In this document: one piece after another, positions 1 to 64,000 of the stretch
Position numbering within the stretch: position 1 is the stretch's first letter
How the letters are laid out: every line of letters begins with the position of its first letter
Assembly: GCA_025526935.1 (NCBI GenBank)
Contig: JAHLKD010000112.1
Location: forward strand, 1 to 64,000
Length of the DNA: 64,000 nucleotides
Reading direction: 5' to 3'
From: Cladochytrium replicatum
Taxonomy: Eukaryota > Chytridiomycota > Chytridiomycetes > Cladochytriales > Cladochytriaceae
Translations under genes and position numbers: made by a program
Notes under the pieces: model-generated
The model's input: the letters and a program-made list of their open reading frames with translations, nothing else
What the model was told of the DNA's origin: nothing
Databases searched by the model: none

Positions 1-807
1 AGGACCTAGAGGAGGCAGAATTGGATGAAACTTTCACCAAAGCATTTGAAATGCACTAGATAAGCTGAGAATATATTACTCAATCGCTAAGAGCCTGTGT
101 TTAGCAGTTGCTACGGTACTCGATCCTCGTTTTAAGGATCAATATTATCGATTTTCAAGGCTTGGGAGAAAGATGTAGGAGGGATCAGGTCACCCTAGTG
201 CGGAAATTCTGGGAGGAATGTAAGTCACGGAAAATCAAGACCAGTGGTGCCGATGTTTTTGGAAACACGCCAGAACGTCGACACGATTCGAGCGGAGCTT
301 CCGGTGATAGACAGAAAAAATACGGACGCTGAACGCTTGAGAGCCATTAGATCCGTTTCATCTGGCAAGAAGAGATTCCTGAGGAAAAAGATGAGCTGGA
401 TCGCTATCTTGGCGATCAGGTACTCCGCGGTATTGATTCTGATGGGAAGCCCAATCAATATTATGGACTGGTGGAAGACCGTTGGAAGTGTGAACTTTCC
501 AGCCCTAAGCCAGATGGCAATGGACTATTTAGGAATACCAGCAACAAGCGCTCCAGTCGAACGAAAGTTTTCAGCCGGGGTTGATTTGGTACCTGCAACT
601 CGCATCCGCCTTGCTCGAAGAACAATAAATGCGTTGATGTGCCGTCATGACTGGTTACTTCAATTGAGTGCTGAAGAACCGTTCAAAAATGATTCCCTAG
701 ATTCAAAAAGTGATGTTAGTGAGGATTTTGTAAAGGTGCATAATTTTGGCGAGGATTTTGATGTGGTATTAGATTTGGAAGCAACTGATGATAACCCACT
801 CTTTTAA
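1..807 (+). pseudogene. hAT transposase ORF A, C-terminal fragment of a Giant copy
   Basis: This is the 3' part of the transposase gene seen in full at 18471-20907; the copy continues off the left edge. Bases 1-240 match the region around the LDPRF motif but are broken by small indels. The frame 244-807 encodes the hAT C-terminal dimerisation region, including SAPVERKFSAGVDLVPATR and a terminal RHDWL block. Compared with the minus-strand copy near 42620, it has an extra T after the A-run near 325, so the two halves lie in different frames. It is dead as written. It is inferred to be the ORF A part of the left-hand partner in the inversion described under findings. Confidence 0.85.
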
Positions 808-1994
808 AATATAAATTGTTTGTTTAGGACTGTTCATCTGTTGAAGTACCGTACCGTCCAGGAGTTGAGAAAGCGACCGCCTGGACAGAATCCTTTTGCG
901 AGTAGTAATTTGTAGAGAGGTTGGTTGTACTTGATCGAGATCAGTGAAGTATCAGTGAAGTACCGTCAATGAGTTGAGAAAGTGTCCGGGTGGCACAGAA
1001 TCTTAATTATTAGAGAGGGTTAGCTGTACTTGATAGAGATCAACTTAAGTACCGTCAATGAGTTGAGAAAGTGTCCGGGTGGACAGAATCCTGTTGCTAG
1101 TAGTAACATTGATAGAGAGGTTAGTTGTATTGGGTAGAGATCACTGAAGTACCGTCAATGAGTTGAGAAAGTGTCCGGGTGGACAGAATCGTATTGCTAG
1201 TAACATTGATAGAGAGGTTAGCTGTACTTGATAGATCACTGAAGTACCATCAATGAGTTGTGAAAGTGTCCGGGTGGACAGAATCCTATTGCTAGTAACA
1301 TTGATAGAGAGGTTAGTTGTATTGGGTAGAGATCACTGAAGTACCGCCGTCAATGAGTTGAGAAAGTGTCCGGGTGGACAGAATCCTATTGCTAGTAGTA
1401 TTTGTAGAGGTTAGCTGTACCTGATAGAGATTACTGAAGTTCCGTCAATGAGTTGAGAAAGTGTCCGGGTGGACAGAATCCTATTGCTAGTAACATTGAT
1501 AGAGAGGTTAGCTGTACTTGATAGAGATCACTGAAGTACCGTCAATGAGTTGAGAAAGTGTCCGGGGGACAGAATCCTATTCTACCCAGACAGACCACAG
1601 TGACACTCAGTCTCCCAGATTTCTGTCCACCTGGACACTTTCTCAACTCATTGACGGTACTTCAGTAATTTCTATCAAGTACAGCTAACCTCTCTATCAA
1701 TGTTACTAGCAATAAGATTCTGTCCACCCAGACACTTTCTCAACTCATTGACGGTACTTCAGTGATCTCTATCAAGTACAGCTAACCTCTCTATCAATTT
1801 TACTAGCAATAAGATTCTGTCCACCCGGACAGAATCCTCTCTTCAATGTTACTAGCCAGTTTCTTCCCTAGCTTATTGTATTTTCAGATCGGGTAGAAAA
1901 CTATTGTCAGGGAAGTATTATAGCATACATTCCTGTAACATTCCGGCTAAGAACACCGGGCCAGTATCTTCCCACGACAAACAGTACAAACACC
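808..1994. repeat. Giant tandem array, back-to-back orientation, plus ORF B leader
   Basis: From about 840 to 1585 there are roughly eight units of about 97 bp in the orientation containing CAATGAGTTGAGAAAGTGTC. At 1585-1625 the array passes through a turnaround (GACACTCAGTCTCCCAGA) and continues to about 1850 as units in the opposite orientation. The last 140 bases are the leader of ORF B, nearly identical to 21945-22092. There is no protein gene here; open frames inside the units are repeat artefacts. Confidence 0.9.
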
Positions 1995-3629
1995 ATGCCT
2001 CGAACTACAAAGAAGCGAGCGTTGAAACAATCCAGACCATCATCTGAAAGAGAATCAAGTGCAGAACCTGTGACTGCACCTGAAACATCTCTGGGATCGG
2101 GTTCTGAAGTGGAAGAAGCAGAAGTTGGCCTTGATGTCAAATCGACAGATGTCAAACCGACAGCTCCTTCAAAGAAACCGGCGCGACGTGGTACTAAAGA
2201 GGATGCTGAGTATTTGCTCATCGACAGACTCTGTCCTGCTTCAGACATACGACTTTGGTATCAAAAATTCAAAGCAAGCGGCCACAGCTACGACTCGGAG
2301 GACTTCATCAGCAACTGTCAAACAAATCGTGATGAATGCGGCCCAAGATTTGTTCTTCAAGGGTTGATCGACCGACTTGACTCTGACAGCAAGCTAGTTC
2401 GTCAAGCCCTGAATGAAATTCAAGATGAATGCAGTGGATGAACGGAGTTCATAACAGCAGCAAACGCCTATCGTATGGAGTGCTTGAAAAGCTCTTCCTT
2501 TCAGAAGGAAACAACATTTCTGGACTTTTACAGGTGGCAGGGACACAAGTACGGCATTTACAGAGGAATGCCTGCAAAGGTTGACGAGTTCCAAGCGACC
2601 ATCAAACGAGCAGATGAGGACAGTGAAAGGACAAAACAGGTCCTCAAACAGTCAGAACGGCTGTTGAACATGATAAAAGATCTTGAAGAGACTGCAATGA
2701 ACGAGAGAAGGACCCGCATCGCAGCAGAAGTGCGAGAGAAGGCTCTCATTGATGAATTGGGCAGGGCGGGTGCATTGTTTCAGCACGGCGAGCACTAAGA
2801 GCTAGCAAGATTCAGGGAGATCACCGCTGCAATGGAAAGGGAGAAGCAGGCAACTTCCCAGGAGATTTCACAATGGAAATCACGTGTGACCGCCCTGGAG
2901 GGAGAGCTTGCTGCTCTGAAACGACAGGCTGGTCATTCAGAAGCTGCAGCACCTGCAGCGCCAACATCAACAGGCGGCCTAATAAGCATATGGTCGGCTA
3001 TCAAAGGGATTGGTAGAATTCCAAAGGTACATCAAACCAGTTCTCCAACGAGTTCCCTTGCATTGCTTAGCCTGCAGCAGCACCATCGTACGGCTATCCT
3101 TTTGGTGAAAGAGGTCATCCAGGGTATCTGCTTCCAGATGCATAAGATCAATGAGGTTATTTATGACCTTAAATTGCCGTCTCTTCCACCATCAATCAAG
3201 TACGTCAACGTAAACTACGAAGTCCTCTCCCGAAATGAGTTTTTATGGCCCATATTTGTTGAATCAGACGACCGCTCAAGCCGAATATCAACTTCAAGTA
3301 GCAGTGGAAGTGTGAACTTTCCAGCCCTAAGCCAGATGGCAATGGACTATTTAGGAATACCAGCAACAAGCGCTCCAGTCGAACGACAGTTTTCAGCCGG
3401 GGTTGATTTGGTACCTGCAACTCGCAACCGCCTTGCTCCAAGAACAATAAATGCGTTGATGTGCCGTCATGACTGGTTGCATCAATTGAGTGCTGAAGAA
3501 CCGTTCAAAAATGATTCCCTAGATTCAAAAAGTGATGTTAGTGAGGATTTTGTAAAGGTGCATAATTTTGGCGAGGATTTTGATGTGGTATTAGAGTTGG
3601 AAGCAACTGATGATAACCCACTCTTTTAA
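1995..3629 (+). pseudogene. Chimeric ORF: ORF B N-terminal part fused in frame to ORF A C-terminal part
   Basis: One frame runs from ATG 1995 to the stop at 3629, interrupted by two in-frame stops. The TGA at 2439-2441 stands where the other copy has CGA, a CpG-to-TpG type change. The TAA at 2796-2798 stands where the other copy has GAA. Bases 1995-3305 are ORF B (basic N-terminus, coiled coil, conserved block VIQGICFQMHKINEVIYDLK). At 3305/3306 the sequence switches within one base to the hAT C-terminal region (GSVNFPALSQMAMDYLG). The matching half-chimera is on the minus strand at 42082-44560. The join is in frame but the gene is broken, so a functional fusion protein is unlikely from this copy. 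Confidence 0.85.
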
Positions 3630-4246
3630 ATATAAATTGTTGTTTAGACTGTTCATCTGTTGAAGTACCGTCCAGGAGTTGAGAAAGCGACCGCCTGGAC
3701 AGAATCCTATTACAAGTAGTATTTATAGAGAGGTTGGTTGTACTTGATCGAGATCAGTGAAGTATCAGTGAAGGACCGTCAATGAGTTGAGAAAGAGTCC
3801 GGGTGGACAGAATCTTATTGCTAGTAACATTATTAGAGAGGTTAGCTGTACTTGATAGAGATCACTGAAGTACCGTCAATGAGTTGAGAAAGTGTCTGGG
3901 TGGACAGAATCCTATTGCTAGTAACATTGATAGAGAGGTTTGTTGTATTGGGTAGAGATCACTGAAGTACCGTCAATGAGTTGAGAAAGTGTCCGGGTGG
4001 ACAGAATCCTATTCTACCCAGACAGACACAGTGACACTCAGTCTCCCAGATTTCTGTCCACCCGGACAGAATCCTCTCTATCAATGTTACTAGCCAGTTT
4101 CTTCCCTAGCTTATTATTATTTTCAGATCGGGTAGAAAACTATAGTGTCAGGGAAGTATTATAGCATACATTCCTGTAACATTCCGGCTAAGAACACCGG
4201 GCCAGTATCTTCCCACGACAAAGAGTACAAACACCATGCCTCGAAC
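3630..4246. repeat. Giant array and ORF B leader and start, truncated by Copia-1
   Basis: About four reversed array units (3660-4015), the turnaround, a partial forward unit, then the ORF B leader. ORF B's ATG is at 4235; only MPRT is present before the Copia-1 LTR begins at 4247. Under the inversion model this belongs to a second ORF B, from partner element Y. Confidence 0.85.
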
Positions 4247-4685
4247 TGTTGAGTGTTGTTTCGTTCATAAAAGTTTTCCTTCTTTGTTTTTACTTTCAAA
4301 AAGAAAAAGTTCAGCTGAGGATAACAATAGGATTATTGTTGATCCTCAGAATCGAACTTGCGACATGATGTTGAATGGCTTGCGATTTAACCCACGACGC
4401 TAGCTTTGTTGTTTCCCAAAAGTTTTATTTCTGTTTCTATTTCGGCTTCATGTTCTTCGACGAAAACTTCAAAAGCCAGCGTTCCAGAAAATTCCGGATC
4501 ACCAGCAAACTTGAAGGGGACTTACCAAAGGAGGAAGGAGAGCGCCGCTGCTGACGTGGCAAGGACAAATTAAGGGAGGCTTTGTTGGGAATGGGAGAAC
4601 CTATAAAAGGTGTGAGTCTTAAGCTTCCAATACATCGAACAAGTACCTCTTATCTGATCTTACCTGCCTACGACGAAATTCTACA
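4247..4685 (+). repeat. Copia-1 5' LTR
   Basis: Starts TGTTGAGTG and ends TTCTACA, so it has the short TGTTG..(C)TACA-type ends of Copia LTRs. A TATAAAAG-like promoter (CCTATAAAAGG) lies at about 4602. Copies of the same LTR occur at 9070-9506, 34520-34958 and 40370-40808. Confidence 0.92.
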
Positions 4686-5473
4686 TGGTAGCAATGGATT
4701 CTCGCTCTTCCCAACAACAACCGAAACCAACGGCGCTCATGACCCGCAAAGCTCAGGATGACAATCTCTTTGTCTTTGATGGAGAGAATTATCATACCTG
4801 GCGACTCCGCATGGTGGCCTATCTCGAGGGCAAGGAGCTCTGGACAGTTGTCGACAAGGGACCAAATCCTGACCCACGACTGCGAACTGGTTTTGACGAG
4901 ACTAGCAATGCTGGCAAGGCCGAAATCGCCGCCCATGAAGAAAGTGTTCTGGATGATCGCAAGGCCCGATCCAAGATCATCGGGAAGCTCAGCAACGTCG
5001 TACTTTCGCTTGTCACCAGCGCGAACACCGCAAAGGCGATGCTCGTAGCCCTCGATCAGATGTACCAGCGCCAGGCCAACGTCAACAGGATCACACTCCG
5101 ACGCGAGCTAATGGGGAAAAAGATGAGTACCGGGTCTGATCTTAAGACCCACATCTCGGAACTTGCCATGATTGTCCAGAGACTGACCGCTATTGGTGAT
5201 TCCATTTCCCCAGACCAGCACATCATCTACCTGCTCAGCTCCCTCCCTCCGGAATTCGATACTGTGATTGCCACAATTGACGTTGAGGATGACACCCGCC
5301 GAAAGGACTACCAATATGTTGTCGGCCGACTTCTCGACGACGAAAGCAAACGACGAAGTCGCGAAAACGAGGAAGGTAACAGTCGAGATCAAGCTTATCA
5401 GACCTCCGGCGGCAACCAACGACTTTGCTGGAACTGTAGCCAGCCAGGCCACTTTCGCTGCCAACTGTCCTAA
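4685..5473 (+). pseudogene. gag: Copia-1 gag (frame broken at its 3' end)
   Basis: It encodes 262 residues before a stop. The N-terminal third has the Copia gag signature (FDGENYHTWRLRMVAYLEG, residues about 33-51), followed by the helical capsid-like region of the UBN2/gag-polypeptide family. Near the end is a zinc knuckle beginning CWNCSQPGH, but the final Cys is lost because one extra T near 5453 shifts the frame. One base back, the frame gives the expected CX2CX4HX4C spacing and runs straight into protease. Copia gag-pol is normally one ORF, so this is read as a mutation and not as a programmed frameshift. The start could be the ATG at 4685 (overlapping the LTR) or at 4694. Confidence 0.85.
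4686..4697 (+). promoter_or_regulatory. Copia-1 primer binding site (initiator tRNA-Met type)
   Basis: TGGTAGCAATGG follows the LTR directly. TGGTAGCA is complementary to a ...UGCUACCA 3' end, as in eukaryotic initiator tRNA-Met. Only the first eight bases fit well. The site overlaps the ATG at 4685 and a second ATG at 4694. Confidence 0.7.
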
Positions 5474-8400
5474 CCAGACCTCGAGTTTGGGTGGTTCAAA
5501 TCAAGGCTCTGGAAACGGACGAGGTGGTAGCGGAGGTCGAGGAGGTCGAGGTGGCGGACGAGGTACTGGAAGAGGCGGTCGAGGTCGAGGGAGCGGCGGT
5601 AGAGGACGCGGTCGAGGAAATGGAGGATCCAACCGCGGTGGCGGAAGAAGCGGTGGGCACGCAAACGAAGTAACGCTACCTGCGATTGCGTTCATGGCTT
5701 CGGAGAGATTCTCTGATCGATCTTCTAAGTGGTTCTTCGACACTGGGGCTTCGCACCACCTGTGCAACGATCAAAGGGCGTTCATCGAGTTGCGGAAGAT
5801 TACTCCGATTGAGATCGACACCGCAAATGCTGGATCAGGACTCAAGGTTGTCGGGATCGGAAGAGTTCGATTGCTGGTATCAGTTGGAGGGCGGGAGAGG
5901 GAGGTGATCCTTAGTGAAGTGTACTTCGCTCCGAACCTGTCTGACAACTTGGTATCATGGAATCGACTCATAGAACACCGTCTCAAGCTCTACGGTGCTG
6001 GCAAGAAGATCCAGATCGGTCGCAACAATGAGATAGTCATGGAGTTCACACAAGATAAGACTTGCAACTTGTTTGCACTTGATCTGTCCCGATCGATCGC
6101 CAGGGTGGCACGACGTAACGACGCAACAGCGGATCTCATCACTTGGCATAGAAGGTTCGGACATGCTGGATTCAATCGGATCGAGGAGGCCCAGAAGCTA
6201 GTTGAAGGAATGGAGATCGATGGAACTGAGAGGTTGGACCCTTGTCCGACCTGTGTGAAAGCTAAGTTGACCAGAACTAGCTTTCCACGGATCAAGGACA
6301 TTGACGTTAATTCCCATAGCACCCTCTACATCGATCTCCAAGGACCAATAAAGCCGCCCACCTACGGAGGTGCAATCTATGCCGCGGTCGCAGCACACAG
6401 GAACTCTGGAGTCCTGGTTATACGCCCCCTGAAAACCAAGGATCTGGCATTCGAGTTCAGTCAAGATGCCGTGCGAGAGATAGGACTCCTTACTGGCAAG
6501 GAGGTCCAAGTAGTTGTCACCGACAACCCAAAAGAGTTGATTTCACAAAAGTACGAGGCATGGGCACGGAAGCGCGGCATTCAACATCACACTACCATGC
6601 CGTACACCCCGATGCAGAATGGACCTGTTGAGCGAGCAAATCGGACCCTCCAAAATCTTACACGAGCTATGTTAAATGAGGCAGGGGCAAACAGCAAGCT
6701 ATGGGGCGAGGCGATGGTAACAGCATGTTACCTAAACAACCGGCTCCCGCGCAAGATCGGCAAGACGAGTATTACGCCATTGGAGGCCGCGACAGGCAGA
6801 AAACCAAACGTCAGCAAACTGCGGACCTGGGGATGCGTGGCATACGTGCACGATCCCCTCCCATCGGGCAAGCTAGCAGATTGAGCGATCCCAGGAATCT
6901 TCGTTGGATACGAAGCATTCGGATTTCGTGTCTGGGACCCGAAAAGGAAAGTAATGATGAGAAGCAAGTCGGTGGTGTTTGATGAGAAGCATACCTGGAA
7001 TGAGCGAGCCCTTACTGATGCCCTTGAACTGGTCTCTTTCGAAAACCTCCCCCAACACAGAGACTCGGCAAAACCGCTCAAACACACCGACTTGGCCAGC
7101 AACAACAGCGACAGCGATGACAGCAGCTATAGAGATAGCGACAGCGACAACAGTGAGGGGGAGGTCGAGACCAATTCAAGGGACAAGGACACGGAATCGG
7201 AGGACGACAAAGTAGAGGTGCAAGATCCTGGGCTATTGAAGCAGAAACCCAGCACTAGTAAGATTCCTGTGCGCCGAGGAAGCCGAGAGAAAAGGCCAGT
7301 CGAACGGTATGGCTTTGAGAAGGTGAAACAAGTCGGATCGGCACGAGTAGCCTCGAAAAGGAAGGTGATCTTGCACACGGAACCAAGGACGTATGAGGAA
7401 GCCATGGCGAGCCTGGAGAAGGAGGACTGGACGGCTGCCATGCAAGAGGAGATCCTTGCGCATCGCGAGAACTCAACGTGGCGACTTGTACCGAGGCCTG
7501 CAGGGCGAAACATCATCAAGTCAGGCTGGGTATATCGCTACAAGACGAACGCCGAGGGGAAGATGGTTCGGCACAAGGCGCGGTTCATTGCGAAAGGATA
7601 TTCGCAACGCGAGGGAGAGGACTTTGATGAGACGTTTTCTCCGGTGGCTCGAAAACAAACTGTTCGAGTTGTGTTGGCGCTCGTGGTGCAGGAACGGATG
7701 GTGATGCGCCAGTACGACATCAAAACAGCGTTCCTGAATGCGCGCATCATCGACCGCGAACTCTACTACGAGCAGCCAGAGGGATTCATTGAACCGGGCA
7801 AGGAAGATTGGGTCTGCTTAGCTATTCGTGCGCTTTATGGCCTCAAGCAGCCGCCTCGCGAGTGGAATAGTCTCTTCGACGATTTCCTAGTGACCGTCAT
7901 CAAGCTGAAACGTTCCGATAGCGATGTCTGCCTCTACTACCATCGAGAGGGATCGTCGCTCACGCTTGTCGTCATCTACGTGGACGATATTCTGGTGGCG
8001 TCGACCGATGAGGACGAGGTGAATCGAATCGAGGAGTTGATGAAGCGACGATTTGAGGTCAGCGAGGCAGGATCCCCGAAGTATTATCTCGGCTGGGAAA
8101 TTGACTACGATAAGGACGGCGGCAAGCTCACCATCTCTCAAGCGCAGTACATCAGAATGTCGGCGAAGAAATGTAAGATCAGATTCGAGCGGAAAACACC
8201 AGTTGAAGCTGGCGTTACAATCTTCAAGGATATGGGAGAGGAGATCGAGGTCGAGCGAAATGAGATTAGCTATCGCACAATCGTCGGTCAGCTCCTATAC
8301 GCCGCGACGAGCACACGACCCGATATCTCGTTTGCCACTGGCACCGTTGCGCGTTATCAAAACGCACCTCAGTACACTCATTGGTGCGCGGCGGAACGGG

Positions 8401-8948
8401 TGCTCGCCTACCTGCTGCACACTCCCTCAATTGGAATCCGCTATGGACGACGAGATCGCCTTGAGATTGTATGCTATGCGGACGCGGATCACGCCGGAGA
8501 TCCTGACAACAAAAAGTCGACTACGGGATATGCTATCTTGATCAATGGGGGAGCTGTTGCCTGGGGGAGCAAGCTTCAAACATCAGCGGCGAGTTCGACA
8601 GCAGAAGCGGAGTACGTTGCACTATCCACAGCTAGCGACGAACTCGTTTGGGTAAAGCACATGCTTGAAGAACTTGGATATTCCTTTGCTGCTCCGCCTG
8701 TAGTCCACTGCGACAATACCGCTGCAATTGCTGGTGCCCGCAATCCCGGATTCAAGTCCCGGCATATCGCTTTGCGATATCACATCGTGCGTGGCCGCAT
8801 TCAATCTGGGGACATTGACGTGCAGTATATCCCCACAGAGGATCAGGTGGCAGACATCTTCACCAAGGGTCTCGCACGACGTCGACATGAGAAACTGATG
8901 GGTCTACTTGGGATGGTAGATGCAATGAAAGAGATGAGAGAAAATTAG
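5454..8948 (+). pseudogene. pol: Copia-1 pol: protease, integrase, RT, RNase H
   Basis: One frame, with a single in-frame TGA at 6882-6884. In order: a Gly/Arg-rich linker (about 5500-5660), aspartic protease (WFFDTGASHHLC near 5731), integrase zinc finger (WHRRFGH ... CPTC, about 6143-6250) and integrase core with acidic residues in YIDLQGP, VVTDNPKELIS and NGPVERANRTL. After the stop come the RVT_2 reverse transcriptase (YDIKTAFLNA, LYGLKQPPREW, YVDDILVAS near 7978) and RNase H (CYADADHAGD, SSTAEAEYVALS, HCDNTAAI). The TGA sits where GAT-CGA-GCG would keep the frame, which fits methyl-CpG deamination. Apart from this stop and the upstream frameshift, every catalytic motif is present. Confidence 0.92.
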
Positions 8949-9055
8949 GTTTTGTTTCTTGAAGGACACACCAATTATGTTTGCATTCCTTCTGGCTTCT
9001 ATGTTTGTTTTTCAATTGTTATTTCTTTTCAACTTTCAAAGGAAGAACTTTTGTT

Positions 9056-9069
9056 CAGAAACGGGGGAG
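9056..9069 (+). promoter_or_regulatory. Copia-1 polypurine tract
   Basis: The purine run AGAAACGGGGGAG directly precedes the 3' LTR (TGTTGAG at 9070), the usual place for plus-strand priming. Confidence 0.75.
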
Positions 9070-9506
9070 TGTTGAGTGTTGTTTCGTTCATAAAAGTTTT
9101 CCTTCTTTGTTTTTACTTTCAAAAGAAAAAGTTCAGCTGAGGATAACAATAGGATTATTGTTGATCCTCGGAATCGAACTTGCGACATGATGTTGAATGG
9201 CTTGTGGTTTAACCCACGACGCTAGCTTTGTTGTTGTCCAAAAGTTCATTCCTGTTTCTATTTCGGCTTCATGTTCTTCGACGAAAACTTCAAAAGCCAG
9301 CGTTCCAGAAAATTCCGGATCACCAGCAAACTTGAAGGGGACTTACCAAAGGAGGAAGGAGAGCGCCGCTGCTGACGTGGCAAGGACAAATTAAGGGAGG
9401 CTTTGTTGGGAATGGGAGAACCTATAAAAGGTGTGAGTCTTAAGCTTCCAATACATCGAACAAGTACCTCTTATCTGATCTTACCTGCCTACGACGAAAT
9501 TCTACA
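9070..9506 (+). repeat. Copia-1 3' LTR
   Basis: 437 bp with the same ends as the 5' LTR. It differs from it at scattered sites (for example GTGGTTTAAC against GCGATTTAAC). Confidence 0.92.
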
Positions 9507-10057
9507 AAGAGGTCATCCAGGGTATCTGCTTCCAGATGCATAAGATCAATGAGGTTATTTATGACCTTAAATTGCTGTCTCTTCCACCATCAATCAAGTA
9601 CGTCAATGTAAACTACGAAGTCCTCTCCCAAAATGAGGCTTTACAGCCCATATTTGTTGAATCAGACGACCGCTCAAGCCGAATATCAACTTCAAGTAGC
9701 AGTTCTCGGAGCAGCCTTACTCTTCTTAGGGTGATTTTGCTCGGAAACTGGATACGGCACAATAATTCGCTAAGTACGTCTGCCACTATCTATCGCATGT
9801 TCAGGGCATTAGTGGATGCATATCCTTCTGAGTGGCTAAGGTTCTGGACGGCATACATCGGGCATCTTTCGTCCATAACGCTCCCTGAGGTGGATTGGAA
9901 ACCTTGGAAGAGGTTTAGCCAAGGATTTCATGCTTTCAAATGACGACATTGATCGGTTCATCAGGACTGGGTTGGCGAAGGACGTAACCAGTGGTGGATG
10001 GGACTCTGACGATATGAACCAGATACAGAAGCTGATTTGGGCTGTTCCACTATCAAC
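9507..10057 (+). pseudogene. ORF B, C-terminal fragment
   Basis: Begins abruptly after the Copia-1 LTR, inside the block KEVIQGICFQMHKINEVI, and matches 23208-23770. A small deletion near 9910 (TGGAAGAGG against TGGAAGACAGG) shifts the frame before the conserved tail that ends LIWAVPPINL in the reference copy. Confidence 0.85.
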
Positions 10058-10192
10058 TTGTGATTGCTCAGTGGAGTTTTGTTTCTTTTTACGATAGTGT
10101 TTCTAAAATACACACTGTTCACACAGACACAAAGTGTTCATGTAAATATCCGTAGTCTAACTCAAAATTCAATCAATCCTCTCCTGGGCAGC

Positions 10193-10363
10193 AAAAACCC
10201 GGCGGGTCAGGGTCGGGTACGGGTTTCAACCACTTCGGGTCCGGGTATTCCCTTTGTACCCGTCAGTGACCCGGCGGGTCGCCAGACAAACACGACCTGA
10301 CCTAAAGGGTTTGGTGCGGGTCGCCACTGAAACCCGGACCCGACCCGGACCCGCCGAACCTTA
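10193..10363 (+). repeat. Giant right end (G-rich on the minus strand)
   Basis: GC-rich terminal block built from GGGTC/CCCGA words. It can fold on itself (CCCGGCGGGTCAGGGTCGGG against its near-complement about 120 bases later). It ends ..CCGCCGAACCTTA at 10363, the consensus right tip seen at 24070 and 33859. Confidence 0.9.
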
Positions 10364-10371
10364 GACGGCAT
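10364..10371 (+). repeat. 8-bp target duplication GACGGCAT (right-end side)
   Basis: It directly follows the Giant right tip. The same 8-mer, inverted, follows the left tip at 45580. An 8-bp duplication is the hAT hallmark. Confidence 0.85.
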
Positions 10372-11542
10372 TGAGGGTCTGCAAGGTAATTCTATGCAGT
10401 GAAGATTGGGCATCGGGAAGAATCAATTATCTGACGCCAGAATTACTGGTCAGTGCTGATAAAAAACTTCAAGATGAAGTGCCTCCAGGGACTAGCATTG
10501 ATGATCTATTCTGAAAGGACATGGCCGATATTGCAGATTTTCTCGAAGTATTTTACCTACTCACCAAACGTGTGCAGAGCGAAACTCAAGTTCCATACAA
10601 CGAGCTCATTCACCTGTTCAACATCATGTTCAACAAAGTTGAGGAAGGACAATTAAGTCCGATTGAAGTTGTTAAAAAAAGCAGCACACTGTATGATAAG
10701 GTTGTGAGCTCATTTGAATTCAATGTGATACTTTGTACTTTTAGAAAGCTGGGCTACGATCCACGACTATATGCTACAAATGACGAGGTGACAGTCACAG
10801 CACTGATGCTGGATCCACGTCATAAGCGAGTTTATTTCAAGCAAAACAAGTGGGTTCACGTATAGCCAAAGAGATGGAAAAGCAGTATGTATTCATGGTT
10901 TCACAATCCAAATTTAACCTAACCTGATAGGGCATTGCTAGCTTGAAAACAACGGTTAAGCGGTATGCAGATGAAAACCCAGGCATCTACAGGGACAATT
11001 AGACTGATTCCACGGCTTCTGTGAATGGGCTTGATGCACTCATTTGGGGTGGATCAAGAGGAAAAGCACACAGGGTAACATATATTATCATAGAAAATCC
11101 ACTTGATGTTTATTGTTTATTTAAATTTGATGAGGTGCGTACTTGGGAGGACGAACTTGAGCAGTTCCTGTCAAGTCCAACTGCCGATGAGAAAATGAAC
11201 CCTCTTGAGTGGTGGAAGATGTACGCCCTTTACTACCTGTTGCTCTCACTTGTGGCCCATGACCATTTTGTGATCTGTCTTTCTAGTGCTGCATCAGAAC
11301 GTCTCTTCTCAGCAGGCGGTCTTACTTTGCAAAAGAACCGCCATAACAAGTCCGGACAAACTTTAGGAGCAATCATGGGTCTGACAAATTGGTGGGCAGT
11401 TGGTGGACTTATGGAGCTCTTGGACATGATAAGATGGTCTGTGCAGGTTGCAGATGCGGGTTCTGTGAATGAGGACGATTTGGTGGAAATGTTTGGTATC
11501 GAATCTGAGGAAGTACGGTTTGGGATGGGGCTAAGAACCTGA
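10372..11542 (+). pseudogene. hAT-III transposase, C-terminal half
   Basis: A second, unrelated hAT transposase in decayed pieces. Frame 10521-10865 has the MLDPRHK motif typical of the region before the hAT dimerisation domain. Frame 11021-11542 has NPLEWWK and then SSAASERLFSAGG, the classic hAT C-terminal signature, and ends in an acidic tail. Several frame breaks separate the pieces. Its N-terminal half is at 45589-47530 on the other strand; the two were contiguous before Giant inserted and the segment inverted. Confidence 0.88.
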
Positions 11543-12380
11543 GGGGAAAATTATCTTCATACATTGAGAGGAAAAATGATATTGACCTACTCATGAAGAT
11601 CTGTTGGTTGACATTATTGAGATTTAATAAAGAGAGCTTTTTTGGTTTCCAATTGCAAACAGTCTGCATTGCAAAACCATATCGATCAAGTAAATTTGGC
11701 TGAATGTGAGCTACTCTAAGACCATTGTCCAGTTTTGCACCATAGTGAGGAACAGAACTTCAACCATAGAGATAGACAGAACTTGTAGCATTTGTGATGA
11801 ACAGAACTTGCAGCATGTTTGACAGCTGAACTGGAGACTTACCATATTTGGAGTTTGATGTCAAACATTACAAATATCACTGGACAAATGATCGGAGCAT
11901 TTGTCTAATGACAGACAGAACCTAGACCATAGTGACGAACAGCACTTGTACCATAGTGACAAACTGAACTTGAACAATAGTGGTGATCAGAACTTGCAGC
12001 AGTGTGTGACAGCTGTGTAACTGTGTTCATCACTCGACAAAAGATCAGAGCGTTTGTCTAATGACAAACAGAACTTGGACCATAGTGATGACTCAGTGAC
12101 AAACGGAACTTGAATCAAGGTAACAAACAGAACTTGTAGCATGTTGATGGCTGAGTTCATCACTGGACTAAAGATGAGAGATTTTTCTAATGAGGAACAC
12201 AACCTGAACAATAGTGATGAACAGAACTTGTCGCAAGTGCTGAACAGAACTTAAACCATAGCGACGAACAGAACTTGTAGCATGTCTGACAGCTGCATCC
12301 ATCACTGAATGAAAGATCAGAGCTTCTGTCTAATTACGAACACAACTTTTAACCATTGTGATGAACAGAATCTCGGTCTT
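11543..12380. repeat. Degenerate minisatellite 3' of hAT-III
   Basis: Loose tandem repetition of a unit of about 28-60 bases built around CATAGTGAYRAACAGAACTTG and GATCAGAGC-TTTGTCTAATGA, clearest from 11715 to 12370. No coding capacity. It may be the subterminal repeat region of hAT-III, whose right tip could not be located. Confidence 0.6.
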
Positions 12381-12755
12381 CGCTGTGGTCTCTGGTAAAA
12401 CCTGATTTAAAGTTATATTCTTGAACATATTTCTAAATATAATTATTATAAATTATTTCAGCATATTGATTCTTTGAAAATCTTCATAATATGTCCAACC
12501 AATACATATCACCCGCTGGTGTAAAATTAAAATAAAAAGTATAAAACTTTTGTTTCTTCCTTTTTTTAGCACATATCTTTTGATGATAAACTGGATAACA
12601 AAAAGTAATTTTTTTGTATTTTTGAACAATATCATTTATTTATTTTGCACATACAATGCATAACAATAAAAACACCCAGAATGCCTTACAAGATGGTCAT
12701 GGACCAGCACATAGTGAAGCGCGCAGCATAAGGAAAATCAACAAAGCAAAACAGA
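12381..12755. other. AT-rich gap with one reversed dispersed tail
   Basis: No gene seen. At 12483-12513 there is the reverse complement of the tail motif GGTGATATGTATTGGTTGGA that also occurs at 36342 and 36439. The rest is A/T-rich unique sequence up to where Copia-2a similarity begins at 12756. Confidence 0.5.
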
Positions 12756-15700
12756 GGAATACTTCTCAAGTGTCCTTGAGGTATAGGAATGTCAGGTGTA
12801 CTCGATTTTGCTTTCTCATTTACATTGACATTGGGGATATTACGTCTCAACAAAGGATGTCTTCGCTGGGGATGAAATCTGTTTGTTGGAGTAACCATAG
12901 GTTGTTTGCCTTTAAGTTTGCGACGTTTGGCTTTGTGTGCAACAAATCCATAATCGTTGTCATCATCTTCACCAATCCATTGTAAATCTTCCAAATCACT
13001 TTGGGAATCATCTTCATTTTGTTCTTGTACGTGTTGTACAGAAAGTGGTACATAACTGTCATCGTTCATGTTTAACGAATGGTTATAGTCGTTGGTGGTA
13101 TAGTGCTCGTCATCAACATTTGAATCATGTTGGGACATAGGAGTAACATGCATTTGTGAGATATCCATTCGATGATAAAATCGTTGGTTGGGATCCAACT
13201 CCTCATCAGATGAGGTGTTAGCGCTATCATCAGAATCTGAGTCTGTAGTATTGTCATTATCGCTATTCATATCAGGTAAATTTGAAATATCAAAATGTTG
13301 ACCCTGAGGAATAGGATAGTGTTTGGTGAGGTCATTTAAAGTTTGTGATGTTGGGTTCAAGCCAACAAATACTCCCTCATGAAAAGTAAAATGAAAATAT
13401 TCGCTTATGCGTTTGGTATTAAGATTCAAAGCATGAATGATTTTCATATCTTCACCCTTGTAACCCAGAAATAGTCCTAGCTCTGACTTCTCTGATACTT
13501 TGCGACTAGACCTTTGTTCTGGAGCGATCCAGAGACTAACCAGGCTACCAAAGGTGTGAATGATTGCCGGATCAATCAGCTTGTCAAAGTAAACAGCATG
13601 TGGTACATTCTTAGTTCTAGAATGGTAAACACAATTTTTGACAGTCGCAGCATAAAGGATGGCAAATTTGATGAACTGTAAAGTATGTGGAAGACCAGCT
13701 GTTTTCAGCATAGACTTGTACATCTCCTTCATTGAACGGACATTCCGTTCAGCAAGACCATTCAGCTCTTTGACTGATGCAGGTGAAGGATGTGCATGTA
13801 TGCGTGGTACCTTGTTACTACACCAAGTCAAGAATTGGTTTGACAATAGTTCTCCAGAATCGGATCTCACTTCATAGACATGAAGTGGCAGAAATCTATT
13901 TTCAACATCTGCGATGTGTCTTAGCATACTATCAGAGGCTTCGCTCTTTCGTTGCAAGAAGTAGATTGTGATGTGAGAACTGTATTCATCTACGATAATC
14001 TGCCAGTGACCTATTGTTTTGCCATTTCGGACAATTGGTACTGCATCAGTATGTAGGCGATATAATTTCCTCAGTGCTGGACTTAGCGTCGAGTAAATTG
14101 GAGTTTGTACAGCCTTAGTCTGATTGCAAATTATGCAGTTCTGTAAAATAGACGAGTTAACAAAATCAAGTGCATCACTCCTGACTTTGGGCAGTTTCTT
14201 TCCCAGAGAATGTAAAGTTTGCAGGATTTTCCGCAAATGTATGTGACCAAATTGCTGGTGTAATCTAGCGAATTTGTTGATGGTCACAGCTGAAACGTTG
14301 TTTACTCCATTATCAGCCATTGTTTGGGAGTATAGACTTAATGTTGCAGATGAAGCTCCGTCTAAAACTTCACCCCCGTAATTTCTAGTTTTGTTAGAAT
14401 CTTTTGGGAAAACATTGTTGTCCTTCACTGTGTCAAACCTTACACCAGACGTGGTTGTCTGCTGCTCTTGGGCAGTGTTTGTAGTGGTACCAGGTAAAAC
14501 ATTCTGTTTGCCAACAGAGAGTGCAGAATTAGAAAGATTCGTCAAAATAGCTGCACCTATTTTGGAAGAGTGTTTAAGTAATGGATTAGTGGTATCCAAA
14601 CTTCCATGAAGATAATATAAACCTCCACGTCTTAAACCAATGGTAACACATTGTTCAGTTCCTTTGTTTGACAAATAGACTTTGTCTTTGGTGAAACTGA
14701 CTATATCACCTTCATCCCCGATGATGCTATAGACAGATATCAGTGTATCCTCTAAATCGGGAACAAAAAGTGCGTTTTGAATGTGTTTTATTGAACCATT
14801 TGACAAAACAAGTGCAATATCTCCATAGCCTTTAATAGGAATGGGATGATTGTCTGCCAAGTAAACATCTCCTGCATCATTAACGTAAAATAAATTCTTG
14901 AATGCATGTCTGTCTGGAGTCATCCAAGCAGTAGCACCAGAGTCAATCAAACCGAGAGGTTTGGCATTTACGTGTAGATTGCAGTTGGTACTCTTCAATG
15001 CTGTGATAATAGAGGGATGTGTAAAATCCACAATATTATTAGCTTTGAAGATTGAAGAGAACGATTTGATTGATTGTACCTTGCTGGAAGGTTCTGATTC
15101 CTGAGAATCGATATCCATGTTCTGGGATGTTGAGGAGGAAGCACGAGATGCCTTTATCTGTTTCCATTCCTCATCATTCAAACTTTTGGCTAGTTTGCGT
15201 TTCCTGCAGAAATTCTGCGTGTGGCCAGATTTGCCACAGAAATCGCAAGAGAATTTGTTGTTCTTCGCATCCTTTGATTTTGATGCGGCACGATTGTTTG
15301 CAGTCTTACTGTTGGCATTTCCTTTATGTGAGGAAGCATGTTTCTCAATCAAATGTTTGAGTTGTTTACACTCTGCAGAAGAATGAGAAGAGTTGGGATG
15401 TAAAACACAAACCTCATGAGCAGCATGAGCTTTCGGTAGTCTTTTGGTCTTTGCTCGCATGGCTTTGCCTTTGATTTGAGGTGAATCTGAAGGAGTGTAA
15501 TCGCGAGTTACATCCATTTGAATGATTTCTCTCCTCTCAGCAAGTAAGTTCTGCATTGTTCTCAGGTAATGGTGTTCTGATTGTATCTTCTGACCAGAAT
15601 CATCCTCATCATCAAGTAGATCAGGTTCATACTTTGTGAAAGTGTCCATTGAGATGTCTCTGAGTAAAATCGAAAAGGATTGTAGATTGATATCAGGTTC

Positions 15701-15840
15701 ACTGATCTTTGAGCAAACTCGAGTGAGAAGTTCGTGAATAACAGCTTCAGCCGGTTGGGTTGAAAGCTTTTCCTCGGTGAGTTGAATCAGCTCAGCAATG
15801 AATGATTTGACTTCAAGTGCATCTTCACCGTTGGAGCAAG
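12756..15840 (-). pseudogene. Copia-2a gag-pol ORF (truncated before RT)
   Basis: Open from about 15840 to 12756 on the minus strand. The gag part continues the frame DRFKALACSNGED, out of frame with the N-terminal gag frame at 16368-15885. Protease D is in DSGAT. The integrase has an HTD / RSDSGE / LAERN triad, an unusual but recognisable DDE set. The distal end is an internal truncation and not a natural stop. Confidence 0.85.
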
Positions 15841-16428
15841 CTAGAGCTTTGAAACGGTCTTCCCAATGGCGGCTCTCAAAGTCTTCTGCCGTTTAGCTGC
15901 GTAAATTCCGCGTAAAGCAGCAACTCGTTCAACGGCATTCTGATGTTTTTGTACTAAATTGATGTCGACCTCCGGAAAACAATCGGCAAGACAACTGTTT
16001 GCAATGTTGTTGTGTCCTTGAGATCGTTCGTACATCTGTAATTCAGCGCGATATGATTGCAATTGTCGATGATTGTCATTCACAATTGTGTTGTACTCTT
16101 TCAACGCTACGTCGTACTCTTTAACGGCATAATCAAAGTCATTTGTTGTGTCGTATTCTTCGAGTGCAGATGGTTGTTCAGGCCGTTCAGGCTCCTCTTC
16201 TTTCACAAAGTCTTCCGGCTTTGGGTAGGGCGACTTTGTGAGCAAAGTTCCAGCTTCTCCTTTCGAGTTTGCATAATTCTGAACGATCTTCATGTATTTA
16301 TCGAACTCCCCAAGCGTTTGCCCAGCGAACGGCCTTGGTTTTCCGTCGCGGTCGTCGTTCTTAGGCATACTGTAAGCGTTGGAGATCTGGTGTTGATCAG
16401 GGGAAGCGCCTTGTGGCAATAACTATTG
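12756..16428 (-). mobile_element. Copia-2a internal region (gag to integrase/linker), RT missing
   Basis: Read on the minus strand: gag from ATG 16368 (MPKNDDRDGKPRPFAGQTLG), a one-base frameshift near 15885, then a long frame to 12756. The latter holds a zinc knuckle (CDFCGKSGHTQNFC), protease (LIDSGATAWMTPD), the integrase finger (HLRKIL...CIICNQTK), the integrase core (HTDAVPIV, VRSDSGELL, KELNGLAERNVRSM) and an acidic linker with many Asp/Asn. Similarity to the other 2a copy (24158 onward) stops at ..GHLR-IP, just before RT, so RT and RNase H are deleted. The untranslated leader reads CAATAGTTATTGCC after the LTR. Confidence 0.9.
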
Positions 16429-16689
16429 TGTCGAAGTTTGGTTTGAGGGCGATGTGATTTGATCAGTTTAAGTGCTGCTGATCTGGGACTTGCGCTAGAG
16501 ATAGTCCTCAGGTTGATCTGTGTATGTGCAGAGTTTCGTGTTTCTCCAATCACGCTCTTGCGCCACAGCCACCCGAAATCACATATCGCCACAGGCTCTT
16601 TGAATTGTGCAAACAATTCAAATATACTGTCGTTTCGGCTTTTATAATTAACCTGTGGCTATAGATATATGGAAATATCTGATATAAAC
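16429..16689 (-). repeat. Copia-2a LTR, 3'-proximal part only
   Basis: Begins TGTCGAAGTTTGG in plus orientation (the LTR ends CTTCGACA) and matches 29639-29900. It is cut at 16690 by a Copia-2b LTR. Confidence 0.85.
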
Positions 16690-16982
16690 TGTTGAACAAA
16701 GCTGTGGTCTGGATCCTCAGGTTGTGTGTGTTGCTAATTCACGGGTTGATGTTTCTAAGAGATGAATAAAGAAGATTGCGAGTCACAAGTACTAGCGCAA
16801 GAGAATGCTCCTTGTGTGTATCGCCACAGGCTCCTTAAATAAGTGTACTGTCGTTTTGGCTTTTCCTTCCGGAAGATCTGGATCGAAGCGATAAGGTTTG
16901 ACTCTTCTTCTCACAGGCGTAGCGAAGCATAATCATGCTAAGCTGTGCGTGAGATCTAGCTCTCCTCAACAGGATTGTTCTC
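16690..16982 (-). repeat. Copia-2b LTR fragment
   Basis: Starts TGTTGAACAAAGC at 16690 and matches the first half of the 28918-29506 LTR. It is interrupted at GGATTGTTCTC by the Giant left tip at 16983. Confidence 0.9.
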
Positions 16983-17165
16983 TAAGGATCGGCGGGTTTT
17001 AGGGTCTTTCGGGTCGGGTCCGGGTCCATTGACTAAATGTACCCGACCCGAGTGCCGGGTTTTCATGGAAAATTTTCGGGTCGGATCCGGGTCGGGTATC
17101 GGGTCCAGTAGGAAAACCCTTCTCGGGGCAAAAGTCAGACCCGAGTAAAACCCGATGTGATAGAG
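16983..17165 (+). repeat. Giant left terminal block
   Basis: About 180 bases of GGGTC/GGGTT words. Near the tip there are five GGG runs separated by 5, 6, 2 and 3 bases, a canonical G-quadruplex pattern on the plus strand. Copies of this end are at 39741 (+), 45580 (-) and, diverged, 34985-35160 (-). Confidence 0.88.
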
Positions 17166-17194
17166 AATCTAAAACGAAGCTATTGTTCTTTCTG

Positions 17195-18350
17195 TCCACG
17201 CGGACACTTTCCAAGAAGACGCAATATACGTTTTGTATGTATCAAACAATTTTGCATCACAACGGACATCAAGGCATGTATTTTCTGTCCACCCGGACAC
17301 TTTCTCAACTCATTGACGTACTTCAGTTATCTCTACCCAATACAACTAACCTCTCTATCAATGTTACTAGCAATAAGATTCTGTCCACCCGGACACTTTC
17401 TTAACTCATTGACGGTACTTGAGTGATCTCTATCAAGTACAACTAACATCTCTATCAATGTTACTAGCAATAAAATTCTGTCCACCCGGACACTTTCTCA
17501 ACTCATTGACGGTACTTCAGTGATCTCTATCAAGTACAGCTAACCTCTCTATCAATGTTACTAGCAATAAGATTCTGTCCACCCGGACACTTTCTTAACT
17601 CATTGACGGTACTTGAGTGATCTCTATCAAGTACAAACTAACATCTCTATCAATTTTACTAGCAATAAAATTCTGTCCACCCGGACACTTTCTCAACTCA
17701 TTGACGGTACTTCAGTGATCTCTATCAAGTACAGCTAACCTCTCTACCAGCAATAAGATTCTGTCCACCCGGACACTTTCTTAACTCATTGACGGTACTT
17801 GAGCGATCTCTATCAAGTACAAACTAACATCTCTATCAATGTTACTAGCAATAAGATTCTGTCCACCCGGACACTTTCTCAACTCATTGACGGTACTTCA
17901 GTGATCTCTATCAAGTACAGCTAACCTCTCTACCAGCAATAAGATTCTGTCCACCCGGACACTTTCTTAACTCATTGACGGTACTTGAGCGATCTCTATC
18001 AAGTACAAACTAACATCTCTATCAATGTTACTAGCAATAAGATTCTGTCCACCCGGACACTTTCTCAACTCATTGACGTACTTCAGTTATCTCTACCCAA
18101 TACAGCTAACCTCTCTATCAATGTTACTAGCAATAGGATTCTGTCCACCCGGACACTTTCTCAACTCATTGACGTACTTCAGTTATATCTACCCAATACA
18201 GCTAACCTCTCTATCAATGTTACTAGCAATAGGATTCTGTCCACCCGGACACTTTCTCAACTCATTGACGTACTTCAGTTATCTCTACCCAGTACAACTA
18301 ACCTCTATCAATGTTACTAGCAATACGATTCTGTCCACCCGGACACTTTC
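17195..18350 (+). repeat. Giant left tandem array, about 12 units of about 97 bp
   Basis: Units start with CTGTCCACCCGGACAC at about 17284, 17380, 17477, 17575, 17671, 17760, 17858, 17947, 18045, 18140, 18237 and 18330. A more distant unit lies at 17195. The first 13-16 bases of each unit are themselves a short palindrome (GTCCACCCGGAC). Variants with CTCAAC or CTTAAC alternate, so the array grew partly as dimers. Open frames through it are artefacts of unit length. Confidence 0.92.
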
Positions 18351-18470
18351 CAAGAAGTCACAACGGAAGTTCTGTAACAAACAATTTCTACCACGACAGA
18401 CCTCGAGAGCTGTGCTTTCTGTGCACCTGGACATTAGAGTCGGTAACGTTCCAGCCACACCACAGCAAAA

Positions 18471-20907
18471 ATGGACGCCGCCTTTGTTAAACCAAAGCGT
18501 AAGGCAGCGTCCGACGCAAGCCAAAGACTGGTGGACAGTCATCCGCTTGACACACGGAAGCGAAGTCTGCCAGCCCCCCAAATTTCAGAGGCGTCCAGCG
18601 AGGGGAACATCATGCAGGACAAACGCAGACGTGGATCAGGACACGGTGGCAACAACAGCGCTCGAGAGCCGAGCTCCACATCTTCTTCCAATGACTCCAG
18701 CGAGGTGGGCCCGGCTTCTCAGCATGCACCACAGCTTCCTGCCGACGTTAGTTTTGCTGACTCTTCAGTGCGACAGGAGCCTGCAGCTGGATCAGTTCAA
18801 CCATCAATGCTTTCATCAGACGCAGATGTTGATAGCATGTCGGACTGTAGAGGTAGTCGAGGCGGCATAGCGAAGGATTACTATAAGGTTGATAATGGTC
18901 TGAGAACATGTTTGGTTGCGAAATGCAAGTGGAGCCAGAAGGTCGATAAGACGGGATCAACAAAAAACTTCCTCCGGCATCTGAAAAACCACCATGGAAG
19001 TATTGCCAGGTCGCTTGGACTGTTGGACATCGTCCCCAAGGGACAACAGACATTGAATTTCGGCTCGCAGGAGAAGGAGCAAAACTTTGTGTTCAATCCA
19101 GACGTAGCGTGGCGGTCGATTTTGGACTGGATTGCTGCAGACAATCAGGCTTTTACTGTTGTGGAGAACGAGTTCTTTGTCAGCATGCTGAAGACTTTTC
19201 AGCCAAACTATACACCAAAGACGGCAAAAGCAGTGAAGCAAAAGGAGATGGATCTTTACGATAGGCAGAAGGAGCTCATTAAAGGTCTGATTGTTGGTTC
19301 GCCTTCAAAAGTATCAATAACAGCTGACTGTTGGACATCGAAGAACCAGATTTCTTTTCTTGGAATTACTGCCCACTTCATCACGAAAGAATGGGAGCCA
19401 CAGGACTTGCTGCTGCAGATGATTCCGATGGTTGGAAAGCATGAAGGCGTCGCCATGGCTAGTCAGCTTGTCAAGTGTCTGGATGAATTTGGCATGCTAT
19501 CGGGTGAACGCTTATTGTGCATTACAACCGACAACGGTTCAAACAACTTTACCATGAGTGCTAAGCTGGAGACGCTCTTGGAAGATAGGGATATTGCGTG
19601 GTCTGCAGAAACTCAACACATGCGGTGTATGGCACACATTATCAATCTTGCAGCAAAGGATTTTATCGATACAGTCGCGCCCGCAGGGGACACAGTCGCA
19701 AATGACGATAACTCCGGCGTTAATGTCATAAACCTTCTTCGACGGCTAGTCAGAGGAATCCGGTCTTCCCCAAAACGACGAAGCTCATTTATTGATTCGT
19801 GCCGATTTGTGAAACTGGTTCCTCTATTACCAATTATCGATGTGACAACTCGCTGGAATAGCACGTTCTATATGGTCAAACGAGCCTTACAGCTACGAGA
19901 GGCAATGGACAAAATATGCTGGATTGAAGATTCTTTGAAAGATTGGTCAATAAATCCAAAGCAATGGGAGGTCCTACAGAAGATCCGGGATGGTTTGAGT
20001 GTTTTCGAGGTTATATCAAAGGCAATCAAGGGGTCTAGATATCCAACACTTCCGCTTGTTATTCCATTTTACAACGATCTTATCGATCAACTGGAGGACC
20101 TAGAGGATGCAGAATTAGATGAAACTTTCACCAAAGCATTTCAAAATGCACTAGATAAGCTGAGAATATATTACTCAATCGCTAAGAGCCCGTGTTTAGC
20201 AGTTGCTACGGTACTCGATCCTCGTTTTAAGGATCAATATTATCGATTTTCAAAGGCTTGGGAGAAAGATGTAGGAAGGGATCAGGTCACCCTAGTGCGG
20301 AAAGTCTGGGAGGAATTGTATAAGTCACGGAAAATCAAGAACAGTGGTGCCGATGTTTTTGGAAACACGCCAGAACGTCGACACGATTCGAGCGGAGCTT
20401 CCGGTGATAGACAGAAAAAATACGGACGCTGAACGCTTGAGAGCCATTAGATCCGTTTTCATCTGGCAAGAAGAGATTCCTGAGGAAAAAGATGAGCTGG
20501 ATCGCTATCTTGGCGATCAGGTACTCCGCGGTATTGATTCTGATGGGAAGCCAATCAATATTATGGACTGGTGGAAGACCGTTGGAAGTGTGAACTTTCC
20601 AGCCCTAAGCCAGATGGCAATGGACTATTTAGGAATACCAGCAACAAGCGCTCCAGTCGAACGAAAGTTTTCAGCCAGGGTTGATTTGGTACCTGCAACT
20701 CGCAACCGCCTTGCTCCAAGAACAATAAATGCGTTGATGTGCCGTCATGACTGGTTGCATCAATTGAGTGCTGAAGAACCGTTCAAAAATGATTCCCTAG
20801 ATTCAAAAAGTGATGTTAGTGAGGATTTTGTAAAGGTGCATAATTTTGGCGAGGATTTTGATGTGGTATTAGAGTTGGAAGCAACTGATGATAACCCACT
20901 CTTTTAA
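18471..20907 (+). pseudogene. ORF A: BED-finger hAT transposase (one-base frameshift)
   Basis: ATG 18471. Frame 1 runs to a TGA at 20430-20432; the remainder reads in the next frame to 20907. Order: Ser/Arg-rich N-terminus, BED zinc finger (CLVAKC ... FLRHLKNHH, residues about 143-175), first catalytic Asp region (SITADCWTSKNQISFLGITA, about 280-300), CITTDNGSNNFTMS (about 345-360), CMAHIINLAAKDF, DVTTRWNSTFYM (about 455), TVLDPRFKDQYY (about 580), then the dimerisation region SAPVERKFSARVDLV and RHDWL. The frame break is an extra T at about 20420: six A then TACGG, where the minus-strand copy has seven A then CGG. The encoded protein would cut and paste the element in the nucleus. Confidence 0.9.
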
Positions 20908-20937
20908 ATATAAATTGTTGTTTAGACTGTTCATCTG

Positions 20938-21940
20938 TTGAAGTACCGTCCAGGAGTTGAGAAAGCGACCGCCTGGACAGAATCCTATTACAAGTAGTAT
21001 TTGTAGAGAGGTTGGTTGTACTTGATCGAGATCAGTGAAGTATCAGTGAAGTACCGTCAATGAGTTGAGAAAGTGTCCGGGTAGACAGAATCTTATTGCT
21101 AGTAACATTATTAGAGAGGTTAGCTGTACTTGACAGAGATCACTGAAGTACCGTCAATGAGTTGAGAAAGTGTCCGGGTGGACAGAATCCTATTGCTAGT
21201 AACATTGATAGAGAGGTTTGTTGTATTGGGTAGAGATAACTGAAGTACGTCAATGAGTTGAGAAAGTGTCCGGGTGGACAGAATCTTATTGCTAGTAAAA
21301 TTGATAGAGAGGTTAGCTGTACCTGATAGAGATTACTGAAGTACCGTCAATGAGTTGAGAAAGTGTCCGGTTGGACAGAATCGTATTGCTAGTAACATTG
21401 ATAGAGAGGTTAGTTGTATTGGATAGAGATCACTGAAGTACCGTCAATGAGTTGAGAAAGTGTCCGGGTGGACAGAATCTTATTGCTAGTAAAATTGATA
21501 GAGAGGTTAGCTGTATTGGGTAGAGATAACTGAAGTACGTCAATGAGTTGAGAAAGTGTCCGGGTGGACAGAATCTTATTGCTAGTAACATTGATAGAGA
21601 GGTTAGCTGTATTGGGTAGAGATAACTGAAGTACGTCAATGAGTTGAGAAAGTGTCCGGGTGGACAGAAATCTGGGAGACTGAGTGTCACTGTGTCTGTC
21701 TGGGTAGAATAGGATTCTGTCCCCCCGGACACTTTCTCAACTCATTGACGGTACTTCAGTAATTTCTATCAGGTACAGCTAACCTCTCTATTAATGTTAC
21801 TAGCAATAAGATTCTGTCCACCCGGACACTTTCTCAACTCATTGACGGTACTTCAGTGATCTCTATCAAGTACAGCTAACCTCTCTATCAATTTTACTAG
21901 CAATAAGATTCTGTCCACCCGGACAGAATCCTCTCTATCA
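20938..21940. repeat. Giant central array: reversed units, turnaround, forward units
   Basis: About seven reversed units (20938-21667), a turnaround at 21668-21715 (CTGGGAGACTGAGTGTCACT), then two to three forward units to about 21935. The region is a large imperfect palindrome between the two genes and shares units with the left array. It would act as 3' region of ORF A and 5' region of ORF B. Confidence 0.9.
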
Positions 21941-22092
21941 ATGTTACTAGCCAGTTTCTTCCCTAGCTTATTATTATTTTCAGATCGGGTAGAAAACTAT
22001 AGTGTCAGGGAAGTATTATAGCATACATTCCTGTAACATTCCGGCTAAGAACACCGGGCCAGTATCTTCCCACGACAAACAGTACAAACACC

Positions 22093-23770
22093 ATGCCTCG
22101 AACTACAAAGAAGCAAGCATTAAAACAATCCAGACCATCATCTGAAAGAGAATCAAGTGCAGAACCTGTGACTGCACCTGAAACATCTCTGGCATCGGGT
22201 TCTGAAGTGGAAGAAGCAGAAGTTGGCCTTGATGTCAAATCGACAGATGTCAAATCGACAGCTCCTTCAAAGAAACCGGCGCGACGTGGTACTAAAGGGG
22301 ATGCTGACTATTTGCTCATCGACGGACTCTGTCCTGCTTCAGACATACGACTTTGGTATCGAAAATTCAAAGCGAGCGGCCACAGCTACGACTCGGAGGA
22401 CTTCATCAGCAACTGTCAAACAAATCGTGATGAATGCGGCCCAAGATTGTTCTTCAAGGGTTGATCGACCGACTTAACTCTGACAGCAAGCTAGTTCGTC
22501 AAGCCCTGAACGAAATTCACGATGAATGCAGTGGACGAACGGAGTTCATAACAGCAGCAAACGCCTATCGTATGGAGTGCTTGAAAAGCTCTTCCTTTCA
22601 GAAGGAAACAACATTTCTGGACTTTTACAGGCGGCAGGGACACAAGTACGGCATTTACAGAGGAATGCCCGTCACTGCAAAGGTTGACGAGTTCCAAGCG
22701 ACCATCAAACGAGCAGGGACCGTGAAAGGACAAAACAGGTCCTCAAACAGTCAGAACGACTGTTGAACATGACAAAAGATCTTGAAGAGACTGCAATGAA
22801 CGAGAGAAGGACCCGCATCGCAGCAGAAGTGCGAGAGAAGGCTCTCATTGATGAATTGGGCAGGGCGGGTGCATTGATTCAGCACGGCGAGCACGAAGAG
22901 CTAGCAAGATTCAGGGAGATCACCGCTGCAATGGAAAGGGAGAAGCAGGCAACTTCCCAGGAGATTTCACAATGGAAATCACGTGTGACCGCCCTGGAGG
23001 GAGAGCTTGCTGCTCTGAAACGACAGGCTGGTCATTCAGAAGCTGCAGCACCTGCGTCGCCAACATCAACAGGCGGCCTAATAAGCATATCGTCGGCTAT
23101 CAAGGGGATTGGTAGAATTCCGAAGGTACATCGAACCAGTTCTCCAACGAGTTCCCTTGCATTGCTTAGCCTGCAGCAGCATCGTCGTACGGCTATCCTT
23201 TTGGTGAAAGAGGTCATCCAGGGTATCTGCTTCCAGATGCATAAGATCAATGAGGTTATTTATGACCTTAAATTGCCGTCTCTTCCACCATCAATCAAGT
23301 ACGTCAATGTAAACTACGAAGTCCTCTCCCGAAATGAGTTTTTACGGCCCATATTTGTTGAATCAGACGACCGCTCAAGCCGAATATCAACTTCAAGTAG
23401 CAGTTCTCGGAGCAGCCTTACTCTTCTTAGGGTGCACATTTTGCTCGGAAACTGGATACGGCACAATAATTCGCTAAGTACGTCTGCCACTATCTATCGC
23501 ATGTTCAGGGCATTAGTGGATGCATATCCTTCTGAGTGGCTAAGGTTCTGGACGGCATACATCGGGCATCTTTCGTCCATAACGCTCCCTGAGGTGGATT
23601 GGAAACCTTGGAAGACAGGTTTAGCCAAGGATTTCATGCTTTCAAATGACGACATTGATCGGTTCATCAGGACTGGGTTGGCGAAGGACGTAACCAGTGG
23701 TGGATGGGACTCTGACGATATGAACCAGATACAGAAGCTGATTTGGGCTGTTCCACCTATCAACTTGTGA
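22093..23770 (+). pseudogene. ORF B: coiled-coil accessory protein of Giant, family not recognised
   Basis: I do not recognise this protein. The start MPRTTKK (ATG 22093) and the stop at 23770 are shared with other copies. Visible parts: a basic/acidic low-complexity N-terminus (about 1-75), a conserved block with LIDGLCPASDIRLWYRKFK, a long charged helix likely to be coiled coil (RRTRIAAEVREKALIDEL to ALEGELAALKRQ), a Ser/Thr/Pro linker, then a C-terminal globular part (ICFQMHKINEVIYDLK ... NWIRHNN ... AYPSEWLRFWTAYIGHL ... IQKLIWAVPP). No DDE, nuclease or zinc motif was seen. This copy has a one-base deletion near 22447 (AAGATTGTTC against AAGATTTGTTC) and a small deletion near 22715. The restored length would be near 570-590 residues. 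Its position beside a transposase recalls helper proteins such as MuDR mudrB or Spm TnpA, but that is analogy only. Confidence 0.75.
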
Positions 23771-23895
23771 TTGCTCAGTGGAGTTTTGTTTCTTTTAACG
23801 ATAGTGTTTCTAAAATACACACTGTCCACACAGACACAAAGTGTTCATGTAAATATCCGTGGTCTAACTCAAAATTCAATCAATCCTCTCCTGGG

Positions 23896-24070
23896 CAGCA
23901 AAAACCCGGCGGGTCAGGGTCGGGTACGGGTTTCAACCACTTCGGGTCCGGGTATTCCCTTTGTACCCGTCAGTGACCCAGCGGGTCCCCAGACAAACAC
24001 GACCCGACCCAAAGGGTTTGGTGCGGGTCGCCACTGAAACCCGAACCCGACCCGGACCCGCCGAACCTTA
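23896..24070 (+). repeat. Giant right terminal block
   Basis: Ends CCGCCGAACCTTA at 24070. On the minus strand the tip reads GGCGGGTCCGGGTCGGG, again a G-quadruplex pattern. The block is internally palindromic, with about 30-base arms and about 90 bases between them. Confidence 0.9.
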
Positions 24071-25733
24071 CTCTGGATCTCTCCAGAACAAAGGTCTAGT
24101 CGCAAAGTATCAGAGAAGTCAGAGCTAGGACTATTTCTGGGTTATAAGGGTGAAGATATGAAAATCATTCATGCTTTGAATCTTAATACCAAACGCATAA
24201 GCGAATATTTTCATTTTACTTTTCATGAGGGAGTATTTGTTGGCTTAAACCGAACATCACAAACTTTAAATAACCTCACCAAACACTATCCTATTCCTCA
24301 GGGTCAACATTTTGATATTTCAAATTTACCTGATATGAATAGCGATAATGACAATACTACAGACTCAGATTCTGATGATAGCGCTAACACCTCATCTGAT
24401 GAGGAGTTGGATCCCAATCAACGATTTTATCATCGAATGGATATCTCACAAATGCATGTTACTCCTATGTCCCAACATGATTCAAATGTTGATGACGAGC
24501 ACGATACCACCAACGACTATAACCATTCGTTAAACATGAACGATGACACTTATGTACCGCTCTCTGTACAACACGTACAAGAACAAAATGAAGATGATTC
24601 CCAAAGTGATTTGGAAGATTTACAATGGATTGGTGAAGATGATGACAACGATTATGGATTTGTTGCACACAAAGCCAAACGTCGCAAACTTAAAGGCAAA
24701 CAACCTATGGTTACTCCAACAAACAGATTTCATCCCCAGCGAAGACATCCTTTGTTGAGACGTAATATCCGCAATGTCAATGTAAATGAGAAAGCAAAAT
24801 GGAGTACACCCGTCATTCCTATACCTCAAGGACACTTGAGACGTATTCCCAAAACAGTCCAGGAAGCCATGTCGCGATCTGATGAATGGCCATACTGGCT
24901 TGCAGCCATGTGTGAAGAAAATCAACAACTTATCAATTTGGGACCATGGAACAAATGCATCTTGCCAAATGGGAACAACCTTCTCACTGGCAAATGGGTT
25001 TATTCATACAAACTTGATGAAGATGGCAACATCATCCGATTCAAGGCACGATGGGTAGTTAGAGGGTTCTCCCAGATACAGGGAATGGATTTCGACAAGA
25101 CCTATTCTCCTGTGGCGAAAACCACTACAATTCGATTACTAGTTGCTCTTGCTGCAATTGTCAAATTACACATCTATCAATTTGACATTACAGGAGCATA
25201 TCTCAATGCATCACTTGAGGAAGATGTTTATGTTGAAATGCCCCATGGATTTACAGAGACTGACGAATCTGGCAATCGATTAGTTTGTAATCTTGTCAAA
25301 AGCTTATATGGTTTACATCAAGCTGCTAGAGAATGGTACAAATGCCTCTGGGCGAAATATGAAGACATGGGATACATCCGTGATCTTTCAGATGCTTGTC
25401 ATTTCTGGCAAATGAAACCATCTACTCACAGTTCCACTGTGAAAATACGTGAACACACTACTGTTCATGTAGATGATATTCTTCATTTCTCTCCAGACCC
25501 AAATGGCTACCAAGACTTCATGGATGGCTTGAATTCCTCATTCAAGGTTGGAAGTCACTCTACAGCCAAATGGATTCTGAAAATGCAATTGATCAAAACT
25601 ACTCACGGTTATTTCATAACCAATGCTCAATATGCAAAGGAAATATTGCAGAGATTGAAATTATGGGAATCCAATCATAAACCAGCCAAAACACCTATTT
25701 CTTCTCACTACAAACATAACACAAGCTTGCCTA
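24071..25733 (+). pseudogene. Copia-2a fragment: integrase tail, acidic linker, reverse transcriptase
   Basis: Begins inside integrase (LWISPEQRSSRKVSEKSE in frame, broken by the Giant insertion) and continues as an open frame from 24158. After an Asp/Asn-rich linker comes an RVT_2 reverse transcriptase: FKARWVVRGFSQIQGMDFD, FDITGAYLNASLEEDVYVEM, LYGLHQAAREWYK, then TVHVDDILHFS as the active site. The usual YVDD is HVDD here. The frame is cut at 25734 by a Copia-2b LTR before RNase H. Bases 24071-24078 (CTCTGGAT) correspond to uninterrupted sequence in the 12756-16428 copy. Confidence 0.88.
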
Positions 25734-26332
25734 TGTTAAGTATTTCGATTGATGGACTTGGCCAATCCAGTCATTGATAGTACAAAAACACAAACGCCCG
25801 ATATACAGAAATGTCACTCTTCAATGCGCAACATTTCTAACTATTGAACTAAAGCATATAGATGATGATCTATTATGAGTTTGGATACCTCCGGTTATTT
25901 CTTCATGGGTTATATTTATTGCGGCCATAGGTATAGTAAACTGTCATTACTTTTCTATCATCCACTTGTAGAAGTGAAGCCCGGATCAGATCACAGCAAA
26001 GGTTTACATATGATTATGGCGTTCGTGGGAATCATGTGTGAGAACAATCCTGTTGAGGAGAGCTAGATCTCACGCACAGCTTAGCATGATTATGCTTCGC
26101 TACGCCTGTGAGAAGAAGAGTCAAACCTTATCGCTGCGATCCAGATCTTCCGGAAGGAAAAGCCAAAACGACAGTACACTTATTTAAGGAGCCTGTGGCG
26201 ATACACACAAGGAGCATTCTCTTACGCTAGCACTTGTGACTCGCAATCTTCTTTATTCATCTCTTAGAAACATTAACCCGTGAATTAACAACACACACAA
26301 CCTGAGGATCTAGACCACAGCTTTGTTCAACA
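25734..26332 (+). repeat. Copia-2b 5' LTR
   Basis: TGTTAAGTATTTC..CTTTGTTCAACA, 599 bp, in sense orientation for the internal region that follows. CTTATTTAAGG at about 26181 may serve as the TATA region. Confidence 0.88.
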
Positions 26333-28917
26333 CAATAGTTACGAATCGTTGCTTAACACATTTCTTCGGACAACAACGACAAGATGGGTTCAGGATCGAA
26401 TGACGCCACATCTTCGCGGCCGAAGCCATTCACCGGTAAAACGCTGCAGGATTTCGATCTGAACATGGAACAAGTGCAGACTTACGCAAACTTACGTGGC
26501 GGCGCTGGCACTATGCTTCTCCAAGAACCAATGGCTCTTCCTGATAGTCCGAATTACGAAGCGGAAGGAAATCGCCCTCAGCGTCCGATAGTCATCGCCG
26601 GAGCTGCTGGCGGAGCTGCTAACGAAGCACGAGCACAATGGGAAGCAGAACTACGTGAACATTTGGCGATCGTCACACACAACAGTCACTTACGTACGCA
26701 ACATCGTGCTGAGATGCAAGATTACCGTGCACAACAAGCGGACAATAACGTCGCAGTTGGAATTCTATGCGAATGTTTCCCAAAACGCGACATGAATCGA
26801 GTCAGAGCTTATGCGTCAGCAAAAGGCAAAGTCGATGGACTTCGCCGAATTTTCAGTGCTGGCGGTCAAGCTCCGATCGAATCTTCTATGTGGGAGCAAC
26901 GGCTGGTAGATCTGAAATGTACGAACGGTCAGTCGGCAGAAAGCGTTCAGCAGTTTGTGACCGACCTCACTGAGTTGTTCGAACTCAAACTGAACTCTTT
27001 ACCGGACGAACTCGTAATCAAGGATCTACTAAACCGGTTAGTCGCAAAAATCACGATGCAGACAATTGAACTACGGACCCTCGTACCTTTTCTCGGAAAA
27101 ATGATCACTTCTGCGTATGCCGAATGGGAACCGGCGTTAATACAAGATCCAATTGATGCTGCAAACCCGAATGCTCCGCGACCATTCCACCAAAAGCCAA
27201 CGCCATACTTCGAAACAGTGTCAAATATCTTGACCGACCTCAACCAATTGGTCCAACTCAACGTCACCATGGATGCTGGTGGGCCTAATGGGACAAAGAA
27301 GGCCATGAAGGCAAAGGCGAAGAAAGCGAAGGCGAAAGCGAAAGCCAAGGTTGCGAAGTCGGAGGATATTTGTACCTTGCATCCGAACTCGTCTCACACC
27401 AATGCTCAATGCCGTAAGCAGGGTGCCACAGGTGGCTCAGGCAGTAGCGGTGGGAGTAGCAGTTCCACTCGGACCAGGCAGTCGCAGGACTCCAGGTCGT
27501 CCACATCTTCTTCTGCAAAGAAGACAGATCTCACATGCAACTTCTGTGGCAAACGAGGACACAAGCAGTCGGCGTGTAAACGCTATCTCACTGCAAAGAG
27601 TCTTTGTTTAGACACGGATTTTCGTGCATTCATTGCCAGCCATGGCGATGCAGGTGATGATTCGTCGGAGGACGAATCTACCGCCAAACCGGTGTTGACC
27701 AAGAAGGTAATCTTTGACCTTACCCAACCTACTTCTGTTGATAAAGATGCTGACACATACATCGGAAATATGTTTTCGATAGTGAACGCACACTCGGCAC
27801 AGAAGGTTGTCCGTGTACATGTTCAAGCAAAGGATCGTGTGGGTTTGCTTGATACAGGCGCAACTGTTTGGATGACACCTAATCGTCATGCCTTTAGTTC
27901 GCTGACGTATACAAATGACGAGGACGTGGTGGAACTAGTGGATAGTCATACAATTCCAGTTTGTGGTTTTGGAGATGTATCTGTAGTTTTACCCAATGGG
28001 TGAATTAAGATAATACACAACGCACTTTATGTTCCTGATCTCGAAGACACACTTGCATCGGTGTGTAGTATCATTGGAGACTCCGGGGACATTGTGAGTT
28101 TCACCAAAGCAAGGTTATCCTCACGCATGGTGATACGGATGAACACGTTATTATTGGGCGACGGGAAAGAGATTTGTACTATCTCTATGCTGATTTTAGT
28201 ACCGTCGGAACTCACCAACCGCGGCATGTGATTGCTCAACGAGCTAAAGCAGTAGCGGTATCTGCAGAAGGTCTCGATCAGTCGATGGACTTTACATCCG
28301 GTGTACGATCTTCCTACGCGATGGGTCTCGATGTAATGTCAGACAACAGCATTCGTCAAACGAACGATGATGAATGTCAACGAGCATCTCAAGATACAGT
28401 TGGAGTGAGCACCAACTTATCGCCAGTGACAGTACACGAACTTGCAAAGTTACACCAGCAGTTTGGTCACATCCACTTACGGACGATCTTTCGAACGGCA
28501 GAGAAGCTCAACATCAAAATGCCCAAGGTTGAACCGGATGCATTCAATCTTGTCAACAAATCAATTATGCAGAATTGTTTGGTCTGTAGTCGCACGAAGC
28601 TGAAGCAGAAGCCGATTTATTCTACAATAGGTCGAGCTCCGAGGAAACTTTTCCGTCTGTTTTCCGATGTCGTACGTTTAATCTACGACGGACAGAAGAA
28701 GAGATATTGGCAGATCATTGTCGACGAACAACCTCGTTTCATCACAATCTACTTCCTGAATCGAAAGAGTGATGCGGTGGATAGTATGATTCGACATATC
28801 GCTGATGTGGAAAATCGCAATCACCCATTACACGTTGCTGAACTACGTTCCGATTCAGGAGAATTGATTACTAAACGGTTGATCCAATGGTGCAATACCA
28901 AGATTCCTGTTGAACAA
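26333..28917 (+). pseudogene. Copia-2b gag, protease and integrase (broken)
   Basis: The leader starts CAATAGTTACGAATCG; no TGG primer site. Gag starts at ATG 26384 (MGSGSNDATSSRPKPFTGKT) with a Lys/Ala-rich stretch (about 27300-27350), a zinc knuckle (CNFCGKRGHKQSACK) and protease (LLDTGATVWMTPN). The first frame ends at a TGA at 28001-28003 where copy 2a has Ser. A one-base deletion near 28110 then shifts the frame. Integrase follows in frame 28174-28917: HQQFGHIHLR finger, CLVCSRTK, core with VDEQPRFITIYFL and LRSDSGELI. It stops at 28918, where an LTR of opposite orientation begins after CNTKIP. Confidence 0.88.
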
Positions 28918-29506
28918 AGCTGTGGTCTGGATCCTCAGGTTGTGTGTGTTGCTAATTCACGGGTTAATGTTTCTAAGAGATGAATAAAGAAGATTGCGAG
29001 TCACAAGTACTAGCGCAAGAGAATGCTCCTTGTGTGTATCGCCACAGGCTCCTTAAATAAGTGTACTGTCGTTTTGGCTTTTCCTTCCGGAAGATCTGGA
29101 TCGAAGCGATAAGGTTTGACTCTTCTTCTCACAGGCGTAGCGAAGCATAATCATGCTAAGCTGTGCGTGAGATCTAGCTCTCCTCAACAGGATTGTTCTC
29201 ACACATGATTCCCACGAACGCGTTAATCATATGTAAACCTTTGCTGTGATCTGATCCGGGCTTCACTTCTACAAGTGGATGATAGAAAAGTAATGACAGT
29301 TTACTATACCTATGGCCGCAATAAATATAACCCATGAAGAAATAACTGGAGGTATCCAAACTCGTAATAGATCATCATCTATATGCTTTAGTTCAATAGT
29401 TAGAAATGTTGCTCAGTGAAGAGTGACATTTCTGTATATCGGGCGTTTGTGTTTTTGTACTATCAATGACTGGATTGGCCAAGTCCATCAATCGAAATAC
29501 TTAACA
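28918..29506 (-). repeat. Copia-2b LTR, opposite orientation
   Basis: TGTTGAACAAAGC..AATACTTAACA in plus reading, that is, reversed relative to the 2b internal sequence on its left. Flanks: ATTCC (2b integrase) and TTTAT (2a gag). These differ, so it is a recombinant LTR and not a simple insertion. Confidence 0.9.
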
Positions 29507-29638
29507 TTTATCGAACTCCCCAAGCGTTTGCCCAGCGAACGGCCTTGGTTTTCCGTCGCGGTCGTCGTTCTTAGGCATACTGTAAGTGTTGGAGATCTGG
29601 GGTTGATCAGGGGAAGCGCCTTGTGGCAATAACTATTG
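29507..29638 (-). pseudogene. Copia-2a leader and gag start, fragment
   Basis: Matches 16297-16428 (minus-strand MPKNDDRDGKPRPFAG and leader), nearly identical. Confidence 0.85.
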
Positions 29639-30319
29639 TGTCGAAGTTTGGTTTGAGGGCGATGTGATTTGATCAGTTTAAGTGCTGCTGATCTGGGACT
29701 TGGGCTAGAGATAGTCCTCAGGTTGATCTGTGTATGTGCAGAGTTTCGTGTTTCTCCAATCACGCTCTTGCGCCACAGCCACCCGAAATCTCATATCGCC
29801 ACAGGCTCTTTGAATTGTGCAAGCGATTCAAATATACTGTCGTTTCGGCTTTTATAATTAACCTGTGGCTATAGATATATGGAAATATCTAATATAAACA
29901 TTATTCTCTCGAATATAGAGAGATAGATCCCAGTGATCGTTCACAATAACCATTGTGAGCAGAACATGAAGATTAGCTATAATCTTGTCTACAATGACAT
30001 GTTCTCTATGAGAAATAAGTATGTAGTACCTTGCATTAATATTATACGAGATGTACTCGAGTATGATATAACTGTCAGCAGCAAACTGATTAGCATCACA
30101 TTCTTTCTCAAACGCGTGATCACTCTCAGAACTCTACTAGATTCCAATGAGTAAAGGAGGATGTCTTCATGACCAATAGGTAGAAATGCCAGTTCTTTCA
30201 TGTAATGTATGATTACGCATGAACTTGTCCCAGACATCTCTGGTAAGGCTATTTCCCCTCAGTGTCAGTAGTGGATGAAGACTGGAGTAGCTAGTTCCAT
30301 ATATGTGCATGCATCAACA
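29639..30319 (-). repeat. Copia-2a LTR, complete
   Basis: TGTCGAAGTTTGG..GCATCAACA, 681 bp, the only complete copy here. In its own orientation it starts TGTTGATGC and ends CTTCGACA. Right flank is Copia-2b integrase sequence; no target duplication. Confidence 0.8.
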
Positions 30320-32517
30320 CACCAGCAGTTTGGTCACATCCACTTACGGACGATCTTTCGAACGGCAGAGAAGCTCAACATCAAAATGCCCAAGGTTGAA
30401 CCGGATGCATTCAATCTTGTCAACAAATCAATTATGCAGAATTGTTTGGTCTGTAGTCGCACGAAGCTGAAGCAGAAGCCGATTTATTCTACAATAAGTC
30501 GAGCTCCAAGGAAACTTTTCCGTCTGTTTTCCGATGTCGTACGTTTAATCTACGACAGACAGAAGAAGAGATATTGGCAGATCATTGTCGACGAACAACC
30601 TCGTTTCATCACAATCTACTTCCTGAATCGAAAGAGTGATGCGGTGGATAGTATGATTCGACATATCACTGATGTGGAAAATCGCAATCACCCATTACAC
30701 GTTGCTTAACTACGTTCCGATTCAAGAGAATTGATTACGAAACGGTTGATCCAATGGTGCAATACCAAGATTCCTCGCATCCACGTCCACCCAGCTCCTC
30801 CGTCAGTAAAGGAACTCGATGGTCTATCAGAGCGGAATATACAATCGATCAAGTATATGTCGGACTCGATGCTGCTACAAGCTGGACTACCACGAACACT
30901 TCAATTCGTGCAACTCTCCATCCTATACGCTGCAGTCGTCGAACGCTACTTTCCATTCAGCTGTGAATGCGATTCCGTACTGTGCTTACCTTGACAAGCG
31001 GATAGATCTGGCAACTATCCACGCCTTTGGAACACTCGTTAGTTTGTGGATCTCACACGAACAAAGGTTGGCGCGCAAAATCCGAGACAAGTCTGAACTA
31101 GGTCTGTTTCTCGGATACAAGTATGAAGACCTGAAGATCGTCATAGCACTCAATTTTCGGACAAACACAATAGGCGAATACTTCCATGTTACGTTCCACG
31201 AGGGAGTTTTTGTTGGTTATAATCCTACCCGACAATTACTCGACGATCTTACGGTACAATTTCCACTGAAGGCCGGGACATATTTCGATGTTGATCAAAT
31301 ACCAACCGGGGATCAGGGGGTGCAAGAGACGACTGTTGAGTTTGTCTCAGACAATTTCCCGATTTCTACTGTTGCAGACGAAGAAATCGATGAGGATATG
31401 AATGACGACCCCATATATTACCACTTAGAAGAAGCCGGTGACATGCATGTTGTTGAATATTTACATGGACTAGACGATGATGACCCAGACGATGCTGATT
31501 ACGATCCAAATGCTGATTTATCAACTCCACAATCCATTACTGAAGAATCTCCAAATTTGTCTTCCGTATCTCCTGTAGAGGAATATGATGCGCAACTCGA
31601 AAGTGATCTTCAATTCTTTGGAGAAGATGTCGACGAAGCGTATGCAGCAAGAAAACAAAAACGTCAAGCAAGTGCAAATTTGTCGAACGCCAAAAGGAAA
31701 CGAAATTCCTTGTTTACCCGATCCGTTCCTAATACTGATTGGACCCTGAAGGCCGATTCCTCATATCCAACACAACTGCAAATGGAAATTTACGGACTGC
31801 ACCAAAGACTCTTCGTGAGGCTTTATCACGATCCGATGAGGCTCCATTCTGGTTAGCAGCGATGAAGGAGGAAGTCACACAACTAGTCGGCAACAATACT
31901 TGGGCCGAAACGTTTTTACCTGATGGACGGAATTTATTATCGGGCAAATGGGTTTTCACATATAAGCTTGACGAACATGGCAATATTACTCGATTCAAAG
32001 CACGTTGGGTCGTACGAGGATTTTCACAGATTGAAGGATTGGATTTCGATGAAACCTATTCTCCAGTTACGAAAACGTCCACAATCCGTTTTCTGATTGC
32101 ATTAGCAGCATTAGTCGGCATGATAATATTCCAGTTTGATATCAAGGGTGCATATCTCAATGCGATACTGGAAGAAGAGAACTACGTCGAACTCCCTCAT
32201 GGTTTCGGGCGAGTAGATTTCCGGAATCGACCCATCGTCTGCAGACTTAAGTCTGTACGGTCTACACCAGGCAGCTCGAGAATGGTACAAAACTCTTTGG
32301 AAACAATATCTCAGTGTTGGTTTCGTGAGGAATATTGCAGACATCTGTCATTTCTGGCGATACAATCCAACAAATAATACCCGCGAACACACTACCGTTC
32401 ATGTCGATGATATACTACATTTTTCCACAGATCCAAACGCATATCATCGGTTTCAGACTGATTTGGAAACTTCGTTCACAGTAGGCAGTACTTCGAAGAC
32501 GAAATGGATTCTGAAAA
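30320..32517 (+). pseudogene. Copia-2b fragment: integrase to reverse transcriptase (broken)
   Basis: Starts in the integrase finger (HQQFGHIHLR). Breaks include a TAA near 30707 (GAA in the 28.8-kb copy), frameshifts near 30900 and 31740, and another near 32245. Segments: integrase core and tail (KSELGLFLGYKYEDLKIV), acidic linker, then RT (RFKARWVVRGFSQIEGLDFD, FQFDIKGAYLNAILEEENY, TVHVDDILHFS). As in 2a the RT box is HVDD. It is cut by an LTR at 32518 after WILKM. Confidence 0.86.
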
Positions 32518-33116
32518 TGTTGAACAAAGCTGTGGTCTGGATCCTCAGGTTGTGTGTGTTGTTAATTCACGGGTTAATGTTGCTAAGAGATGAATAAAGA
32601 AGATTGCGAGTCACAAGTGCTAGCGCAAGAGAATGCTCCTTGTGTGTATCGCCACAGGCTCCTTAAATAAGTGTACTGTCGTTTTGGCTTTTCCTTCCGG
32701 AAGATCTGGATCGCAGCGATAAGGTTTGACTCTTCTTCTCACAGGCGTAGCGAAGCATAATCATGCTAAGCTGTGCGTGAGATCTAGCTCTCCTCAACAG
32801 GATTGTTCTCACACATGATTCCCACGAACGCCTTAATCATATGTAAACCTTTGCTCTGATCTGATCCGGGCTTTACTTCTACAAGTGGATGATAGAAAAG
32901 TAATGCCAGTTTACTATACCTATGGCCGCAATAAATATAACCCATGAAGAAATAACCAGAGGTATCCAAACTCATAATAGATCATCATCTATATGCTTTA
33001 GTTCAATAGTTAGAAATGTTGCTCGGTGAAGAGTGACATTTCTGTATATCGGGCGTTTGTGTTTTTGTACTATCAATGACTGGATTGGCCAAGTCCATCA
33101 ATCGAAATACTTAACA
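32518..33116 (-). repeat. Copia-2b LTR, opposite orientation to the left-hand 2b fragment
   Basis: 599 bp, TGTTGAACAAAGC..AATACTTAACA. Left flank is 2b RT; right flank is the ORF A tail of Giant. No target duplication. Confidence 0.9.
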
Positions 33117-33859
33117 TCAAAAAGTGATGTTAGTGAGGATTTTGTAAAGGTGCATAATTTTGGCGAGGATTTTGATGTGGTATTAGAGTTGGAAGCAACT
33201 GATGAAAACCCACTCTTTTAAATATAAATTGTTGTTTAGACTGTTCATCTGTTGAAGTACCGTCCAGGAGTTGAGAAAGTGACCGCCTGGACAGAATCCT
33301 ATTGCGAGTAGTATTTGTAGAGACGTTGGTTGTACTTGATCGAGATCAGTGAAGTATCAGTGAAGTACCGTCAATGAGTTGAGAAAGTGTCCGGGTGGAC
33401 AGAATCTTATTGCTAGTAAAATTGATAGAGAGGTTAGCTGTACTTGATAGAGATCACTGAAGTACCGTCAATGAGTTGAGAAAGTGTCTGGGTGGACAGA
33501 ATCCTATTGCTAGTAACATTGATAGAGAGGTTAGTTGTATTGGGTAGAGATCACTGAAGTACCGTCAATGAGTTGAGAAAGTGTCCGGGTGGACAGAAAT
33601 CTGGGAGACTGAGTGTCACTGTGTCTGTCTGGGTAGAATAGGATTCTGGCCCCTTGACAGAAATCTGGGAGACTGAGTGTCACTGTGTCTCGACCCGGCG
33701 GGTCAGGGTCGGGTACGGGTTTCAACCACTTCGGGTCCAGGTATTCCCTTTGTACCTGTCAGTGACCCGGCGGGTCCCCAGACAAACACGACCCGACCCA
33801 AAGGGTTTGGTGCGGGTCGCCACTGAAACCCGGACCCGACCTGGACCCGCCGAACCTTA
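33117..33859 (+). mobile_element. Giant internal-deletion derivative (ORF A tail, short array, right end)
   Basis: Bases 33117-33221 are the last 35 codons of ORF A, followed by about three array units and the turnaround. At 33640-33690 it jumps directly to the right terminal block, which ends CCGAACCTTA at 33859. ORF B is absent. The turnaround sequence appears twice (33600 and 33660), so the deletion joined two turnaround copies. The next eight bases, GTAGCGAA, are Copia-2b LTR sequence. Confidence 0.85.
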
Positions 33860-34224
33860 GTAGCGAAGCATAATCATGCTAAGCTGTGCATGAGATCTGG
33901 CTCTCCTCAACAGGATTGTTGTAGCACATATTCCCAGGAATGCGGTAATCATATGTAAACCTTTGCTCTGATCTGATCCGGGCTTCACTTCTACAAGTGG
34001 ATAACAGAAAAGTAATGACAGTTTACTATACCTATGGCTGAAATAAATATAACCCATGAAGAAATAACCGAAGGTGTCCAAACTCGTAATAGATCATCAT
34101 CTATATGCTTTAGTTCAATAGTTAGAAATGTTGCTCGGTGAAGAGTGATATTTCTGTATATCAGGCGTTTGTGTTTTGTACCATCAATGACTGGATTGGC
34201 CATGTCCATCACTCGAAATAAACA
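33860..34224 (-). repeat. Copia-2b LTR fragment
   Basis: Right-hand part of a 2b LTR starting inside GTAGCGAAGCATAATC. It is more diverged than the other copies and ends ..CGAAATAAACA. Confidence 0.82.
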
Positions 34225-35160
34225 ATATTTGGCTTGCGTCAGACACTGCATTACGGTTTGGTTCAGCGAAGGAGGCATCCATTTTTGTGGTGGTGTGGCT
34301 GGAACTTTCCAGACTTGAAGTGTTCAGATGGACAGAAATCATCGCTCTCGAGGTCTGTCGTGGTAGTAATTGTTCATTAAAATCTTAAATTGCGTCTTAC
34401 TAGAAAGTGTCTGAGTGGACAGAAAATATATTCCTCGATGTGTATTGTGATACAAATTGTTTGATACAAAAGTTATATTGGCTCTTCTTGGAAAGTGTCC
34501 GTGTGGAGAGAAACAACAATGTTGAGTGTTGTTTCGTTCATAAAAGTTTTCCTTCTTTGTTTTTACTTTCAAAAAGAAAAAGTTCGGCTGAGGATAATAA
34601 CAGGAATATTGTTGATCCTCAGAATCGAACTTGCAACATGATGTTGAATGGCTTGTGATTTAACCCACGACGCTAGCTTTGTTGTTTTCCAAAAGTTTTA
34701 TTTCTGTTTCTATTTCGGCTTCATGTTCTTCGACGAAAACTTCAAAAGCCAGCGTTCCAGAAAATTCCGGATCACCAGCAAACTTGAAGGGGACTTACCA
34801 AAGGAGGAAGGAGAGCGCCGCTGCTGACGTGGCAAGGACAAATTAAGGGAGGCTTTGTTGGGAATGGGAGAACCTATAAAAGGTGTGAGTCTTAAGCTTC
34901 CAATATATTGAACAAGTACCTCTTATCTGATCTTACCTGCCTACGACGAAATTCTACAAACAATACCTCTGTTTTAGGTTCCTTAACATATCAGGTTTTA
35001 CTCCAGTCAGAATCTTGACCCGATATGGGTTTTGCTACTGGACCCGATACCTGGATCTGACCTGAAAATTTTCCTGAAAACCTGGCTATCGGATCAGGTA
35101 CATTTGGTAAATGCAGACCTGGACCTGACCCGAAAGACCTGAAAACCTGCTGATCCTTGC
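34225..35160 (-). mobile_element. Old, diverged left end of a Giant-family element
   Basis: On the minus strand: the left terminal block with many G-to-A changes (34985-35160), a few array units with altered spacing (34330-34515), then the first 20 or so codons of an ORF A homologue (ATG near 34280, start similar to MDAAFVKPKR) before the 2b LTR truncation. The divergence shows a long-resident family. A Copia-1 solo LTR lies inside. Confidence 0.8.
34520..34958 (+). repeat. Copia-1 solo LTR with target duplication AACAA
   Basis: 439 bp, TGTTGAG..TTCTACA, flanked by AACAA at 34515-34519 and 34959-34963. A clean insertion followed by LTR-LTR excision. Confidence 0.93.
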
Positions 35161-35505
35161 CAATAGTTTGAAATGTCAGTTCTTTCATGTAATGTATAAT
35201 TACGCATGAACTTGTCCCAGACGTCTCTTGTAAGGCTATGTCCCCTCGTGTCGGTAGTAGATGAAGACTGGAGTAGCCAGTTCCATAAGTGTGCAAGCAT
35301 CAACAACTCGAAGCGTAAACTACCAATCCAAGTTAACCAGTCTACCACAGCCAGTCCCTGGAACAGCCCTCACCTACTGCGGGTTCGCCACCTCCAGTGG
35401 TAAAATTTTGCACCCCCCTACATTTTTATCCGTCAGTAGGTAGTGTTGATGCTTGCACATTAATGGAACTGGCTACTCCAGTCTTCATCTACTACCGACA
35501 CTGGC
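35161..35505. repeat. Inverted pair of Copia-2a LTR tips
   Basis: 35165-35303 matches the distal part of the 2a LTR (ends GCAAGCATCAACA). 35442-35503 is the same tip inverted (TGTTGATGCTTGCACA). The 138 bases between are of unknown origin. About 60 bp could pair as hairpin arms. Confidence 0.75.
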
Positions 35506-35868
35506 TTGCTGTATCGCAAGCGCCCTCTAAGCGATAACAGACACACGGGTTGAGACATAGGGCAGCAGTTTGTGGTAATTTGCTTTTTGAAATGCTGGGC
35601 TATTCTGGGCACTTTGGATTTTAGGATTTTCTTCAGTGCTTATGTTACAGACTTAATGTCTCTTTCTCTATATTGTGGGTTTGTCTGATTAGCATGTCAG
35701 GACATTGTGGTATTGTACCTTTACGAAACTGCTAAATTCCAATTTTCAGTGAAACGGACAATGAACAAGCTCTTCACCAGAAGATACTCTAAAGGTGGAA
35801 ATCACACAATAGGCAACGGGGAAAATTAGATTAATCCAAAAAGGGAACAGTTTACCCACTGTCATAGT
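35506..35868. other. Unassigned stretch
   Basis: No repeat family in this window and no convincing coding frame matches here. Confidence 0.4.
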
Positions 35869-35940
35869 AGGTGGCTACGAGAATTGAACTCGTGGCCTCT
35901 TGATCTGCAGTCAAATGCTCTACCACTGAGCTAAGCCACC
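35869..35940 (-). tRNA. trnC(GCA): tRNA-Cys (GCA)
   Basis: 72 nt with a full cloverleaf on the minus strand: acceptor GGTGGCT/AGCCACC, A box TAGCTCAGTGG, anticodon loop CTGCAGA with anticodon GCA, T arm ACGAG-TTCAATT-CTCGT and discriminator T, as usual for tRNA-Cys. No intron. No encoded CCA, as in eukaryotes. It appears intact inside the repeat-rich zone. Confidence 0.95.
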
Positions 35941-35968
35941 TGCGGTTGCTACGTGGTGTCACGCTTAA

Positions 35969-36045
35969 AGTCCTGATAGTAGCTCAGTCGGTACGAATGC
36001 GACTTTTCGAAGCTAAGCTCCGCGGTTCGAATCCTAGAGGGGACT
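35969..36045 (+). pseudogene. tRNA-like sequence (tRNA pseudogene or SINE head)
   Basis: It has a perfect A box (TAGCTCAGTCGG) and B box (GGTTCGAATCC) at tRNA spacing and an acceptor AGTCCT/GGGACT. The anticodon stem (around CTTTTCGAAGC) pairs poorly. It lies 28 bp from the tRNA-Cys gene, divergently. It may be a degenerate tRNA or the head of a tRNA-derived SINE, since poly-A tailed sequence follows. Confidence 0.6.
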
Positions 36046-36510
36046 GGATTCGAATTTCCTACGAAATATATCTCTCGCAATATCGTGTCACGTGCATGTA
36101 CCGCGCCACACCTCCTTCGATTCGCCCTTGCCTTCGCTCCTCTTTCCTACGGCTCGCACGGCTCCCCAAGTACTGAAGATTCCAAATCTTGGTTGAAGTA
36201 CACGTGGGTGACGTGTGCTGATTAAGCATTGTCAATACATGTTATAACATTCAAAAAAAAATAATGCAATGGTCGCACTGCTTATCATGTCCTTCAAATT
36301 TACGTGTCTTTTTACACTTGTGTTTGGATTTTGCACCAGCAGGTGATATGTATTGGTTGGACAATAAATACATATTATGAAGTTCAAAAAAAAAGCAAGT
36401 CTCTGACGGCTGTATATCTTCTTTGTATTCTTACACCCGGTGATATGTATTGGTTGGAAAATAAATACATCTTATGAAATTGAAAAAAAAAGGACTCTCC
36501 AGAGTGGTTG
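36046..36510 (+). repeat. SINE/LINE-like tails: two copies of a 50-bp tail ending in poly-A
   Basis: A-run at 36253-36261. Then GGTGATATGTATTGGTTGGA..AATAAATACAT..TTATGAA..A(8-9) at 36342-36394 and again at 36439-36490. A third copy is inverted at 12483-12513. Poly-A tails point to retroposition. Confidence 0.55.
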
Positions 36511-36529
36511 TTTCCAATTGTTTCTCAGA

Positions 36530-37090
36530 GGCTTTTGAGTTGTTTAGAGATTTGTTTCAAGGTTCTGTTCTCAGTCCACTTCTCTATATCACTATTCTTG
36601 ATCCTCTGCCTGGGCTTCTCTGACCATTTGCCCTAAAAAAATTATCCTGCTAAACCACGATACAATTCTTTTTTTTTGCAGATGATTTGGCTTTGTTTAC
36701 ACTTACTTAGGATTCTTCTCTGTTTGTGAATAGTTTGCCCAAGCTCCTGGTTTTTCGTTTGTTCCTTTGAAGTCTGTAATTCTCACAAGAATTCCTGTTC
36801 CTGCTAATTCACCTTTGCTTCTTCATGGTCAAACCCTGCCTGTCAAGCCTTCATTTCATTATTTGGGTCGCTTTTTCGGAGATACTGGATTTGATGTTTC
36901 ACTGACTGTTTCCCATCGACTTGCTAAAGCGCGTCCAGCTTCTTTTGCTTTGCTTTCTTTTTCAAGGAAGTTTGGTTATCATTTTCTGGGTTTTTGTCTT
37001 CTATTTGACCTACGCTTGAATTTGGTTTATATGTTTGTGAACGTTCTCTGCTATATTTTGGGCAATATTGGAGACAGTGAGCGATAACGC
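36530..37090 (+). pseudogene. Non-LTR (LINE-type) reverse transcriptase remnant
   Basis: Translations in shifting frames give GSVLSPLLY, then FADDLALF (the LINE form of the RT active-site box) and a downstream piece LPVKPSFHYLGRFFGDTGFD..HRLAKARPASFALL, typical of the region after the RT palm. Many stops. A shorter related piece occurs near 39160-39200. Confidence 0.6.
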
Positions 37091-37470
37091 AGAAGAGATG
37101 TAATAGAACAAAAAAGAAACAGGAATCCTGATGTTCCGTTGTTTTTTGCTACAGCAAGTAATATAATGGCAGGTTGTAATGGGGAAGCAGCCAAAGTTGA
37201 AAGAAAAACCAAAATCAAAAGTGCAATTGCTAAGAATTTGGCCCTGAGAAGAAAGGAAAGACTGTCAACCGTCCACTCTATACAAATGTGCTGTCCTGCC
37301 ATAAATCAATACACACCTGACCACGTTCCTCTCTCACACGTTATCAGCACAAACTGCTCCAAATCATTGGCAATTGAGCTCCAAACTGGCAGGAAAAGTC
37401 GCCCCCGCTCTACTCGAAACGGAAACAGGCAAAACAGCCCCCCAGCACAACAAAACTACCACCCCAGATC
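37091..37470. other. Unassigned stretch before gag remnant
   Basis: It contains a Lys/Arg-rich open frame (37139-37543) with no recognisable domain. Possibly an N-terminal extension of the following gag remnant. Confidence 0.35.
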
Positions 37471-38602
37471 ATCACCACCACCATTCACTATGTCCAACTT
37501 GAAGTACAAGAACATAATCCTGCAGATTGATGGATCCAACTAGATTGCCTGGCACGTTAACATCCAGAAAATCGCCATCGCCCACAGTCTCCACTCATTT
37601 TTGGACAAAAATAAAGTCATCCCTGGCATCAATGATGAGGGCACCCTTGACTCAGCAACAATCAACTTCACCGGTGATGAAGACATTTTGTTCACTAACA
37701 CAACTTGACTTCTGCTCTTCATCCAGGAATCCTTGCCAACTGACACTATTGGAGCTCAGTATGCTGAATTCTACCACCCAGGCAAAATTCTGGAACACCT
37801 CAGGACGACCTACACCAAACTTGCGAATGCCGCTGCAACTGAAGTACGTCGAAAATGGCAGAAACTTTGACTCTCCAATTATGTCAACATCATCTCCTAC
37901 AACTCTGTGATCTTGAAAATATATGGCGAAGCGGATCGGATAAGCTGCCAAAGTCACAGATGAGAAGATGATGACAAAAACCTTGGAAACCCTTCAAAGA
38001 AACAAGACATTGCGATAAGCAACCAATTGAGAGCCAAAAACTTTACTAAATATCTTGATCTTTACACCCAGATGCTTGATGACAGGACTCACGGACTGGA
38101 AAAACAAAGACAAGCTGAACTTGGTGGACCTTTGCTCAACATTCGCTGTGATGGAATCCCTGTCCCCCAGGCTCCGACTGTGGCAACATCGGCTCCGACT
38201 TTACCTATCCCAACTGGCCCTGCACATCTTTCAACTACAACAACGCCAGTGAACATGTTCATCTACTATGGGCTCGGCTGTGGACGCGCTCGTGGACGCG
38301 GACGCGGCATGTGCCGTGGTGGAGATCTTTCTTGCAATTTTGGATACAGCCCTCCTCGTGGACATGGAAATGGTTCCACACGCGGTAAGAATATGAAACC
38401 TGCACCACTGATCTGTCTTTGTTGTGGCCAGTATGGACAGTCTCTAGAGTATGCCCGACCTCTAACAATCAAAAGGAAGTGTGAATTATTTGGTATTGGA
38501 GTTGGTAGCGCCCAAGTTGTGTTGGAAAATGGAACTGTACTTAACATAACCTTGCTGTTCTCGCTCCAGAAATACAGAGAATGTCATCCCTGTGGATGAC
38601 CT
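37471..38602 (+). pseudogene. Degenerate Copia-type gag of a third lineage
   Basis: Pieces read MSNLKYKNIILQIDGSN, then (one frame over) IAWHVNIQKIAIAHSLHSFL, YHPGKILEHLRTTYTKLAN and RAKNFTKYLDLYTQMLDD, a gag-like helical pattern. A Gly/Arg-rich segment and a damaged zinc knuckle (CLCCGQYGQ, second half lost) follow. At least three frame breaks. Not close to Copia-1 or 2a/2b. Confidence 0.5.
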
Positions 38603-38732
38603 CCATGACAACAACTTGGAAAGTTTTGCTGCATTATCCCGACTAACTTACATCACAGATGCCACAACTGAACTGACAGTTGAAGTGCTTGACTGTCATC
38701 CTGCCCTGAGCCTCCCATTCGCACGAATTCTC

Positions 38733-38915
38733 TATCAGGTACAGCTAACCTCTTTACAAATACTACTAGCAATAGGATTCTGTCCACCCGGACACTTTCT
38801 TAACTCATCGACAGCACGTCACTGATCTCTATCAAGTACAACAAACCTCTCTACAAATACTACTGGCAATAGGATTCTGTCCAGGCGAACACTTTCTCAA
38901 CTCCTGGAAGGTTTT
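38733..38915 (+). repeat. Giant array remnant, about two units
   Basis: Units matching the 97-bp repeat with extra substitutions (CTTTACAAATACTACTAGCAA). An isolated relic. Confidence 0.8.
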
Positions 38916-39740
38916 GAAATTTCTATTTATCGCATAAATCATCAATCATATCAGATGCATTTGAAAGTCGGTGTACGCAAACTCCAGCATGGCCCTGTAG
39001 AGAGGACGCTCAAAAGTCTATCCATCCGATATTGAAACCAAGGAAGGGGTAGCCAGTCGGAGACTACCAATCCACACATATGCCGTAGTAATCATGCTTG
39101 AGTCCATGCAAAAAGTTCCTGTGCGGTGGGTCTGCTCATCGTGTTGCCAGGATGTTGTTTCTGTCCTTTATTTGACCTATACTTGAGCTTGGTTTAGGAC
39201 TTATTCGGCCTTCGGCTACTCAGCTTCAGGTACTCGAGCGCTTTTGTTATCATGCACCGTCTTTTTTCACTACTCCATACTGCTTCACATGTTGGCTTGT
39301 TGCTGTTTGTGCAAATTCCTACTTTTGAGTTCAGGCTGAAGTACGTATGTTTGCTTGCTGGTCTAGTGATTCCAGCCCTACCCTCCGTTTGTCTTTTTGA
39401 TCTGCCTCCGCTCTCTTGTTGAACCCCACGCGCCAGAGCCCTGCCCTGCCCTTCTGCAGCCATTCTGTTCACCTCTGTTCCTCTCTCTCCTGGGCACCTC
39501 GCTACAGTCCCTCTCTCTCCTGCCACTCTCTTCACCTCTCTCTGCACCAGATGGGGTTACTCAGCAGATAGCCCTTGACCAATGCAATTTTGTGCTCCCT
39601 GCCACCTGAACTACCCTCTGCTTTGCCCTACCTCACTATGCGAGCATCTTCTTGCGCACTCTGGCAATGTTGCCTCCTTTCAGCAGCTTGCCCAGATGCT
39701 TCTCTGCTTGCCACTTGGGTGGCCCCTGCTGCTTTACTGA
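38916..39740. other. Unassigned stretch with a short LINE-like match
   Basis: 39166-39205 resembles 36995-37030 (the CTATTTGACCTA..TTGGTTTA region of the LINE remnant). 39370-39560 is C/T-rich (pyrimidine-biased). No coding frame supported. Confidence 0.4.
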
Positions 39741-40369
39741 CAAGGATCGGCGGGTTTTAGGGTCTTTCGGGTCGGGTCCGGGTCCATTGACTAAATGAAC
39801 CCGACCCGAGTGCCGGGTTTTCATGGAAAATTTTCGGGTCGGATCCAGGTCGGGTATCGGGTCCAGTAGGAAAACCCTTCTCGGGTCAAAAGTCAGACCC
39901 AAGTAAAACCCGATGTGATAGAGAAGCTAAAACGAAGCTATTGTTCTTTCTGTCCACGCGGACACTTTCCAAGAAGACGCAATATAAGTTTTGTATGTAT
40001 CAAACAATTTTGCATCACAACAGACATCGAGGCATGTATTTTCTGTCCACCGGACACTTTCTCAACTCATTGACGTACTTCACTTATCTCTACCCAATAC
40101 AACTAACCTCTCTATCAATGTTACTAGCAATAAGATTCTGTCCACCCGGACACTTTCTTAACTCATTGACGGTACTTCAGTGATCTCTATCAAGTACAGC
40201 TAACCTCTCTATCAATGTTACTAGCAATAAGATTCTGTCCACCCGGACACTTTCTTAACTCATTGACGGTACTTGAGTGATCTCTATCAAGTACAAACTA
40301 ACATCTCTATCAATGTTACTAGCAATAAGATTCTGTCCACCCGGACACTTTCTCAACTCATTGACGTAC

Positions 40370-40808
40370 TGTTGAGTGTTGTTTCGTTCATAAAAGTTTT
40401 CCTTCTTTGTTTTTACTTTCAAAAAGAAAAAGTTCGGCTGAGGATAACAACAGGATTATTGTTGATCCTCAGAATCGAACTTGCGACATGATGTTGAATG
40501 GCTTGTGGTTTAACCCACGACGCTAGCTTTGTTGTTTTCCAAAAGTTTTATTTCTGTTTCTATTTCGGCTTCATGTTCTTCGACGAAAACTTCAAAAGCC
40601 AGCGTTCCAGAAAATTCCGGATCACCAGCAAACTTGAAGGGGACTTACCAAAGGAGGAAGGAGAGCGCCGCTGCTGACGTGGCAAGGACAAATTAAGGGA
40701 GGCTTTGTTGGGAATGGGAGAACCTATAAAAGGTGTGAGTCTTAAGCTTCCAATACATTGAACAAGTACCTCTTATCTGATCTTACCTGCCTACGACGAA
40801 ATTCTACA
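40370..40808 (+). repeat. Copia-1 solo LTR with target duplication CGTAC
   Basis: 439 bp within a Giant array unit, flanked by CGTAC at 40365-40369 and 40809-40813. Confidence 0.94.
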
Positions 40809-41013
40809 CGTACTTCAGTTATCTCTACCCAGTACAACTAACCTCTCTATCAATGTTACTAGCAGTACAATTCTGTCCACCCGGACACTTTCCAAGAAGT
40901 CACAACGGAAGTTCTGTAACAAACAATTTCTACCACGACAGACCTTGAGAGCTGTGCTTTCTGTGCGCCTGGACACTTAGAGTCGGTAACGTTCCAGCCA
41001 CACCACAGCAAAT

Positions 41014-41802
41014 ATGGACGCCGCCTTTGTTAAACCAAAGTGTAAGGCAGCGCCCAACGCAAGCCAAAGACTGGTGGACAGTCATCCGCTTGACACACGG
41101 AAGCGAAGTCTGCCAGCCCCCCAAATTTCAGAGGCGTCCAGCGAGGGGAACAGCATGCAGGACAAGCGCAGACGTGTATCAGGACACGGTGGCAACAACA
41201 GCGCTCGAGAGCCAAGCTCCACATCTTCTTCCAATGACTCCAGCGAGTTGGGCCTGGCTTCTCAGAATGCACCAGAGCTTCCTGCCGACGTTAGTTTTGC
41301 TGACTCTTCAGTGCGACAGGAGCCTGCAGCTGGATCAGTTCAACCATCAATGCTTTCATCAGACGCAGATGTTGATAGCGTGTTGGACTGTAGAGGTAGT
41401 CGAGGCGGCATAGCGAAGGATTACTATAAGGTTGATAATGGTCTGAGAACATGTTTGGTTGCGAAATGCAAGTGGAGCCAGAAGGTCGATAAGACGGGAT
41501 CAACAAAAAACTTCCTCCGGCATCTGAAAAACCACCATGGAAGTATTGCCAGGTCGCTTGGACTGTTGAACATCGTCCCCAAGGGACAACAGACATTGAA
41601 TTTTGGCTCGCAGGAGAAGGAGCAAAACTTTGTGTTCAATCCAGACGTAGTGTGGCGGTCGATTTTGGACTGGATTGCTGCAGACAATCAGGCTTTTACT
41701 GTTGTGGAGAACGAGTTCGTTGTCAGCATGCTGAAGACTTTTCAGCCAAACTATACGCCAAAGACGGCAAAAGCAGTGAAGCAAAAGGAGATGGATCTTT
41801 AA
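41014..41802 (+). pseudogene. ORF A N-terminal fragment (BED finger)
   Basis: Open frame of 262 codons, nearly identical to the start of the 18471 copy, including CLVAKCKWSQKV and the BED histidines. It ends at KQKEMDL where the inserted element begins; the TAA at 41800-41802 is formed by the junction. Confidence 0.88.
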
Positions 41803-44800
41803 TATGGTTCGGCGGGTCCGGGTCGGGTCCGGGTTTCAGTGGCGACCCGCACGTGTTTGTCTGGGGACCCGCTGGGTCACTGACGGGTACAAAGGGAATA
41901 CCAGGACCTGAAGTGGTTGAAACCCGTACCCGACCCTGACCCGCCGGGTTTTTGCTGCCCAGGAGAGGATTGATTGAACTTGAGTTAGAACATGGATATT
42001 TACATGAACACTTTGTGTCTGTTTGGACAGTGTGTATTTTAGAAACACTATCGGAAAAAGAAACAAAACTCCACTGAACAATCACAAGTTGATAGGTGGA
42101 ACAGCCCAAATCAGCTTCTGTATCTGGTTCATATTGTCAGAGTCCCATCCACCACTGGTTACGTCCTTCGCCAACCCAGTCCTGATGAACCGATCAATGT
42201 CGTCATTTGAAAGCATGAAATCCTTGGCTAAACCTGTCTTCCAAGGTTTCCAATCCACCTCAGGGAGCGCTATGGACCAAAGATGCCCGATGTATGCCGT
42301 CCAGAACCTTAGCCACTCAGAAGGATAAGCATCCACTAATGCCCTGAACATGCGATAGATAGTGGCAGACGTACTTAGCGGATTATTGTGCCTTATCCAG
42401 TTTCCGAGCAAAATGTGCACCCTAAGAAGAGTAAGGCTGCTCCGAGCAACGGTCTTCCACCAGTCCATAATATTGATTGGCTTCCCATCAGAATCAATAC
42501 CGCGGAGTACCTGATCGCCAAGATAGCGATCCAGCTCATCTTTTTCCTCAGGAATCTCTTCTTGCCAGATGAAAACGGATCTAATGGCTCTCAAGCGTTC
42601 AGCGTCCGTTTTTTTCTGTCTATCAACGGAAGCTCCGCTCGAATCGTGTCGACGTTCTGGCGTGTTTCCAAAAACATCGGCACCACTGTTCTTAATTTTC
42701 CGTGACTTATACGATTCCTCCCAGACTTTCCGCACTAGGGTGACCTGATCCCTTCCTACATCTTTCTCCCAAGCCTTTGAAAATCGATAATATTGATCCT
42801 TAAAACGAGGATCGAGTACCGTAGCAACTGCTAAACACGGGCTCTTAGCGATTGAGTAATATATTCTCAGCTTATCTAGTGCATTTTGAAATGCTTTGGT
42901 GAAAGTTTCATCTAATTCTGCATCCTCTAGGTCCTCCAGTTGATTGATAAGATCGTTGTAAAATGGAATAACAAGCGGAAGTGTTGGATATCTAGACCCC
43001 TCGATTGCCTTTGATATAACCTCGAAAACACTCAAACCATCCCGGATCTTCTGTAGGACCTCCCATTGCTTTGGATTTATTGACCAATCTTTCAAAGAAT
43101 CTTCAATCCAGCATATTTTGTCCATTGCCTCTCGTAGCTGTAAGGCTCGTTTGACCATATAGAACGTGCTATTCCAGCGAGTTGTCACATCGATAATTGG
43201 TAATAGAGGAACCAGTTTCACAAATCGGCACGAATCAATAAATGAGCTTCGTCGTTTTGGGGAAGACCGGATTCCTCTGACTAGCCTTCGAAGAAGGTTT
43301 ATGACATTAACGCCGGAGTTATCGTCATTTGCGACTGTGTCCCCTGCGGGCGCGAATGTATCGATAAAATCCTTTGCTGCAAGATTGATAATGTGTGCCA
43401 TACACCGCATGTGTTGAGTTTCTGCAGACCACACAATATCCCTATCTTCCAAGAGCGTCTCCAGCTTAGCACTCATGGTAAAGTTGTTTGAACCGTTGTC
43501 GGTTGTAATGCACAATAAGCGTTCACCCGATAGCATGCCAAATTCATCCAGACACTTGACAAGCTGACTAGCCATGGCGACGCCTTCATGCTTTCCAACC
43601 ATCGGAATCATCTGCAGCAGCAAGTCCTGCGGCTCCCATTCTTTTGTGATGAAGTGGGCAGTAATTCCAAGAAAAGAAATCTGGTTCTTCAATGTCCAAC
43701 AGTCAGCTGTTATTGATACTTTTGAAGGCGAACCAACAATCAGACCTTTAATGAGCTCCTTCTGCCTATCGTAAAGATCCATCTCCTTTTGCTTCACTGC
43801 TTTTGCCGTCTTTGGTGTATAGTTTGGCTGAAAAGTCTTCAGCATGCTGACAAAGAACTCGTTCTCCACAACAGTAAAAGCCTGATTGTCTGCAGCAATC
43901 CAGTCCAAAATCGACCGCCACGCTACGTCTGGATTGAACACAAAGTTTTTCTCCTTCTCCTGCAAGCCAAAATTCAATGTCTGTTGTCCCTTGGGGACGA
44001 TGTCCAACAGTCCAAGCGACCTGGCAATACTTCCATGGTGGTTTTTCAGATGCCGGAGGAAGTTTTTTGTTGATCCCGTCTTATCGACCTTCTGGCTCCA
44101 CTTGCATTTCGCAACCAAACATGTTCTCAGACCATTATCAACCTTATAGTAATCCTTCGCTATGCTGCCTCGACTACCTCTACAGTCCGACATGCTATCA
44201 ACATCTGCGTCTGATGAAAGCATTGATGGTTGAACTGATCCAGCTGCAGGCTACTGTCGCACTGAAGAGTCAGCAAAACTAACATCGGCAGGAAGCTCTG
44301 GTGCATGCTGAGAAGCCTGGCCCAACTCGCTGGAGTCATTGGAAGAAGATGTGGAGCTCGGCTCTCGAGCGCTGTTGTTGCCACCGTGTCCTGATACACG
44401 TCTGCGTTTGTCCTGCATGCTGTTCCCCTCGCTGGATGCCTCTGAAATTTGGGGGGGCTGGCAGACTCCGCTTCCGTGTGTCAAGCGGATGACTGTCCAC
44501 CAGTCTTTGGCTTGCGTCGGACGCTGCCTTACGCTTTGGTTTAACAAAGGCGGCGTCCATTTTTGCTGTGGTGTGGCTGGAACGTTACCGACTCTAATGT
44601 CCAGGTGCACAGAAAGCACAGCTCTCGAGGTCTGTCGTGGTAGAAATTGTTTGTTACAGAACTTCCGTTGTGACTTCTTGGAAAGTGTCCGGGTGGACAG
44701 TATCGTATTGCTAGTAACATTGATAGAGGTTAGGTGTACTGGGTAGAGATAACTGAAGTACGTCAATGAGTTGAGAAAGTGTCCGGATGGACAGAATCCT

Positions 44801-45580
44801 ATTGCTAGTAACATTGATAGAGAGGTTAGCTGTATTGGGTAGAGATAACTGAAGTACGTCAATGAGTTGAGAAAGTGTCCGGGTGGACAGAATCTTATTG
44901 CTAGTAACATTGATAGAGATGTTAGGTTGTACTTGATAGAGATCACTCAAGTACCGTCAATGAGTTAAGAAAGTGTCCGGGTGGACAGAATCTTATTGCT
45001 AGTAACATTGATAGAGAGGTTAGCTGTACTTGATAGAGATCACTCAAGTACCGTCAATGAGTTAAGAAAGTGTCTGGGTGGACAGAATCTTATTGCTAGT
45101 AACATTGATAGAGATGTTAGTTGTACTTGATAGAGATCACTCAAGTACCGTGAATGAGTTAAGAAAGTGTCCGGGTGGACAAAATCTTATTGCTAGTAAC
45201 ATTGATAGAGAGGTTAGTTGTATTGGGTAGAGATAACTGAAGTACGTCAATGAGTTGAGAAAGTGTCCGGGTGGACAGAAAATACATGCCTCGATGTCTG
45301 TTGTGATGCAAAATTGTTTGATACATACAAAACTTATATTGCGTCTTCTTGGAAAGTGTCCGCGTGGACAGAAAGAACAATAGCTTCGTTTTAGATTCTC
45401 TATCACATCGGGTTTTACTCGGGTCTGACTTTTGACCCGAGAAGGGTTTTCCTACTGGACCCGATACCCGACCCGGATCCGACCCGAAAATTTTCCATGA
45501 AAACCCGGCACTCGGGTCGGGTACATTTAGTCAATGGACCCAGACCCGACCCGAAAGACCCTAAAACCCGCCGATCCTTA
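41803..45580 (-). mobile_element. Giant derivative with single fused ORF (inversion partner)
   Basis: Minus-strand element with both tips: left tip at 45580 (TAAGGATCGG reading leftward) and right tip at about 41803 (GGTTCGGCGGG). It carries the left array (about 6 units, 44690-45280), the ORF A N-terminal part, and at about 42447 switches to the ORF B C-terminal part. The central array and ORF B N-terminus are missing. These missing parts correspond to what is duplicated in the left-hand copy. Confidence 0.88.
42082..44560 (-). pseudogene. Chimeric ORF: ORF A N-terminal part fused in frame to ORF B C-terminal part
   Basis: ATG 44560. A 7-C run near 44455 (6 C in the 18471 copy) shifts the frame, and a TAG at about 44252 replaces GAG. 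From 44223 to 42082 the frame is open for 713 codons. It includes the BED finger end, ITADCWT, CITTDNGSNN, AHIINLAAKDF, TRWNSTFYM and LDPRFKDQYY. It reads through the A-run without the extra T seen at 20420. At about 42447 WWKTVA passes directly to RSSLTLLRVHILLGNW of ORF B and on to the ORF B stop. The hAT dimerisation domain is replaced, so it should not be an active transposase. Confidence 0.88.
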
Positions 45581-45588
45581 ATGCCGTC
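45581..45588 (-). repeat. 8-bp target duplication GACGGCAT (left-end side)
   Basis: ATGCCGTC on the plus strand directly outside the Giant left tip. Its reverse complement equals 10364-10371. Confidence 0.85.
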
Positions 45589-47530
45589 ACAATCATTGTG
45601 TAAGTTGAGTTCCAGCGAGTTTCATTATCCAGCTGCAGTTTGTTGTACTTTTGACAGGACTGCTGTGGAGTGTCCATCATGGTTTGCTCATGCAACGATT
45701 TCAATTTTTCTTGCTTCTGCGGAGTAAATTGAGTAGATCTTCATGAGGAGCCGTTTGGTTGTCTGAGGTGAGTGATGAACAAACTCTGGGCACAAGTATG
45801 ACCAAAACCGACAGAAGTGGAGCCGGGATGACAGATTAAAAGAGATGCCATCGCAGACAATTGCCTCAATGAGCAATCTGTTTGCTATTTCTTGCTTGAA
45901 TGACCCCTGCAGAGATTGTGAGTAATGAGGTAAATTCATTCAATTCCAGACTTACCAGGTGCTTCCCACTCTGCACTTGAAGCATTTGCGCCACAGTCAT
46001 TTTGGACTTTTTCAGCCCTTTATCAATTTCATCAAGGTCAATGGAATGCCTAGTGCGATGATGTCCCTTCAAAGCATTGGTTAAAAAAAACAGAGCAAGA
46101 GGCTGCATTTAAAGTTGCAAGACTTACCCTCTGATTTGTTGTCGAACTACTGATAACCTTGTAGCGCACGATCTTCTTCATTTGTTGGCATTTGATGCAA
46201 AAGTCGTACTCAACCTCAACACCGCCTACAATTCGCTTCTCTGGTTTATAGTAGCTGTGGATACTCAATGAAAATCTTGTGTCAGTCCTGACTCTGGCAG
46301 CATCTTGGGCCATGCCGAGTTCAGAAGTTGGTTCTGCTGCAGTAAAAGAGCCCTGGTTATCAGCCTCCCCCTCACCCTCAACTGCTTGTGCTGATCTTGA
46401 CAATGATCTGCATGAAGTATTCAACTCGTCGTTTACGATTGCGGGAGTTGTTCTGGGCTTCCCTCTCACTTTCAAGTGGTGAAGATGTTGATGAACTTTT
46501 ATCAATATCCTCTGGTTCTTCATTGTAGACGTTGCCCTTATTTTGTTGTTGTTTCGATCTCTTTGACCTGTATGCTAGGTAAGTCAAGTATCATTACAAG
46601 CCTGAAATTCCTACTTACCTCCTTTTTCCTTTTGGCATTTGCTTGATGTCTACCTCAAATTACAAGAACAATCAATGAAAGTCCAAGTTACACCACAAAC
46701 TGTTTAATCTTGACAATGATGTGTCGAAGCTATTTGAGCAATAAATCGAATCAGTCAAATATGCAATTTGTACACCTTCCCTACTTACAACATCTACTCG
46801 TCCTTGATAACTGTGAGGCATTGCTTGGAGACCAAACTAACGATATGTGCAAAGCATCGGACAAATGTGTGGCTTGCTGGCAGCTCAACATTTCGTGAGC
46901 GGCCTGTCTCTTGTGAAGCTTCGGTAAATGTTTCGTTGTTCGAAGCATTATCTGCTGTGATCCAGCCGATCTAATAAACAAACTGTAAGGATATCATGAT
47001 CGAAAGTTGAGCTGTCAAGGAAATCTTACCTTTTCAAAAAGATTATATTCATCGATAGTGGACACAAATGCATATTCATCGATATGGACACAAATGCATA
47101 TTCATCGATAATGGACACAAATGCATATTCATCGATAATGGACACAAATGCATATTCATCGATAATGGACACAAATGCATCCCAAATTCCTTTGCCTGTA
47201 TGGCGTCCAGGGGCCTCCTTGAAACCAAGAAAACAAGCACAAAGTTTCCAATCTGAATCAATCCAGTGGCCGGTGACTCCAATGAAAGTTTCCCTGACTT
47301 GCTCGTCCACATGTCTGTTGTAAATGACATCCTCCCTGCAACAAGACCTAGGGGAAGAATTATTGAGCATAAGCAAGGGGGAATCGGGAGTGAAAGAGTA
47401 TTAATGTTGGGTGGGGAGTCTGTAAACATGTTACGACACACAATATTCGACAAATGTTTGCCCAAGCCTTGTGGCCTATTTGCCAAATAGGTAGGTATCA
47501 TTTGTATTTGACAAATTGGCACCCCTATTT
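45589..47530 (-). pseudogene. hAT-III transposase, N-terminal and core parts
   Basis: Minus strand, many breaks. Reading leftward from 47500: SFTTDMWTSKSG, FIGVTGHWIDSDWKL and HTGKGIWDAFVSIIDEY (hAT catalytic core), then (about 46980-46790) ITADNAS-like and AHIVSLV-like pieces. Next, at 46523-46050, comes a BED-like segment (EYDFCIKCQQMKKIV .. GHHRTRH) and 45939-45740 an N-terminal-type block (FKQEIANRLLIEAIV .. LCPEF). At 45735-45590 is TPQKQEKLKSLHEQ and LQLDNETRWNSTYTMI, where Giant inserted. The BED/N-terminal block lies between core blocks, an unexpected order. Confidence 0.8.
47046..47182. repeat. 26-27-bp minisatellite inside hAT-III, about 5 units
   Basis: Unit ATATTCATCGATAATGGACACAAATGC. 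In the transposase frame (minus) the 27-bp units add AFVSIIDEY repeatedly without breaking the frame. The two left-most units are one or two bases different. Confidence 0.9.
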
Positions 47531-47647
47531 GCTCAAATCGTATTTGAGCAAATCAGGGAGCTACCCTCGATTTGACTCGCGCAAATAAGTGCAAATAAAA
47601 TTTGACAAATCAAATAAACAATTTGACTCGTGGCGGACCCTGGGCGT
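47531..47647. repeat. Short AT-rich inverted repeat
   Basis: ATTTGCTCAAAT-CGT-ATTTGAGCAAAT near 47527-47555 is a perfect 12-bp-arm hairpin, followed by scattered TTTGACAAAT words. Possibly hAT-III subterminal DNA. Confidence 0.5.
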
Positions 47648-47717
47648 CATTCGATCCTGAGCCCATTTTGTTGTTGTTGTCCGAAGAAATATGTAAAGCA
47701 ACGATTCGTAACTATTG
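47648..47717 (-). pseudogene. Copia-2b leader and gag start fragment
   Basis: Reverse complement of 26333-26400: CAATAGTTACGAATCG leader and the first gag codons (MGSGSNDA-like, one substitution). Confidence 0.85.
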
Positions 47718-48302
47718 TGTTGAACAAAGCTGTGGTCTGGATCCTCAGGTTGTGTGTGTCGATTCACGGGCTAATGTTAGTAAGAGCTGAATAAAGAAGA
47801 TTGCGAGTCACAAGTGCTAGCGCAAGAGAATGCTCCTTGTGTGTATCGCCACAGGCTCCTTAAATAAGTGTACTGTCGTTTTGGCTTTTCCCTCCAGAAG
47901 ATCTGGATCGCAGCGATAAGGTTTGACTCTTCTTCTCACAGGCGTAGCAAAGCATAATCATGCTAAGCTGTGTGTGAGATGTAACAGGATTGTTGTTGCA
48001 CATGATTCCCATGAACGCAGTAATCATATGTAAACCTTTGCTATGATCTGATTCGGGCTTCACTTCTACAAGTGGATAATAGAAAAGTAATGACAGTTTA
48101 CTATACCTATGGCTGGAATAAATATAACCCATGAAGAAATAACCGGAGGTGTCCAAACTCGTAATAGATCATCATCTATATGGTTTAGTTCAATAGTTAG
48201 AAATGTTGCTCGGTGGAGAGTGACATTTCTGTATATCAGGCGTTTGTGTTTTGTACTATCAATGACTGGATTGGCCAAGTCCATCAATCAAAATACTTAA
48301 CA
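47718..48302 (-). repeat. Copia-2b LTR
   Basis: TGTTGAACAAAGC..AATACTTAACA, 585 bp. In correct orientation as the 5' LTR of the fragment on its left; right flank is Copia-2a sequence. Confidence 0.9.
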
Positions 48303-49195
48303 GCTAATTCGTTTATGGTCACAGCTGAAATGTTGTTTACTCCATAATCAGCCATTGTTTGGAGTATAGACTTAATGTTGCAGATGAAGCTCCGTCTAAA
48401 ACTTCACCCCCGTAATCTCTAGTTTTGTTAGAATCTTTTGGGAAACATTGTTGTCCTTCACTTTGTCAAACCTTACACCAGACATGGTTGTCTGCTGCTC
48501 TTGGGCAGTGTTTGTAGTGGTACCAGGTAAAACATTCTGTTTGCCAACAGAGAGTGCAGAATTAGAAAGATTCGTCAAAATAGCTGCACCTATTTTGGAA
48601 GAGTGTTTAAGTAATAGATTAGTGGGCTTCCAAACTTCCATGAAGATAATATAAACCTCCATGTCTTAAACTAATAGTAACACATTGTTCAGTTCCTTTG
48701 TTTGACAAATAGACTTTGTCTTTGGTAAAACTGACTACATCACCTTCATCCCCTATGATGCTATAGACAGATATAAGTGTATCCTCTAAATCAGGAACAA
48801 AGAGTGCGTTTTGAATGTGTTTTATTGAACCATTTGACAAAACAAGTGCAATATCAATCTCCATAGCCTTTAATAGGAATGGGATGATTGTCTGCCAAGT
48901 AAACATCTCCTGCATCATTAACGTAAAATAAATTCTTGAATGCATGTCTGTCTGGAGTCATCCAAGCGGTAGCACCAGCGTCAATCAAACTGAGAGGTTT
49001 GGCATTAACGTGTAGATTGCAGTTGATACTCTTCAATGCTGTGATAATAGAGGGATGTGTAAAATCCACAATATTGTTAGCTTTGAAGATTGAAGAGAAG
49101 GATTTGATTGATTGTACCTTGCTGGAAGGGTCTGATCCCTGAGAATCGATATCCATGTTCTGGGATGTAGAGGAGGATGCTTTTATCTGTTTCGA
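48303..49195 (-). pseudogene. Copia-2a gag/protease fragment
   Basis: Matches 14268-15170: protease region LIDAGATAWMTPD (DAGAT instead of DSGAT), upstream gag tail and downstream linker. Frameshifts near 48455 and 48860. It ends at 49195, the last recognisable transposon sequence before the gene island. Confidence 0.85.
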
Positions 49196-50161
49196 TTGGA
49201 AAAGCTACAGGTCCACAAAACCATTGGCAAATTGTTAGTACTATCATATCAGACAATAACCTCAATGAAGCAGTAAACAGACTTGGGTATTCTCTCGGGG
49301 TTTGTGTCATTGCACAGCAAGAGGAGTACAATTCCATAAATGATGTTGTTGCACAGCAAAAGGTGTACAGTTCCATAAATGATGTAATGTGCTTACACTG
49401 ATCATTGGACTTTGATCAGTAGGCAAAAGCAGAATTTTACTGACATCCACTATGTCCTTAGCTAGCAGAGCTAATTAATGGATTGGAAAAAGGAAATACT
49501 TATAACGATGTGCCTTCAGCTGTGGTCTTCACATTTTGCTATTGAGAAATGCTTTTAAAGACGTGATTCAAGACTGAACACCATATGGTTTTAGAAATGC
49601 TGTCAGGAAATTGTTTTGCCATTTCGGTGGAATCCACAATTAATGCTGCATGCAGTGTTTCCTCGAATGCTTGTCTCGAATACCAGATGCTCCGTACACT
49701 CCATGATGGTTCAGCAGCCGCACCAAATGCAAATTGATTCTCCGCATATTAGAGTCCCATGTCCCGTTATGACCATCAGTCGACTAAAAATGATCCGAAT
49801 TCCCGCAAGTCTTCAATAAATTAGGTGGTCAAACATATTTAGCATGCATTGAGGCTGTTGAAGAGGGACGGTTTTACTCATCCTAATTTGGATCTGTATG
49901 CCAAGAGCCACATCGCTCATCGGCAACAACAGGGAACTGTTAGCAATCTATTCGACGAACTGGGAATCAAGGGCGATTGAATGCAGTCTATTTAAAAAGT
50001 AGTTTTCGAAAACATGAGGTGAATAACGACGCCATGATGCATTTGTACTCCGAGTTTACATGCTTCTCGTCTCCCTTCTCAGACCATTGGACATTTTGGC
50101 CCACCATCAAAATTGGTTTGGCGCAGCAGGCGTGGATCTGGAAAAACTTCTCACTTGAGGA
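49196..50161. other. Transition zone upstream of the gene island
   Basis: 49307-49385 is a 38-bp unit present twice (GCACAGCAA.AGG.GTAC..TTCCATAAATGATG). At 49845-49979 a short open stretch ends LLKRDGFTHPNLDLYAKSHI and NLFDELGIKGD before a stop; it looks coding but I cannot name it and no complete gene fits. The 5' region of the synthetase gene lies within the last 150 bases. Confidence 0.45.
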
Positions 50162-51792
50162 ATGATCAGTGTCATTATCGGCGGGCAGTGGGGCGATGAG
50201 GGCAAGGGAAAGCTCGTCGATATCCTTGCTCAAGATGCGGATCTCTGTTGTCGTTGCCAGGTAAGATTTGGAAGTGCATGAATTTGTAGCCGGTTACAAC
50301 CTTTTTGACGTTTTATAACTTTCAAAAAGGGTGGCAACAACGCCGGGCATACTATTGTCGTGAACGGTACCTCTTTTGACTTCCACATGCTCCCGAGCGG
50401 GCTTGTAAATCCAAAGTGTGCCAATTTGGTGGGCAACGGCGTCGTGGTGCACGTGCCGGGCTTCTTCCAAGAGCTTGAGAAGACTGTTTACAAAGGAGTC
50501 GATCCTGCCGGAAGGCTTTTCGTTTCCGATCGTGCTCACATGGTGTTTGATTTCCACCAAGTTGTCGACGGGCTTCGTGAATCTGAACTTGCAAGCGTTC
50601 GCCCGGACTTGGCTTTGGGTACAACAAAGAAGGGGATCGGACCAACTTATAGCTCAAAGGCGGCGCGAAGTGGTGTTCGGATCCATCATCTGATTGGAGA
50701 CTTTGCCGAGTTCGAGGAGAAGTTCCGAGCATGCCTTGATGCCGAATGGCGACGCTATGGCAAATTTGAATACGACGTTGATGCTGAATTGAATCGATAC
50801 AAGGTGGGATGATCGGCTTCAAATGGGCTTTCGCTAAAAAGATGTCGTCGTTGATAGGAGTATGCTGTAAAAATTCGACCGTACGTTGTAGATGGTGTAA
50901 AGTACATCCACGAAAGCTTTGCGGCGGGAAAGAGAATTCTTGTCGAGGGCTCTCAAGCTACTATGTTGGACATTGATTTCGGTATGCGTGTCAAAGTTTG
51001 ATGTTGGCTCTCGAGACATTGATGAAATGCAAAATCAAGGGACCTACCCCTATGTGACATCATCAAGCACAAGTGTAGGTGGTGTCTGCACCGGTCTTGG
51101 TGTACCACCGCGTCTGGTCAGCAAAGTTTACGGAGTGGTGAAAGCTTACACCACGCGAGTTGGAGCTGGCCCTTTCCCCACCGAGCAGCTGAACGTGAGA
51201 CCTGAGTACATACGGAGCAACAGAAACTGACTTGGTATTTTAAGTCGATAGGTGATCATTTGACCGATGTTGGACGTGAATATGGTGTGACAACTGGTCG
51301 ACGGAGGCGATGTGGTTGGCTCGACTTGGTTGTCGTTCGCTATTCCAACATGATTAACGGCTATGACAGCATCAACCTGACCAAGTTGGACGTTCTTGAC
51401 CAGCTTCCTGATATTAAGATTGGGGTGGGTTACAAGTACAATGGAGAGGTTCTGAGCACCTTCCCAGGTAGGGGATCATGACATCAGTGATGGGGATTTT
51501 ATTTTATTGACTCACTCCAATGTAGCGGACCTTTCGTTGTTGTCAAAGGTTGAAGTTGTTTACGAGACGCTTCCGGGATGGAATACCGACATTTCAAACT
51601 GTACTTCCTGGGACGAACTTCCAGTCAACGCTCAAAAATACATAAAATTTATTGAGGAAAACGTCGGTGTCAAAGGTATTGAAAACGACTTGGAAATATT
51701 GCTTGCATTCTGACCAATATGACCTCTCTCAATCAGTTGAATGGATAGGCGTTGGTCCCGGACGCGATTCCACGATCCACCGCAAAGCATGA
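50162..51792 (+). CDS. ADE12: Adenylosuccinate synthetase (7 exons)
   Basis: Joins IMP and aspartate using GTP in the first step of AMP synthesis; cytosolic homodimer. Exons 50162-50260, 50330-50803, 50858-50981, 51040-51194, 51245-51467, 51526-51675, 51737-51792. The sum is 1281 bases, 426 residues, the normal family length. It opens [20 protein letters not shown], holding the GTP loop GDEGKGK, followed by GGNNAGHT. Further family motifs are [53 protein letters not shown] and [10 protein letters not shown] near the end. Introns are 50-69 bp. The fourth acceptor (TTTTAAG before TCG at 51245) is the least certain. It is in head-to-tail order with BTA1, with 376 bp between the coding regions. 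Confidence 0.95.
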
Positions 51793-52093
51793 TAGACTGC
51801 TAAATTCCTTGTTGGTCTTTCTTTACACACCGCTTAAAAAAAGCAGCTGTGATTCACACTAGAGTTGACGGGTCACTAGTATTGCTCCGCAGTGTGACGT
51901 CGGTGGCGCACGGTGATCTTCACATGCCAGACTGCCTAAAACAGTCAGATTGCGTCGCGGTGTTGGGGTTCTGATTGCCCCACCAACAATTTTGTAGCGC
52001 GAAGAAAAAGGAATCTCACCCTCGAATCCCATCGTTCGGCGGTCCCGTTCTCATTCTCTGTCTCATTTCGGTTCATCGGTTCATCGGCTCAAG

Positions 52094-52166
52094 GTAAGCC
52101 AGCTCTCTTTGTCCGAAGCATTCGTGATTTTCGCTCAATATCTACAACTACAAATCTCTCGGTTAG
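52094..52166 (+). other. Predicted 5'UTR intron of BTA1
   Basis: AAG-GTAAGCC..CTCGGTTAG-CAATGG: strong donor, acceptor two bases before the chosen start codon. 73 bp. It removes an upstream near-cognate open stretch (52109 onward). Confidence 0.6.
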
Positions 52167-52168
52167 CA

Positions 52169-55058
52169 ATGGCTCCCACTGCTGCTCCGAAGAAGTATAC
52201 TCCCCGTGCTCAAGTTGCGGGTGCAAAGTCTGCACAGGTGACTGTAAAGGCTGGCGCTCCCCTTCGCCAGAAAACTTCTGAAAAGAAGCGGAGATCACTG
52301 TTGGAATACAAGCGGTTCTACTTCTTTTCTGCTTTGGTGATTCCGCTGTTCGCTCTTTCGGATTTGCTCCCTCGTGTGGCTCGATACTTCGGCTTTGTGA
52401 CGGACAGCTTCAAGGAGCGTTTTGCCTTCATCACGTACCTCCCCGCCACCCTTCAGATCGCTGCTCTCGCATCGCTCATCACCGCCGGTTACTTCTTCCA
52501 CAAAGTTGGTAAACCTTACCTGGTTTTTGCCTGGAACTGTTTCATCAAGCCTTTCCTCACGAGGAAGCCTGATGGTATTGACTCCAACGAACACCAGCTC
52601 CGTCTTGAGCAGTTCTACCAGGGCCAGGCTGATGTGTACGACGTCACTCGCCGCCGGTACGTCAGCCCAACCTGATGTGAACTACTTAATCTCATTTTGT
52701 TCTTTCGCAGCTTGTTGCGCGGTCGTAACACCATGCTCAAGCTCTGCGCTGCGCAACTCCGCCAATACTACCCAGTTCGATTTGCCGACAACTTCGAGCC
52801 GGGAAAAGCCGGAGAGACTGTGAACGACCCTTCATTCCTGCCGTCTCCCCCTCTGTCTCCCTCTTTCCTGACCAACACCGATACCCGATATGCCTGGGTT
52901 GACATTGGTGGTGGTACCGGGGAAAACGTTGAGCGAATGAACCAGTTCTTCCCTATCCGCAACTTTGATCGAGTTTATGTCGTTGACATCACTCCTTCGC
53001 TTTGCGAAGTTGCTCGCAAGCGCTTCGAACGCCTCGGCTGGACCAACGTACGCGTTTTGTGCATGGATGCTGAGAAGTTTGAAGTGCCCAAGGACGACGG
53101 TGACCTTGAGATTGCGCTGATTACGATGAGCTACTCTCTGTCGATGATCGAGCAGTTCTACGGCATTGTTGACCAGCTGTCCACGGTTCTGAGCCCCAAC
53201 GGCATTTTCGGTGTTGCCGACTTCTACGTCTCCAGCAAGCGTTCATCGGACCCTCACCGTCAGCTTTCTTGGTTCATGCGCTGGTTCTGGTCCATCTGGT
53301 TCGACTTGGACAACATCTACCTCCACCCGTGCCGCCGTGACTACCTCGAGTACAAGTTCGCCACCGTCAAGACTCTCAGCGGCAAGAACCACTTTGTCAA
53401 ACCAGTCGTGACTATCCCTTACTACGTATGGATTGGTGCCCAGAAAGGATCTATTCTAGGTGACGGCTTTGCCCTGGACGGTCCTGCTGTCGGGAGTGTG
53501 GAGGTTGATGAGAATGACGAGACGCGATCGGTTGATTCGGACGGTGAGGACCGGGATGACAACGTCGTGGACAACAAGGCTTTTCAGGAGGTTGAGTTTG
53601 GCGCAAAGAACAACATTGTCGATTCGGCACACGTTCACGGTCAAGGAATGAGATGGCGCCAGCCTTTCGACACGAAGCTGATCCCGCGATTCAGCACCTA
53701 CATCTACGCATTTGCTTGGGAAGACCCTCGTGTTGATCTTGAGTTCATGCAGATGAAGCCCACCGACAAAATGCTGACTATCACTTCGGGAGGCTGTAAC
53801 ATTCTTGAGTATCTCGTTAAAGTTGGACCCGCACGGTATGTGTCAAATGCTTCTAGTTGCGAACGTTTCTTTGACTGTTTTTACAGTGTACATGCCGTCG
53901 ATCTCAACCCTTGCCAAAACAACATGCTCGAGCTCAAGCTTGCGGGTATCTCTTCGATGGAGTACCAGGATTTCTGGCGCTTGTTCGGAGAAGGCCAGAT
54001 TCCCAGCTTCCAGACTCTCCTCGACACCCACCTCTCCCCATACCTCTCCCCTCATGCATACCAGTGGTGGGTGGCGAACGGCAACTTCAAGAACCTTCAC
54101 AAGACGGGATGTTCAGGATTGGCTATTCGCGTCTTCGACTTTGTCATCAAGGTTCGGGGTTTGCGTGGAGCGGTTGATCGCATGTGCAACGCGTCTACAC
54201 TCGCGGAGCAAAACAAGATCTGGTTGGAGGAGATCCGCCCGCACTTCCTCAGCAAGTGGCTCATTCGTATTCTGAACAACGAGCGCTTCCTCTGGGGAGC
54301 TCTTGGTGTTCCTCCTGCTCAGATGCAGATGATCTACGAAGAAGGTATGTACAGTTATTCTTTGTATGTGGCACGACATGGCCAACTGTATCGTCCGGTA
54401 TGCGAGACTCTGGGCGACTCTCGTTGCCGCCGATACTTGGTACCGTAAATGGGAATTCAACATCCCGCCACGTTTGTCTACATGGTGGATTTCAACAATC
54501 CTTCCTGATCTCTTTACTGATTATTGCACAATGCTTGTGCTTTTCCGCTACCTTATAGGTAGCGCCTACGACTACGCAGCGAACACGTTCGACCCGGCAA
54601 TCGAGCACTCCCTATTGCGTGACGACAACTACTTCTACTACCTCTGCCTTATGCTTAAGTACCGACCGAACAACTGCCCTGCGTACTTGAGCGAGGCTGG
54701 CTTCAAGATCCTCAAGGAAAACCCCGAGCGTCTGAACGCGATCAAGATCCACACCGACACGATCATCAACGTCCTCACCAACCAGGTTGAGGATGCAGAG
54801 CTCGACCACATCATTTTGATGGACCATCTCGACTGGTTCGCTCACGAGGATGCCGAGGCGGAGCTGAAGATGGTGCACCAGAAGCTCAAGGTTGGCGGCC
54901 GCGCGTACTGGCGCTCTGCCGGGAAGTACCCGTGGTACAATGAGATTCTCGAGAAGCTCGGTTTCGAAGTGTTCCCGCTCCAGATCCGCGAGGACAAGAA
55001 GATGTACATTGACCGGGTAAATATGTATGCTTCGTTCTGGTGCGGTCGCAAGCTTTGA
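52169..55058 (+). CDS. BTA1: Betaine lipid synthase (DGTS synthase), BtaB-like plus BtaA-like domains
   Basis: Makes diacylglyceryl-N,N,N-trimethylhomoserine, a phosphorus-free membrane lipid, in the ER. Exons 52169-52656, 52711-53835, 53887-54344, 54559-55058; 2571 bases, 856 residues. N-terminal part has hydrophobic segments (FFSALVIPLFALSDLLP, LPATLQIAALASLITAGYFF). Residues about 165-400: class I methyltransferase with DIGGGTGENVERM and VVDITPSLCEVA (N-methylation, BtaB-like). Then a BtaA/DUF3419-like domain (YIYAFAWEDPRVDLEFM, ITSGGCNILEYLV, AVDLNPCQNNMLELKLAG, LGVPPAQMQMI, RDDNYFYYLCL, ending MYASFWCGRKL), which transfers the aminocarboxypropyl group from SAM. The start MAPTAAPKK was chosen because it follows the predicted leader intron. 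Intron 3 (54345-54558, 214 bp) is much longer than its neighbours. It is convergent with the carrier gene. Confidence 0.93.
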
Positions 55059-55303
55059 GTGCATTTCTAAGTGTCTTTCACTTTGTTGAATGGTGGTGTT
55101 TGGTCACCAAAAATGTTTAAAAGTTTTACAGTGTACTGGTTTTCTTGTATGGTTGCACACACAACTGAGGTGTATTTTTTTGAATTGTCTTCCGGAAGTG
55201 TCGATAATAGTTCATACAGTAACAAACAGTAGACAACATTCGATGGAGAGATGCAAACATCATCTGTCTTACGTCCTCACTGATAACATCAATTGTTCCT
55301 CCC
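55059..55303. terminator. Convergent 3' region between BTA1 and the carrier gene
   Basis: 245 bp with T/A-rich runs on both strands. No clear single polyadenylation signal. Confidence 0.35.
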
Positions 55304-56652
55304 TCATGTACGGAAAAGCTTGCTTAGCGATTCGTAAACAGAGAAAGTGATGGCAGTTCCAGGAAGAACTCGCAATAAATTCGTCCCAAGTCCCTTGTAA
55401 AATGCTGCCAAACCTTCTCGGCTGGATGATGGGAACGACGCCCGAAGAACATTAGTAACAAATAATGTAAAGACTTTGGTGCATACCGATAAATTCTTGA
55501 GATGGTAGATATCACTCCATTGTAGTCAGAGTTAGAAATGCTCCGCTCGTTCTATCATTCATTTTATGCTCAGCATTGCTCCATTTGGACCCGCACCTGT
55601 TTTACCTGCAGTCGCGCTTTCACAACTTGATAAGGGTAGGTACAGAGTGCCGCAACCACTTTTGAAGCAGATGCCATAACGATGTATTCCATCGTCCCCT
55701 GATAACAATCAAGATACTGTGCAAACAAAATATTGCAGGTGCCTACCAAATTTTGGGCTTCTCTTTTCTTAGACAAACTTGTCCATCGTAGTTTCATTTC
55801 TTCATATGCCATGAACTGGATAGCACCATGTGATGCACCAAACAGAGCTGGTATTAATCCACGATAGAGACCTCGGATCCCTTCCCCCTTCCATGTTTGA
55901 ACTAGTCCGTCTACAAGTCGGGCTGTTATTAAATAGGGAAAATTTGGTCTCGTCACTGAAATATCACCTGTTAAACTCTTGTACGCCCCGACGTCCGTGG
56001 CACGTTGAGCACACATGCGAGTTTTTATCAACCATATGGGATTGGTGAAGCATGACGTAAACGCCCCTGATACAGTTTGTGAATCGAATGGTGTTCGAAT
56101 GGATCCCGCACGTACCGGCTTCGGCTGATGCGATCAAGTGATTAGCTGGGGATAATCGTTGCTGTCCTTCGGTTTTCATGCTGTCCTTCAGCTTCTGGTA
56201 ACTGGAGCAGGGGATACTGAGATCAAAAGTCTCAAGCTGGGTATAATAATGCTCATTACCACCAAAAGTATAGTCCCCAGGAAAGTGCTGAACCAGCAAA
56301 GTTGGCAGACAGCCCGCGATAGAGACCTCTCATTGTCCCCTCCTCTTTCGCTATTTGTCGCCACATTACGATGGTCTGAACATTCCAAATTCTTCTCCAC
56401 AAAGAAGACTCGGGAGTAAGATTTCTCGCATTTCGGCGATAACTCCGTTCGTCCACTGCGCAAAAATGACGTTACCCATAGGCATCAGAAGCTCACGTCT
56501 CTGCTTTTACTTTGAAATCGGATCTTTATGACGTCGAACGGGTGCAGAACGATTGTGGATACGGCACCGGCGCAGAAACCAGCGATGGCCTGGTCATTTG
56601 CAACTGAGCCAGCAAAGGTTTTTGTTTTTGGATTGGGAGACGCGGTTGCCAT
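55304..56652 (-). CDS. FLX1: Mitochondrial carrier, FAD/folate transporter type (8 exons)
   Basis: Inner-membrane carrier predicted to import FAD or folate. Exons in transcription order: 56652-56511, 56455-56260, 56201-56116, 56066-55968, 55922-55747, 55698-55606, 55551-55487, 55421-55304; 975 bases, 324 residues, a usual carrier length. Three signature repeats: HPFDVIKIRF, NPIWLIKTRM and YPYQVVKARL. Trp in the second and Gln in the third are characteristic of the SLC25A32/Flx1 branch. Also FAGSALSWGLYF and ALFGASHGAIQFMAYEEMKL, strongly like human SLC25A32. It ends AITFSVYESLSKLFRT. Least certain borders: the third exon's acceptor at 56201 and the seventh exon's acceptor at 55551. FAD versus folate cannot be decided from sequence. 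Confidence 0.92.
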
Positions 56653-56671
56653 TTTTGACACATTTGAATTG
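56653..56671. promoter_or_regulatory. 19-bp gap between divergent start codons
   Basis: All that separates the carrier ATG (56652, minus) from the GCP5 ATG (56672, plus). No TATA box. Transcripts of each gene must start inside the other's first exon or farther, unless the GCP5 start is wrong. Confidence 0.6.
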
Positions 56672-59600
56672 ATGGTTGGGGACGGCAAGTCTGGAACAGC
56701 GACAACGGCATTACTGGCAAAGCTGGTACAGAATATCAGCGGAAAGAAGGTAAAAAAGGCAGGGTGTGTATGGATTTTACGGACTCAACTCTCGCTGGTA
56801 GAATATCGCCAAAGAACTGGCATTGGCCGAGAAGATTATCTATGAAGGAAAGTACTCGACGCAGAGCCCGCAGGACGTAACAAGAAAGTATTCTGGGTAC
56901 GATAGATTCAATTACGCAGAAGTTCATCACTAATGCTACGTACCACCGCAAGATTGGCTGAGAAGTTTGAAATATTCGGCTATTCGGACAAAGCTGAACG
57001 ATTAGAGGAAATATTCAACGCTGCGGTCTACTCTTGTCCTTCCAGAGACCTTTCGGCAAAACTGCTGGTGCGAGAAGCTCTAAAATCCTCTTGACATGGC
57101 CATTTACGATCCGTTTGGAAGGTCCATAATGTCCTCTGGCTTACATTCCTACTTGCGGATTCCCCAACATCAAACAAGGGAGAGTTCACTTTCAGCTGGT
57201 CAGATACTTTGAACGCTGCGGGAGAAATCACATGGGATCAAGTTTTGGATAATGAGCCGTTGAATGGAGATCACTGGAAACTTCCTGACCTTGACGAAGA
57301 TGATAGTGATGCAGACGATACGGACTATGAATGGCATGGAAGCACGAATGTCACATCAGCACTTGATGCGTCGACAGCGATCAACACGGACGCACCAATT
57401 ACATCAACGGATTATGCCCAGCCGATTCCGGATGCCTTTCACACTTGGCAATATTGGAGGGACTCATCATCGCCGTCAGTGTTTTCATCTGGTAATAGAA
57501 CGCCAATCGCAGTTCGTACGTATGCCGGTTACCATTGTGTTTTTATTCTGAGATCATTCTCAGAGATCTCGATACAACGACACCGGGACAGTTTGAAGTC
57601 TGCCTTTCTGTTTCCTAGAAAGCTCCATACCATTCATGAAATGGATGTAGTGAAAGAAGCGCTCTTTATGCTCAACCCGCAGGCTAGTGTTATATTGGAG
57701 GACTTACGTGGTCGATCTCTGTTTGTATTCATCCCAGATTCTGCAAAGTACCAGGTGAGAATTCGCGACTGTGAATAGTTTTGACTTGACTTAACCGTTC
57801 TCCTAGGTTTCAACGGAATTGTGTATGCTTCATACGAGTTTGGGTTCGCAAACGCATTTATTGCAGGAGCTTGCCGCATTGGGAACATCATTACATCGAT
57901 TACGTATTGTTTCTGAAAGGTGAAGGGTGATGTTGTATTCGCCACATTCGGTACTCTGATATACATTTCCAGCCTCTTGAATAATGGCATAAAGCGAGAC
58001 ATACCGCAGACTTTTGAATCATGTGCAACGGCAATGGTTGAGTTTGTTTTTCGTCCATTCCAACTGTACATCGTTGAGCTCACTGCGGCGGTGTTTTCCT
58101 CTTGTACGTTCTACGAGCGTTGGCTGATCTATCGATTAATCCACTGTTACAGCACCTGGGTTGGGAACCGTTCTCCACTTGGCCTATAAGCTACAAGCGT
58201 GGACTCGAATCATCAGTGCACTTAATCCCATTCTGGTTGTGCTCTATCAGTTTATGTTGTGCAGCGGAATAGAGACGAGCTCATGTGCCTGTGAAGTCAA
58301 AGAGCATTCCAACAAGAGTCGGGTTGCTGTGCTCCTTTCCAAATTATATCCCCGAACATACCTTGATCTTTACTATCAAATCTTTCTACGCGTTGTAGCG
58401 CTTTGACTCGAACTAACGTTTCGCGAACTGTGTAGGCAGCAGTTGTATGATGGCGTGCACGGAATAACTGCTTTCGAAATGATGTTGAACATCTTTCTGT
58501 TGACCGTTCAACCGTATTTCGAGTTCACAGATCAGTTGATGACTGTCGGTGCAATTTCTGACCCCCAGTTGGAGTACTTTATAGAAAGGTGATGCAAAAC
58601 ACAGTGCACAATTAAGAAGTGGTCTAATTGATTTTTCAGTCGCCAGCTACAATTGGACGACTTACATGTATTGCCAGAATCAGCACCGACCTTTTTGGGA
58701 GCCTTTGTGGGCACAGTCATATCTTGTGGTCAGTCGGTGCTGTTAATGAAGCATCTTAATCGATACATCAGTGTAAGCAGAATGTCGGAAAGATCGTTTG
58801 TCATCTAAAAGGGCCATAGCATGTTAATACGACTGAGGCTATCGGATTTTGCTCACTGTTTGACGCAGTCAAGACGCGTGTTTTGGAATTGTTTGATATC
58901 TCCGTTGCAAAAGATGCTCAGACCATGACGGAGGGGAGTTTGATCAGTAGCTTTTCAAATGGCACGGCCGACTTTGTCTCCAAGGAAGGCCAAACGTTTG
59001 TACTGTTGGCAAAGCTTCGCGGAGGTATATCTGTTTCCCCTTGGTTGGATGAGAGCTAACTGATCGCCTGGTAGAAATGCCAACTCGGGATCCAGCGTTA
59101 ACAGTTACCGATCCAGTCATTCCAACATTCCATGATGCGCTGCACGATATATTGGAATCGATGTTCAGAGAAATGAATGTTTACGTTGGGAAGTTATTGA
59201 GTACAGCCTTGCTTGGTTCAAACATTGGAGGTGGCCCAGGACGACAGAGCAAGTCCTATTTGATTCGCAAAGCACACGAGATCCATGGTGTATACTTCAT
59301 GCTGGACGGGGCACTATACGAACTATTTACGCAAAGGTTTTTTACATTGGTATTCACTCATGCTCTATCGTCATCATTAGATTGCTCAAAGTTACTGTGG
59401 TCTTTTCAGATCGAATCAAAGCCAATCGTCGGAAGAGCGCGCTTTTACGCGCATGACCGACAGTTGAATTTGATTTTCCGGGAAACGGCCTTGTCACTCG
59501 GCAGATTTGAGGAGTGCAGTGGAGATGTTCCGATGATAGATCCAAGAGCTATAAAGTTCTTTACATATGAGAGGAAAGAATCAGATCCTTTGTCGTCACA

Positions 59601-60476
59601 CAAGCGAATTTGGGATCTGGTTGAGCGCTTAGATAACAGTTCCCCTCACTACTCGGCATTTGTTTACTTCGCGAGAATGGCATGCCGTATCGAGGTAATA
59701 TTTGCCATGGATAACTCGGCATGGCTAATACAGTTCAGGTCGAGTCGCCTTACACAGTTATCTTTTCTCCGAATTCAGCGAACTCGATTTTGGATGACGT
59801 GCATTCTCTGCTGATGTCCGTCAAGTACGTCCGGTTCACCTCCTTGAAGACTTGGAAACGCTGGATTTCACTTGACCGCACAGGCTCATTCCAAGAGCAC
59901 GGAAGACAAGACGAATCGTTTATTTCCACACGAAGGCGCATATCTGCAATGCAGATGAGTCTGAACCACTTCATCTCCTGTGTGCATAATCATTTCCTGG
60001 GAATTGCAAACAAGCATTCATCCGAGTACATTGATATCCTGCGCCAATCCAGAACCATTGAAGAAATGAGGCTCCAACATCTTGCCTGTGTGACAGGTGT
60101 GCGAGAAAAGCTTTTGCTGGGACGAAAAGTATGCTTAAATACCGATTCCACACATTCTCTCCTGACACGCTTTGAAAGACACTTCCAATTCTTGCGGCAA
60201 TGTTTGCTGTGTTCAGTCTCGCTTCTGACTTTGGGGATCTGCTTGAAAAGCTTGAGAAAAAGGTTGATGGAAATATGGAACGAGTTGCGGTGGGAGAAGT
60301 GCTTCACGCAATGGAGAATAAGTACACTGAACACCGACGGTTCGTTGTTGAAAGTTTGGCATCACTTGAGAACTATGGAGTTAACTTCGGTATGTACCAT
60401 TGCTTGAAATTCATGATGATTTGTTAATATTCTTGTTGCACACCATCAAGGAGCATCACTCATATCTGTAATCTAA
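56672..60476 (+). CDS. GCP5: Gamma-tubulin complex component 5 (GCP5), Spc97/Spc98 family, 16 exons
   Basis: Subunit of the gamma-tubulin ring complex that nucleates microtubules. Exons: 56672-56749, 56802-56896, 56953-57067, 57122-57515, 57564-57754, 57807-57919, 57973-58103, 58153-58391, 58440-58588, 58640-58772, 58811-59024, 59075-59349, 59410-59694, 59739-60128, 60179-60389, 60451-60476. Total 3039 bases, 1012 residues (human GCP5 is about 1024). Phases agree at every join. GCP5-like features: N-terminal helix ending LEEIFNAA, FLLADSPTSN, ITWDQVLDNEPLNGDHW with an acidic stretch, IHEMDVVKEALFML, PTFLGAFVGTVISCGQSVLL, VYFMLDGALYELFTQRFF, SPYTVIFSPNSANSILDDV, MQMSLNHFISCVHNHF and a C-terminal AAMFAVFSLASDF. 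Exons 4/5 and 10/11 borders are tentative. A 23-bp alternative intron near 56900 was rejected. Confidence 0.88.
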
Positions 60477-60506
60477 CTGCCCTGTAAATCTGTAATTTAA
60501 CTAAAA

Positions 60507-61525
60507 ATGGAAACAATCGCGAACCCTTCGAACCCCTCGAGTCCGATTCCCGACCCGGAATTGCTGTTGCTCACTCACGTCTTTGGCGACCCGCCGTCGC
60601 ATTTTGTGGACGACGTTGTGAATGCGGTGAACGAGGTCTCTTCTCGGTGCTTGGTTGAGTACGAACGAATCGTAGACAGTTGGGTGACAGAACGAGATGT
60701 GGAATCTGAGGATGACGACGAATCTGAGAGGATTAAAGACGATGTAAATATCATTCTTAGTTTCAAATTATTTGGCACTCAAGGAAGATCCCTTTACACC
60801 TGGGAAACGATTTAGGCCATATCCGCGATGCAAACACTATTGGATGGCCGAATTGATAGCATGTTCGACCTCTTCGAGATATTTGTCAGCAAGCAACTCC
60901 TACGTATTCCCTCTGAGGTTCTCGACAAAGTAACTCTTCCGGAGTTCGAGGTAATAATGAAATCGGCAAGGGCTCACGGAACCACTCACCGAATTTGCAG
61001 AGTGTTGACAATACGCTAGATCAACAGTTTCTCACTTCGACTTCGGCGAATATCTCGGAACTGAAGAAGGAGATCGAAGAGAAACGTAGATGGAGGCGAC
61101 ATCTGATACAACGTCAGCAGGAGTATGGGGCTATGCTACCTGCACTACGAACGTCCGTTCAGAGCGTTAGGCGGTTGTCCATGGCGAGCGGATCGCCTCC
61201 TGTTGATTCTGATTTGGAAGGAAAAGGTAAACCGATCACTAGCTTGAGAACATTCTTCCTCATTACTGTGAAATCAGGTTTTTTGCTGGACAAGGCAGCA
61301 TCATCCGTTTCCAAAGTGGTACCACAACTTCACGAAATTGCAGAAACGACGCTACAGCGAACAACAGTTATTGGTTTGGAGGATCCACAAGGATTTACGC
61401 CAGCCGCGGACGTTGGGGCGAATCTGATTGCCCAAATATTCAGCCCTAGCGTTTCCTTCGATGTGAACACCGATTGCAAGTCAGCACTCGCGATTGCAAA
61501 GACGGAGGATCTCATGATCATGTGA
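60507..61525 (+). CDS. MIS12: Kinetochore protein MIS12/MTW1 (4 exons)
   Basis: Core subunit of the MIS12 kinetochore complex linking centromeric chromatin to the outer kinetochore. Exons 60507-60743, 60816-60950, 61001-61226, 61278-61525; 846 bases, 281 residues. The N-terminus has the family signature (LLLLTHVFGDPPSHFVDDVV, then NAVNEVSSRCLVEYE). Next, LLDGRIDSMFDLFEIFVSKQ and LRIPSEVLDKVTLPE match the Mis12 helical hairpin ending in the LP motif. Exon 3 is a coiled coil (ISELKKEIEEKRRWRRHLIQ). The last intron keeps the frame if retained. Only 30 bp separate its ATG from the GCP5 stop. Confidence 0.88.
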
Positions 61526-61639
61526 GAATTTATTACAAACGAGTAGTCATTGAAGATAATGCAAAGGAATCAACTGCAGCTGTGTTTGATATGCTTGTTA
61601 CAAGAAGGAGCACCTTTTTCGCAGATTTTAGTAAACACG

Positions 61640-61905
61640 ATTTAACACTATCATAACGTACCCTCTTGACATAGAGCTGGCAGAAATTCTCCACCGACGT
61701 AGCTTGCTGTATCAACCTCCCCATTTGCTCAGGAGCATGCTTCTGCAGCGACCTCTCTAATTTTAACTTTGCGATCTCGTAATGCAGTCCATTGAGATCC
61801 AATACTGACAGCACGTAGTCGAAAACCAGGGTTGGAGCAGCCGATGCTAGAGACTTTATTATGCAGACTGAGGCTGGCCTTCGGCGCTCGTTACGTTCCC
61901 TTTGA
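61640..61905 (-). pseudogene. Minus-strand open stretch with a FATC-like segment
   Basis: Open on the minus strand from about 61905 down to a stop near 61533. It contains PEQMGRLIQQATSVENFCQLY, close to the FATC tail of TOR kinases (LIQQATSVENLCQ.Y as I remember it), but the obligatory YIGW..W end is replaced by YVKRVRYDS. No PI3K-like kinase domain lies upstream. Either a relic or a coincidental frame; function not assigned. Confidence 0.35.
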
Positions 61906-61968
61906 AGCGAGTGTCGCCATCACACCTTTTCACCGTTTCGCTCATAATTGGGTCAAGCCACAGCTTTG

Positions 61969-64000
61969 ATGGGGTTGTTTCGTGCGCTGTGGGAGCGGAA
62001 CATTTCGCAGGTGGGATGTAATGAATGAATGAATGCATTGCATGGATCGACTGACGTTTGCACGTTAAGATACGCGCATTGCTCGACAGAAAGGATGTCG
62101 ATCCAAACGAGAGGGATGCCATCGGAACTACTGCCCTGCACTATGCATGCAGTCTCGGGCATCAGAACATTGTAGAGACGCTGCTCGATTGCACCCGCGT
62201 GAACGTTAATGTGCAGGACTACGAAAGTGGTACGATGAACTGGAAACAACCCCATTGTTGCAACCTGACGAAATCCAGGTTACACTGCACTGCATCGAGC
62301 ATTGTACAACGGACACCTGCGACTTGCCCTTCAGCTTATCAACATGCGACCAGACTGTGATCTCTACATCCGAGATAAGGAGGGAAATACCTGCATCGAG
62401 CTACTGAACGTAATTAGCGACCAAACGCCACTCGTTTCCATTTATGATTAACGCAGTTTAGTCAACATTCGCTCATCCGGAAAAGATCACAGCAGGGGAA
62501 CGTTCAAGTTCTTCTCTTCTGGAGTTAGCCGCTGGTATTAACTCCAAAGAGGCTTCCGAAGAAACCAATCCCCGTGCATCAACTTCGGTATGGAGCTGGG
62601 GCTCAAACCGAAACTATGTGCTGGGTCACGAAAGTGATGACCGAGCCATTCCGGAACGAGTCTACCTTGCAGCTGAAGATCCCAGTTTCGCAAAGGATGT
62701 GCTGGAACGGCACAAACAGCTGAGGATCAAGGCGATATATATGTCAAAATACCACAGTTGTGTTTTGACTGATGAAAAAGTATTTTCTTATGGTTACGGC
62801 GCATATGGTAGACTCGGTTTAGGTCACCAGGAGACGAGTCTCAGGCCTGCCTTGGTCGATATTGAGGACGTTATAGCACTCGCACTGGGCCCAGATCACA
62901 CTGTTGCAATCACACAATCTGGGGATGTGTACACGTGGGGGAGCAATCGACATGGTCAGCTTGGATACCAAACCGATATGGACGGGGAGGAACGATCACC
63001 ACAGTTGCTGCCGAAAGAAGTTGGCGGTACGCTCAAGAAGATTCGTATTTTAGGTGCAACTGCTTCAAAGTATCACACTGCTGTCCATACTGAAAAAGGT
63101 AACTGCATAAAATCGATCGAAACAAATTCACTAATGCCGAAGGATTGTTGCAGCTGTGTACACCTGGGGGCGGTCTGTCGGCCAACTCGGTAATGCAATT
63201 CCAATTCCCCCGATGTTTTTATCAATTTTCTGACATAGGCTTTGCATAGGCTGCACAGTTCCCAAAGATGAAGTTCAGCTGTATCCGAAGAAAGTTACCC
63301 AACTAGCCCAGCATACCATTGTACAGATAGCATCATCCAACCACGCGACAGCTGTGCTCGTTGCGCCACTGAAAGATGTATATCTTCTCACAAACAGCCT
63401 TATCCTGAAAGTTTCTGTGCCGATTCTTCCTCGTGCGGTTCCAAAGTCTGATGTGCGTGTTATTGGCAGCGACAGTGCTCAAATCTTGCTTTTGAGGAAT
63501 GGAGATGTGTTTTTCCTGAATTTCGCCTCCGATGCGACTCCAAAGTTCAAGCGAGCATGGACAGGTAGGGCTGGTCATCTGCATGCAACTGATGCGGCAC
63601 TTGGCATCGACGGATCTTTGGTTCTTTGCACCAGAAGTGGGCACGTATATCTTGGAACGCGACGGAAAGATGGTTCGAACACCAATCAATCAGACTTGCC
63701 GAGTCTCTTCAAGTTCAACCGCATCCAATTGTTGCATCACGTTGGAAATGTGGTCGCCTCATCCGGTGGTGGTTATGCTTCTTTGCGGAAGGATCGCCTC
63801 CCGGATCCACCAAAAGCGGTCAAATCTACCTTAAAAGATGATTTGAAGCATCTTTTCTCCATGAACTCAGCGGGGCTTTTGGGGAGATCGGGTGCTTTAG
63901 GCCCTTTAGAGGGAGATTCAGACTCGGAAACGGATCATGACACCAGCGACGCCGAATCCGTAACACATAGCGAAGATTCGCCGGATGTTCGCTTTATGCC
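61969..64000 (+). CDS. Ankyrin-RCC1 protein, IBtk-like (5' part, runs off window)
   Basis: Probable adaptor of the IBtk type (ankyrin repeats, RCC1 repeats, BTB domains; Cullin-3 linked in animals). Exons: 61969-62010, 62070-62229, 62279-62409, 62462-63098, 63154-63189, 63250 to beyond the window. Start MGLFRALWERNISQ was chosen because splicing joins it in frame to IRALLDRKDVDPNERDAIG. Ankyrin repeats: GTTALHYACSLGHQNIVETL and YTALHRALYNGHLRLALQLI. RCC1 repeats: VWSWGSNRNYVLG, VFSYGYGAYGRLGLG, VYTWGSNRHGQLG, VYTWGRSVGQLG. An acidic Ser/Asp-rich segment lies at the window end (GDSDSETDHDTSDAES). The BTB part would lie downstream and is not seen here. Confidence 0.85.

Follow-up and report, generated by a model that had tools for sequence, protein, structure and literature searches.

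The Giant element and its copies in the window

The window analyzed here opens a 170,639-bp contig of Cladochytrium replicatum and takes in its first 64 kb, starting at contig base 1; searches of the genome were made in the 50.5-Mb assembly of this chytrid. Giant-like sequence makes up 29.6% of the window; the second match of the flank at 49300-50300 is only 73%. Giant is a 7.1-kb hAT element whose ORF 20296-20907 carries the hAT C-terminal dimerisation domain (PF05699, E=4.7e-21), and a candidate RNase-H-fold catalytic domain scores 26.4 bits with PF14372, for which the cut-off is 27. The dimerisation domain and the 8-bp target duplications (see below) together assign Giant, on sequence grounds, to the hAT superfamily; Ac is also a hAT element. 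Copy P is used as the reference. The copies and pieces of copies, with divergences given from the family majority, are as follows.

1-3305, plus strand: copy X, part 1; Giant P 20095 to 23404, left part off the contig; divergence 38/2315
3306-4246, plus strand: copy Y, part 1; Giant P 20584 to about 22104
4247-9506, plus strand: Copia-type LTR retrotransposon nested in Y; LTRs at about 4247-4685 and 9070-9506
9507-10363, plus strand: copy Y, part 2; Giant about P 23207 to 24070; right tip ..CCTTA
16983-24070, plus strand: Giant copy P, the reference; both parental sites undivided; own flanks unmatched (TTGTTCTC / CTCTGGAT)
39742-41801, plus strand: Giant copy Z; P 16984 to about 19258; solo LTR at about 40370-40808
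41802-42446, minus strand: copy X, part 2; Giant from P 23406 to a slightly altered right tip at about P 24070; divergence 15/596
42448-45580, minus strand: copy Y, part 3; Giant P 16983-20583; left tip TAAGG..; divergence 19/2308

The right copy as it now stands (41802-45580) has a different element on either side, Z and hAT-III, and the right tip of X sits inside Z. At the Copia-type insertion Y lacks about 1.1 kb of Giant (P 22104-23207), and the 5-bp flanks of the inserted element (CGAAC and AAGAG) are unmatched. The expected left flank of X had no exact pattern match in the genome, a search that would miss a mutated flank.

Two reciprocal junctions

Copy P has both parental sites intact, site A reading CCGTT/GGAAG (20583/20584) and site B reading GCAGT/TCTCGG (23404/23405). 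Site A is identical over 38 bp in 8/8 loci fetched for A, and site B is identical in 12/12 loci fetched for B and in one A locus; these loci were picked for identity there, so the agreement makes the two sites the common form and is compatible with variants elsewhere in the family. The window has two joints between these sites.

3305-3306, plus strand: junction J1, where ORF B (copy X) meets ORF A (copy Y); P 23404 runs directly into P 20584
42447, minus strand: junction J2, where ORF A (copy Y) meets ORF B (copy X); a single base separates P 20583 from P 23406

J1, which lies only 3.3 kb from the contig start, reads ..CAAGTAGCAGT joined to GGAAGTGTG.. (3266-3345), and J2 reads ..GAAGACCGTT-G-CTCGGAGC.. 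(42408-42487, minus strand). Self-BLAST places the same joints within a few bases: 1-3305 matches P 20095-23404 and is followed by 3305-4016 matching P 20583-21294, while on the minus strand 45280-42447 matches P 17759-20584 and is followed by 42450-41852 matching P 23403-24001. The initial annotation had described the junctions as complementary halves of the parental sites differing by one base, and this is precisely what is found, the sole departure from a perfect exchange being the G at 42447 (minus strand) where B has T. All four half-sites have three occurrences each in the window, one per copy in P, X and Y, so that no half-site has been gained or lost. Each junction has a single match in the 50.5-Mb assembly (at most 3 mismatches in 37), and neither fusion was found elsewhere in the whole assembly at that threshold.

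No words shared above chance were found within 150 bp either side of A and B, the longest having 7 letters, while 50 shuffles gave a mean of 7.9. Since 2.8 kb of the element separates the two breakpoints and they lack homology above chance, the exchange was not a homologous crossover. The earlier proposal of a crossover in ORF B of X and ORF A of Y thus holds for the sites and for the reciprocal fusions, but not for a homologous exchange. The absence of an above-chance shared word and the one-base change at one joint fit end-joining, a machinery that we infer from the joint itself. For two unrelated rearrangements to have both breakpoints in common within ~1 bp would, judging from a 7-kb element, be a coincidence of about 1e-7.

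A split target duplication and a split hAT-III element

Outside the tips of Y, at the far ends of the two present-day copies, lie the following features.

10364-10371, plus strand: target duplication GACGGCAT at the right tip of Y
10364-11542, plus strand: hAT-III, C-terminal half; ORF 11003-11542 with the hAT dimerisation domain PF05699
45581-45588, minus strand: target duplication GACGGCAT at the left tip of Y
45581-46574, minus strand: hAT-III, N-side half; its first 600 bases were compared with the genome

ORF 46050-46574, in the N-side half, has no Pfam match. The 8-mer alone is weak evidence, for there are further occurrences at one site internal to Giant (9847, 23551 and 42294 minus) and at 53892 minus. 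Eighteen N-side hAT-III matches reach the site, the window's own excluded, and in 16 of them the match adjoins a C-side match with an overlap of exactly 8 bp, as an empty site; the remaining two have overlaps of 23 and -365. It is this empty site that establishes GACGGCAT as a true target duplication. The comparison upholds two statements of the initial annotation, that the 8-bp duplication stands outside the right tip (plus strand) and the left tip (minus strand) of one divided element, and that hAT-III is split across both tips with its C-terminal half at the left and its N-side half at the right. All four of the marks that it counted as independent are present, but because GACGGCAT is part of the hAT-III sequence, the duplication mark and the hAT-III mark are one mark and not two.

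Taken alone, the duplication and the hAT-III split also fit reversed-ends (alternative) transposition by a hAT transposase. The Giant transposase would have paired the right tip of the left copy with the left tip of the right copy and inserted the paired tips into hAT-III, inverting the segment and splitting the 8-bp duplication, and the internal fusions would be of other origin. This predicts the observed arrangement of tips, duplication and hAT-III, and reversed-ends inversions with 8-bp duplications at both junctions are documented for maize Ac/Ds (PMC8225341). However, such an event expects breakpoints at the tips and internally intact copies, which the reciprocal internal fusions J1 and J2 contradict, and it does not itself yield those fusions. 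It would further require an active transposase and the loss of whatever segment once lay between the two copies. It also predicts uniform divergence within each present-day copy, and the right copy changes at J2 (p=0.0019; see below). We consider this explanation unlikely.

Divergence of the source copies

If the left and right copies each consist of one piece of X and one of Y, the levels of divergence should pair across the inversion. The X pieces differ from the family majority at 53/2911 positions (1.8%) and the Y pieces at 31/3697 (0.84%; p=5e-4). The pieces of X are mutually alike (p=0.17), as are those of Y (p=1.0), and the left and right copies as wholes show no difference (p=0.58). 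The change in divergence is clear across J2 (p=0.0019) and marginal across J1 (p=0.055), so the levels pair as predicted, though only marginally at J1. Together with the junction structure, this pairing marks both copies as chimeric.

These statistics are two-sided Fisher tests, uncorrected, with gaps not counted, over positions covered by at least four copies, the window pieces and P among them. Tandem-repeat stretches (P 17283-18353 and 20935-21929) were left out. Because the reference loci (8 for A, 12 for B) had been picked on identity within a short query, young copies are favoured among them. Two loci with apparently poor alignments were kept: L063, with 20/727 over a stretch beyond the B region, and L065, with 37/518 over its final part.

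Origin of the inversion

The best explanation is, with high probability, a single inversion between inverted copies by reciprocal non-homologous end-joining. One chromosome would have carried two Giant hAT copies, X and Y, in opposite orientation, with Y inserted in a hAT-III element and flanked by the target duplication GACGGCAT. The breaks, in ORF B of X and in ORF A of Y, would have been 2.8 kb apart on the scale of the element, and end-joining would have reconnected the four ends crosswise, inverting the 39-kb segment 3306-42446. The products would be the B/A fusion at the left and the A/B fusion at the right, and Y, its target duplication and hAT-III would each have been divided in two. 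We infer the simultaneity of the breaks, the end-joining pathway and the direction of change. As originally proposed, an inversion of 3306-42446 between oppositely oriented Giant copies remains the simplest reading, and it is sustained by two junctions that are unique in the assembly and by divergence levels that assign the four pieces to two source copies (marginally at J1). With Giant at 29.6% of the window, two random breaks would both fall inside Giant ~9% of the time, so the location of the breakpoints in Giants need not be causal.

An assembly artefact, through chimeric reads or misjoins in a repeat family, is very improbable. The contig does start inside a Giant, and another contig (C6) seems to end in one, since it stops at 806309 and a Giant left tip lies ~4 kb earlier, at 802244; unmatched flanks such as those of 18/47 two-tip Giants among the matches listed (see below) are also what misjoins between repeats would produce. 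However, misjoins are expected at near-identical sequence and J1 and J2 join unrelated sequence, and two independent chimeras would not be reciprocal. Equally hard to credit is a stepwise route, in which Y lost its A-B interval as a circle with a B/A joint, the circle entered X by homologous recombination and a separate homologous X-Y inversion followed, which likewise yields both junctions and balanced half-sites but takes three events where one suffices and leaves the divergence change at J2 unexplained.

Giant tips across the genome

The survey of Giant tips took the first 100 zero-mismatch places per tip, on contigs C1-C61, from 242 left and 273 right tips (at most 1 mismatch). Tips on the same strand and 0.5-12 kb apart formed 49 pairs, two of which had another tip inside and were dropped; the other 47 were read, as were 60/106 unpaired tips (among the matches listed). 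Among these listed matches, target duplications agree at 8/8 in 26 of the 47 two-tip Giants, at 6-7/8 in 3 and at 4/8 or fewer in 18. Comparison of 8-mers at the read tips gave eight 7/8 matches among the matches listed, one of them between GACGGCAT of the window and a copy on C14 that has its own duplication; we take all eight as chance or repeated targets.

The 18/47 unmatched flanks (among the matches listed) may reflect recombination, alternative transposition or misassembly. It is conceivable, though we are doubtful, that Giant is a genome-wide shuffler, ~2/5 of its two-tip copies having the flanks of two insertion sites because Giants are very often rejoined to one another, through alternative transposition or through end-joining of breaks made by the transposase; the end-joining inversion in the window would then be one event that has kept nearly all its marks. 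If the unmatched flanks of these 18/47 copies, among the matches listed, are genuine and no product of misassembly, a single hAT family has rewired a large part of the genome of a chytrid.

Comparison with known systems

TEMR-NHE, the TE-mediated rearrangements that non-homologous repair produces in human genomes, involves mostly Alu and LINE-1, with shared sequence of median 1 bp and insertions of 1-23 bp in 35% (PMC9675761). The C. replicatum inversion is like these events in that the breakpoints both fall in copies of a single type of element, at non-overlapping element positions with almost no shared sequence, and in the small changes at the joints (insertions of 1-23 bp there, one base here). 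It differs from what is described there in that the element is a 7-kb cut-and-paste transposon in a chytrid, and both reciprocal joints and the split target duplication stand on one contig.

The Galileo inversion 2z3 of Drosophila buzzatii, as described (PMC2775673), likewise has oppositely oriented copies at its breakpoints, both chimeric, with exchanged target duplications. However, Galileo recombined at corresponding positions, whereas the breakpoints here are 2.8 kb out of register, and the exchanged duplication is readable here for Y only, the left end of X being off the contig. The maize reversed-ends inversions (PMC8225341) also have transposons at both breakpoints and matching 8-bp duplications at the tips of different copies; unlike the present case, with its two reciprocal internal fusions, they break at the tips and need no internal fusion.

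In the window an inversion made by end-joining of two transposon copies can be told apart both from alternative transposition and from a homologous crossover, and a balanced inversion with both joints, a split duplication and a divided host element in one sequence is a good teaching case. The kind of event is already known, and the chytrid case is an unusually well-marked one.

The Giant element and its locus

Cladochytrium replicatum is a saprobic chytrid whose 50.5 Mb assembly comprises 198 contigs. Base 1 of the window is base 1 of contig C112 (JAHLKD010000112.1; 170,639 bp), and tests on the left side are thereby limited. Giant, so named in the initial annotation, is a hAT-type transposon, and Giant-like sequence makes up 29.6% of the window; its undivided copy P serves as our reference.

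16983–24070, Giant copy P, tips TAAGG../..CCTTA
52697–54448, betaine-lipid-synthase-like gene, 96% identity to a Cladochytrium replicatum protein

ORF A of Giant is the transposase gene; in P it is split over two frames and carries the hAT dimerisation domain (Pfam PF05699) and a below-threshold match to PF14372 (RNase-H-fold). The second gene, ORF B, has no match over the cut-off in a Pfam search. Identity to the transposase is 28–37% across the 18 relatives listed, the named ones among which are mostly Rhizophagus proteins. The assembly holds 242 left and 273 right Giant tips (at most 1 mismatch). Repeat arrays of roughly 95–97 bp units lie at 17283–18353 and 20939–21925, and inverted occurrences are also present. 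Copy P too is recombined, rearranged or misjoined, since its flanks do not match: the left one, TTGTTCTC, belongs to an LTR and the right one, CTCTGGAT, to a Copia reading frame.

Reciprocal junctions of the probable inversion

The initial annotation described a 39-kb inversion (3306–42446) between two oppositely oriented Giant copies, X and Y, each now in pieces at both ends. In self-comparison, 1–3305 aligns to P 20095–23404 and 3306 onward to P from 20584 (junction J1, ORF B fused to ORF A); on the minus strand, 45580–42448 corresponds to P 16983–20583 and 42446 downward to P from 23406 (junction J2, ORF A fused to ORF B). The two junctions are therefore reciprocal and use an identical pair of break sites, A and B, inside the respective ORFs. 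This confirms the claim that they are complementary halves differing by one base, with 42447 the sole departure from a perfect exchange. The half-sites A-left, A-right, B-left and B-right each occur three times in the window, once per P, X and Y, and each fusion has a single assembly match (up to 3 mismatches in 37), so neither is spread over many genomic copies. The distance from site A to site B varies among Giant copies.

Both fusions are in frame, with part of the transposase dimerisation region swapped with the end of ORF B. In the J1 reading frame (2799–3629), ORF B runs into the second portion of the dimerisation domain (profile positions 29–84); in that of J2 (42082–44250, minus strand), the transposase, in which no dimerisation domain is detectable, continues into the end of ORF B. 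Because a reciprocal exchange in register leaves both fusions open or neither, we infer a roughly one-in-three coincidence and not a sign of function.

A single exchange between X and Y predicts that divergence from the family majority shifts at J1 and J2 and pairs across the window. The X pieces show 38/2315 and 15/596 differences and the Y pieces 12/1389 and 19/2308, with P at 0.2–0.6% in the same stretches. By Fisher tests (uncorrected, gaps left uncounted), pooled X vs Y gives p=5e-4, the change across J2 p=0.0019 and that across J1 p=0.055, while the X pieces compared with each other give p=0.17, the Y pieces p=1.0, and the whole left vs whole right copy p=0.58. Divergence thus favours the exchange, with clear support at J2 but no more than marginal support at J1.

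The split target duplication

The 8 bp GACGGCAT directly follows the right tip that ends at 10363 and also borders, on the outer side, the left tip at 45580 (minus strand). Beyond these 8 bp lies, at each tip, one part of another hAT element, hAT-III. Because this 8-mer is present at further places in the window, the adjacency of the hAT-III flanks was tested: of 18 N-side matches reaching the site (the window's own excluded), 16 adjoin a C-side match with exactly 8 bp of overlap, the remaining two values being 23 and -365. The flanks are thus neighbours in ordinary copies and are separated here by one Giant insertion, Y, in support of the earlier reading that the ends of one element were separated. 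The right copy in its present form is not one insertion, since its other tip (41802) lies within a different Giant, copy Z.

In the hAT-III stretch 45581–46180 (minus strand), many other copies are longer by several hundred bases at query position 450; either the window's hAT-III is internally deleted there or the others hold an insertion or intron. A Copia-type element nested in Y (4247–9506) has non-matching 5-bp flanks, and ~1.1 kb of Giant is absent at its site; recombination of two insertions is suggested.

Mechanism

Two breaks, at sites A and B of the Giant copies, with the broken ends rejoined crosswise by end-joining, would explain every mark in a single step. With Giant at 30% of the window, a random pair of breaks would have both members inside it ~9% of the time, and the placement of the breaks in Giants may be coincidence. 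Reversed-ends transposition, documented for Ac/Ds in the part of PMC8225341 drawn on here, is a route that the initial annotation did not weigh. It would leave the tips arranged in this way, with one half of a target duplication at the right tip of the left copy and the other at the left tip of the right copy, but it yields neither J1 and J2 nor the divergence shift at J2, and so ranks second. The crossover originally proposed, in ORF B of X and ORF A of Y, holds as a reciprocal exchange but is not supported as a homologous one, since the two sites, separated by 2.8 kb along the element, have no more sequence in common than chance would give.

Other Giant copies in the genome

Pairing perfect tips on contigs C1–C61, among the tips listed, gave 47 two-tip copies that enclose no further listed tip (loci L075–L168). 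Their target duplications match at 8/8 positions in 26, at 6–7/8 in 3 and at ≤4/8 in 18; an unmatched Giant may have arisen by recombination, by alternative transposition or by a misjoin between repeats. Nine further 8/8 matches link tips of different copies (among 77 left and 82 right tips examined, the window contributing five), and we would expect ~0.1 by chance (77 × 82/65536). Three of these resemble either the window's arrangement or a translocation. On C6, an inverted pair, 340318–347235 (minus strand) and 802244 (plus strand), ~460 kb apart with a common split duplication ACGCGCAC, has the signature found in the window, and two C27–C40 tip pairs match 8/8 (CGAGAGAA and GCTTGCTG). The remaining six can be read more simply: the C40 and C13 matches are long same-strand spans with nested insertions, that on C11 comprises two same-strand copies inside one outer duplication, and at C14/C58, C8/C23 and C18/C24 the surroundings of the sites are themselves repeated. 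C112 begins inside a Giant, and the end of C6 seems to lie inside one.

Comparison with known systems

As far as the parts of the two accounts used here describe them, the inversion shares an exchanged duplication, opposite orientation and chimerism with the Galileo inversion (PMC2775673) but lacks its crossover at corresponding positions, and it has non-homologous junctions like the human TEMR-NHE events (PMC9675761). It is a clearly marked new case of a kind of event already known.
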